From Apostichopus japonicus (taxonomy: Eukaryota; Echinodermata; Holothuroidea; Aspidochirotida; Stichopodidae): a DNA stretch of 64,000 bases. Shown here one piece after another: positions 1-64,000 of this stretch. The position numbers and the translations under genes were made by a program. The DNA is taken from positions 9,147,713 to 9,211,712 of the forward strand of contig NC_092574.1 in NCBI RefSeq assembly GCF_037975245.1, given 5' to 3'. Position 1 is the first letter of the stretch; every line of letters begins with the position of its first letter. Under the pieces are notes generated by a model. It was given only the letters and a program-made list of their open reading frames with translations, had not been told where the DNA came from and made no database searches.

Positions 1-17
1 AGTGGAGAAGAAATAAT

Positions 18-27
18 CTATAAAAGG
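18..27 (+). promoter_or_regulatory. TATA-box-like sequence upstream of the CNBD2-like gene
   Basis: The ten bases read CTATAAAAGG, a good match to an animal TATA box. It lies about 610 bases before the first ATG of the CNBD2-like gene, so it could serve only a transcript with a long 5' leader or a spliced leader exon. In AT-rich DNA such matches are common by chance. No initiator or other core element could be confirmed. Confidence 0.2.
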
Positions 28-635
28 AGCGCTATATGTATATGTATATATAGCTGACATCAGTCGGTGACGGAAAAACTTGATCTTCTGGATTTCTTCT
101 ACTCGGTTTTGGAATTATTTTTGTTTCTGTTTATCTGGAATATAAACACTGGTATGACTTTGCCACGTAATAACTGTGAAGGTTTTGTATAAAGTCTTAC
201 GTGCACGTACATGAAAATCGATAGCCCACTGTTCAAGAGGATATACGCATGCATGTGTGTAACGCAGTCATTAATGTCTTTTGAGATACAAACCACATTA
301 ACTTGATTCAGAGTGATGGATTGTCTTTGGGAGAGTTTTACCTATTAGTTGTTCTAAAGGAGTTTTGTCGAGAGGAGTTTATCATGTTTGCAATTAATGT
401 ACAGTACAAAACACTAGTTGCAACTTGTCATTTTACAGCTGCAAGATATACCTTTATTGAATCAGCAGAAGTTTAATTTCGTCTTCACTTTCATTGTAAA
501 CAAAGAACATTAAATATAAAGCAGTTTCATATGTTAGCTCTCATTACATTACATATACCGAGGAGTTACACACTGGATGGATAGTGGGTCTATGCAATGT
601 ATATCCATCCATGGTCAATTTGAGAACAGTGAAAA
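28..635. other. 5' flank of the CNBD2-like gene, no gene seen
   Basis: No coding exon or RNA gene could be recognised here. The stretch is AT-rich and non-repetitive, and probably holds the promoter and 5' untranslated region of the downstream gene. A stop codon in frame (TGA at 630-632) lies immediately before the ATG at 636, so the first coding exon cannot be extended upstream without a splice. Confidence 0.4.
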
Positions 636-1433
636 ATGGGTACCTCTAGAAGACCATCATCTTCAATGGGGAAGAACATCCCACAAAGTTCATCACCTCG
701 GCTAAGTTCTGTGGATGATCTAATTCGACCACACAGCGCTTTGTCCAGTCTTGGTAACGGACAGACATCGGTATCAGCTAGACGTCAGAAACTCTTGAAG
801 AAACACAGACCTCATTCTAGTCTTGCCAATGAGGCACTGGACTCACCTTCCATCATTATTAATAAAATAAACGATTCTGATGCTAAAGCACCTGATGAAT
901 TGCATGAACAAAACACTAGAGGAGTTGCAGGAGAGCAAACAATAACACAAAAACGAAGGACAAGTTTAAGATCAACCGATGCTTCCCTGCAGCCAGACGA
1001 AATCTCTAAAAGCGCAAAGAATTCCTCAATATTGCCAACAAAGTACCAAGAACTAAACGCATCCTCTGTTCACTTGAAAAGGTCACCACGATGCGCGCCA
1101 ACATCAAAAGTATTTTGGAGCACAAGAAAGCTAACGAAGGATCCTTCAAACATGAAAAATAGCAAGCTGTCCGTAGACTGTCAAATACCAACAGTAATCA
1201 ACTCAGACCACAATATTCCAGCCGCCAAAGCTCAAATCAGGCCAAGATTAGCCTCGATTCAATCCTCTTCTTTTTTAAAAGTTCAACCGGCTGTAGCGCT
1301 TACTTCACGATTACGAAGAGCATCGACTCCAAGCCCATCTTCATCAAGAGAATCTGTTACTGCAGGGAGGCAGGGTTCTTCAGAGAAAACCAGGAGAAGG
1401 TTTAGAAGTACCAATGAGCCAAATTTTAGTAAC
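636..1433 (+). CDS. CNBD2: CNBD2-like exon 1: long disordered basic N-terminus
   Basis: This is a 266-codon exon ending exactly on a codon boundary at the donor GTAAGA (1434). Composition is rich in Ser, Arg, Lys, Thr and Pro, with short SRRPSSS- and RRAST-type patches. No fold, signal peptide or membrane segment is visible. Arg-x-x-Ser and Arg-Arg-x-Ser patches resemble basophilic kinase sites (PKA type), which would suit a cAMP-linked protein, but this is inference. The open frame continues 19 codons past the donor before a stop, which I regard as intronic. Confidence 0.75.
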
Positions 1434-4400
1434 GTAAGAGCATTTCATTGTTTTCAGGTCTTCCAAGTATTTTACCGGGTGCATATCTGAAAGCCCGACA
1501 GAAAGTCACTCTAAATGTTTCGAGAACTTAATCCCAATTCTTGATATTACCAGCTGGATTAAGAACACTCCTAGAAGACTCCCCTATCAGCCTAAAAAAT
1601 CACTAATTTATCACGTATGGATGATTACCGTTATCAACAATTAATATCTTAAGGCTAATGTACTGCAGGCTGTAAAAATCACGTAGTGGATAAAGGGCGG
1701 GGTTGTGTTTGTATATATGTGTGAGCTACCATAAATTCAGTTCCAAGTGGCTTGAGATAGAAATAGAGAGAGGTAGGGAGGGAGGGAGGGGGGGGGGGGG
1801 GTGAGAAGAGGAATCACCTTAACAAGGAGTTCGGCAAAAACGATAAGTGGGTTAGAAGGAGGGTTTGCTATAGCCTGGACAGTAAAACATTAGTAAAAAT
1901 TCACAGACAGGACGTGTCGTCGTCAGGATGTGTTGGAGAGGGGTGTTGGGGGGGGGGGCGACTGTCTTGCTTTAGGCTTGTTATCAGTGCATATGGTGTA
2001 AGCCATTCTGGATATAAACACAATGATAACACGAAAGAGGGTAATCAACGCTGATTTAGTAAGCAATTTACTTTGAATAAAATAATAAAATAAAGTTAAT
2101 AGTTGTTTATTCCCCCCCCCCCTTTTTATCAGGTTGCACAACAATTAGGTAATCACCAACGGCACAAAGGGAAGGTGAGCTTTACTATATTTATTAATCT
2201 GTTGTTCTCATTTGCTTTAGATTATACAGTTTTACAATCATAGGGTCAGTTCAATTACCGTAGACAATGACATTTCACTTGAGGGTCTAATTAACATTAC
2301 TATGGTAAGACTCGAAGAGCCGGGTTTTCGTGAATAACGACCTTATAACGTTCGCCAACTGCAACTTAGCTAAGTTGTACTGGATTGAGTGTACATAGAT
2401 TACAATATACTTAAATGTGTACCCTACAGTCATACGGTAATGAATAAAATACTCTCCCTCACATATTACTGTGGCTGAATGAGAAATACAACTAAATCAT
2501 ATTACGTGAACTCTTACCACGATCACTGTAAAATATTTAAAGGCAATAATGTTCAAGTCTTGAAAATCATTTAAATAAACAGCCTCCAATGAAATATGTT
2601 AGTCAATAGGTAAAGAATGTAATCCAGTGTCTCATGGTGGATAATGTTACCGTTGTTTGTTTCAGTATAGATATTCCACCTTTCGTTAATGTAGCACATC
2701 TTATATTTCATACTTTGAATGCGTCCCATTAGAGACATAGGCGTAGGAGGCGGGAGGCGGGGGGGGGGGGGGAGCTGCAGACCCTCAACCAAATATTATT
2801 GTGAAAATTCGGGCAATATGCTGAGAATTTTTTGGGCACCTACTGAAAGAAAAATAATTTGCAATGTGTTTATCAATGGTTAAACTTATATGATTGTTAT
2901 ATCATTATTATTGTAACGACTTCCCCAATAATTGTAACCAATATGGAAGGATAATAATACGATTGTATGTTATTGGCATGCGATGTGATAACCGATGCAT
3001 GCCTATATGATATGCCCATTAAGAAGTTGAACGCGAAAAATGTTGGTTATAATTTTCGGGCAAGTCGTTACAGCCCCCAAATCAAATTGGGCTCCTACGC
3101 CTATGATTAGAGGCTCTATTGTCAATACGTTGAGTGTGCCATGATGACGATGAGGACGACGACGATGACGGTGATGACGATGATGACGAGTCATCACATG
3201 TTGTACGAAACATACAATGCATGCGTATCATTAATTTCAATTCATTTTTTTTTTTAATTTAAAAGGCGTTTGGAAGGTTTCGAAGAGTATCTGGTACCAT
3301 TCGAGTAATTGCTGGTATATGTTTGGCCCTGAAGAGGTAAGCTATTGTTAAAATAATTTTTCACTTTGCCAATACAATAAGTGTACAGTAGTTTCGTAGA
3401 TGCATGACTTTACAGCTATGATTTGTAATGGCACTGTGCATGATAATGATCTGTTGTGGTATAGCAGATGTAACTAGTAAACAGACTATTACTATAGTCA
3501 ACAAGGAAACCAAATGCATGATGTATAACATCGATGCATGTCTGGAATGCAAACTTACCTTTCAAGTTTTAAAGGGATATTCGTGCCTCAAGTGTGCGAA
3601 ATTCTTGAAGTTTTGTTCCTAAGCATACCACTTGATTGCTATATTTGTGTGTTTTCTTTTTGTTCCAGCTATGTTAAGGATGGTCCTACCAAACAATGGT
3701 CATGGGTGGAGATGCACCTCAACTTAAGGTCTGATATGGAAAAGAATCTTGCGTTCGACCCAATCACTTTTTCGAAGCTCAGAGTGGTAAAAATGATACT
3801 TGATTTTGTTTCTTTAAATGAATGGGAACATAGTGAAATTATTCTGTACCAATCTCATAACCGTCACCACAGATACAGGGTGTACAGAGCAGCCGAGAGA
3901 GGGAAGAGGGTAGAGGAGAGAGGGTAGAGGGGAGAAAGGAGAGGGGAGAAAGGAGAGGTAGAGAGGGTAGAGGGGAGAAAGGAGGGGATAATGTAGAGAG
4001 TAGAGGGGGAAAATGAAGAGGGTAGAAGTGAGATGGGAGAAAAGAGAAAGGAAAGGGGAGAATGGAGAAGGTAGAGCTGAGGAGAATGGAGACGGTCGAG
4101 GGGGAGAATGAATACGGTAGAGGGGGAGAATGGAGAGGGTAAAGCTGAGGAGAATGGAAAGGGTCGAGGGGGAGAATGGAGAGGGTAGAGGCGAGAAAGG
4201 AGCGGGTAGAGAGTAGTGAGGGAGACAGGTGAGGGGAAGACGGAGGAATGGAGGGGTAGATGAGATAGAAGAACGGGAGGGACTCATTTTTTTCGGGGAT
4301 GATTTAGTGAGCAACACTGACGTTTTGTAGGTTATTTTTCCATACCAATGCAAAGATAGGGGGATGGGGCTAAGAGGGGGAGGGCAGGGGTCGGAAATGG

Positions 4401-7400
4401 TGAGCTAGGAGAAAACTATGTATGGAAGGAAAGAAACCACTGATACGTTAAAAGACAGAAACAAAAATTGTATATAACGTCATCGCACCATGACTATACA
4501 TTCGAGAAGAGTGAACCCATACTAACATGAAATGAGAACATTACTTTTCATATGTTGTTGTTTACAGACGCGAGGTTCGGAAAAGCTTAAAAGTATCCTG
4601 TCGCTGAAGCCGCATCAACGTACGAAGGAAGACGTGGCAGTAGTACTGGCATTGTTGAGAAATAATAAAGCTTTTGAGCAGAACGACTCAATAGCTAAAC
4701 ATCAACTTGCCCGAGTTATGGAGTATCAAAAGTATGTTTATATATTTGTTATATATCATTAACATATGTTATTCAATAAAGCAATGACAGTTATGCTTAA
4801 ATTTGAACATCCGTATGCTATCTCGCTAAAATGTAATAAACAATTTCAAAGGACTTTTATGGATGTTCAGATTCCCAAATTATTTCCAGAATGGATGATG
4901 TGAAATTTGTTAATTAAGTGTTGTAGGACTTATAAAATTATATTTGAGGGTAAATATACATGGTGCCTTGAAAGCGATGAATGTTGTTGTAATTTATCTC
5001 CAACACATTCATTAACCAGGCTTCTTTATATAATTACCATCATTTAATAGAGACAGGATATTCATACTAATAGAACAGTTTGGAAGTGCGAAATTAAAGT
5101 ACTGTAGGCCTTTGAATAGTGACTCAACCGGGTGATACACTTGTGCAGGGTGCAGTCCATTCATGCCCTGAAAAAATTATGGACGAATCCAAGCGTACAC
5201 GCGTAGTAAAGATACCCAAAAAAGAAAAGTAAACAAAAAATACTATCTGGAAAAATGATCTAGTCCAGACATGCCGGATAATACAGGTTTTACTTTACAT
5301 GCCGAAGGATAGTTTGTAATCAATTAACTGAAAGCAACAACCCCATACAAACAATTATGACGTCATATTTATTCTTGTTTTTATCAGATTTGAACCTCGT
5401 CGAATCATTCTGAAGGAAGGTCACGTGGCCTCTTGTTATTACATAATCTTATCTGGGACTTGTCTCATCAACAAGAAAGAAGTGGACCCTCGTAACGGGG
5501 AAACCTTCATCCGAACAATCGACGAAATATCCAGCGGAGAGGCATTTGGGGTAAGGAAACTAAATTTCTTGCGATTCACAAAAACCATGTGCCAAGTCGG
5601 AACCGTGTGAATCGTATTTAACGTCACCAGGGCCTCAACATCTCCTTTATAAAATCCCTCATTAGCCTCGGGCCTTTCCACAAAGATTCACAAAGGCTAC
5701 CTATAACAGAGTCGAGATAGTTTCACCCCTATCCCACACATTTGAAATCCTGTTCAGCTGTTTGGACTTATTCTTCCAATGTAGCTGAATAGACATAAAT
5801 GGATATAAATATAAAATTTAATAATAGTGAAGAAAGGAGGCAAAAGCAAGGTCGATTGTCAAATATTTTCAATCAAGGATAATTTAATTCATCGTTTTAT
5901 TTTCCTTCAGGACAATAGTCTCTTACATGGGTGCAAGAGGACAGTGACAGTCATCTGTAAAGATGAAGTAGAAGTACTTTTAATTAATCAAGAGGTGAGT
6001 CTAACCGTATAACTAAAATATATAGTCTCTTACATGGGTGCAAGAGGACAGTCATTTGTAAAGATGAAGTAGAAGTACTTTTAATTAATCAAGAGGTGAG
6101 CCTAATCGTATAACTAAAATACTCTCTTACATGGGTGCAAGAGGGCAGTCATCTGTGTAAAGATGAAGTAGAAGTACTTTTAATTAATCAAGAGGTGAGC
6201 CTAACCGTATAACTAAAATCCTATGTAAGGTACATAAAGTGAAGGAGAATAAGCACGATGGCGTACAATGCATACCGGAAAAATGAGACGACTGGAGCGT
6301 TATACGAGGGTAAACATTATGTAATGACTTGCAGTGCGTTACGAGATTTAACGTATAATGAATTACAGGTGTGCCTAGGCTGTGCTATTACGAAGGTCCT
6401 CTACATTTTCTTAATCCAGAATTTCAATCGATCTATTCGAGATCCTCTAAGGAGACGAAGAGAGGAACTAGTTCTTTTCTGTCGCGAGAACCACCTGGAG
6501 CTAAATTTAGATGACGAGAAGATCAAAGATAATCCTACCGCCATTTATACACAGTACTTCAAGTAAGCCCTTTAAGTATAATACCAACACATTCAAGGTT
6601 GCTATATACACCTTTTGAAGAAGATATTTTGAATATAAACAAATTATTTTTACAGTAGAAGTTCAATCAATGTAATACATCTCTCTGTAAAAGTTTTGTA
6701 CGCAACTACTTATCTATTGGTCAGATTTGATTTGGAACCGACAGTAACAGCAACGTAGGGTAGATCAAACATAAAAATGAGGTCATGAATGAACCCATCC
6801 CCTTCTTTACAAATGAAGTCATAGTGGTAGTATACAGTTGCTACGGTAACGTCCATTCAGAGTCACTTACCCATATAGATGCATATTTGTCTCTTCTGCT
6901 TGTTGTTTTATGTAAGAATGAGTAATTTAAAAACCTAAGGCTTAAAACATCTTGTGGGTTTGATCAGGAATATTACCAAGCCTTGACTCGCGAGACGTTT
7001 TGAACAAAATTCCACATCAAAAATATTTACCAGAAGCACCTATTGAGCGGCGACAGTATTAAAGTGACAATTGCTATGCAAGAGAAATGATACATTTGTA
7101 AACCATTGCCTGTTTTGTAAAATGATTTTTTTCCCGTCATTGCATGTAAGCGGAAGAGAAACACCTTAATAACTGTTACATACAATTTTAGAGTAATTCT
7201 AACTCTATTAAGTAAGGCTATTTGTTTACAATCACAGTGATATAATCTGGTTTGTTTGACATGAATGTCAGTCTGTACATGTTTGTGCTTCTTTTAGGGC
7301 AGGAGCTATCATTTGCAAAGACATGTACGAGAGTGAATTTCTCTACGTGATAAAAACGGTAAGTGTATTTTACTTCTATATTTACATGTTTTTTTTTGTT

Positions 7401-7492
7401 ATATCGTATTTCGACAGCCGTGTGACATGATAGGTAGAATTATAATTTACAATGTATCACGAAATCTTAATAAATCAAATACACATACACTA

Positions 7493-7542
<50 letters not shown>

Positions 7543-10500
7543 ATCCGTAACAGGGAGATACAGTTCCAACATGGTTGTTTATGTTTTGTTACGAAACGTA
7601 ATGATACCAACTTTTCCGCAATTCACAATAGACAAAACCGAAATTCATTAAAAGGTATAACAGATGAACAAAGTTTAAGAGCCTTCGATTACAGTATTAT
7701 GCTCACATGACGTAATAATTGTTTAAGAGAAGGGATGATCCCTCCTAAATTATTGACAGTGACCATGAAAACAAATTGATTCGACAGTTAACGAAATATT
7801 TGAATAGTTTACCTTTTTGTTCCTACTGTCCTTTAGCGGGAGGAATTGCTGCAGCAATTAACCATGCTTGTAATTATAATTCTACGTCTCATAAGTAAAA
7901 TAAATAGGCCTATGGTTTGATAATAAATTCCTAAATTAAACCGGACGTTAATGAGGTTAACTCGATTAAACCGCCATGTAGTTTCCATATCTTTAAAAAG
8001 TTTCTGACCTTTACTAAAATTACATTAACATACCGCAACTGTTGAAAATTAATTGGCTCATATTAATTTCTCTTTACGCTTGATTTCTTCACATTCATGT
8101 TCAATTGACTGAAGTATCTGTTGTTTAGAAGTTCGGATCAACTAGAATTTAGAATCCATGTACCCTATCTGTGAATATATAGCTGATCCCGCTGTGTGTT
8201 AATAACGCATTGATTTTCGACTTAATCCGAACAGGGAAGATGTCACGTGATCGCCGAAATATCTGGATGTGAAAGAAGTGAACAATCGAAACATTCGATA
8301 CATACGGATGACTGGAAGGCAGAGGCAGCATTAAGACGAAGCAGTGAGTAAACAAATCAGGATTATCATATTTATCAACAACGTATTACTTTTTTTCTCT
8401 ACTTAGTGTGATATGTTAGACTCAGGACACCATATTTAGAGGTATGTCGATCTGACCTCAGAGGTCAGGTTTATTAATATTCATGACATCTCTCTCTTTT
8501 TCAAATTAAAATATGTGACATTACAGTATACAACAAGTTGTAACATGTGATTTAAAAGCTGATCATGTGAGATAAGGAAACCTCTTTTTTTTTCGATCTG
8601 ACCTCAGAGGTCAAGTTTATTAATATTCATGACACTTAGGATCCATTTTATGAAAGAAATTGTAAAATGATCAGTTGAATGTTGTCATTGAGTTTTTAAC
8701 AAACACATTGTTATTTTTATTTTTGTGTGTGTGAAGAAAACAGTTTTCACCGATGTCGGTGGTACGTTTTGAATATTCAGTGCTTCTTTTTGTTGTTGAC
8801 TTTATGATGTTTTATTGTATTGATTAATATTGCAATTCTATGACTGCGGAAACAGTTCATATCAATATTTATTTCTAGAGTTAAGTGAGCTTTATTTTCT
8901 GTAATTTCTCTATATAACAGTCCAGTTACTACATCCATTTTCAGTTTCTATTCTACGATCTGTGCTGGCAGCTTCTGTTTTTCTCTTTTATGCCATCACT
9001 GCAGAAAAAAATTGTGAAAATTCGGGCAATATGCTGAGAATTTTTCGGGCACATACTGAAAGAAAAATAATTTGCAAAGTGTTTTTCAATGGTTAAATTG
9101 ATATATTTATGATCGTTATTATTGTAACGACTTCCCCAATAATTATAACCAATATGGAAGGGTAATAACACGGCAAATGATTGTATGTTATTGGCATGCG
9201 ATGTAATAACCGATGCATGCCTATATGATATGCACATTAACATGTTGAACGAAAAATTTTGGTTATATTATTCGGGCAAGTCGTTACAGCCCCCCCCCCA
9301 AAAAAAAATCAAGTTGGGCTCATACGCCTATGTTCACACGTAATGCACTGAGTAGACTACAAATGAAACCGAAACATGATCTTAACGCGACATACTCCGA
9401 CATGGGACTGATTTCTATCGTTACTACATTGTGTTCATTTAATTAATGTTTCCGATGGTAAGCAGAAATTGGCATTTGTCAAGCACATCACGTGAGCCAT
9501 AGATAAACTATTTTCTGTAACTTGAAGGACACGTCTGAGCAATGTCTCATTTGTATCTCTCCTCAGTTCACGCACTAAATAAGAACGACGCAGCTCGCCG
9601 AGGTTGGTCAGATCATGCGATAGATGAACTACATAGGAATGACAAGGAGATCTCTGGAACCTTTCTTGTCAATGGACTACAAGTAAGTGATTGTTTTGTT
9701 TCACACATGAAGAATATTAAATCAATTAAAATTATGAATGAAATTGTCTCAACATGCTGAATAGACTCACTGGTATAATTGGGTGCTGAAAAAAACATAT
9801 TCATAACGTATACCCATCATATATACCTTCCCATAAAGGACTAAAACTATAATTTAATATGATGTATTAGAAATCAAACGGTATCTTTTATAACAAGAGC
9901 ATACAAATCACTGAGCAGCAAAACATATTTCCGCAGGAAATCGAGAATAGGTTATGGGGAAGTCACTGAACCGCCATACCTTCTTCACAAAGAAAACGAG
10001 TAGGAAAGAAATGGCAGTGTACTGTAGGAAATTTATGTACCGTAGTTAAAATTATGAAAATAACTGCGCCCAGTTGTATGTAAGCCCCTAACTCAGGCAG
10101 AACTTTCCAAAGACCCCTCCACTAGACCCGTTCCCAGGACAGACATCAACCAACATGCCCCAAATAGAACTCTGGTTTTACGGGCCTAACGGCAACAACC
10201 ACCGTACCCCTGCAATCAAATATGCCACACATAGGTTCTCTCACAATTATGTCGAACAGTAACCGTCACCATCAAATTAAATCAGGTAAAATAAATTGCC
10301 CGAAACTTACAATATGTGCGTCTGCAAAAAAACTATAAAGCAGATGCGGGAAACGTTAAGATCTAGAGAAAGGGTTTACAAACGCCCACCTTTGAATCGT
10401 TAATGTTGTCGGTCATTTCTGCACGTGTTTTTTCTCACCTTGATAAAAAAGAAGCCTTTGTGCCCTATGAGATATGTGAAAATTGCCCTTTTATGCCGAG

Positions 10501-11302
10501 TCCACTCATTTCAATGATAACTCAAGGCAATTTCTTACTCCTGACAAAGATTACCTTGTCCCTCTAGATCCCTAACTCGTGCTTAGGTAATAGGGTATAT
10601 GGGTAAAGAGGTGTTTACAAATCATTAGGCAGTCATACCGTTTCACACAAGAGTATAGGGTGATACTGTTTCATCGATATAAAAGAAAAGTAGATATAAA
10701 ATTAATTATTTAAGCAATCATGAAGCTTTATTAACTAGTAAAGGGTATATGTGATTAAAGAATCATATTTACCGGTTTTTTGCCATTCTAAACACATGAC
10801 CTTATTAACGTATGAAACGAATATCATGTTTTTAATAGTCATGCATCTTCAGGTTGTTACGTTTAAGCTTAAATCGAGTTGATTTTTACTTCTAGGTAAC
10901 CACCCCACAGTTGGAAGCGGAGGCAGCGGCTGAGAAAGAAAAAGTTCTTGCAATACCAAAGACGATTTTTGGTGAAAGAGAAGACCCATTCCCTACCACA
11001 CATCCCTCAGAGACAGGTAACCCAGTTTGATTATTCTAATATATAGACTATAAATGGTAGTCATGTAGGAGTATAGGCCTACTATCTCTCAAACCGTCTT
11101 GTTACACAACGAACACTCTTGCAAGCGACTATTACAGCGATTCATTATAAACTCACATAGAAACATGCGTGGGTACACATGCAATCAGATATCAATCATG
11201 CAATGTTAGAACGGTTTCGATGGAGTTTGTTTTGTTTATACGAATGGTACTGTGTTTGTTAAAGGATTTTTATATATATGTATATGTATATATATATATG
11301 TA

Positions 11303-11343
<41 letters not shown>

Positions 11344-13964
11344 TATATTAAATTAAAAAGTTATCCTTTAACAAACACAGTACCATGCGTATCAACAAAA
11401 CAAAATCCATCGAAACCGTTCAAACATTGCATTATTGATGTTTGATTGCATGTGTAACCACTCATGATTAGTTACGTAAATATAATTTCAGAAGGTGGGA
11501 GGATATGGGGTAGATTATGAACCATCTAATTTATCAAGGATCAAAAAGCACATGTCGTATAGAAATATATATGTACATTTAAAACTAAACTTCCTCAGTT
11601 GCGTTGAACAGATATAGAAATATATCTTTGGCTCATATCTGGTGGTCTGGATGAGTTACCATAAAGACTGAAGTTCTTCGTGACAATAAGGTATAAGCTC
11701 GCAAATCGAGGTATGCAAATGTAAACTAAAACATATGACATGGAGTCCAGATGTTTCAGTAAACTTAGGTAAACTTCAGACCGAGAATGATTACATTCTC
11801 CATATACTTGCAGACAGAGAACTTTTAGATTCGAAAGATGGAGTTATCAGGACTTGGAAACGGCTTACTGTAGCTACGACCATGGTTGGCGACAGAGAGG
11901 TATGTCATCTAAATCGATTGCATTATCTGCTACAAGTTGTGCAGTAGATAATTTTTGCCTTTATCCTATCATAATAGGAAGAAGAAATATAATAAAAAGA
12001 TACAAATTTAACTTGTGTACTTATAAAGCACCGGTAACATATATATACACGCAACCACACTGTGACATTAATTCCTGGTCACCGGTGACTTATCACACCC
12101 CCAAACACAAGTGTGTACAACTCATGGCACTGCGATGTGTGACAACTATACGCCTCCCGTCGTCGACATCCCATAAACAGAACGGGGCAGCTACAATCCG
12201 GCGTACTCAACTATGACTACAAGATACATCAAAGGTTCCCATGTATAGAGATGAAGGGCTTCATTAAGAGAGGCAATGGAGGTTAATTGTCTTGCCCAAA
12301 GGAACAAAGTCCTAATTTGGTTAGGATTCGAACAACATTGTTTAACCACTTAACGACGACGATCATATTTTAGTTCTACAATCACTGTGTTCTTGTGGGA
12401 ACCGATGATATTGCGATGCATTTGCCATACAGATGGCTCTCATTTACATTGAAAATACATATGGCGGTTACTATATCAATACGTTAGTGAAAAGGGCTTT
12501 TTGTGTGAGAGGGTTGCCTATACCGTTTTCTGCAATGTACTTAATTTAATATTAGTATAAGAAACTTAGCTTATAGTTGGAGTGTTTAGCTCAGTGGTTT
12601 ACGCCGGTGCCTTTCAATCATAATGTCCGAGTTCGAGTCACTCCAAGATTAATGTATGTCGTCCAGTTACAGAGTTGCTGACAATTCATAATCATGGACG
12701 TTAAATATGAATCCAAGAGACTGACTTCGGTCAGCTTGCGGCTTTGATAAGCCAATGATGGCTTCTTCGCGAGTTCCTGCTTGCAGGAGGACCTAAAATA
12801 CATACATACTTACTTACATACACACATATATACATATAGATACATATATATTGTACGCAAAAGGAATCCATGCTGAAATCAGAAAATAATGTAGTTGACT
12901 TCTCTCATTTTTAATGATCATTTTACTCTTCTTTGCAATCTAACAGCGTAGAAGAAATATGGAGTCTATGCTGATAGGAAACTCAGAGAAGCTATTTGTT
13001 CAAATCGCACAACTCAACAAAGGATCATTGTTTGTAAGTCGCGTCCCATGAATACTATCGACACGCTATTCCAACAGCAAAACATATAATGGATGCATAA
13101 TTTAAAAAAAATGTTTTGAGATTATTTAAAGTTTCAGTATAAATAGTCTTGTTGATCGATCATATGGACAAGATGGGGACTATGAAATTTTATTGTTCAT
13201 ATGCAAGCTGGCTTCGAGTAAATTCTTAATACTTATAATGTTATAACATTTTAAAGTTCAAAGTTGGTATTTGCATTTATTGATCATGAATGTGATTATA
13301 AAACTAAAAGATGTCATTGAGACAATATATATGATATGAACTGATATAAATGTCTTTTTGTTCATTAATACTATTATTGCTATTATTGTTATTGTTATTA
13401 ATATAATTGCTATTATTATTATTATTATTGTTATTTAGGGCTTAGAGTCGATTCTTAATACTAACAACGTCGACGAAAGAATAAGGCTAATCCTGAGAAG
13501 CGACGGTTCGGAAGTGATTTTTGTCTCGAAGAAGTTCTTCTCCAGTGATTCCAATTTATCTAAAGCATTAGATGCAGCCAGCAAAACGGTGAGTTTACGT
13601 CAAAACGTTGCTTTTGTTTAAGCCTGCAGAGTAAATTTGTCAAGAATCTTGCGTTTGGTGAGATAAAATTTGTGGTATTGGTAATAATATTTCTGACTCT
13701 TTAACACAGTTTGATGGCTAACTTAGATTGGAGTTTTGTGATATTCATTACAGTTTGAATGTTTCATATTGATGATATGTGGTATTTATCAAATTTTATG
13801 ATGTTGTTTGATGCTTGATTTCTTTTCTCAAGACCATCGAGTACCCGACAGCTCGGAAAACACTTCAAATAGTTCAACAGCAGCGGGCGTGGAAAACCCA
13901 CAAAAATGAAATATTGGAACAGATCTACAGCCGAAAACGAGATAAATCCTTTGCCACCAGCTAA
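636..13964 (+). CDS. CNBD2: CNBD2-like cyclic nucleotide-binding domain protein (15 exons)
   Basis: Exons joined by eye: 636-1433, 3266-3336, 3669-3786, 4568-4731, 5388-5550, 5911-5994, 6420-6562, 7298-7358, 8235-8343, 9567-9682, 10896-11016, 11751-11899, 12947-13033, 13439-13588 and 13833-13964 (stop TAA 13962-13964). All introns are GT-AG, phases agree throughout, and the product is 821 residues. Residues 1-266 are basic, Ser/Arg-rich and probably disordered. A basic segment with AFGRFRRVSGTIRVIAG follows, typical of CNBD2 proteins just before the first cyclic-nucleotide fold (from about residue 330). That fold has ILSGTCLI, SSGEAFG and KRTVTV. A second, divergent fold follows (YFKAGAIICK, FLYVIKTG, then FVQIAQLNKGSLFG and SDGSEVIFVSKKFF), split by an insertion of about 165 residues. 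CNBD2 of mammals is reported to bind cAMP and act in sperm; a similar role here is inference. The acceptor of exon 12 is weak: 11760 would also keep frame and drop three residues. Human CNBD2 is shorter, mainly because this N-terminus is long. Confidence 0.8.
1776..1801 (+). repeat. G-quadruplex-type G tract in intron 1
   Basis: Four G runs separated by single A residues end in a run of about 14 G. The pattern fits the intramolecular G-quadruplex consensus, on the sense strand of the CNBD2-like gene. It sits at the end of a GA-rich patch starting near 1755. Confidence 0.6.
2736..3105. mobile_element. MITE, hAT-like, full length (family A copy 1)
   Basis: The element is about 370 bp with perfect 14-bp terminal inverted repeats, CATAGGCGTAGGAG at the left and its reverse complement at 3092-3105. 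Flanks read ATTAGAGA on the left and ATTAGAGG on the right, a one-mismatch 8-bp target-site duplication as expected for hAT transposons. It has no coding capacity, so it is non-autonomous. A second, left-truncated copy lies near 8998-9332 in another intron of the same gene. Confidence 0.75.
3138..3192. repeat. GAT/GAC trinucleotide microsatellite
   Basis: Imperfect repeats of GAT, GAC and GAG triplets run about 55 bases in intron 1. On the minus strand they translate to a His/Arg-rich string that should not be read as a protein. Confidence 0.6.
3893..4265 (+). repeat. Purine-only minisatellite tract in intron 3
   Basis: About 370 bases consist almost only of A and G on the sense strand, with isolated T and C residues. 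The motif is a roughly 20-base unit built on GAGAGGGTAGAGGGGAGAA with many variants. The strand asymmetry makes a triplex (H-DNA) or unusual sense-strand RNA structure plausible. The opposite strand shows a 179-codon Ser/Pro/Leu-rich open frame, which is an artefact of low complexity. Confidence 0.8.
4568..5994 (+). CDS. CNBD2: CNBD2-like exons 4-6: first cyclic-nucleotide-binding fold
   Basis: Exons 4568-4731, 5388-5550 and 5911-5994 encode the lead-in helices (LKPHQRTKEDVAVVLALL) and the beta-roll. The phosphate-binding cassette is recognisable: SSGEAFG supplies the Gly-Glu pair and KRTVTV the Arg position of the canonical R-[TA]-[AV]-T-V motif. Both residues that normally contact the cyclic phosphate and ribose are therefore present. 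This fold could bind a cyclic nucleotide, unlike the second one. Donors are gtatgt, gtaagg and gtgagt. Confidence 0.75.
5911..6220 (+). repeat. Tandem triplication of exon 6 and its donor
   Basis: The exon ending at 5994 plus about 25 bases of its intron is followed by two further copies starting near 6023 and 6122 (periods 107 and 97 bases). All three end in ATCAAGAGGTGAG, so each carries an intact 5' splice site. Copies 2 and 3 lack six bases of exon sequence (GTGACA), and copy 3 also has a two-base insertion that breaks the frame. Neither has an acceptor. Use of the second or third donor would read through an in-frame TAA (6010-6012). They are best seen as intronic exon fossils with spare donors. 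Confidence 0.85.
6420..9682 (+). CDS. CNBD2: CNBD2-like exons 7-10: linker and start of second cNMP-like fold
   Basis: Exons 6420-6562, 7298-7358, 8235-8343 and 9567-9682 encode a basic helical linker (NRSIRDPLRRRREELVLF). It is followed by the first strands of a second beta-roll (YFKAGAIICKDM, FLYVIKTGRCHVIAEI) and then a polar insertion. The second roll resumes only in exons 13-14. Splice phases agree across all junctions. The insertion (residues roughly 520-680) is charged and has no recognisable domain. Confidence 0.7.
6563..8234 (+). other. Introns 7 and 8 of the CNBD2-like gene
   Basis: Apart from the 61-base exon at 7298-7358 and the AT microsatellite at about 7493-7540, this stretch holds ordinary AT-rich intron sequence. 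No RNA gene, mobile element or further exon was recognised. Confidence 0.4.
7493..7540. repeat. (AT)n microsatellite
   Basis: About 24 uninterrupted AT dinucleotides lie in intron 8. Confidence 0.9.
8447..8634. repeat. Direct repeat pair with palindromic AGGTCA half-sites
   Basis: Two 42-base copies (8447-8488 and 8593-8634) differ at about one base and lie 146 bases apart. Each contains TGACCTCAGAGGTCA, which is two nuclear-receptor-type half-sites facing away from each other with a three-base spacer, followed by TTTATTAATATTCATGAC. They could be remnants of a repeat family or a duplicated regulatory site. No surrounding TIR was found. Confidence 0.6.
8998..9332. mobile_element. MITE family A copy 2, left-truncated
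   Basis: From about 8998 this aligns base for base with the interior and right end of the element at 2736-3105. It shares the motifs TTCGGGCAATATGCTGAGAA, GGCATGCGATGT and CGGGCAAGTCGTTACAGCCC and ends in the same terminal repeat with one change. The left 80 or so bases, including the left inverted repeat, are missing. A C-run followed by an A-run near 9292-9308 is a copy-specific expansion. Confidence 0.75.
9683..10895 (+). other. Intron 10 of the CNBD2-like gene
   Basis: This 1.2-kb stretch holds no exon, RNA gene or repeat I could recognise. A C-rich patch lies around 10090-10215. The polypyrimidine tract before the acceptor at 10895 is short but adequate. Confidence 0.35.
10896..13964 (+). 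CDS. CNBD2: CNBD2-like exons 11-15: linker, end of second fold, C-terminus
   Basis: Exons are 10896-11016, 11751-11899, 12947-13033, 13439-13588 and 13833-13964. Exon 11 is Glu/Ala-rich (QLEAEAAAEKEKVLAIPK). Exons 13-14 restore the second beta-roll with FVQIAQLNKGSLFGLESIL and SDGSEVIFVSKKFF. The cassette position reads GSLFG rather than G-E, and no Arg is placed as in a working site, so this fold probably does not bind nucleotide. The last exon encodes a basic helical tail (TARKTLQIVQQQRAWKTHK) and the stop. The end of the fold and the tail match the usual CNBD2 C-terminus. Confidence 0.75.
11164..11466. mobile_element. Foldback element with ~105-bp inverted arms and AT core
   Basis: The left arm (about 11164-11268) and right arm (about 11360-11466) are reverse complements with roughly 90% identity. 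Shared stretches include GGTACTGTGTTTGTTAAAGG, and CGAAACCG with its complement. The centre is an AT-rich microsatellite (about 11270-11345). The element lies in intron 11. No transposase is encoded and no clear target duplication was seen, so the family is unknown. Confidence 0.75.
12245..12355 (-). mobile_element. SINE fragment resembling CORE/MIR-type SINEs
   Basis: Read on the minus strand, the fragment shows a box-A-like TTAAGTGGTTAAAC, a box-B-like GTTCGAATCC (complement of 12324-12333) and then TTTGGGCAAGACAATTAACC. That last segment closely resembles the conserved part of MIR/CORE-SINEs (TTGGGCAAGTCACTTAACC, from memory of the family). The tRNA-like head is internally shortened. It lies in intron 12. 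Confidence 0.5.
12576..12853 (+). mobile_element. tRNA-derived SINE with microsatellite tail
   Basis: The head has box A TAGCTCAGTGG (12587-12597) and box B GAGTTCGAGTC (12629-12639). The ends GGAGTG (12579-12584) and CACTCC (12639-12644) can pair like an acceptor stem. The anticodon arm does not fold properly, so it is not a working tRNA. A tRNA-unrelated body of about 150 bases follows, ending in CATACATACT-type tail repeats. It lies in intron 12. Confidence 0.65.
13371..13437 (+). repeat. ATT microsatellite forming the exon-14 acceptor tract
   Basis: TTA/ATT triplets run about 65 bases directly into the splice acceptor TTATTTAG (AG at 13437-13438). The repeat supplies the pyrimidine-rich tract, interrupted by regular A residues. 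Confidence 0.7.
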
Positions 13965-14613
13965 CCATCGGTGACTACAGAAGAGCTAAAATAGACAGAA
14001 AATACACATGGGTGTGACTCCATTGTAAACTTTGTCATTTGCACCATGTGATCCATGGTGGCATGACATAATTTAAGATTTTATGATGAGTGGACATTCA
14101 TTCGATTTGAATTTCTATCCAATTAATACAGACATAAATCCGATATATGCTTCCGTGTTTTCAATTATTGGAAGCATATACATGTACGATTTCTTGCTAG
14201 CATATGTTCGATGTAATGCTAGCATATATTGAATTAATGTAGTAGCATGCATTTTAAATCGGTAACACACGAGCTAAACGAGAAATTATCATATATAGGG
14301 CTGTTTTTCTTTTTATAACACCATGTCTTTCAAAGATTATAAAGCCTTAGTAGCGTATATGTGGAAAAAGCTCTCCTGATTTCCCAACCATCCAAACAGA
14401 CAAGTATATGTTTGAATAAGGGACCATCGGGCGCTTGCCTTTAATTTGTTGTTAATGTATTTATGCAATTCATTGTTCATATTTTTTTATACATATCGAA
14501 GGGTTTAGTACGGTCCGGTTATTGCTCTTGGTTTTAATAACAACATTGCTTTGAAACTAGAGGTACAGGGAAAGTGAAAGGTTTCACTATGCCAACGCGC
14601 ATTGCCAAATAAA
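13965..14613 (+). other. 3' UTR of the CNBD2-like gene, with hairpin and poly(A) signal
   Basis: AT-rich sequence without an open frame follows the stop. A perfect 11-bp stem, TATATGCTTCC (14144-14154) with its complement at 14170-14180, has a 15-base loop. TGCTAGCATAT occurs twice just after it. AATAAA at 14608-14613 is the first good poly(A) signal, and a second lies at 14791-14796. Confidence 0.5.
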
Positions 14614-15597
14614 TCATCTGTATTTTCATTTTCATTACATTCAACACATTAATATTTATCAGAGTAATTGAGTAAATTGAGAATTCAAGTAAAATTGTTA
14701 GTTTCCTTTATTTTGTAAAACTTTGTACTTTAACATTTTCCGGATATATGCTGCTCATTACTTGTAAGTACAAACAGTATATCCTCTTCAAATAAATCGT
14801 TGAACTTAACCTTTCTCAAACCATTACCGTTTGCCGCAGTGAACTGCAAACATGCAACAAGAAAACACACAACAACAGTTGTTTGTCCACCAGCAACTCT
14901 TTATATCAAATGGCTCACTGATCATAGAAGAAAATTGATTAACCACCAATCGATTGGATGCCAATTTGGTGAAACAAAGGTAAGCTATAATAGACTTCCT
15001 TCGCTCTGCTTTGTGGTCCTATGTAACTTTCTGTCTAGCTGGATAACCAGACATAGGCCTACTAATTCTTGCCAATGGTTGATGTGTTTGTCGATCTCTT
15101 TTATGCGTAGTTTACAACAGCCTCATTTGGACTTCTCGGGTGCTGAGTTCTCTCCATGCATAACTGAGTAAGTGTTGTCTTTCACGAGTTCTCTCCGTGC
15201 ATATCTGAGTTAGTATGACCATGGAGCTATAAACAGACGGTCAGTCTAGCACTTACTTTCACCCAATCTGCTTTGTTAAAGTATTTCAGACCATCTTTGT
15301 GTGAAGAGTCGTATGGTAAGGCATAATATGTGAGCCTAGATGGAGTTATTAACGGCTTGATTTATATTTGACCTTTTATAAACCTTTTTCCTAACAATGT
15401 AGCAGGTGCGCAAAACGCTAGTATAGTAAATCTATATTCAGCGCTATTTTAGAGATATTAGACTAATGAGTTAATATATTTTTACCGTATTAACCGTTTC
15501 TCAATATGATGATCAATTTACACTTCGGTTCGTATAGTTACTAACAAGAGCAATTTGGTGCTCGTCAGCAGACGATATCGTGGTTCTAAAAACCTTA

Positions 15598-15652
<55 letters not shown>

Positions 15653-15735
15653 GTATATATAATACATATATATATACATATATATATATAATATGTATTA
15701 TATATACATTATATATATGTATATTATATATAAAT
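15598..15735. repeat. (TA)n microsatellite with palindromic interruptions
   Basis: Almost pure TA repeats with occasional TG/CA steps give several self-complementary stretches. The microsatellite abuts the 3' end of the minus-strand SINE next to it and is probably its expanded tail. Confidence 0.85.
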
Positions 15736-15870
15736 GAAAATCGTTATGAGTTGGAAAATCAAGAACAGTGAAAAACTCCCAGCCTCCACCGGGACTCGAA
15801 CCCGGACCTTCTGCTCTATTCGCGGACACCCTAATCACTAGGCTATGGCCGCTGATTGTTTGTCCAGAGG
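15736..15870 (-). mobile_element. tRNA-derived SINE (minus strand)
   Basis: On the minus strand the head reads like a degenerate tRNA. Box A is TAGCCTAGTGATTAGGG and box B GGGTTCGAGTCCC sits in a perfect five-pair T stem. The acceptor stem pairs at five of seven positions. The anticodon loop lacks the conserved U33, so it is not a functional tRNA. The body leads into the TA tail at 15598-15735. The head may extend somewhat beyond 15870. Confidence 0.7.
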
Positions 15871-16295
15871 TTCGAAACCAGTAAGGAAGGTTGTAATTCC
15901 ACTGTAGGCGTTTGTCACCTGTATCAAACAATACTAATTCTGTTTTTGGTGACATATTTTTCCTTACTCTAAGAGATCAAACATGATGCTTACCAACTCA
16001 AAATCATTTGTGATCCCCAAAGCCGGATCTCAAACCCTTGTACAGTAAAGAAATAAAGACTTACTTCCATTGATGAAAGAGCCGAGTTTGTGTCTAATCG
16101 TAGACTAATTTATAGGCAAATAGATGATCATTTATGCTTATGTTTCTCTTGTTCATTTTATTACAGTTGAAGAGCCAAGAAAGTAAAATGTGGGACGGGA
16201 AATTTCTGAGTTGTTTGGAACTTTATAACACGGAATGAACTGTGTGAGATGCGAACTGTGAACAATTTCAACGTACACCACTAACCTACTGCGTG

Positions 16296-19200
16296 ATGAC
16301 GTTGTATCTACCCAGCACGAGATTCCATAAGGCCACAGCCCTGGCCCGATCATTGCTAACAACTCTGATGGTGAGTACCCGCATTACTCGTGATGTTTGT
16401 TACTGAATATATCAAGCTTAAGGGTGATATGTTAATCAGGAAACTCAGCTATCGGTTTGGAAATCATTTGAGCGGAATACGCGAGGAAGGTTTTTATCGA
16501 GATTTAGTCCATTTTTGACAGCACCAGTATAAAACTCAGTGTATCTTATTTTTATCGATAGAGTTATGTCGAATGAAGTGTTGTCGCAAATGAAGTGTAT
16601 GTCTGTTTTTCTCTTCATTTGAATAAGGGTAGGTGAGAGACAGGCCAACATACACAATTTTGGAATGATGGCGAAGTGGGAGTGGTGGGGTGGGTCATGG
16701 TAAAGCATAGACTGAAAAATGCATACAAGCTAGATTTGTAAACACCAACTGCAGTGACTTGTAGAACAAAGTTTATCAAAGTATTAGATCAACAAGTTGC
16801 AGGCGCTTTTACGCAAAACCCATTCGGGATCCACAGGACGAAGTCCCTGAAAGTTGCAATATTTCCAGATTTATGTTCTAAGACATCTCAAAATTGCATG
16901 TCTGCAGAGGAATTGTAATAGAATTTCTTTCTGAAGAACCATGTTCGCCGGCCACCATGCTTTTGATCCAACCAAATCACATAGTAAGATAAGGAATAGA
17001 TCAGAAAGAGTAGAGACGAGATGGTGTCTTCTCAAAGTTATGTCAATGATAACGTGCTGACTTGTATCTATAATTTACTTTGTCAGGAACGCAAAGGAAT
17101 ACCTGGACTTTCAGTGGCCGTCGGCGTAGATGGACAGACAGTTTGGGAAGAAGGTAATCACCAACATCCATTACTCACCCAAATAACTAAATGCTAAATC
17201 GACGACCCCTACCCTACTGTATCCCCTTCTCCTCTACCCCATCCCCTACCCTCCCTTAGTGACATACCCTCTTCCAAAGTATCGCGACATAACAGTGAAA
17301 GAAGTTTATTTGGTTTTCTCCAAGAATGAAAGGCTATTATCATGGAAGCAATTTAAGACAAGTTACACCGAAAATAGTCATATCACAACTTGTTCATCTA
17401 ATTAAAAGACTTGGATTTGTTGGAATATCTAACTGTCTTAATTATGATATCCATAAAAATATTGTATATTTTGTTTATGAATGTAAACTTGACTAAATAT
17501 GCTTTGCAGATAAGGAAGCATTGGTATCTGGTCGAAGAAGAACCAACCAACTATGTATAAAGAATAATACCATTTTGCGTTTTATTGTTGTAATTTTGAT
17601 TATTTTTTACTTTTATGATATTTTTCTCGGAAAAACTACAAATTACTTGAGTTAATGTTATGTACGTGATCCTTTAAGTATTTTTGAAGAATGTATGCAT
17701 TTCATTTACCCGCTGTTTTAAGGGGTTAAATAAAAAGAAAGTGAAAAAGAACCCACGTGAACATGATCTTACGTACACAAAATAATGTGATGAGATTATG
17801 TAAGATTAACTCCGTTCTGATTGCTATTAAATTGTTTACTTACTTTTGTGATAAAATATTGTAACTCATATTGATTTATTTAGGATTTGGCTACGCTGAT
17901 GTTGAAAACAGCGTTAAGATGACAGCGGATACACTGGTACGAGTAGGGAGCATCAGTAAAATGATAACAACCCTGGCTGTAGCGAAGCTTATCGATGAAG
18001 GCAAACTAGATATTGACAGACCAATTCAAGAGTATTTACCAAACTTTCCGGTAAAAAAATGGAACGACCAAGAGGTAATTAAGATATTTTGTTCTGTCAC
18101 GAAATAATAAAAACTAGAATACAACTCCGCAGGAGGTTTAAATATCAGCGGTTTCATGGCACCTGACATGTCAGGGACTTGATGCTTCAAGATGACGATT
18201 TCCTGACTGAAGTACGAAAGTAACCACGTGTCATGGTTTGGCGTTCACAGTACCAGATCATACTGTGGCTGTAATGACACATACAAAGCATAAACTATAG
18301 CAACAAAAACTCATTGGTCTTTGTCGTAACAATTAATTCCATTAAATTATGTCTTTAGTCAGTTTGAGAAATATTTGAGACCGTTTTCTGGAAATGAGTA
18401 AGTCTTTGCTGTACTACTTACTGCAGCTATTTATTCTTTCAGTATTCCAACTTGTGGCATATAGCCCTTTATATTTTTTGGGGTGCAAATTTCGAAGTGT
18501 TGTACAGCTGTGAATATTCATATTGCAACATGCCACGTGACTCACGTCACATATCTGGTGGATAGAACTGTTACAGTAGTTATTGTTAATCGCATGTGAG
18601 ATTAGTCGGGATTTGTCCTCCCGAAGCGGGGAATTGAGGAAACTCGTTTGAGACTATGTGGTTTGGCCAAGTTTGAATGGCGTCTCTGATGGAATATTAT
18701 TAGCTTGCATAATAATAATAATACTTTCTATATTTTTCACTCTTTATGAGATAAAATTTTACTGTGTGCGGTATGTTTTTATGTCTGTTTTGTTCCTTCA
18801 AATATCATATGATACAATTGTAACCCTCATATTTTACACCGATATTTTATCAGTTGAGCGAGAGGGATCTTTTTTGAACTTTTTGAAATATGTCAGCACG
18901 ACTTTGCGAGCATGAACCCAGTTCATTCATTTGATTTCTTCAATTTATGAAATATTGAAATTAATTCATTATGAAGCTGTGAGATGTATATTTCTTACAG
19001 GATTCTTAATATTCCATTATTTTGTATGTGAATCTTTTGATCCCACGGACTGTTGCTTGGAAATGGTGGATGCTTTGGTGGATGTCCAAATGGTGTCCAA
19101 ATGGTGGATGTCCAAATATGTTGAACTTCGCAACAATTCAATAATATTTTATCTTCTATAGACAACATTCACGCGTTCGATTTCTTCAAATGTATCGCTT

Positions 19201-22114
19201 TGTAACGTTCTCTATTTTTGCTCAACTTAATTTGAAGCTAACTTTTACAACCAGACAACTGATGAACCACACTGCAGGATTCCGTCATTATTTGACCAAG
19301 TTTGATATTCGACAACGTTTAGCTAATTCAAGAGAAGGTTCTCCACAGTTACCAAACGCGATCATTGATGCTTATGAATATTGCAAACAGGTTGAAGGGT
19401 CACTGCCACCAGAATTTTACAACAGGAACAAATATCAAACTATATCCAACTCCCTCGAGTTATTTCAGAATGACCCTCTGATAAATGAACCAGGTGAGTC
19501 TTATCCTAAGAGACATAAAAAAGGAAACAGATAGAAAAAACTTCTGATATTTTTTAATCATGTATCCCATAATTATTGAGGATAAGTAAACTGTGTGGAC
19601 GTTTCCAATTATCTTACTTGAATTTATCTGTTGCATTTATTCATTAAAGAGTATTTTTTGTACAATTGCGAACTGTGGGGCACAACTAAGGATCTTGATC
19701 GCAAAATTGACACTTTTCAAAGGAGACTACCTCGCAATATTCTCAATAGTAGATGGCTCATCGTTTGATAACAATTGGTTATCAAACGATGAGCTCTACA
19801 ATGAAACCAACCAAACACCTTGGTCATTCCATAGTCGCACATAGAAGATTGAGAATTTTAGATCATGTAGCAAGACTTCAGGAGGACTGAGCATGTCGGA
19901 TAGACGAGGCTGAACTTACTTCTACTACTAAGACAAGGTTACGTATGTGACATTGTCATGCCAGGTTGATTAAGACCTTTAGTTTTCTCTATATACTTTG
20001 ATGACAAATATAGTAAGAACCGAAATTTCTTCAGGGGAAATTACATACACAGTTTCACTACAACCAATCAGAGCAATGATAATGTAAGATAATTTATAAA
20101 TACTGTTCCATAATGGCTTAAAAGTTGTCAGAATCAATCAATACCTATCAGTGGGTGTCATCATCATATAAATAGGACGAATTATTAAGAAAGGTCTTTT
20201 TCATGTAATCGTTATATATGACCGTTTGATGGTCGAAACGTCATTTAATGTTTTTACTTCCATGTTGCATAGGAAGTCGGTTCCATTACTCCACTTTTGG
20301 TTGGATTATTGTCGCTGGTATTGTCGAAAACGTGGTGGGAACTAAATTTACCGACCATATGGCGAATTTGCTGTGTCAGCTTGGATTTCATTATTCATAT
20401 CCAGACGTACACAACGATATCAGAGCAAACAGAGTAAGGTATGACTATAACAACCAATAGCAGGTTCCACGATGCAAGTAGCTTTCTCTTTGAATACCCT
20501 CTGGGGTTCATTTTGGAAACAAATTTAGATGGTGTGACCTGCATGACTGCAATTCATCATGGAACAAGTAATCAAATAGTTTTAACAGTATAAAACGTCT
20601 GTGTAAATTTCTAAGTATTGTTATTTATCTATCCAAGTTTTTGTGAAGTCGATAAATCTTCAGTACCGTGCATTGGAATGTTCTCGAAGGAATAAAAAGC
20701 ACAACAAATGATTTTTTTCTGAGGAACTAGGAGTCTTGTCTCAATTTAGCAATTTGTTTAAGCCTTAATTTGTGAAGATCAAACATCTTTCCATAACTAA
20801 GTATCGTCGCATAAAGATCCCCTAACGTCGAGAACCCATCATTTCGTCAGATATTATTCACGACAGTCGAACGGAAATTTGATTAACTCACCGATCGTGG
20901 ATTGCTCATGGAAAGTGGCTTCAGGTGGTTATTTGAGTACCGTCAAAGACCTTACGCACCTGGCAAATGTCATGCTGCGCAGTTGTTACTATAATGGCAC
21001 AGGTAAAGGTGAACATTTATATTGTTATATCAATATGTCTTGGAATGTTCTCCTGTAACGCCAAGGACGCGATTCAAGCGTTTTAGGTAAACCTTCATTT
21101 ATTAGGAACCAAAAGGCTGGATATTAAAGGGATCTTCTGTTGCCTGCCAATTGTTTTGCAATATCCAGCTAAAAATGATTTGCATCTTTGCTAAAAACCA
21201 CGTCATTATAGCAGAGAATATCATATCCCTGATTATAGCATCTCATAAGACAAAGATAATATGCCTTATACTTGGTGATTATGACTTGTGAATGCAATTG
21301 CCAACAGCATTGGTGAATGATGCCGTCATGGAAATTAAGCTGAAGTGATTTTCTGTAAGATATTTCTTTCATTAATCCACAGAGAAAACATTGTTTCTAC
21401 AAAATTGTTGCATTTTGTTGTAACGACAAAAAGCACTGGCAGCTTAGCAAACATTCCAAATGTATCACGTTTTAGCATACGTGAGCGACGATATTATTAT
21501 GGACTGAGTAAAGGTGTCAAAGAATCTAAACCACGAGGACTTCCGAGAGTAAGAGATAGTTCAGCCAGTCAAAATATGTTACATTGAATCTATCAAAGCC
21601 TGAGGACACTGAGATGGGATGTTCAACTAACAGTGAAGAGTATCTCCCTTCAACAGAAGTTTTGAATTGTCTTCTACGTAGTATATTCCTTTAAAGCAAC
21701 CTCGCATTATTTTTTATTGTTGCAGGTAGATGCGATGGTTTATTTAGACCGGAGATTGTACACCATTTATGGACGCCGTATCAGGATGCCTTCGATGAGC
21801 AAGGAACGTATGGACTAGGCTGTCGTTCATATAAAGAGAACATTGTCAATGCTAATAACGTTAGACCTAATCACCATGTCTTCCACACTGGACGAGGTGT
21901 AGGCTTCGGTTCAGTTATACATATAACTCTTGACGGAGAAGACTTGACATGTGATGGTAATCTCATTGCTACAAAAATCCCATTGACGGGAAAAATTGTT
22001 AATGATACATTTCATGGAGCAACAGTTGCAATGTTGGCAAATATTGAAAACTATCATTTGCAACATATCGCTAAGGCACTTGCTTCTATATTTATATCTT
22101 ACTTGAAGCGGTAG
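16296..22114 (+). CDS. LACTB: LACTB-like mitochondrial serine beta-lactamase-like protein (7 exons)
   Basis: Exons: 16296-16370, 17087-17153, 17884-18074, 19238-19493, 20273-20438, 20851-21002 and 21726-22114 (stop TAG 22112-22114). Introns are GT-AG with agreeing phases; the model gives 431 residues. All class-C-like active-site motifs are present: SISK (nucleophile Ser and Lys) in VRVGSISKMITT, YST in FHYSTFGW, and HTG in VFHTGRGVG. LACTB carries HTG where bacterial enzymes have KTG. RQLMNHTAGFRHY and VASGGYLSTVKDL are also typical. LACTB forms filaments in the mitochondrial intermembrane space and has been reported as a peptidase affecting lipid metabolism; that role is assumed by homology. 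The ATG at 16296 gives MTLYLPSTRFHKATALAR, basic and amphipathic enough for a presequence. A CAG at 16313-16315 could instead be an acceptor from an unseen upstream leader exon. Human LACTB is longer, with a large insert that is short here. Confidence 0.85.
18075..19237 (+). other. Intron 3 of the LACTB-like gene
   Basis: The intron is AT-rich with no recognised mobile element. A short local duplication, GGTGGATG and TCCAAATGG repeated, occurs at about 19055-19120. The acceptor at 19236-19237 is TTTGAAG, with a modest pyrimidine tract further upstream. I chose it because it restores the family sequence before RQLMNHTAG in frame. The open frames at 18658-18915 and 18931-19161 are chance. Confidence 0.45.
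19661..19895 (+). pseudogene. Dead non-LTR retrotransposon reverse-transcriptase C-terminal fragment
   Basis: Translation gives YNCELWGTTKDLDRKIDTFQ and then RRLPRNILNSRW. After an interruption come LSNDELYNETNQTPWS and, after a frame change, IVAHRRLRILDHVARLQED. This is the familiar region following the catalytic core in many non-LTR retrotransposon proteins. At least one frameshift and an inserted inverted copy break it. It lies in intron 4 of the LACTB-like gene, same orientation. Confidence 0.65.
19749..19799. repeat. Perfect 17-bp hairpin with 5-base loop
   Basis: Bases 19756-19772 are an exact reverse complement of 19778-19794 around the loop AATTG. After a two-base bulge, GTAGA (19749-19753) pairs with TCTAC (19795-19799). 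The right half is the ancestral coding sequence (LSNDE). The left half looks like an inverted copy of it, inserted between the conserved RW and LSNDE residues of the retrotransposon relic. Confidence 0.85.
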
Positions 22115-22118
22115 CATA

Positions 22119-22124
22119 AATAAA
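22119..22124 (+). terminator. Poly(A) signal of the LACTB-like gene
   Basis: AATAAA begins only five bases after the stop codon, implying a very short 3' UTR if it is used. No other close match follows within the next 200 bases that I noticed. Confidence 0.5.
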
Positions 22125-24189
22125 AAGAATTTTACAGCGTTAGAAGTAAGGAAGGCAGGTTGGCCATGGTTTTACTAGCTTTCACGTAAGCCTCTAACAC
22201 TTTTTAAATAGAAGAGGATACTTTGTTCAAATATGTGAGTGATTAATTGTATCAAGCATGTACAAGTTTGTAAGAATATGTTCAAAGCTTTACAAAAGTA
22301 AATCAGCCGAAGCGTGTTTAACTGGAGCCCGATTAATGTCAATAGTTAGTATGTAGCATGCAGCAGTCGTTAAAATATCTTAATCTCAACTCCTACCGCA
22401 CCAAAACCACTACCCAAAAAAAGGAAATACTTTCTTAAATTAGTGAAATATATGAAAGGTATGCAGTGGTGATGAAAAAACTATATAAAGACAGTATAAT
22501 AAATATAACTATTCACGTTGGTCAAACAGGTACACATGTAGCAGTTGCGGTTAGAGGTCATTACATGACATACCAAATTTGCAAGGACTAGATACTGTTT
22601 AGCAGACATGACAGCTGTTTAAAATTCTGATTTCTGATCTAATTCAGTGGCAAATTTAAATAGAGTTCAGTGTTCCATAAATCATAATCCTATATAAGTG
22701 AACAGATATATTCAATATAAGGTAAATCCAAATGATACCATTCAAGAAGTGAATCTATTTCGCAGATTTGATAATTCAGAGCACATAATCACATATTATC
22801 AGCGACCATTACCGTCAAAAATGCTAAATCAAGATATATTACACCAACAATTAAGGGTATTGCTAAATCAACCAACACATTTCTAACAAACGAAAAATTA
22901 AAATCGGAGTATTGGAATCAATCATAAACAAAGAGATATGAACTAAACAGTTTGCAATTAAAAAGTACGATTCGTTTCAATTTATCTTTTGAAAATAACT
23001 ATGATTTTTGTTTGTGGGTGTGTTTGTGTGTTGCAGTGGTGAGCAATTTAACCAACAGTTAATTGTTTTGGTCACCCAGTAAATTGAGCTTGCCCATTGC
23101 CCATCAACTAAACTATTTTGTTCAGGCAGTGAATTATCTTTACCACAAATTTTCATGTTCATATCAGGGATATGCTTAAAAGAAAGAAACAAAACATTCT
23201 TGTGTAACTCAAGTATGAAATTACTCTTTTCTATTTCCCTACAGGTATTATTCATGTAACGTGATATTACTTACTTAAAACTACTGCATATGTGATAACT
23301 AGCAACCTGGCAACACATTTCGGTATGTGATTGTGTTTAATATCGCTTTTGTCAACATGGCATATCACGTATATATCAAGTTGTCACTAACATTTTTGTG
23401 TTAAGTGAGATTAAAGTGATTGGGACCAGAGGACGTCACCAAAGTTTCAACGATAACAAATTATCCATAAAAATAAAAGTAGTTGTGTTAGTTATTATAT
23501 AATTATATATTTTACAATCATACAATAATACATAACGATGTGTGCTCTTTAATATCACAAGTAATTATATTTTTCTTTTATTAGTCTTGTTGGTTCATCA
23601 TTCACACCCATACATACACTGAGTTTTAGCCTATATCGCTCGCCCTATGGAATGACCAACATATAAGGGATCTTACTCGTTTTTCTTTGTATCAAATGAA
23701 GGTAAGTTTCGGACTGAAAGTCATCTTATTTTAAATTATATTTGCAATGAAAATTGACCGTTCGAGTTAGTGACTAACATTGTTATGGACATTTTGGTAT
23801 TGATATCTTTCTGAAGAAAATGGACCTATTTAAAAACTAATAATGTTTGATATATGAGAAAGGTCGGCATCTTTTCTCCGCATCAGTTTGAGAAGTTTTT
23901 TAAAAATCGCAATTTTCGGTCGAAATTTGATAAAACCACCAGGGCCTTTCGAACTGACTCAATTGTTTCGCCTGAAATGTCTTGATATTAAATGATGACA
24001 TAACGATTTGAATTTTCAATTTACACTGTTTTTCTGAAGAATATGGACCTATTTTGAACACTAATAATGTCTGAAACAAATTAAAGAGGTCGGCATCCGT
24101 TCTTCACATAATTTTGAGAAGATTTTAAAAATCGCAATTTTCGATCGATATTTAAGAAAAACCATAACACTCAATTCCAAAATAATTAA
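22125..24189. other. Intergenic region between LACTB-like gene and satellite
   Basis: This is AT-rich sequence with only short chance open frames. The last 400 bases contain a diverged direct duplication with a period of about 223 bases (about 23809-23925 and 24032-24150). It shares ATGGACCTATTT, ACTAATAATGT, GGTCGGCATC and AAAAATCGCAATTTTCG. This abuts the left border of the satellite and is different in sequence from it. Confidence 0.5.
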
Positions 24190-25308
24190 TATAAAGAATA
24201 TAAGTGCAAAATTGGGGAAAAAACCCTCTTTTCAGCCCCTCTCTTGTCCTCTCAGAAACACCCATCGACATTAATATTAGACGTGGAGTAGAAGAAACCC
24301 TTGCTGTTTTTGCCAAAATTGACCCGAAATCGAGATCGCCCAAATGACGTAACAGGAGGACATCGATGCTTAGGATCCCGAATCTGCAACTTCCAGGTCC
24401 ATATCTGTTTCCGTTCGGGAGATACGTGGTCCCAAAGGACCTGAAAGAAATACGTGTTCTTTATAAGTGCACAATTTGGAAAACCCCCTCTTTTCAGCCC
24501 CCTCTCTTGTCCTATCTGAATCACCCATCGACATTTAAATTAGACGTGGAGTAGAAGACACCCTTGTCTTTCTTATACACCAATTTCGTGTAATTATCTG
24601 ACCGGGAAAGGCTCTTTGTCCATATTATTTCTATTTGCGCCAAAAATAGGTGTTTTGTCTTGAAAAGTTAAAAAAGTACCTCTTTTTGGTACCCAATTCG
24701 AAATTAAACTTCAGATTCGTAATCAGCGTGTCGCGAACAATAGAAAACGGAAAACTTTTAGGGACAACAAAAGATTTTAATCCTTTGTTCGTCGTAAAAG
24801 TTATTCGGTCTTACTATTTTTGAGGTGAAAAAACTTTTTGTCGCAAAGGCGTTAAATGTGTATCTTTTATGGTAGTTCGCGACACGCTGATTACGAATCT
24901 GAAATTTATTTTCGAATTGGGTGTTGTGTGAGGGCAAAAAACCTGATTTAAAAAAGACCATAAGGGTACCTACCACTTGCAATTTTTGCCAAGATTGACC
25001 TAAACTTGATTTCGCCCAAATGACGTAACAGGGGGTAATCGATGCTCAGAATCCCAAATCTGCAACTCCCAGGTCCATATCTGCTTCCGTTCGGGAGATA
25101 CGTGGTCCCAAAGTACAAGATAAAAAACACGTGTTCTTTATAAGTGCACAATTTGGAAAACCCCCTCTTTTCAGCCCCCTCTATTGTCCTCTCTGATACA
25201 CCCATCGACATTTAAATTAGACGTAGAGTAGAAGACACCCTTGTCTTTGTTATACACCAATTTCGTGTAATTATCTGACCGGGAAAGGCTTTCTGTCCAT
25301 ATCATGTC
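24190..25308. repeat. Left border units of the satellite, divergent and deleted
   Basis: The first unit (about 24205-24470) consists of spacer only: the palindrome is deleted between CCCTTG and TTTTTGCC. The second unit keeps the palindrome but lacks about 70 bases of the inner left arm. Its right arm ends in GTGTTGTGTGAGGGC instead of the GGTACCAAAAAGAGG of core units. The spacer reads AAGATAAAAAACACGTG here against AAGATAGAAATACGTGACTG in the core. Confidence 0.85.
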
Positions 25309-28300
25309 TATTTGCGCCAAAAATAGGTGTTTTGTCATGCAAAGTTAAAAAAGTACCTCAATTTGGTACCCAATTTCAAAATAAACTTCAGATTCGTAAT
25401 CAGCGTGTCGCGAACTACCAGAAAAGATACATATTTATCGCCTTTGCGCCCTCTTATGACACTTTTTTCGCTCTGTTTGCAACTTCAGGCGAACAAAAGA
25501 AAAGCGAAAAACTTTTAGGGACAACAAAAGATTTTAATCCTTTGTTCGTCGTAAAAGTTTTTCGCTCTTCCTTTTTTTGACGTGAAAAAACTTGTTGTCG
25601 CCAAATCGATAAATGTGGATCTTTTCTGGTAGTTCGCGACACGCTGATTACGAATCTGAACTTTATTTTGGAATTGGGTACCAAAAGAGGTACTTTTTTC
25701 ACTTTTCAGACAAAACACCTATTTTTGGCGCAAATAAAAATTGCCAAAAATTGACCCAAAATCGATTTCGCCCAAAAGACGTAACAGGAAATAATCGATG
25801 CCCAGGAGTCCAAATCTGCAACTGTCAGGTCCATATCTGCTTCCGTTCGGGAGATACGTGGTCCCAAAGTACAAGATAGAAATACGTGACTGTTCTTTAT
25901 AAGTGCAAAATTTGGAAAACCCCCTCTTTTCAGCCCCCTCTCTTGTCCCCTCTGAAACACCCATCGACATTAAAATTAGACGTGAAGTAGAAGACACTCT
26001 TGTCTTTGTTATACACCAATTTCGTGTAATTATCTGACCGGGAAAGGCTTTCTGTCCATATCATGTCTATTTGCGCCAAAAATAGGTGTTTTGTCATGCA
26101 AAGTTAAAAAAGTACCTCAATTTGGTACCCAATTTCAAAATAAACTTCAGATTCGTAATCAGCGTGTCGCGAACTACCAGAAAAGATACATATTTATCGC
26201 CTTTGCGCCCTCTTATGACACTTTTTTCGCTCTGTTTGCAACTTCAGGCGAACAAAAGAAAAGCGAAAAACTTTTAGGGACAACAAAAGATTTTAATCCT
26301 TTGTTCGTCGTAAAAGTTTTTCGCTCTTCCTTTTTTTGACGTGAAAAAACTTGTTGTCGCCAAATCGATAAATGTGGATCTTTTCTGGTAGTTCGCGACA
26401 CGCTGATTACGAATCTGAACTTTATTTTGGAATTGGGTACCAAAAAGAGGTACTTTTTTCACTTTTCAGACAAAACACCTATTTTTGGCGCAAATAAAAA
26501 TTGACCCAAAATCGATTTCGCCCAAAAGACGTAACAGGAAATAATCGATGCTCAGGAGTCCAAATCTGCAACTGTCAGGTCCATATCTGCTTCCGTTCGG
26601 GAGATACGTGGTCCCAAAGTACAAGATAGAAATACGTGACTGTTCTTTATAAGTGCAAAATTTGGAAAACCCCCTCTTTTCAGCCCCCTCTCTTGTCCCC
26701 TCTGAAACACCCATCGACATTAAAATTAGACGTGAAGTAGAAGACACTCTTGTCTTTGTTATACACCAATTTCGTGTAATTATCTGACCGGGAAAGGCTT
26801 TCTGTCCATATCATGTCTATTTGCGCCAAAAATAGGTGTTTTGTCATGCAAAGTTAAAAAAGTACCTCAATTTGGTACCCAATTTCAAAATAAACTTCAG
26901 ATTCGTAATCAGCGTGTCGCGAACTACCAGAAAAGATACATATTTATCGCCTTTGCGCCCTCTTATGACACTTTTTTCGCTCTGTTTGCAACTTCAGGCG
27001 AACAAAAGAAAAGCGAAAAACTTTTAGGGACAACAAAAGATTTTAATCCTTTGTTCGTCGTAAAAGTTTTTCGCTCTTCCTTTTTTTGACGTGAAAAAAC
27101 TTGTTGTCGCCAAATCGATAAATGTGGATCTTTTCTGGTAGTTCGCGACACGCTGATTACGAATCTGAACTTTATTTTGGAATTGGGTACCAAAAAGAGG
27201 TACTTTTTTCACTTTTCAGACAAAACACCTATTTTTGGCGCAAATAAAAATTGACAAAAATTGACCCAAAATCGATTTCGCCCAAAAGACGTAACAGGAA
27301 ATAATCGATGCCCAGGAGTCCAAATCTGCAACTGTCAGGTCCATATCTGCTTCCGTTCGGGAGATACGTGGTCCCAAAGTACAAGATAGAAATACGTGAC
27401 TGTTCTTTATAAGTGCAAAATTTGGAAAACCCCCTCTTTTCAGCCCCCTCTCTTGTCCCCTCTGAAACACCCATCGACATTAAAATTAGACGTGAAGTAG
27501 AAGACACTCTTGTCTTTGTTATACACCAATTTCGTGTAATTATCTGACCGGGAAAGGCTTTCTGTCCATATCATGTCTATTTGCGCCAAAAATAGGTGTT
27601 TTGTCATGCAAAGTTAAAAAAGTACCTCAATTTGGTACCCAATTTCAAAATAAACTTCAGATTCGTAATCAGCGTGTCGCGAACTACCAGAAAAGATACA
27701 TATTTATCGCCTTTGCGCCCTCTTATGACACTTTTTTCGCTCTGTTTGCAACTTCAGGCGAACAAAAGAAAAGCGAAAAACTTTTAGGGACAACAAAAGA
27801 TTTTAATCCTTTGTTCGTCGTAAAAGTTTTTCGCTCTTCCTTTTTTTGACGTGAAAAAACTTGTTGTCGCCAAATCGATAGATGTGGATCTTTTCTGGTA
27901 GTTCGCGACACGCTGATTACGAATCTGAACTTTATTTTGGAATTGGGTACCAAAAAGAGGTACTTTTTTCACTTTTCAGACAAAACACCTATTTTTGGCG
28001 CAAATAAAAATTGCCAAAAATTGACCCAAAATCGATTTCGCCCAAAAGACGTAACAGGAAATAATCGATGCCCAGGAGTCCAAATCTGCAACTGTCAGGT
28101 CCATATCTGCTTCCGTTCGGGAGATACGTGGTCCCAAAGTACAAGATAGAAATACGTGACTGTTCTTTATAAGTGCAAAATTTGGAAAACCCCCTCTTTT
28201 CAGCCCCCTCTCTTGTCCCCTCTGAAACACCCATCGACATTAAAATTAGACGTGAAGTAGAAGACACTCTTGTCTTTGTTATACACCAATTTCGTGTAAT

Positions 28301-31300
28301 TATCTGACCGGGAAAGGCTTTCTGTCCATATCATGTCTATTTGCGCCAAAAATAGGTGTTTTGTCATGCAAAGTTAAAAAAGTACCTCAATTTGGTACCC
28401 AATTTCAAAATAAACTTCAGATTCGTAATCAGCGTGTCGCGAACTACCAGAAAAGATACATATTTATCGCCTTTGCGCCCTCTTATGACACTTTTTTCGC
28501 TCTGTTTGCAACTTCAGGCGAACAAAAGAAAAGCGAAAAACTTTTAGGGACAACAAAAGATTTTAATCCTTTGTTCGTCGTAAAAGTTTTTCGCTCTTCC
28601 TTTTTTTGACGTGAAAAAACTTGTTGTCGCCAAATCGATAAATGTGGATCTTTTCTGGTAGTTCGCGACACGCTGATTACGAATCTGAACTTTATTTTGG
28701 AATTGGGTACCAAAAAGAGGTACTTTTTTCACTTTTCAGACAAAACACCTATTTTTGGCGCAAATAAAAATTGCCAAAAATTGACCCAAAATCGATTTCG
28801 CCCAAAAGACGTAACAGGAAATAATCGATGCCCAGGAGTCCAAATCTGCAACTGTCAGGTCCATATCTGCTTCCGTTCGGGAGATACGTGGTCCCAAAGT
28901 ACAAGATAGAAATACGTGACTGTTCTTTATAAGTGCAAAATTTGGAAAACCCCCTCTTTTCAGCCCCCTCTCTTGTCCCCTCTGAAACACCCATCGACAT
29001 TAAAATTAGACGTGAAGTAGAAGACACTCTTGTCTTTGTTATACACCAATTTCGTGTAATTATCTGACCGGGAAAGGCTTTCTGTCCATATCATGTCTAT
29101 TTGCGCCAAAAATAGGTGTTTTGTCATGCAAAGTTAAAAAAGTACCTCAATTTGGTACCCAATTTCAAAATAAACTTCAGATTCGTAATCAGCGTGTCGC
29201 GAACTACCAGAAAAGATACATATTTATCGCCTTTGCGCCCTCTTATGACACTTTTTTCGCTCTGTTTGCAACTTCAGGCGAACAAAAGAAAAGCGAAAAA
29301 CTTTTAGGGACAACAAAAGATTTTAATCCTTTGTTCGTCGTAAAAGTTTTTCGCTCTTCCTTTTTTTGACGTGAAAAAACTTGTTGTCGCCAAATCGATA
29401 AATGTGGATCTTTTCTGGTAGTTCGCGACACGCTGATTACGAATCTGAACTTTATTTTGGAATTGGGTACCAAAAAGAGGTACTTTTTTCACTTTTCAGA
29501 CAAAACACCTATTTTTGGCGCAAATAAAAATTGCCAAAAATTGACCCAAAATCGATTTCGCCCAAAAGACGTAACAGGAAATAATCGATGCCCAGGAGTC
29601 CAAATCTGCAACTGTCAGGTCCATATCTGCTTCCGTTCGGGAGATACGTGGTCCCAAAGTACAAGATAGAAATACGTGACTGTTCTTTATAAGTGCAAAA
29701 TTTGGAAAACCCCCTCTTTTCAGCCCCCTCTCTTGTCCCCTCTGAAACACCCATCGACATTAAAATTAGACGTGAAGTAGAAGACACTCTTGTCTTTGTT
29801 ATACACCAATTTCGTGTAATTATCTGACCGGGAAAGGCTTTCTGTCCATATCATGTCTATTTGCGCCAAAAATAGGTGTTTTGTCATGCAAAGTTAAAAA
29901 AGTACCTCAATTTGGTACCCAATTTCAAAATAAACTTCAGATTCGTAATCAGCGTGTCGCGAACTACCAGAAAAGATACATATTTATCGCCTTTGCGCCC
30001 TCTTATGACACTTTTTTCGCTCTGTTTGCAACTTCAGGCGAACAAAAGAAAAGCGAAAAACTTTTAGGGACAACAAAAGATTTTAATCCTTTGTTCGTCG
30101 TAAAAGTTTTTCGCTCTTCCTTTTTTTGACGTGAAAAAACTTGTTGTCGCCAAATCGATAAATGTGGATCTTTTCTGGTAGTTCGCGACACGCTGATTAC
30201 GAATCTGAACTTTATTTTGGAATTGGGTACCAAAAAGAGGTACTTTTTTCACTTTTCAGACAAAACACCTATTTTTGGCGCAAATAAAAATTGCCAAAAA
30301 CTGACCCAAAATCGATTTCGCCCAAAAGACGTAACAGGAAATAATCGATGCCCAGGAGTCCAAATCTGCAACTGTCAGGTCCATATCTGCTTCCGTTCGG
30401 GAGATACGTGGTCCCAAAGTACAAGATAGAAATACGTGACTGTTCTTTATAAGTGCAAAATTTGGAAAACCCCCTCTTTTCAGCCCCCTCTCTTGTCCCC
30501 TCTGAAACACCCATCGACATTAAAATTAGACGTGAAGTAGAAGACACTCTTGTCTTTGTTATACACCAATTTCGTGTAATTATCTGACCGGGAAAGGCTT
30601 TCTGTCCATATCATGTCTATTTGCGCCAAAAATAGGTGTTTTGTCATGCAAAGTTAAAAAAGTACCTCAATTTGGTACCCAATTTCAAAATAAACTTCAG
30701 ATTCGTAATCAGCGTGTCGCGAACTACCAGAAAAGATACATATTTATCGCCTTTGCGCCCTCTTATGACACTTTTTTCGCTCTGTTTGCAACTTCAGGCG
30801 AACAAAAGAAAAGCGAAAAACTTTTAGGGACAACAAAAGATTTTAATCCTTTGTTCGTCGTAAAAGTTTTTCGCTCTTCCTTTTTTTGACGTGAAAAAAC
30901 TTGTTGTCGCCAAATCGATAAATGTGGATCTTTTCTGGTAGTTCGCGACACGCTGATTACGAATCTGAACTTTATTTTGGAATTGGGTACCAAAAAGAGG
31001 TACTTTTTTCACTTTTCAGACAAAACACCTATTTTTGGCGCAAATAAAAATTGCCAAAAATTGACCCAAAATCGATTTCGCCCAAAAGACGTAACAGGAA
31101 ATAATCGATGCCCAGGAGTCCAAATCTGCAACTGTCAGGTCCATATCTGCTTCCGTTCGGGAGATACGTGGTCCCAAAGTACAAGATAGAAATACGTGAC
31201 TGTTCTTTATAAGTGCAAAATTTGGAAAACCCCCTCTTTTCAGCCCCCTCTCTTGTCCCCTCTGAAACACCCATCGACATTAAAATTAGACGTGAAGTAG

Positions 31301-34300
31301 AAGACACTCTTGTCTTTGTTATACACCAATTTCGTGTAATTATCTGACCGGGAAAGGCTTTCTGTCCATATCATGTCTATTTGCGCCAAAAATAGGTGTT
31401 TTGTCATGCAAAGTTAAAAAAGTACCTCAATTTGGTACCCAATTTCAAAATAAACTTCAGATTCGTAATCAGCGTGTCGCGAACTACCAGAAAAGATACA
31501 TATTTATCGCCTTTGCGCCCTCTTATGACACTTTTTTCGCTCTGTTTGCAACTTCAGGCGAACAAAAGAAAAGCGAAAAACTTTTAGGGACAACAAAAGA
31601 TTTTAATCCTTTGTTCGTCGTAAAAGTTTTTCGCTCTTCCTTTTTTTGACGTGAAAAAACTTGTTGTCGCCAAATCGATAAATGTGGATCTTTTCTGGTA
31701 GTTCGCGACACGCTGATTACGAATCTGAACTTTATTTTGGAATTGGGTACCAAAAAGAGGTACTTTTTTCACTTTTCAGACAAAACACCTATTTTTGGCG
31801 CAAATAAAAATTGCCAAAAATTGACCCAAAATCGATTTCGCCCAAAAGACGTAACAGGAAATAATCGATGCCCAGGAGTCCAAATCTGCAACTGTCAGGT
31901 CCATATCTGCTTCCGTTCGGGAGATACGTGGTCCCAAAGTACAAGATAGAAATACGTGACTGTTCTTTATAAGTGCAAAATTTGGAAAACCCCCTCTTTT
32001 CAGCCCCCTCTCTTGTCCCCTCTGAAACACCCATCGACATTAAAATTAGACGTGAAGTAGAAGACACTCTTGTCTTTGTTATACACCAATTTCGTGTAAT
32101 TATCTGACCGGGAAAGGCTTTCTGTCCATATCATGTCTATTTGCGCCAAAAATAGGTGTTTTGTCATGCAAAGTTAAAAAAGTACCTCAATTTGGTACCC
32201 AATTTCAAAATAAACTTCAGATTCGTAATCAGCGTGTCGCGAACTACCAGAAAAGATACATATTTATCGCCTTTGCGCCCTCTTATGACACTTTTTTCGC
32301 TCTGTTTGCAACTTCAGGCGAACAAAAGAAAAGCGAAAAACTTTTAGGGACAACAAAAGATTTTAATCCTTTGTTCGTCGTAAAAGTTTTTCGCTCTTCC
32401 TTTTTTTGACGTGAAAAAACTTGTTGTCGCCAAATCGATAAATGTGGATCTTTTCTGGTAGTTCGCGACACGCTGATTACGAATCTGAACTTTATTTTGG
32501 AATTGGGTACCAAAAAGAGGTACTTTTTTCACTTTTCAGACAAAACACCTATTTTTGGCGCAAATAAAAATTGACAAAAATTGACCCAAAATCGATTTCG
32601 CCCAAAAGACGTAACAGGAAATAATCGATGCCCAGGAGTCCAAATCTGCAACTGTCAGGTCCATATCTGCTTCCGTTCGGGAGATACGTGGTCCCAAAGT
32701 ACAAGATAGAAATACGTGACTGTTCTTTATAAGTGCAAAATTTGGAAAACCCCCTCTTTTCAGCCCCCTCTCTTGTCCCCTCTGAAACACCCATCGACAT
32801 TAAAATTAGACGTGAAGTAGAAGACACTCTTGTCTTTGTTATACACCAATTTCGTGTAATTATCTGACCGGGAAAGGCTTTCTGTCCATATCATGTCTAT
32901 TTGCGCCAAAAATAGGTGTTTTGTCATGCAAAGTTAAAAAAGTACCTCAATTTGGTACCCAATTTCAAAATAAACTTCAGATTCGTAATCAGCGTGTCGC
33001 GAACTACCAGAAAAGATACATATTTATCGCCTTTGCGCCCTCTTATGACACTTTTTTCGCTCTGTTTGCAACTTCAGGCGAACAAAAGAAAAGCGAAAAA
33101 CTTTTAGGGACAACAAAAGATTTTAATCCTTTGTTCGTCGTAAAAGTTTTTCGCTCTTCCTTTTTTTGACGTGAAAAAACTTGTTGTCGCCAAATCGATA
33201 AATGTGGATCTTTTCTGGTAGTTCGCGACACGCTGATTACGAATCTGAACTTTATTTTGGAATTGGGTACCAAAAAGAGGTACTTTTTTCACTTTTCAGA
33301 CAAAACACCTATTTTTGGCGCAAATAAAAATTGCCAAAAACTGACCCAAAATCGATTTCGCCCAAAAGACGTAACAGGAAATAATCGATGCCCAGGAGTC
33401 CAAATCTGCAACTGTCAGGTCCATATCTGCTTCCGTTCGGGAGATACGTGGTCCCAAAGTACAAGATAGAAATACGTGACTGTTCTTTATAAGTGCAAAA
33501 TTTGGAAAACCCCCTCTTTTCAGCCCCCTCTCTTGTCCCCTCTGAAACACCCATCGACATTAAAATTAGACGTGAAGTAGAAGACACTCTTGTCTTTGTT
33601 ATACACCAATTTCGTGTAATTATCTGACCGGGAAAGGCTTTCTGTCCATATCATGTCTATTTGCGCCAAAAATAGGTGTTTTGTCATGCAAAGTTAAAAA
33701 AGTACCTCAATTTGGTACCCAATTTCAAAATAAACTTCAGATTCGTAATCAGCGTGTCGCGAACTACCAGAAAAGATACATATTTATCGCCTTTGCGCCC
33801 TCTTATGACACTTTTTTCGCTCTGTTTGCAACTTCAGGCGAACAAAAGAAAAGCGAAAAACTTTTAGGGACAACAAAAGATTTTAATCCTTTGTTCGTCG
33901 TAAAAGTTTTTCGCTCTTCCTTTTTTTGACGTGAAAAAACTTGTTGTCGCCAAATCGATAAATGTGGATCTTTTCTGGTAGTTCGCGACACGCTGATTAC
34001 GAATCTGAACTTTATTTTGGAATTGGGTACCAAAAAGAGGTACTTTTTTCACTTTTCAGACAAAACACCTATTTTTGGCGCAAATAAAAATTGCCAAAAA
34101 TTGACCCAAAATCGATTTCGCCCAAAAGACGTAACAGGAAATAATCGATGCCCAGGAGTCCAAATCTGCAACTGTCAGGCCCATATCTGCTTCCGTTCGG
34201 GAGATACGTGGTCCCAAAGTACAAGATAGAAATACGTGACTGTTCTTTATAAGTGCAAAATTTGGAAAACCCCCTCTTTTCAGCCCCCTCTCTTGTCCCC

Positions 34301-37300
34301 TCTGAAACACCCATCGACATTAAAATTAGACGTGAAGTAGAAGACACTCTTGTCTTTGTTATACACCAATTTCGTGTAATTATCTGACCGGGAAAGGCTT
34401 TCTGTCCATATCATGTCTATTTGCGCCAAAAATAGGTGTTTTGTCATGCAAAGTTAAAAAAGTACCTCAATTTGGTACCCAATTTCAAAATAAACTTCAG
34501 ATTCGTAATCAGCGTGTCGCGAACTACCAGAAAAGATACATATTTATCGCCTTTGCGCCCTCTTATGACACTTTTTTCGCTCTGTTTGCAACTTCAGGCG
34601 AACAAAAGAAAAGCGAAAAACTTTTAGGGACAACAAAAGATTTTAATCCTTTGTTCGTCGTAAAAGTTTTTCGCTCTTCCTTTTTTTGACGTGAAAAAAC
34701 TTGTTGTCGCCAAATTGATAAATGTGGATCTTTTCTGGTAGTTCGCGACACGCTGATTACGAATCTGAACTTTATTTTGGAATTGGGTACCAAAAAGAGG
34801 TACTTTTTTCACTTTTCAGACAAAACACCTATTTTTGGCGCAAATAAAAATTGCCAAAAATTGACCCAAAATCGATTTCGCCCAAAAGACGTAACAGGAA
34901 ATAATCGATGCCCAGGAGTCCAAATCTGCAACTGTCAGGTCCATATCTGCTTCCGTTCGGGAGATACGTGGTCCCAAAGTACAAGATAGAAATACGTGAC
35001 TGTTCTTTATAAGTGCAAAATTTGGAAAACCCCCTCTTTTCAGCCCCCTCTCTTGTCCCCTCTGAAACACCCATCGACATTAAAATTAGACGTGAAGTAG
35101 AAGACACTCTTGTCTTTGTTATACACCAATTTCGTGTAATTATCTGACCGGGAAAGGCTTTCTGTCCATATCATGTCTATTTGCGCCAAAAATAGGTGTT
35201 TTGTCATGCAAAGTTAAAAAAGTACCTCAATTTGGTACCCAATTTCAAAATAAACTTCAGATTCGTAATCAGCGTGTCGCGAACTACCAGAAAAGATACA
35301 TATTTATCGCCTTTGCGCCCTCTTATGACACTTTTTTCGCTCTGTTTGCAACTTCAGGCGAACAAAAGAAAAGCGAAAAACTTTTAGGGACAACAAAAGA
35401 TTTTAATCCTTTGTTCGTCGTAAAAGTTTTTCGCTCTTCCTTTTTTTGACGTGAAAAAACTTGTTGTCGCCAAATCGATAAATGTGGATCTTTTCTGGTA
35501 GTTCGCGACACGCTGATTACGAATCTGAACTTTATTTTGGAATTGGGTACCAAAAAGAGGTACTTTTTTCACTTTTCAGACAAAACACCTATTTTTGGCG
35601 CAAATAAAAATTGCCAAAAATTGACCCAAAATCGATTTCGCCCAAAAGACGTAACAGGAAATAATCGATGCCCAGGAGTCCAAATCTGCAACTGTCAGGT
35701 CCATATCTGCTTCCGTTCGGGAGATACGTGGTCCCAAAGTACAAGATAGAAATACGTGACTGTTCTTTATAAGTGCAAAATTTGGAAAACCCCCTCTTTT
35801 CAGCCCCCTCTCTTGTCCCCTCTGAAACACCCATCGACATTAAAATTAGACGTGAAGTAGAAGACACTCTTGTCTTTGTTATACACCAATTTCGTGTAAT
35901 TATCTGACCGGGAAAGGCTTTCTGTCCATATCATGTCTATTTGCGCCAAAAATAGGTGTTTTGTCATGCAAAGTTAAAAAAGTACCTCAATTTGGTACCC
36001 AATTTCAAAATAAACTTCAGATTCGTAATCAGCGTGTCGCGAACTACCAGAAAAGATACATATTTATCGCCTTTGCGCCCTCTTATGACACTTTTTTCGC
36101 TCTGTTTGCAACTTCAGGCGAACAAAAGAAAAGCGAAAAACTTTTAGGGACAACAAAAGATTTTAATCCTTTGTTCGTCGTAAAAGTTTTTCGCTCTTCC
36201 TTTTTTTGACGTGAAAAAACTTGTTGTCGCCAAATCGATAAATGTGGATCTTTTCTGGTAGTTCGCGACACGCTGATTACGAATCTGAACTTTATTTTGG
36301 AATTGGGTACCAAAAAGAGGTACTTTTTTCACTTTTCAGACAAAACACCTATTTTTGGCGCAAATAAAAATTGCCAAAAATTGACCCAAAATCGATTTCG
36401 CCCAAAAGACGTAACAGGAAATAATCGATGCCCAGGAGTCCAAATCTGCAACTGTCAGGTCCATATCTGCTTCCGTTCGGGAGATACGTGGTCCCAAAGT
36501 ACAAGATAGAAATACGTGACTGTTCTTTATAAGTGCAAAATTTGGAAAACCCCCTCTTTTCAGCCCCCTCTCTTGTCCCCTCTGAAACACCCATCGACAT
36601 TAAAATTAGACGTGAAGTAGAAGACACTCTTGTCTTTGTTATACACCAATTTCGTGTAATTATCTGACCGGGAAAGGCTTTCTGTCCATATCATGTCTAT
36701 TTGCGCCAAAAATAGGTGTTTTGTCATGCAAAGTTAAAAAAGTACCTCAATTTGGTACCCAATTTCAAAATAAACTTCAGATTCGTAATCAGCGTGTCGC
36801 GAACTACCAGAAAAGATACATATTTATCGCCTTTGCGCCCTCTTATGACACTTTTTTCGCTCTGTTTGCAACTTCAGGCGAACAAAAGAAAAGCGAAAAA
36901 CTTTTAGGGACAACAAAAGATTTTAATCCTTTGTTCGTCGTAAAAGTTTTTCGCTCTTCCTTTTTTTGACGTGAAAAAACTTGTTGTCGCCAAATCGATA
37001 AATGTGGATCTTTTCTGGTAGTTCGCGACACGCTGATTACGAATCTGAACTTTATTTTGGAATTGGGTACCAAAAAGAGGTACTTTTTTCACTTTTCAGA
37101 CAAAACACCTATTTTTGGCGCAAATAAAAATTGACCCAAAATCGATTTCGCCCAAAAGACGTAACAGGAAATAATCGATGCCCAGGAGTCCAAATCTGCA
37201 ACTGTCAGGTCCATATCTGCTTCCGTTCGGGAGATACGTGGTCCCAAAGTACAAAATAGAAATACGTGACTGTTCTTTATAAGTGCAAAATTTGGAAAAC

Positions 37301-40300
37301 CCCCTCTTTTCAGCCCCCTCTCTTGTCCCCTCTGAAACACCCATCGACATTAAAATTAGACGTGAAGTAGAAGACACTCTTGTCTTTGTTATACACCAAT
37401 TTCGTGTAATTATCTGACCGGGAAAGGCTTTCTGTCCATATCATGTCTATTTGCGCCAAAAATAGGTGTTTTGTCATGCAAAGTTAAAAAAGTACCTCAA
37501 TTTGGTACCCAATTTCAAAATAAACTTCAGATTCGTAATCAGCGTGTCGCGAACTACCAGAAAAGATACATATTTATCGCCTTTGCGCCCTCTTATGACA
37601 CTTTTTTCGCTCTGTTTGCAACTTCAGGCGAACAAAAGAAAAGCGAAAAACTTTTAGGGACAACAAAAGATTTTAATCCTTTGTTCGTCGTAAAAGTTTT
37701 TCGCTCTTCCTTTTTTTGACGTGAAAAAACTTGTTGTCGCCAAATCGATAAATGTGGATCTTTTCTGGTAGTTCGCGACACGCTGATTACGAATCTGAAC
37801 TTTATTTTGGAATTGGGTACCAAAAAGAGGTACTTTTTTCACTTTTCAGACAAAACACCTATTTTTGGCGCAAATAAAAATTGCCAAAAATTGACCCAAA
37901 ATCGATTTCGCCCAAAAGACGTAACAGGAAATAATCGATGCCCAGGAGTCCAAATCTGCAACTGTCAGGTCCATATCTGCTTCCGTTCGGGAGATACGTG
38001 GTCCCAAAGTACAAGATAGAAATACGTGACTGTTCTTTATAAGTGCAAAATTTGGAAAACCCCCTCTTTTCAGCCCCCTCTCTTGTCCCCTCTGAAACAC
38101 CCATCGACATTAAAATTAGACGTGAAGTAGAAGACACTCTTGTCTTTGTTATACACCAATTTCGTGTAATTATCTGACCGGGAAAGGCTTTCTGTCCATA
38201 TCATGTCTATTTGCGCCAAAAATAGGTGTTTTGTCATGCAAAGTTAAAAAAGTACCTCAATTTGGTACCCAATTTCAAAATAAACTTCAGATTCGTAATC
38301 AGCGTGTCGCGAACTACCAGAAAAGATACATATTTATCGCCTTTGCGCCCTCTTATGACACTTTTTTCGCTCTGTTTGCAACTTCAGGCGAACAAAAGAA
38401 AAGCGAAAAACTTTTAGGGACAACAAAAGATTTTAATCCTTTGTTCGTCGTAAAAGTTTTTCGCTCTTCCTTTTTTTGACGTGAAAAAACTTGTTGTCGC
38501 CAAATCGATAAATGTGGATCTTTTCTGGTAGTTCGCGACACGCTGATTACGAATCTGAACTTTATTTTGGAATTGGGTACCAAAAAGAGGTACTTTTTTC
38601 ACTTTTCAGACAAAACACCTATTTTTGGCGCAAATAAAAATTGCCAAAAATTGACCCAAAATCGATTTCGCCCAAAAGACGTAACAGGAAATAATCGATG
38701 CCCAGGAGTCCAAATCTGCAACTGTCAGGTCCATATCTGCTTCCGTTCGGGAGATACGTGGTCCCAAAGTACAAGATAGAAATACGTGACTGTTCTTTAT
38801 AAGTGCAAAATTTGGAAAACCCCCTCTTTTCAGCCCCCTCTCTTGTCCCCTCTGAAACACCCATCGACATTAAAATTAGACGTGAAGTAGAAGACACTCT
38901 TGTCTTTGTTATACACCAATTTCGTGTAATTATCTGACCGGGAAAGGCTTTCTGTCCATATCATGTCTATTTGCGCCAAAAATAGGTGTTTTGTCATGCA
39001 AAGTTAAAAAAGTACCTCAATTTGGTACCCAATTTCAAAATAAACTTCAGATTCGTAATCAGCGTGTCGCGAACTACCAGAAAAGATACATATTTATCGC
39101 CTTTGCGCCCTCTTATGACACTTTTTTCGCTCTGTTTGCAACTTCAGGCGAACAAAAGAAAAGCGAAAAACTTTTAGGGACAACAAAAGATTTTAATCCT
39201 TTGTTCGTCGTAAAAGTTTTTCGCTCTTCCTTTTTTTGACGTGAAAAAACTTGTTGTCGCCAAATCGATAAATGTGGATCTTTTCTGGTAGTTCGCGACA
39301 CGCTGATTACGAATCTGAACTTTATTTTGGAATTGGGTACCAAAAAGAGGTACTTTTTTCACTTTTCAGACAAAACACCTATTTTTGGCGCAAATAAAAA
39401 TTGACCCAAAATCGATTTCGCCCAAAAGACGTAACAGGAAATAATCGATGCCCAGGAGTCCAAATCTGCAACTGTCAGGTCCATATCTGCTTCCGTTCGG
39501 GAGATACGTGGTCCCAAAGTACAAGATAGAAATACGTGACTGTTCTTTATAAGTGCAAAATTTGGAAAACCCCCTCTTTTCAGCCCCCTCTCTTGTCCCC
39601 TCTGAAACACCCATCGACATTAAAATTAGACGTGAAGTAGAAGACACTCTTGTCTTTGTTATACACCAATTTCGTGTAATTATCTGACCGGGAAAGGCTT
39701 TCTGTCCATATCATGTCTATTTGCGCCAAAAATAGGTGTTTTGTCATGCAAAGTTAAAAAAGTACCTCAATTTGGTACCCAATTTCAAAATAAACTTCAG
39801 ATTCGTAATCAGCGTGTCGCGAACTACCAGAAAAGATACATATTTATCGCCTTTGCGCCCTCTTATGACACTTTTTTCGCTCTGTTTGCAACTTCAGGCG
39901 AACAAAAGAAAAGCGAAAAACTTTTAGGGACAACAAAAGATTTTAATCCTTTGTTCGTCGTACAAGTTTTTCGCTCTTCCTTTTTTTGACGTGAAAAAAC
40001 TTGTTGTCGCCAAATCGATAAATGTGGATCTTTTCTGGTAGTTCGCGACACGCTGATTACGAATCTGAACTTTATTTTGGAATTGGGTACCAAAAAGAGG
40101 TACTTTTTTCACTTTTCAGACAAAACACCTATTTTTGGCGCAAATAAAAATTGCCAAAAATTGACCCAAAATCGATTTCGCCCAAAAGACGTAACAGGAA
40201 ATAATCGATGCCCAGGAGTCCAAATCTGCAACTGTCAGGTCCATATCTGCTTCCGTTCGGGAGATACGTGGTCCCAAAGTACAAGATAGAAATACGTGAC

Positions 40301-43300
40301 TGTTCTTTATAAGTGCAAAATTTGGAAAACCCCCTCTTTTCAGCCCCCTCTCTTGTCCCCTCTGAAACACCCATCGACATTAAAATTAGACGTGAAGTAG
40401 AAGACACTCTTGTCTTTGTTATACACCAATTTCGTGTAATTATCTGACCGGGAAAGGCTTTCTGTCCATATCATGTCTATTTGCGCCAAAAATAGGTGTT
40501 TTGTCATGCAAAGTTAAAAAAGTACCTCAATTTGGTACCCAATTTCAAAATAAACTTCAGATTCGTAATCAGCGTGTCGCGAACTACCAGAAAAGATACA
40601 TATTTATCGCCTTTGCGCCCTCTTATGACACTTTTTTCGCTCTGTTTGCAACTTCAGGCGAACAAAAGAAAAGCGAAAAACTTTTAGGGACAACAAAAGA
40701 TTTTAATCCTTTGTTCGTCGTAAAAGTTTTTCGCTCTTCCTTTTTTTGACGTGAAAAAACTTGTTGTCGCCAAATCGATAAATGTGGATCTTTTCTGGTA
40801 GTTCGCGACACGCTGATTACGAATCTGAACTTTATTTTGGAATTGGGTACCAAAAAGAGGTACTTTTTTCACTTTTCAGACAAAACACCTATTTTTGGCG
40901 CAAATAAAAATTGCCAAAAATTGACCCAAAATCGATTTCGCCCAAAAGACGTAACAGGAAATAATCGATGCCCAGGAGTCCAAATCTGCAACTGTCAGGT
41001 CCATATCTGCTTCCGTTCGGGAGATACGTGGTCCCAAAGTACAAGATAGAAATACGTGACTGTTCTTTATAAGTGCAAAATTTGGAAAACCCCCTCTTTT
41101 CAGCCCCCTCTCTTGTCCCCTCTGAAACACCCATCGACATTAAAATTAGACGTGAAGTAGAAGACACTCTTGTCTTTGTTATACACCAATTTCGTGTAAT
41201 TATCTGACCGGGAAAGGCTTTCTGTCCATATCATGTCTATTTGCGCCAAAAATAGGTGTTTTGTCATGCAAAGTTAAAAAAGTACCTCAATTTGGTACCC
41301 AATTTCAAAATAAACTTCAGATTCGTAATCAGCGTGTCGCGAACTACCAGAAAAGATACATATTTATCGCCTTTGCGCCCTCTTATGACACTTTTTTCGC
41401 TCTGTTTGCAACTTCAGGCGAACAAAAGAAAAGCGAAAAACTTTTAGGGACAACAAAAGATTTTAATCCTTTGTTCGTCGTAAAAGTTTTTCGCTCTTCC
41501 TTTTTTTGACGTGAAAAAACTTGTTGTCGCCAAATCGATAAATGTGGATCTTTTCTGGTAGTTCGCGACACGCTGATTACGAATCTGAACTTTATTTTGG
41601 AATTGGGTACCAAAAAGAGGTACTTTTTTCACTTTTCAGACAAAACACCTATTTTTGGCGCAAATAAAAATTGCCAAAAATTGACCCAAAATCGATTTCG
41701 CCCAAAAGACGTAACAGGAAATAATCGATGCCCAGGAGTCCAAATCTGCAACTGTCAGGTCCATATCTGCTTCCGTTCGGGAGATACGTGGTCCCAAAGT
41801 ACAAGATAGAAATACGTGACTGTTCTTTATAAGTGCAAAATTTGGAAAACCCCCTCTTTTCAGCCCCCTCTCTTGTCCCCTCTGAAACACCCATCGACAT
41901 TAAAATTAGACGTGAAGTAGAAGACACTCTTGTCTTTGTTATACACCAATTTCGTGTAATTATCTGACCGGGAAAGGCTTTCTGTCCATATCATGTCTAT
42001 TTGCGCCAAAAATAGGTGTTTTGTCATGCAAAGTTAAAAAAGTACCTCAATTTGGTACCCAATTTCAAAATAAACTTCAGATTCGTAATCAGCGTGTCGC
42101 GAACTACCAGAAAAGATACATATTTATCGCCTTTGCGCCCTCTTATGACACTTTTTTCGCTCTGTTTGCAACTTCAGGCGAACAAAAGAAAAGCGAAAAA
42201 CTTTTAGGGACAACAAAAGATTTTAATCCTTTGTTCGTCGTAAAAGTTTTTCGCTCTTCCTTTTTTTGACGTGAAAAAACTTGTTGTCGCCAAATCGATA
42301 AATGTGGATCTTTTCTGGTAGTTCGCGACACGCTGATTACGAATCTGAACTTTATTTTGGAATTGGGTACCAAAAAGAGGTACTTTTTTCACTTTTCAGA
42401 CAAAACACCTATTTTTGGCGCAAATAAAAATTGCCAAAAATTGACCCAAAATCGATTTCGCCCAAAAGACGTAACAGGAAATAATCGATGCCCAGGAGTC
42501 CAAATCTGCAACTGTCAGGTCCATATCTGCTTCCGTTCGGGAGATACGTGGTCCCAAAGTACAAGATAGAAATACGTGACTGTTCTTTATAAGTGCAAAA
42601 TTTGGAAAACCCCCTCTTTTCAGCCCCCTCTCTTGTCCCCTCTGAAACACCCATCGACATTAAAATTAGACGTGAAGTAGAAGACACTCTTGTCTTTGTT
42701 ATACACCAATTTCGTGTAATTATCTGACCGGGAAAGGCTTTCTGTCCATATCATGTCTATTTGCGCCAAAAATAGGTGTTTTGTCATGCAAAGTTAAAAA
42801 AGTACCTCAATTTGGTACCCAATTTCAAAATAAACTTCAGATTCGTAATCAGCGTGTCGCGAACTACCAGAAAAGATACATATTTATCGCCTTTGCGCCC
42901 TCTTATGACACTTTTTTTCGCTCTGTTTGCAACTTCAGGCGAACAAAAGAAAAGCGAAAAACTTTTAGGGACAACAAAAGATTTTAATCCTTTGTTCGTC
43001 GTAAAAGTTTTTCGCTCTTCCTTTTTTTGACGTGAAAAAACTTGTTGTCGCCAAATCGATAAATGTGGATCTTTTCTGGTAGTTCGCGACACGCTGATTA
43101 CGAATCTGAACTTTATTTTGGAATTGGGTACCAAAAAGAGGTACTTTTTTCACTTTTCAGACAAAACACCTATTTTTGGCGCAAATAAAAATTGACCCAA
43201 AATCGATTTCGCCCAAAAGACGTAACAGGAAATAATCGATGCCCAGGAGTCCAAATCTGCAACTGTCAGGTCCATATCTGCTTCCGTTCGGGAGATACGT

Positions 43301-46300
43301 GGTCCCAAAGTACAAGATAGAAATACGTGACTGTTCTTTATAAGTGCAAAATTTGGAAAACCCCCTCTTTTCAGCCCCCTCTCTTGTCCCCTCTGAAACA
43401 CCCATCGACATTAAAATTAGACGTGAAGTAGAAGACACTCTTGTCTTTGTTATACACCAATTTCGTGTAATTATCTGACCGGGAAAGGCTTTCTGTCCAT
43501 ATCATGTCTATTTGCGCCAAAAATAGGTGTTTTGTCATGCAAAGTTAAAAAAGTACCTCAATTTGGTACCCAATTTCAAAATAAACTTCAGATTCGTAAT
43601 CAGCGTGTCGCGAACTACCAGAAAAGATACATATTTATCGCCTTTGCGCCCTCTTATGACACTTTTTTCGCTCTGTTTGCAACTTCAGGCGAACAAAAGA
43701 AAAGCGAAAAACTTTTAGGGACAACAAAAGATTTTAATCCTTTGTTCGTCGTAAAAGTTTTTCGCTCTTCCTTTTTTTGACGTGAAAAAACTTGTTGTCG
43801 CCAAATCGATAAATGTGGATCTTTTCTGGTAGTTCGCGACACGCTGATTACGAATCTGAACTTTATTTTGGAATTGGGTACCAAAAAGAGGTACTTTTTT
43901 CACTTTTCAGACAAAACACCTATTTTTGGCGCAAATAAAAATTGCCAAAAATTGACCCAAAATCGATTTCGCCCAAAAGACGTAACAGGAAATAATCGAT
44001 GCCCAGGAGTCCAAATCTGCAACTGTCAGGTCCATATCTGCTTCCGTTCGGGAGATACGTGGTCCCAAAGTACAAGATAGAAATACGTGACTGTTCTTTA
44101 TAAGTGCAAAATTTGGAAAACCCCCTCTTTTCAGCCCCCTCTCTTGTCCCCTCTGAAACACCCATCGACATTAAAATTAGACGTGAAGTAGAAGACACTC
44201 TTGTCTTTGTTATACACCAATTTCGTGTAATTATCTGACCGGGAAAGGCTTTCTGTCCATATCATGTCTATTTGCGCCAAAAATAGGTGTTTTGTCATGC
44301 AAAGTTAAAAAAGTACCTCAATTTGGTACCCAATTTCAAAATAAACTTCAGATTCGTAATCAGCGTGTCGCGAACTACCAGAAAAGATACATATTTATCG
44401 CCTTTGCGCCCTCTTATGACACTTTTTTCGCTCTGTTTGCAACTTCAGGCGAACAAAAGAAAAGCGAAAAACTTTTAGGGACAACAAAAGATTTTAATCC
44501 TTTGTTCGTCGTAAAAGTTTTTCGCTCTTCCTTTTTTTGACGTGAAAAAACTTGTTGTCGCCAAATCGATAAATGTGGATCTTTTCTGGTAGTTCGCGAC
44601 ACGCTGATTACGAATCTGAACTTTATTTTGGAATTGGGTACCAAAAAGAGGTACTTTTTTCACTTTTCAGACAAAACACCTATTTTTGGCGCAAATAAAA
44701 ATTGACCCAAAATCGATTTCGCCCAAAAGACGTAACAGGAAATAATCGATGCCCAGGAGTCCAAATCTGCAACTGTCAGGTCCATATCTGCTTCCGTTCG
44801 GGAGATACGTGGTCCCAAAGTACAAGATAGAAATACGTGACTGTTCTTTATAAGTGCAAAATTTGGAAAACCCCCTCTTTTCAGCCCCCTCTCTTGTCCC
44901 CTCTGAAACACCCATCGACATTAAAATTAGACGTGAAGTAGAAGACACTCTTGTCTTTGTTATACACCAATTTCGTGTAATTATCTGACCGGGAAAGGCT
45001 TTCTGTCCATATCATGTCTATTTGCGCCAAAAATAGGTGTTTTGTCATGCAAAGTTAAAAAAGTACCTCAATTTGGTACCCAATTTCAAAATAAACTTCA
45101 GATTCGTAATCAGCGTGTCGCGAACTACCAGAAAAGATACATATTTATCGCCTTTGCGCCCTCTTATGACACTTTTTTCGCTCTGTTTGCAACTTCAGGC
45201 GAACAAAAGAAAAGCGAAAAACTTTTAGGGACAACAAAAGATTTTAATCCTTTGTTCGTCGTAAAAGTTTTTCGCTCTTCCTTTTTTTGACGTGAAAAAA
45301 CTTGTTGTCGCCAAATCGATAAATGTGGATCTTTTCTGGTAGTTCGCGACACGCTGATTACGAATCTGAACTTTATTTTGGAATTGGGTACCAAAAAGAG
45401 GTACTTTTTTCACTTTTCAGACAAAACACCTATTTTTGGCGCAAATAAAAATTGCCAAAAATTGACCCAAAATCGATTTCGCCCAAAAGACGTAACAGGA
45501 AATAATCGATGCCCAGGAGTCCAAATCTGCAACTGTCAGGTCCATATCTGCTTCCGTTCGGGAGATACGTGGTCCCAAAGTACAAGATAGAAATACGTGA
45601 CTGTTCTTTATAAGTGCAAAATTTGGAAAACCCCCTCTTTTCAGCCCCCTCTCTTGTCCCCTCTGAAACACCCATCGACATTAAAATTAGACGTGAAGTA
45701 GAAGACACTCTTGTCTTTGTTATACACCAATTTCGTGTAATTATCTGACCGGGAAAGGCTTTCTGTCCATATCATGTCTATTTGCGCCAAAAATAGGTGT
45801 TTTGTCATGCAAAGTTAAAAAAGTACCTCAATTTGGTACCCAATTTCAAAATAAACTTCAGATTCGTAATCAGCGTGTCGCGAACTACCAGAAAAGATAC
45901 ATATTTATCGCCTTTGCGCCCTCTTATGACACTTTTTTTCGCTCTGTTTGCAACTTCAGGCGAACAAAAGAAAAGCGAAAAACTTTTAGGGACAACAAAA
46001 GATTTTAATCCTTTGTTCGTCGTAAAAGTTTTTCGCTCTTCCTTTTTTTGACGTGAAAAAACTTGTTGTCGCCAAATCGATAAATGTGGATCTTTTCTGG
46101 TAGTTCGCGACACGCTGATTACGAATCTGAACTTTATTTTGGAATTGGGTACCAAAAAGAGGTACTTTTTTCACTTTTCAGACAAAACACCTATTTTTGG
46201 CGCAAATAAAAATTGCCAAAAATTGACCCAAAATCGATTTCGCCCAAAAGACGTAACAGGAAATAATCGATGCCCAGGAGTCCAAATCTGCAACTGTCAG

Positions 46301-49300
46301 GTCCATATCTGCTTCCGTTCGGGAGATACGTGGTCCCAAAGTACAAGATAGAAATACGTGACTGTTCTTTATAAGTGCAAAATTTGGAAAACCCCCTCTT
46401 TTCAGCCCCCTCTCTTGTCCCCTCTGAAACACCCATCGACATTAAAATTAGACGTGAAGTAGAAGACACTCTTGTCTTTGTTATACACCAATTTCGTGTA
46501 ATTATCTGACCGGGAAAGGCTTTCTGTCCATATCATGTCTATTTGCGCCAAAAATAGGTGTTTTGTCATGCAAAGTTAAAAAAGTACCTCAATTTGGTAC
46601 CCAATTTCAAAATAAACTTCAGATTCGTAATCAGCGTGTCGCGAACTACCAGAAAAGATACATATTTATCGCCTTTGCGCCCTCTTATGACACTTTTTTC
46701 GCTCTGTTTGCAACTTCAGGCGAACAAAAGAAAAGCGAAAAACTTTTAGGGACAACAAAAGATTTTAATCCTTTGTTCGTCGTAAAAGTTTTTCGCTCTT
46801 CCTTTTTTTGACGTGAAAAAACTTGTTGTCGCCAAATCGATAAATGTGGATCTTTTCTGGTAGTTCGCGACACGCTGATTACGAATCTGAACTTTATTTT
46901 GGAATTGGGTACCAAAAAGAGGTACTTTTTTCACTTTTCAGACAAAACACCTATTTTTGGCGCAAATAAAAATTGCCAAAAATTGACCCAAAATCGATTT
47001 CGCCCAAAAGACGTAACAGGAAATAATCGATGCCCAGGAGTCCAAATCTGCAACTGTCAGGTCCATATCTGCTTCCGTTCGGGAGATACGTGGTCCCAAA
47101 GTACAAGATAGAAATACGTGACTGTTCTTTATAAGTGCAAAATTTGGAAAACCCCCTCTTTTCAGCCCCCTCTCTTGTCCCCTCTGAAACACCCATCGAC
47201 ATTAAAATTAGACGTGAAGTAGAAGACACTCTTGTCTTTGTTATACACCAATTTCGTGTAATTATCTGACCGGGAAAGGCTTTCTGTCCATATCATGTCT
47301 ATTTGCGCCAAAAATAGGTGTTTTGTCATGCAAAGTTAAAAAAGTACCTCAATTTGGTACCCAATTTCAAAATAAACTTCAGATTCGTAATCAGCGTGTC
47401 GCGAACTACCAGAAAAGATACATATTTATCGCCTTTGCGCCCTCTTATGACACTTTTTTCGCTCTGTTTGCAACTTCAGGCGAACAAAAGAAAAGCGAAA
47501 AACTTTTAGGGACAACAAAAGATTTTAATCCTTTGTTCGTCGTAAAAGTTTTTCGCTCTTCCTTTTTTTGACGTGAAAAAACTTGTTGTCGCCAAATCGA
47601 TAAATGTGGATCTTTTCTGGTAGTTCGCGACACGCTGATTACGAATCTGAACTTTATTTTGGAATTGGGTACCAAAAAGAGGTACTTTTTTCACTTTTCA
47701 GACAAAACACCTATTTTTGGCGCAAATAAAAATTGCCAAAAATTGACCCAAAATCGATTTCGCCCAAAAGACGTAACAGGAAATAATCGATGCCCAGGAG
47801 TCCAAATCTGCAACTGTCAGGTCCATATCTGCTTCCGTTCGGGAGATACGTGGTCCCAAAGTACAAGATAGAAATACGTGACTGTTCTTTATAAGTGCAA
47901 AATTTGGAAAACCCCCTCTTTTCAGCCCCCTCTCTTGTCCCCTCTGAAACACCCATCGACATTAAAATTAGACGTGAAGTAGAAGACACTCTTGTCTTTG
48001 TTATACACCAATTTCGTGTAATTATCTGACCGGGAAAGGCTTTCTGTCCATATCATGTCTATTTGCGCCAAAAATAGGTGTTTTGTCATGCAAAGTTAAA
48101 AAAGTACCTCAATTTGGTACCCAATTTCAAAATAAACTTCAGATTCGTAATCAGCGTGTCGCGAACTACCAGAAAAGATACATATTTATCGCCTTTGCGC
48201 CCTCTTATGACACTTTTTTCGCTCTGTTTGCAACTTCAGGCGAACAAAAGAAAAGCGAAAAACTTTTAGGGACAACAAAAGATTTTAATCCTTTGTTCGT
48301 CGTAAAAGTTTTTCGCTCTTCCTTTTTTTGACGTGAAAAAACTTGTTGTCGCCAAATCGATAAATGTGGATCTTTTCTGGTAGTTCGCGACACGCTGATT
48401 ACGAATCTGAACTTTATTTTGGAATTGGGTACCAAAAAGAGGTACTTTTTTCACTTTTCAGACAAAACACCTATTTTTGGCGCAAATAAAAATTGCCAAA
48501 AATTGACCCAAAATCGATTTCGCCCAAAAGACGTAACAGGAAATAATCGATGCCCAGGAGTCCAAATCTGCAACTGTCAGGTCCATATCTGCTTCCGTTC
48601 GGGAGATACGTGGTCCCAAAGTACAAGATAGAAATACGTGACTGTTCTTTATAAGTGCAAAATTTGGAAAACCCCCTCTTTTCAGCCCCCTCTCTTGTCC
48701 CCTCTGAAACACCCATCGACATTAAAATTAGACGTGAAGTAGAAGACACTCTTGTCTTTGTTATACACCAATTTCGTGTAATTATCTGACCGGGAAAGGC
48801 TTTCTGTCCATATCATGTCTATTTGCGCCAAAAATAGGTGTTTTGTCATGCAAAGTTAAAAAAGTACCTCAATTTGGTACCCAATTTCAAAATAAACTTC
48901 AGATTCGTAATCAGCGTGTCGCGAACTACCAGAAAAGATACATATTTATCGCCTTTGCGCCCTCTTATGACACTTTTTTCGCTCTGTTTGCAACTTCAGG
49001 CGAACAAAAGAAAAGCGAAAAACTTTTAGGGACAACAAAAGATTTTAATCCTTTGTTCGTCGTAAAAGTTTTTCGCTCTTCCTTTTTTTGACGTGAAAAA
49101 ACTTGTTGTCGCCAAATCGATAAATGTGGATCTTTTCTGGTAGTTCGCGACACGCTGATTACGAATCTGAACTTTATTTTGGAATTGGGTACCAAAAAGA
49201 GGTACTTTTTTCACTTTTCAGACAAAACACCTATTTTTGGCGCAAATAAAAATTGCCAAAAATTGACCCAAAATCGATTTCGCCCAAAAGACGTAACAGG

Positions 49301-52300
49301 AAATAATCGATGCCCAGGAGTCCAAATCTGCAACTGTCAGGTCCATATCTGCTTCCGTTCGGGAGATACGTGGTCCCAAAGTACAAGATAGAAATACGTG
49401 ACTGTTCTTTATAAGTGCAAAATTTGGAAAACCCCCTCTTTTCAGCCCCCTCTCTTGTCCCCTCTGAAACACCCATCGACATTAAAATTAGACGTGAAGT
49501 AGAAGACACTCTTGTCTTTGTTATACACCAATTTCGTGTAATTATCTGACCGGGAAAGGCTTTCTGTCCATATCATGTCTATTTGCGCCAAAAATAGGTG
49601 TTTTGTCATGCAAAGTTAAAAAAGTACCTCAATTTGGTACCCAATTTCAAAATAAACTTCAGATTCGTAATCAGCGTGTCGCGAACTACCAGAAAAGATA
49701 CATATTTATCGCCTTTGCGCCCTCTTATGACACTTTTTTCGCTCTGTTTGCAACTTCAGGCGAACAAAAGAAAAGCGAAAAACTTTTAGGGACAACAAAA
49801 GATTTTAATCCTTTGTTCGTCGTAAAAGTTTTTCGCTCTTCCTTTTTTTGACGTGAAAAAACTTGTTGTCGCCAAATCGATAAATGTGGATCTTTTCTGG
49901 TAGTTCGCGACACGCTGATTACGAATCTGAACTTTATTTTGGAATTGGGTACCAAAAAGAGGTACTTTTTTCACTTTTCAGACAAAACACCTATTTTTGG
50001 CGCAAATAAAAATTGACCCAAAATCGATTTCGCCCAAAAGACGTAACAGGAAATAATCGATGCCCAGGAGTCCAAATCTGCAACTGTCAGGTCCATATCT
50101 GCTTCCGTTCGGGAGATACGTGGTCCCAAAGTACAAGATAGAAATACGTGACTGTTCTTTATAAGTGCAAAATTTGGAAAACCCCCTCTTTTCAGCCCCC
50201 TCTCTTGTCCCCTCTGAAACACCCATCGACATTAAAATTAGACGTGAAGTAGAAGACACTCTTGTCTTTGTTATACACCAATTTCGTGTAATTATCTGAC
50301 CGGGAAAGGCTTTCTGTCCATATCATGTCTATTTGCGCCAAAAATAGGTGTTTTGTCATGCAAAGTTAAAAAAGTACCTCAATTTGGTACCCAATTTCAA
50401 AATAAACTTCAGATTCGTAATCAGCGTGTCGCGAACTACCAGAAAAGATACATATTTATCGCCTTTGCGCCCTCTTATGACACTTTTTTCGCTCTGTTTG
50501 CAACTTCAGGCGAACAAAAGAAAAGCGAAAAACTTTTAGGGACAACAAAAGATTTTAATCCTTTGTTCGTCGTAAAAGTTTTTCGCTCTTCCTTTTTTTG
50601 ACGTGAAAAAACTTGTTGTCGCCAAATCGATAAATGTGGATCTTTTCTGGTAGTTCGCGACACGCTGATTACGAATCTAAACTTTATTTTGGAATTGGGT
50701 ACCAAAAAGAGGTACTTTTTTCACTTTTCAGACAAAACACCTATTTTTGGCGCAAATAAAAATTGCCAAAAATTGACCCAAAATCGATTTCGCCCAAAAG
50801 ACGTAACAGGAAATAATCGATGCTCAGGAGTCCAAATCTGCAACTGTCAGGTCCATATCTGCTTCCGTTCGGGAGATACGTGGTCCCAAAGTACAAGATA
50901 GAAATACGTGACTGTTCTTTATAAGTGCAAAATTTGGAAAACCCCCTCTTTTCAGCCCCCTCTCTTGTCCCCTCTGAAACACCCATCGACATTAAAATTA
51001 GACGTGAAGTAGAAGACACTCTTGTCTTTGTTATACACCAATTTCGTGTAATTATCTGACCGGGAAAGGCTTTCTGTCCATATCATGTCTATTTGCGCCA
51101 AAAATAGGTGTTTTGTCATGCAAAGTTAAAAAAGTACCTCAATTTGGTACCCAATTTCAAAATAAACTTCAGATTCGTAATCAGCGTGTCGCGAACTACC
51201 AGAAAAGATACATATTTATCGCCTTTGCGCCCTCTTATGACACTTTTTTCGCTCTGTTTGCAACTTCAGGCGAACAAAAGAAAAGCGAAAAACTTTTAGG
51301 GACAACAAAAGATTTTAATCCTTTGTTCGTCGTAAAAGTTTTTCGCTCTTCCTTTTTTTGACGTGAAAAAACTTGTTGTCGCCAAATCGATAAATGTGGA
51401 TCTTTTCTGGTAGTTCGCGACACGCTGATTACGAATCTGAACTTTATTTTGGAATTGGGTACCAAAAAGAGGTACTTTTTTCACTTTTCAGACAAAACAC
51501 CTATTTTTGGCGCAAATAAAAATTGCCAAAAATTGACCCAAAATCGATTTCGCCCAAAAGACGTAACAGGAAATAATCGATGCTCAGGAGTCCAAATCTG
51601 CAACTGTCAGGTCCATATCTGCTTCCGTTCGGGAGATACGTGGTCCCAAAGTACAAGATAGAAATACGTGACTGTTCTTTATAAGTGCAAAATTTGGAAA
51701 ACCCCCTCTTTTCAGCCCCCTCTCTTGTCCCCTCTGAAACACCCATCGACATTAAAATTAGACGTGAAGTAGAAGACACTCTTGTCTTTGTTATACACCA
51801 ATTTCGTGTAATTATCTGACCGGGAAAGGCTTTCTGTCCATATCATGTCTATTTGCGCCAAAAATAGGTGTTTTGTCATGCAAAGTTAAAAAAGTACCTC
51901 AATTTGGTACCCAATTTCAAAATAAACTTCAGATTCGTAATCAGCGTGTCGCGAACTACCAGAAAAGATACATATTTATCGCCTTTGCGCCCTCTTATGA
52001 CACTTTTTTCGCTCTGTTTGCAACTTCAGGCGAACAAAAGAAAAGCGAAAAACTTTTAGGGACAACAAAAGATTTTAATCCTTTGTTCGTCGTAAAAGTT
52101 TTTCGCTCTTCCTTTTTTTGACGTGAAAAAACTTGTTGTCGCCAAATCGATAAATGTGGATCTTTTCTGGTAGTTCGCGACACGCTGATTACGAATCTGA
52201 ACTTTATTTTGGAATTGGGTGCCAAAAAGAGGTACTTTTTTCACTTTTCAGACAAAACACCTATTTTTGGCGCAAATAAAAATTGCCAAAAATTGACCCA

Positions 52301-55300
52301 AAATCGATTTCGCCCAAAAGACGTAACAGGAAATAATCGATGCCCAGGAGTCCAAATCTGCAACTGTCAGGTCCATATCTGCTTCCGTTCGGGAGATACG
52401 TGGTCCCAAAGTACAAGATAGAAATACGTGACTGTTCTTTATAAGTGCAAAATTTGGAAAACCCCCTCTTTTCAGCCCCCTCTCTTGTCCCCTCTGAAAC
52501 ACCCATCGACATTAAAATTAGACGTGAAGTAGAAGACACTCTTGTCTTTGTTATACACCAATTTCGTGTAATTATCTGACCGGGAAAGGCTTTCTGTCCA
52601 TATCATGTCTATTTGCGCCAAAAATAGGTGTTTTGTCATGCAAAGTTAAAAAAGTACCTCAATTTGGTACCCAATTTCAAAATAAACTTCAGATTCGTAA
52701 TCAGCGTGTCGCGAACTACCAGAAAAGATACATATTTATCGCCTTTGCGCCCTCTTATGACACTTTTTTCGCTCTGTTTGCAACTTCAGGCGAACAAAAG
52801 AAAAGCGAAAAACTTTTAGGGACAACAAAAGATTTTAATCCTTTGTTCGTCGTAAAAGTTTTTCGCTCTTCCTTTTTTTGACGTGAAAAAACTTGTTGTC
52901 GCCAAATCGATAAATGTGGATCTTTTCTGGTAGTTCGCGACACGCTGATTACGAATCTGAACTTTATTTTGGAATTGGGTGCCAAAAAGAGGTACTTTTT
53001 TCACTTTTCAGACAAAACACCTATTTTTGGCGCAAATAAAAATTGCCAAAAATTGACCCAAAATCGATTTCGCCCAAAAGACGTAACAGGAAATAATCGA
53101 TGCCCAGGAGTCCAAATCTGCAACTGTCAGGTCCATATCTGCTTCCGTTCGGGAGATACGTGGTCCCAAAGTACAAGATAGAAATACGTGACTGTTCTTT
53201 ATAAGTGCAAAATTTGGAAAACCCCCTCTTTTCAGCCCCCTCTCTTGTCCCCTCTGAAACACCCATCGACATTAAAATTAGACGTGAAGTAGAAGACACT
53301 CTTGTCTTTGTTATACACCAATTTCGTGTAATTATCTGACCGGGAAAGGCTTTCTGTCCATATCATGTCTATTTGCGCCAAAAATAGGTGTTTTGTCATG
53401 CAAAGTTAAAAAAGTACCTCAATTTGGTACCCAATTTCAAAATAAACTTCAGATTCGTAATCAGCGTGTCGCGAACTACCAGAAAAGATACATATTTATC
53501 GCCTTTGCGCCCTCTTATGACACTTTTTTTGCTCTGTTTGCAACTTCAGGCGAACAAAAGAAAAGCGAAAAACTTTTAGGGACAACAAAAGATTTTAATC
53601 CTTTGTTCGTCGTAAAAGTTTTTCGCTCTTCCTTTTTTTGACGTGAAAAAACTTGTTGTCGCCAAATCGATAAATGTGGATCTTTTCTGGTAGTTCGCCG
53701 ACACGCTGATTACGAATCTGAACTTTATTTTGGAATTGGGTACCAAAAAGAGGTACTTTTTTCACTTTTCAGACAAAACACCTATTTTTGGCGCAAATAA
53801 AAATTGCCAAAAATTGACCCAAAATCGATTTCGCCCAAAAGACGTAACAGGAAATAATCGATGCTCAGGAGTCCAAATCTGCAACTGTCAGGTCCATATC
53901 TGCTTCCGTTCGGGAGATACGTGGTCCCAAAGTACAAGATAGAAATACGTGACTGTTCTTTATAAGTGCAAAATTTGGAAAACCCCCTCTTTTCAGCCCC
54001 CTCTCTTGTCCCCTCTGAAACACCCATCGACATTAAAATTAGACGTGAAGTAGAAGACACTCTTGTCTTTGTTATACACCAATTTCGTGTAATTATCTGA
54101 CCGGGAAAGGCTTTCTGTCCATATCATGTCTATTTGCGCCAAAAATAGGTGTTTTGTCATGCAAAGTTAAAAAAGTACCTCAATTTGGTACCCAATTTCA
54201 AAATAAACTTCAGATTCGTAATCAGCGTGTCGCGAACTACCAGAAAAGATACATATTTATCGCCTTTGCGCCCTCTTATGACACTTTTTTCGCTCTGTTT
54301 GCAACTTCAGGCGAACAAAAGAAAAGCGAAAAACTTTTAGGGACAACAAAAGATTTTAATCCTTTGTTCGTCGTAAAAGTTTTTCGCTCTTCCTTTTTTT
54401 GACGTGAAAAAACTTGTTGTCGCCAAATCGATAAATGTGGATCTTTTCTGGTAGTTCGCCGACACGCTGATTACGAATCTGAACTTTATTTTGGAATTGG
54501 GTACCAAAAAGAGGTACTTTTTTCACTTTTCAGACAAAACACCTATTTTTGGCGCAAATAAAAATTGCCAAAAATTGACCCAAAATCGATTTCGCCCAAA
54601 AGACGTAACAGGAAATAATCGATGCTCAGGAGTCCAAATCTGCAACTGTCAGGTCCATATCTGCTTCCGTTCGGGAGATACGTGGTCCCAAAGTACAAGA
54701 TAGAAATACGTGACTGTTCTTTATAAGTGCAAAATTTGGAAAACCCCCTCTTTTCAGCCCCCTCTCTTGTCCCCTCTGAAACACCCATCGACATTAAAAT
54801 TAGACGTGAAGTAGAAGACACTCTTGTCTTTGTTATACACCAATTTCGTGTAATTATCTGACCGGGAAAGGCTTTCTGTCTATATCATGTCTATTTGCGC
54901 CAAAAATAGGTGTTTTGTCATGCAAAGTTAAAAAAGTACCTCAATTTGGTACCCAATTTCAAAATAAACTTCAGATTCGTAATCAGCGTGTCGCGAACTA
55001 CCAGAAAAGATACATATTTATCGCCTTTGCGCCCTCTTATGACACTTTTTTCGCTCTGTTTGCAACTTCAGGCGAACAAAAGAAAAGCGAAAAACTTTTA
55101 GGGACAACAAAAGATTTTAATCCTTTGTTCGTCGTAAAAGTTTTTCGCTCTTCCTTTTTTTGACGTGAAAAAACTTGTTGTCGCCAAATCGATAAATGTG
55201 GATCTTTTCTGGTAGTTCGCGACACGCTGATTACGAATCTGAACTTTATTTTGGAATTGGGTGCCAAAAAGAGGTACTTTTTTCACTTTTCAGACAAAAC

Positions 55301-58300
55301 ACCTATTTTTGGCGCAAATAAAAATTGCCAAAAATTGACCCAAAATCGATTTCGCCCAAAAGACGTAACAGGAAATAATCGATGCTCAGGAGTCCAAATC
55401 TGCAACTGTCAGGTCCATATCTGCTTCCGTTCGGGAGATACGTGGTCCCAAAGTACAAGATAGAAATACGTGACTGTTCTTTATAAGTGCAAAATTTGGA
55501 AAACCCCCTCTTTTCAGCCCCCTCTCTTGTCCCCTCTGAAACACCCATCGACATTAAAATTAGACGTGAAGTAGAAGACACTCTTGTCTTTGTTATACAC
55601 CAATTTCGTGTAATTATCTGACCGGGAAAGGCTTTCTGTCCATATCATGTCTATTTGCGCCAAAAATAGGTGTTTTGTCATGCAAAGTTAAAAAAGTACC
55701 TCAATTTGGTACCCAATTTCAAAATAAACTTCAGATTCGTAATCAGCGTGTCGCGAACTACCAGAAAAGATACATATTTATCGCCTTTGCGCCCTCTTAT
55801 GACACTTTTTTCGCTCTGTTTGCAACTTCAGGCGAACAAAAGAAAAGCGAAAAACTTTTAGGGACAACAAAAGATTTTAATCCTTTGTTCGTCGTAAAAG
55901 TTTTTCGCTCTTCCTTTTTTTGACGTGAAAAAACTTGTTGTCGCCAAATCGATAAATGTGGATCTTTTCTGGTAGTTCGCGACACGCTGATTACGAATCT
56001 GAACTTTATTTTAGAATTGGGTACCAAAAAGAGGTACTTTTTTCACTTTTCAGACAAAACACCTATTTTTGGCGCAAATAAAAATTGCCAAAAATTGACC
56101 CAAAATCGATTTCGCCCAAAAGACGTAACAGGAAATAATCGATGCCCAGGAGTCCAAATCTGCAACTGTCAGGTCCATATCTGCTTCCGTTCGGGAGATA
56201 CGTGGTCCCAAAGTACAAGATAGAAATACGTGACTGTTCTTTATAAGTGCAAAATTTGGAAAACCCCCTCTTTTCAGCCCCCTCTCTTGTCCCCTCTGAA
56301 ACACCCATCGACATTAAAATTAGACGTGAAGTAGAAGACACTCTTGTCTTTGTTATACACCAATTTCGTGTAATTATCTGACCGGGAAAGGCTTTCTGTC
56401 CATATCATGTCTATTTGCGCCAAAAATAGGTGTTTTGTCATGCAAAGTTAAAAAAGTACCTCAATTTGGTACCCAATTTCAAAATAAACTTCAGATTCGT
56501 AATCAGCGTGTCGCGAACTACCAGAAAAGATACATATTTATCGCCTTTGCGCCCTCTTATGACACTTTTTTCGCTCAGTTTGCAACTTCAGGCGAACAAA
56601 AGAAAAGCGAAAAACTTTTAGGGACAACAAAAGATTTTAATCCTTTGTTCGTCGTAAAAGTTTTTCGCTCTTCCTTTTTTTGACGTGAAAAAACTTGTTG
56701 TCGCCAAATCGATAAATGTGGATCTTTTCTGGTAGTTCGCGACACGCTGATTACGAATCTGAACTTTATTTTAGAATTGGGTACCAAAAAGAGGTTTTTT
56801 TTTCACTTTTCAGACAAAACACCTATTTTTGGCGCAAATAAAAATTGCCAAAAATTGACCCAAAATCGATTTCGCCCAAAAGACGTAACAGGAAATAATC
56901 GATGCTCAGGAGTCCAAATCTGCAACTGCCAGGTCCATATCTGCTTCCGTTCGGGAGATACGTGGTCCCAAAGTACAAGATAGAAATACGTGACTGTTCT
57001 TTATAAGTGCAAAATTTGGAAAACCCCCTCTTTTCAGCCCCCTCTCTTGTCCCCTCTGAAACACCCATCGACATTAAAATTAGACGTGAAGCAGAAGACA
57101 CTCTTGTCTTTGTTATACACCAATTTCGTGTAATTATCTGACCGGGAAAGGCTTTCTGTCCATATCATGTCTATTTGCGCCAAAAATAGGTGTTTTGTCA
57201 TGCAAAGTTAAAAAAGTACCTCAATTTGGTACCCAATTTCAAAATAAACTTCAGATTCGTAATCAGCGTGTCGCGAACTACCAGAAAAGATACATATTTA
57301 TCGCATTTGCGCCCTATTATGACACTTTTTTCGCTCAGTTTGCAACTTCAGGCGAACAAAAGAAAAGCGAAAAACTTTTAGGGACAACAAAAGATTTTAA
57401 TCCTTTGTTCGTCGTAAAAGTTTTTCGCTCTTCCTTTTTTTGACGTGAAAAAACTTGTTGTCGCCAAATCGATAAATGTGGATCTTTTCTGGTAGTTCGC
57501 GACACGCTGATTACGAATCTGAACTTTATTTTAGAATTGGGTACCAAAAAGAGGTACTTTTTTCACTTTTCAGACAAAACACCTATTTTTGGCGCAAATA
57601 AAAATTGCCAAAAATTGACCCAAAATCGATTTCGCCCAAAAGACGTAACAGGAAATAATCGATGCCCAGGAGTCCAAATCTGCAACTGTCAGGTCCATAT
57701 CTGCTTCCGTTCGGGAGATACGTGGTCCCAAAGTACAAGATAGAAATACGTGACTGTTCTTTATAAGTGCAAAATTTGGAAAACCCCCTCTTTTCAGCCC
57801 CCTCTCTTGTCCCCTCTGAAACACCCATCGACATTAAAATTAGACGTGAAGTAGAAGACACTCTTGTCTTTGTTATACACCAATTTCGTGTAATTATCTG
57901 ACCGGGAAAGGCTTTCTGTCCATATCATGTCTATTTGCGCCAAAAATAGGTGTTTTGTCATGCAAAGTTAAAAAAGTACCTCAATTTGGTACCCAATTTC
58001 AAAATAAACTTCAGATTCGTAATCAGCGTGTCGCGAACTACCAGAAAAGATACATATTTATCGCCTTTGCGCCCTCTTATGACACTTTTTTCGCTCTGTT
58101 TGCAACTTCAGGCGAACAAAAGAAAAGCGAAAAACTTTTAGGGACAACAAAAGATTTTAATCCTTTGTTCGTCGTAAAAGTTTTTCGCTCTTCCTTTTTT
58201 TGACGTGAAAAAACTTGTTGTCGCCAAATCGATAAATGTGGATCTTTTCTGGTAGTTCGCGACACGCTGATTACGAATCTGAACTTTATTTTGGAATTGG

Positions 58301-59447
58301 GTACCAAAAAGAGGTACTTTTTTCACTTTTCAGACAAAACACCTATTTTTGGCGCAAATAAAAATTGCCAAAAATTGACCCAAAATCGATTTCGCCCAAA
58401 AGACGTAACAGGAAATAATCGATGCTCAGGAGTCCAAATCTGCAACTGTCAGGTCCATATCTGCTTCCGTTCGGGAGATACGTGGTCCCAAAGTACAAGA
58501 TAGAAATACGTGACTGTTCTTTATAAGTGCAAAATTTGGAAAACCCCCTCTTTTCAGCCCCCTCTCTTGTCCCCTCTGAAACACCCATCGACATTAAAAT
58601 TAGACGTGAAGTAGAAGACACTCTTGTCTTTGTTATACACCAATTTCGTGTAATTATCTGACCGGGAAAGGCTTTCTGTCCATATCATGTCTATTTGCGC
58701 CAAAAATAGGTGTTTTGTCATGCAAAGTTAAAAAAGTACCTCAATTTGGTACCCAATTTCAAAATAAACTTCAGATTCGTAATCAGCGTGTCGCGAACTA
58801 CCAGAAAAGATACATATTTATCGCCTTTGCGCCCTATTATGACACTTTTTTCGCTCAGTTTGCAACTTCAGGCGAACAAAAGAAAAGCGAAAAACTTTTA
58901 GGGACAACAAAAGATTTTAATCCTTTGTTCGTCGTAAAAGTTTTTCGCTCTTCCTTTTTTTGACGTGAAAAAACTTGTTGTCGCCAAATCGATAAATGTG
59001 GATCTTTTCTGGTAGTTCGCGACACGCTGATTACGAATCTGAACTTTATTTTAGAATTGGGTACCAAAAAGAGGTACTTTTTTCACTTTTCAGACAAAAC
59101 ACCTATTTTTGGCGCAAATAAAAATTGCCAAAAATTGACCCAAAATCGATTTCGCCCAAAAGACGTAACAGGAAATAATCGATGCTCAGGAGTCCAAATC
59201 TGCAACTGCCAGGTCCATATCTGCTTCCGTTCGGGAGATACGTGGTCCCAAAGTACAAGATAAAAACACGTGTTCTTTATAAGTGCACAATTTGGAAAAC
59301 CCCCTCTTTTCAGCCCCATCTATTGTCCTCTCTGATGCACCCATCGACATTTAAATTAGACGTAGAGTAGAAGACACCCTTGTCTTTGTTATAGACCAAT
59401 TTCGTGTAATTATCTGACCGGGAAAGGATTTTTGTCTATATTATTTC
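25309..59447. repeat. Homogenised core of the satellite (45 units)
   Basis: Units 2-33 (to about 50.3 kb) are nearly invariant, with single-base changes in a few. Units 34-45 carry several shared variants, for example GATGCTCAGG for GATGCCCAGG, GGGTGCC for GGGTACC, TTTTAGAATTGG for TTTTGGAATTGG and GCTCAGTTTGC for GCTCTGTTTGC. The 750-base units (starting near 26068, 36698, 38968, 42758, 44269 and 49580) lack ten bases between two AAAATTG copies just right of the palindrome. Confidence 0.95.
27578..28006. repeat. Representative 429-bp nested palindrome of one satellite unit
   Basis: The outer arms begin TATTTGCGCC and end GGCGCAAATA; about 140 bases on each side pair at roughly 90%. This includes a perfect block of about 42 bp containing CAGCGTGTCGCGAACTACC. 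Inside, GCGAAAAACTTTTA (27773-27786) pairs perfectly with 27821-27834. The centre is the near-palindrome GATTTTAATC (27799-27808). The same structure recurs in every core unit. Confidence 0.9.
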
Positions 59448-60288
59448 TATTTGCGCCAAAAATAGGTGTTTTGTCTTTCAAAGTTAAAAAAGTACCTCAT
59501 TTTGGTACCCAATTCCAAAATAAAGTTCAGATTCGTAATCAGCGTGTCGCGAACTACCAGAAAAGATACACATTTATTGCCTTTGCGCCCTCTCATGACA
59601 CTTTTTCGCTCAGTTTGCAACTTCAGATGAACAATAGAAAACGGAAAAAATTTTAAGGACAACAAAAGATTTTAAACCTTTGTTCGTCGTAAAAGTTTTT
59701 CGGTCTTACTTTTTTTTGAGGTGAAAAAACTTTTTGTCGCAAACGCGATAAATGTGTATTTTTCTGGTAGTTCGCGACACGCTGATTACGAATCTGAAAT
59801 TTATTTTCGAATTGGGTGTTGTGTGGGGGCGTGGGGAAAAAAAAAATCTGATTTAAAAAAAACCCCGGAAGGGTACCCACCACTTGCAGTTTTTGCCAAA
59901 ATTGACCCAAAATCGATTTCGCCCAAATGACGTAACAGGAGAACATCGATGCTCAGGATCCCAAATCTGCAACTCCCAGGTCCATATCTGCTTCCGTTCG
60001 GGAGATACGTGGTCCCAAAGTACAAGATAAAAATACGTGTTCTTTATAAGTGCACAATTTGGAAAACCCCCTCTTTTCAGCCCCCTCTATTGTCCTCTCT
60101 GATACACCCATCGACATTTAAATTAGACGTAGAGTAGTCTTTGTTGTCTTTGTTATACACCAATTTCGTGTAATTATCTGACCCGGAAAGGCTTCTTGCC
60201 TATATAATTTCTATATTTTCATAAATCATAAATCAGTAGTTTTTCCCCCTTGCACGCCCCCTCACAACACCCAATTCCAAAATAAACT
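59263..60288. repeat. Right border units of the satellite, divergent
   Basis: From about 59263 the spacer switches to the border type seen at the left end (AAGATAAAA-type). One palindrome unit follows (59448-59830) whose right arm ends in GTGTTGTGTGGGGGCGTGGGG, then a spacer. The last fragment (about 60225-60288) has a left arm of the alternative type, CACGCCCCCTCACAACACCC. The array ends inside that arm after AATAAACTC. Confidence 0.85.
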
Positions 60289-61385
60289 CTTCCTGAGAAA
60301 AACCAAATAACAAGTTTCATTTCATACACTTTTCTTAGGGCATAATGAAAATGAAATGTGGATGCGTGTCATTTACACTTGTCTATAGCTTGCTGATGTT
60401 ATACTTTGTTCAAACATATGAGTTAAAACACAGTCGTGTGACTTTGAAGTTTCCAGTAATCAGGTAATACTATTCACGTTGTTACATACATGACGAAAGT
60501 GTCACTCTTCTAGAACACGCCCCTCGTTGCCATGAATGACGCCTTGTATGACTATAGAAATTAGCCTTTGGACAACACATTCCTGCTTGATGTTTCTAGT
60601 CGCACGAAGTGTATCTGCAAAGTGATCTCAGCAATTAGACAGTTACAAGAAACATAGAGCGAGTTAACGCTTTGGATACGCTTAACCGTTGTACTAAATC
60701 GCCAGGTAAATATTACCGAAATATAATTCGGAGTTTGAGCTGTAGAATATATACTGTTCTGAACTAGGCCTATTTGATTTGCACAAAAGCTTGTTTAAAA
60801 GTAATATAAGGAATGCAGCTCAATATGCTTGATGTCTCACAGTCTCTGTCAAAATTCTTTCTTGCTTTATGCATAATATGTAATATAAATATGATTTTCT
60901 CCTTGTTACCTTCGTTCTTACATTATCTTAATCTAACAGTTCCATTAATTCTAAAAAGGAATAACTCAAGGTAAACTCAATAGTTGTTACAACGAAATGT
61001 GGAGGTGTAAACCAGACGCAGTCACAAACCTTTTCGTAACTTTTTTTTATTTCAGCGAAACTACCGAGAGTTGTTGTCTTTGCACCACAGATGTGGTTTG
61101 ATAATAACAGACAATAGTATTTTGGTATATATTTTGATAAAGAAACCATATTCCAACTTTCAATTTCGAAAAAAAAAACAATCAAGTGAAAATTGATATT
61201 TAAACTCGTAATGGCATATGATCTGCGGTTATAGGCTGCCGTTATAGTGTTGGGCTGAATATAGATGGAGAATATGTGGTTCTACGACAAATGGCAATCG
61301 CTGTAACATGACAATTTTGACTAATGTAATAGCATATACAACCCTTCTTGCTTACACTGGTGTATGTCCCTGAAAGATATACAGG
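60289..61385. other. Region between satellite and hAT-type element
   Basis: This is non-repetitive AT-rich DNA, likely upstream region of the leucine-rich-repeat gene. A possible untranslated first exon could end at the donor CGCCAG-GTAAAT near 60705, but nothing confirms it. TTCTAGAAC at about 60509 resembles half of a heat-shock element and is probably chance. Confidence 0.35.
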
Positions 61386-61393
61386 GTCATAAT

Positions 61394-61704
61394 CAGTGGC
61401 GGAGCGTCCATACAGTCAGGGGTCGGATGCCCCTCCCCCCCCCCCTGTCGAACTCAAATGGACTGCTGGCGCCCTTTTCAGCTTTTTAACACTTTTTACT
61501 TATTCGCGATTATTGACTTTTTTATTGCACTCCCATCTACCTATTGACATTTGTCACATTTTGTTGGCGATGACACCTATTTATTCTTCGTTTATCTGCA
61601 AATTAGCAAGGCCCGGAAAGGGTCATTTCCGGCGATCTAGGGAGTATCTTTACTCAGAAAAATTCTGTATGACCCCCTGACCAATACCCCTAGCTCCGCC
61701 ACTG
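61394..61704. mobile_element. Non-autonomous hAT-type MITE with 8-bp target duplication
   Basis: The element is 311 bp with perfect 12-bp terminal inverted repeats (CAGTGGCGGAGC and its complement at 61693-61704). It is flanked by exact 8-bp duplications GTCATAAT (61386-61393 and 61705-61712). The 8-bp duplication and CAGNG-type ends identify hAT. The open frame inside (61396-61680) has no transposase similarity I recognise. It lies about 280 bases upstream of the first coding exon of the leucine-rich-repeat gene. Confidence 0.9.
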
Positions 61705-61982
61705 GTCATAATCTGTGTAACAAGATGTATACAGAAATCTGAAAAACTGTTTGAAATTTGAAAAACTGTTGCTGGTACTCTTTAGTCAGCTCAAACGATC
61801 CAGGACAAGTTTAGGGCTTATATCAATAAGTCTTTTAAGCACGTTGCACAGCATGTAAAAGCTCAAGTTCAGGAGAGTATATCGAACACGTTTCATTAGA
61901 TAAAATGTCAGTGTCAAAACTTCTTATCTGTCTTATCTGAGAAGTAAAGATAAATTATTTTCCTATGCAGGGTACATCTACC

Positions 61983-64000
61983 ATGGAATTGCTGAGTTTA
62001 TTGCATGTTGCTCTACTCATAATGAGCAGCTGTCCAGCTGTGTGTTGCTCTCATGATACCCCTCTGCTTATCAGTAAAAACGGTGAGTTACTTGTTCTTA
62101 TATTTTATATTTGTGTGCACCCATGTAATGTTTCTTTACTGAGCATCATTCATATCACCATTTCATAATAATGAAAACAATTGACTTAAAGGAGTTATTA
62201 AATTGTAACAGTTAGACAGAAAATCGGCATAATCGTTCGTGACGTGTCCCTTCAATGTTGTTTATAACCTATGTCGGCTCTAGCAGTTTAGTGTCTCCGC
62301 ATTGTTGTTGTGCTTCAAATACCATTCAACCATTGTTGAAGAAAGCCCGAGGTTGGGTTGAAATGTTTTATACAGATTTGTAAACTTTGTAATACGTTTG
62401 TCTCTGGTCTGTTTAGTTCCAGACGCCTGCGGGACAGATGGGGTTTGTCATTGTTACAACACAGAATATGACGACTTCGAAGTGACATGCAACGGTAGCA
62501 TACGATATGTCCCTCGGAATCTACCAAAAAACACGTCTTTCTTGTAAGTTTGCTTGAAGAATACACAAATAATGATTTTATATTACTAAATAAATTCGAA
62601 AACGTACGACAAAAGTTTTGCTAGAGTTAAAAAAGAAGAAAAACACGGATGATGATAAGATATCCAACAAGACATCATATTACTTTGAGAAAGAACAGTA
62701 GAACTAATAAGTTGAATTAATTGTGAAACTTATTCGTCTTGTTTGCCTGTCTTAGTACACTACCGTTTACGTTACGTTTGGTAATATACTATTTCATTGT
62801 GAAAACATGCTAGTAGCAAGCCTTTGTAACATACTATTGGAAAATACATAGATAATGATTGGAATTTTGTTGTAATTACTCAATTTATCCTTAATTTGAG
62901 TGTTCTTTTTTAAAGGGCAGTATATTCCCACAGAGCCTAGTATGGTCTTTGTTTACTGAGATTTCTTTGGGAAGCTAATGAACTGAATTTACTGCTCACA
63001 TATCTCAAAATATATGTTAACTTATGTGTCAATAAGGTGGCGTTTATGTGCACGCGTTACCAAAATATGAGGTTGAAAGCTGTCATCAATAGGGTTAGAC
63101 GGGAGATGTATTAAGGGATATAATTTTTTTGTCGACAGTCACAGTATGTACAATTGTAAACGTTTACACAGAATTCTTCTAAACACTTTCAGTGATATGA
63201 AATATATTTCGTTCGAAATTACGCTGCATTGCCAATTATGTCTCTTATTACGATTTAAGAAAGGTGTGTAAAACCCGCAAATGCTACTTAAGGCGAAAGG
63301 CATAGATTCTTTCATCAAGCCCAACTATAACTATTACGAAACTGCAAACTGAATAAACACCTCGCTATCATCAATAAGTAAACCACTGTAACAATGTAGA
63401 CATGTAAAGAAATTAATGTGTAATCACTACACAATAAAGAGCACTTCTAACTATCACGTATTTTCTCTTTCATGTCTTTGGCAACAATGTCCACTTAGCG
63501 GTATAAAAAAGGAGTTAAAGTGGTTGATTCTTATATACCTCTTCACATATTATCAAAATACTGTGATGTTATAATTCTATCTAAGCTCACATGTTTTAAT
63601 GTAAGTACTGAACACGTAGAATATATATTTGTACTACCGATACAGCCATGTACATGATTTTTTTTCTTTTGAGGCGGTTATTGAAGCTGTTAACCTTCAA
63701 TGTTACTTAAATCAATCATATCTCGACTATGAGTATAATATGCATGAACGAAGATCTTATCATGCTATTATGTATTTATATGCATGTGCTTTTGCTTCCA
63801 ATTCTTCATGAGGTTTTCACACCAGAATAAAATATTAACCGGTACAGAGCAGAGTTAAACTTAGATCCATCCCCCAGGGCATGCATATCATATCTTGTTA
63901 TCATTTCACGTTGAAATGTAAGTTTCACCTGGCTTTCCATTGATATGATTCCTGATTTGTAGTGTAATCTTCATTTTCGTTCTTTCAGACTCATACAGAA
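61983..64000 (+). CDS. Leucine-rich-repeat secreted or membrane protein, 5' part only
   Basis: Three exons are visible: 61983-62082 (exon probably from 61971), 62417-62543 and 63989 to beyond the window. Exon 1 encodes a signal peptide (MELLSLLHVALLIMSSCPAV). Exon 2 carries an LRR N-terminal cap with cysteines in the order C-x5-C-x-C-x11-C, starting at DACGTDGVCHC. It leads into VPRNLPKNTSFL, the usual entry to the first repeat. Exon 3 begins in the right phase with LLIQ. The ATG at 61983 has the context TACCATGG. An upstream in-frame ATG at 61965 lies across the probable acceptor (AG at 61969-61970). The family could be a Toll-like, LGR-type or other LRR receptor; the visible part cannot decide. 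Confidence 0.75.
62544..63988 (+). other. Intron 2 of the leucine-rich-repeat gene
   Basis: A 1.4-kb AT-rich intron with donor GTAAGT and acceptor TTCTTTCAG. No exon, RNA gene or mobile element was recognised inside it. Confidence 0.5.

Follow-up and report, generated by a model that had tools for sequence, protein, structure and literature searches.

Satellite arrays derived from a dispersed element with a foldback structure have been described in Drosophila virilis, where they make up the Tetris / TIR-220 satellite (PMC4079207). In Crassostrea gigas, the Cg_HINE Helentrons are larger multi-copy elements in which short satellite-like arrays are dispersed (PMC7492417), and a review of MITE-derived satellites covers Xstir and miDNA4 of Xenopus and Angel of zebrafish (PMC12628747). 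The array described here, from the echinoderm Apostichopus japonicus, resembles Tetris / TIR-220 in that a foldback module appears to have given rise to satellite arrays. In the published account of Tetris, however, the repeats lie inside the inverted repeats, whereas the monomer here is the entire unit with its palindrome; furthermore, Tetris is flanked by target-site duplications of 8-10 bp, whereas none above chance was found at three solo copies of the present unit (PMC4079207). The likeness to Cg_HINE is that of arrays lying in larger multi-copy DNA, sometimes two in succession, but, unlike the elements described in that work, the segment found here exceeds 9.5 kb and carries pieces of LINEs (PMC7492417). 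As in the MITE-derived satellites of the review, one inverted-repeat unit occurs as single copies, as arrays and in mixed structures, although here no MITE superfamily, terminal inverted repeat (TIR) or duplication can be assigned (PMC12628747). The macro-dyad satellites of Tribolium are also dyad-symmetric, hairpin-capable satellite DNA, but their reported symmetry spans tens of kilobases, whereas here it is confined to each monomer (PMC13081366).

What the A. japonicus genome offers is one echinoderm module in several states: as a single copy within a larger segment, in short arrays, in a long homogenised array and as palindrome-deficient variants. These states, in a chromosome-level genome, allow the role of the hairpin in satellite amplification to be tested, and here a single-arm type seems to reach a similar array length. 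Among echinoderms, the TU elements of sea urchins are foldback elements. Sea urchin foldback DNA is also mentioned in the Tetris paper (PMC4079207). The present unit is like TU in being a foldback repeat of an echinoderm, a likeness of description. No description of the hairpin satellite was met with among the titles and abstract openings of the literature searched, and the word 'satellite' is absent from the main text of the A. japonicus assembly paper (PMC10344927). Judged against this literature and not against repeat catalogues such as Repbase, it is a new family of a well-known kind, the repeat-derived satellites.

The array and its foldback monomers

The window, by which we mean the whole 64,000-bp stretch of DNA analysed (C14:9147713-9211712), contains no N bases and carries a 36-kb head-to-tail tandem array on the + strand, at 24199-60288. 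Units were delimited by a 15-bp spacer anchor, 48 copies of which gave 47 units: 34 of 760 bp, five of 750 bp, three of 761 bp and one each of 677, 751, 756, 759 and 767 bp. An earlier sequence-only reading of the window had proposed an array of ~36 kb with 45 near-identical units at 24190-60288. Anchor cutting and mismatch counts against the consensus bear out the size and the number of units, and the right end stands; the left start was found at 24199 instead. The 45 near-identical foldback units, m01-m45 (25134-59272, + strand), are mostly 760 or 750 bp long, are all of the short type with two type-B arms (see below), and differ from the 760-bp consensus by at most eight mismatches; six of them also have a gap of 10 or 11 columns, and a few have gaps of 1-4 columns. 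Among the 42 core units m03-m44, with gap columns excluded, pairwise identity averages 99.80% and is never below 98.95%, and the two members are identical in 245 of the 861 pairs.

Both edges of the array are graded in divergence and the centre is homogeneous. On the left the array begins with a palindrome-less unit (24199-24456, + strand; 263-bp period), which consists of the spacer modules S1 and S2 only, and continues with the first complete unit (24457-25133, + strand; 677 bp), which has 88 mismatches. On the right, the last complete unit (59273-60039, + strand; 767 bp) has 90 mismatches, and a partial unit (60040-60288, + strand) ends inside a type-A left arm, within ~15 bp of the point at which the solo copies L036, L037 and L040 end. 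Both divergent complete units have a type-B left arm and a type-A right arm. Divergent edge units around a near-identical interior are the usual mark of unequal exchange. The array is genuine and belongs to a scattered satellite family with many arrays: its units run head to tail with concerted evolution, and several arrays of the family are present in the genome.

The palindrome of a typical unit occupies 28338-28766 (429 bp; consensus positions 176-604) and comprises a left arm at 28338-28477 (+ strand, 140 bp), a 150-bp loop at 28478-28627 with a smaller hairpin inside it, and a right arm at 28628-28766 (- strand, 139 bp). The arms are 92% identical (128 of 139 aligned columns). The description of a satellite with foldback monomers is thus upheld by the tandem units and their 140-bp arms, as is the statement that more than half of the 750/760-bp monomer is palindrome (429 of 760 bp). 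The DNA fold predicted for one 438-bp stretch has a free energy of -163.8 kcal/mol, compared with -46.3 +/- 4.3 for shuffled sequences (n=100; z = -27). Short internal tandem repeats, a feature of the arms of foldback transposons, were absent from 24199-60288 in the output of Tandem Repeats Finder, run with a minimum score of 50 and periods up to 500. In Rfam, no match above the gathering score was obtained for 28000-30300 of the window, and the matches to the array were hairpin-like only, all far below the gathering scores.

Two types of outer arm, A and B, exist. The 125 units read comprise 91 BB, 12 AB, seven BA and six AA pairs, left arm first, and nine in which one side could not be typed; the unit of L054 is A on the left and B on the right. 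Matched pairs of both types (A/A and B/B) suggest that an outer arm has been copied, in inverted form, onto the opposite side at least once in the past. Continuing conversion between arms is a different matter. When 140 arm pairs were compared across 11 array representatives, 1460 of the 1540 cells were unchanged, 76 had changed on one side and two on both, and two were gaps. About one two-sided change is expected if the arms evolve independently, and the 76 one-sided changes against two therefore rule out conversion of this kind. That nearly all changes are one-sided, at the rate of independent arms, also speaks against selection for pairing.

Outside the array, exon pieces of a LACTB-like gene lie at 17865-22114 on the + strand. 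The piece at 17865-18107 matches the Pfam Beta-lactamase family (E 5.6e-20), and those at 20801-21058 (E 3.7e-6) and 21695-22114 (E 0.0016) match LACTB chains. Intact genes had been placed within 2 kb of the array on both sides. This holds in part: the left-hand gene, as read from its exon pieces, ends ~2.1 kb from the array; on the right, the one ORF tried (62362-62547) gave no Pfam match (E up to 0.1) and no PDB match (E up to 1). The left flank (23806-24137, + strand) resembles the flank of another array, L034 at C14:14.695 Mb: 23806-23912 (107 bp, 82%) and 23967-24137 (171 bp, 85%) both match one stretch beside it. This flank also contains direct repeats of 52 bp and 38 bp, ~226 bp apart. 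Similarity of the window flanks to other loci of the family is short only.

A dispersed family and the segment around the module

The genome searched (35 contigs, 671,581,487 bases) contains hundreds of related units, in arrays with periods of 598, 745/261, 760 and 913-930 bp and as single copies. COX1 on a 16,099-bp contig of this genome translates correctly under the echinoderm mitochondrial code. Searched with a query of unit length, the genome yielded related arrays on C14, C9 and C5, with at least 163 matches (12 of 525 candidates scored). A query with the palindrome-less unit gave at least 97 matches (39 of 851 candidates scored), including a further array on C12 and, among the matches listed, short loci on C4, C5, C14, C17, C19 and C22. 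At ten of the related array loci on C14, C9 and C5, the identity of complete units to the window consensus is 84-96%, and array copies are 92-99% alike among themselves. Genome-wide motif counts were 536 for a spacer 23-mer (at most one mismatch), 480 for a type-B outer-arm motif (at most two mismatches) and 1044 for an inner-arm motif (at most one mismatch), and the reversed-pattern control was 0 for each. The spacer 23-mer had no exact match in viral contigs.

Places for these motifs are those of the matches listed, about the first 100 per motif with exact matches first. The spacer matches listed include units of 913 bp at C5:9.10-9.12 Mb and of ~930 bp at C5:12.50 Mb. Among the type-B arm matches listed are 760-class arrays at C14:5.33-5.35 Mb (at least 26) and C14:5.93-5.95 Mb (at least 19); the window array, with its 45 units, is the largest 760-bp array among the matches listed. 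Variants without the full palindrome also occur in arrays. Those on C12 are 745/261-bp units, which include at least nine full-length 261-bp relatives (86%) of the palindrome-less unit. On C5, the exact inner-arm matches listed at 4.10-4.14 Mb form a ladder with ~598-bp steps over ~33.6 kb. The exact arms listed there, 28 in number, all lie on the + strand; arms with a mismatch would go unlisted. Sequence of the single-arm 598-bp type comes from L032 (C5:8.02 Mb), and from its exact-motif ladder the C5:4.10 Mb array appears to consist of single-arm units. Given a single-arm type that apparently reaches a comparable array length, amplification probably does not require the palindrome, provided that this C5 array is indeed single-arm.

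The long units differ from the 760-bp type by ~175 bp extra in the left arm and loop. A query containing the extra loop piece matched at least 40 loci on eleven contigs (40 of 468 candidates scored). At all 14 loci examined, out of the 40 listed, the unit is a module within longer shared DNA, with the right part only at L055. Long flanks are common to the loci within group 1 (L043-L048), each of which has at least two complete or partial copies of the unit, and to those within group 2 (L049-L056), where L055 has little on the left. Between two such composites, one on C2 (X) and one on C22 (Y), identity is 96.7% across the 5510 columns that surround the module, and 3603 columns further right give 95.3%. 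A palindromic minisatellite lies on their left; their other contents are the foldback unit, a tandem array with a 161-bp period, a minisatellite of 49 bp and antisense LINE pieces. Positions 5008-6373 of X are 80% like L025 581-1978, a stretch that holds a piece of Exo_endo_phos_2 (E 2.8e-16), and the related locus L024 has an RVT_1 match (E 3e-16). Composite X also carries a fragment of SRP68 (PF16969, E 3.7e-9). The shared segment is longer than 9.5 kb, a lower bound as its ends lie beyond the DNA compared.

At eight of 12 loci, the foldback units are followed on the right, within ~1 kb, by a tandem array with a period of 152-163 bp; at the other four there is none within the flank examined, nor is there one in the 24.2-kb left or 3.7-kb right flank in the window. 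By its A and B boxes the 161-bp repeat looks tRNA-like. We do not class it as a tRNA, since Rfam gave nothing for L058:1-1300 at thresholds up to E 0.1 and nothing for 10 loci at gathering scores, and no tRNA was predicted by ARAGORN in any of 13 loci.

Origin of the array

It is likely, in our judgement, that the window array is one locus of a dispersed satellite family that was seeded by the module, then locally amplified and homogenised, and that it has no evident function. Observation covers the array with its graded edges, the family to which it belongs, the larger segments and the variant monomers; a direction of change, an amplification mechanism and an absence of function are what this explanation adds. 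The ancestral unit would probably have been the long form of ~913-930 bp, with the order S1, P, left arm, extra loop piece, loop, right arm and S2, resident as a module in larger repeated segments. Sequence comparison supports a dispersed multi-copy segment as the putative seed. The module may then have been duplicated in tandem at interstitial loci, mostly on C14 and C5 among the matches listed, and the tandem form would have lost ~175 bp of loop and gained a type-B outer arm on both sides. Amplification and homogenisation by unequal exchange, gene conversion or reinsertion of circles could have produced the 45 homogeneous units of the window and left older divergent units at the edges. Because its flanks share only short similarity with loci of the family, the descent of the window array itself from a composite is something that we infer.

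The sequence-only reading had suggested a tandemly amplified foldback transposon. The suggestion is supported in part, by the long inverted arms and a dispersed multi-copy seed, and the evidence leans against the palindrome as a free element. That the palindrome is a non-autonomous DNA transposon, mobilised and then amplified in tandem, we regard as improbable. Long inverted arms (140 bp, 92%) and the existence of a palindrome-less unit are what it would predict, although the latter could as well have arisen by a deletion at a short word that both sides share, noticed by eye. The three solo copies L036, L037 and L040 have one unit each and dissimilar flanks, those of L036 and L037 being mutually unrelated, and begin and end within ~20 bp of a common point in the left arm; ~700 bp to the right of L040 lies a copy of the 161-bp repeat. 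These ends are more constant than plain breakage of a satellite predicts, which leaves room for a specific mobilisation step. Target-site duplications, however, were not above chance at any of the three (control fractions 0.20, 0.21 and 0.54), in a scan where the element ends are uncertain by ~20 bp. Constant ends lacking duplications might reflect a circular intermediate, descent from one ancestral copy or fragility of the arm at that site. Against mobility of the palindrome is also the ratio of inner-arm to spacer motifs, about twofold (1044 versus 536). About two arms to each spacer is the ratio expected if palindrome and spacer mostly travel together, and it gives no hint of a large stock of spacer-free arms, but one-arm and no-arm units exist and so the ratio leaves room for some. 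No transposase was found among the nine composite ORFs searched in Pfam, whose matches were pieces of LINEs and SRP68 only.

It is also unlikely that the units are the central repeat array of a non-autonomous Helitron/Helentron of the HINE type, as in oysters. The shared segment has two kinds of tandem array in succession and a host gene fragment (SRP68), and elements with two consecutive arrays are indeed described (PMC7492417). The flanks of the arrays, as expected of a central array, are common to many loci, but they are long and contain antisense LINE pieces, and the long-range copies resemble segmental duplications. An assembly artefact, in which the assembler would have inflated copy number or identity, is very improbable. 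An ordinary HiFi read is shorter than a 36-kb array, and the copy count may therefore be wrong. Against an artefact are the gap-free window, the ordered internal variants (ten-base indels in six units and a SNP clustered toward the right of the array), the graded edges on both sides and the arrays of the same family at many loci, and the published A. japonicus contigs derive from PacBio HiFi data (PMC10344927). Just as improbable is a functional hairpin array, centromeric or a source of small RNA, held under selection. The hairpin predicted for the one unit folded is strong, but arm changes are almost all one-sided at the independent-arm rate, the single-arm type appears in an array of similar length and no Rfam family scores above its gathering threshold in 28000-30300. 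From the arm-pairing count and the Rfam result, the array is probably non-functional repeat DNA, in keeping with the satellite origin favoured above.

SRP68 pieces and chromosome ends

The SRP68 fragment has at least 143 matching pieces in the genome (150 of 160 candidates scored), a count within which the host SRP68 gene is not separated. Near several chromosome ends these pieces recur at intervals of 170-240 kb, a spacing that, on sequence position, looks like that of a giant subtelomeric repeat unit. A tentative and rather doubtful extension is that the module resides on several chromosomes in such giant units of ~170-240 kb, which for the most part are oriented alike with respect to the telomere; its escape would seed interstitial satellites such as that of the window, and rewriting of the outer arms as matched pairs (A/A, B/B) would point to copying across the hairpin. 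If true, the subtelomeric link could outweigh the satellite itself in importance. At left chromosome ends the SRP68 pieces are on the minus strand, on C20 (6), C21 (2), C11 (2) and C14 (2), and at right ends on the plus strand, on C19 (7) and C4 (2). Exceptions to this orientation are the piece at 31.011 Mb of C19, which is on the minus strand, and inner pieces of C11, C14 and C21, which are on either strand.

SRP68 fragments and the foldback module

Close to chromosome ends, the C-terminal SRP68 fragment carried by one of the composite segments recurs, among the matches listed, at one copy per 170-240 kb. The series lie on the minus strand at left ends (C20:0.285-1.248 Mb, C21:0.21-0.38 Mb, C14:0.16-0.39 Mb and C11:0.14-0.38 Mb) and on the plus strand at right ends (C19:31.22-32.35 Mb and C4:29.26-29.48 Mb), with one exception to this strand rule at C19:31.011 Mb. 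The pattern is as if each chromosome end held giant repeat units in a single orientation relative to the telomere. Mid-chromosome, at C12:14.83-17.31 Mb, the fragment is clustered with the foldback module among the matches listed, at a spacing of ~120-490 kb.

Elsewhere on this contig, the array at C12:23664753-23693377 has 745-bp units interspersed with 261-bp palindrome-less units, which among the matches listed are separated by intervals of 1006, 2493 and 3239 bp and, once, 6938 bp.

Neighboring and dispersed repeats

A 152-163-bp tandem repeat, present for example in the loci L010 (3858-6501) and L058 (1-1183), occurs near foldback units in 8 of 12 loci. It contains motifs that resemble an A-box and a B-box. 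No Rfam family matched it at gathering scores (10 loci) or in L058:1-1300 at E up to 0.1, and ARAGORN found no tRNA in it (13 loci).

Within the window, Rfam gives a tRNA match above the gathering score (36.5 bits) at 15781-15852 on the minus strand, although ARAGORN predicts no tRNA there; this is perhaps a tRNA-derived SINE. A 276-bp dispersed repeat at 61394-61669 has ~85-91% identity to composite-segment copies.

On another contig, COX1 is present as broken pieces (C29:14745-31219), perhaps rearranged or nuclear mitochondrial sequence.
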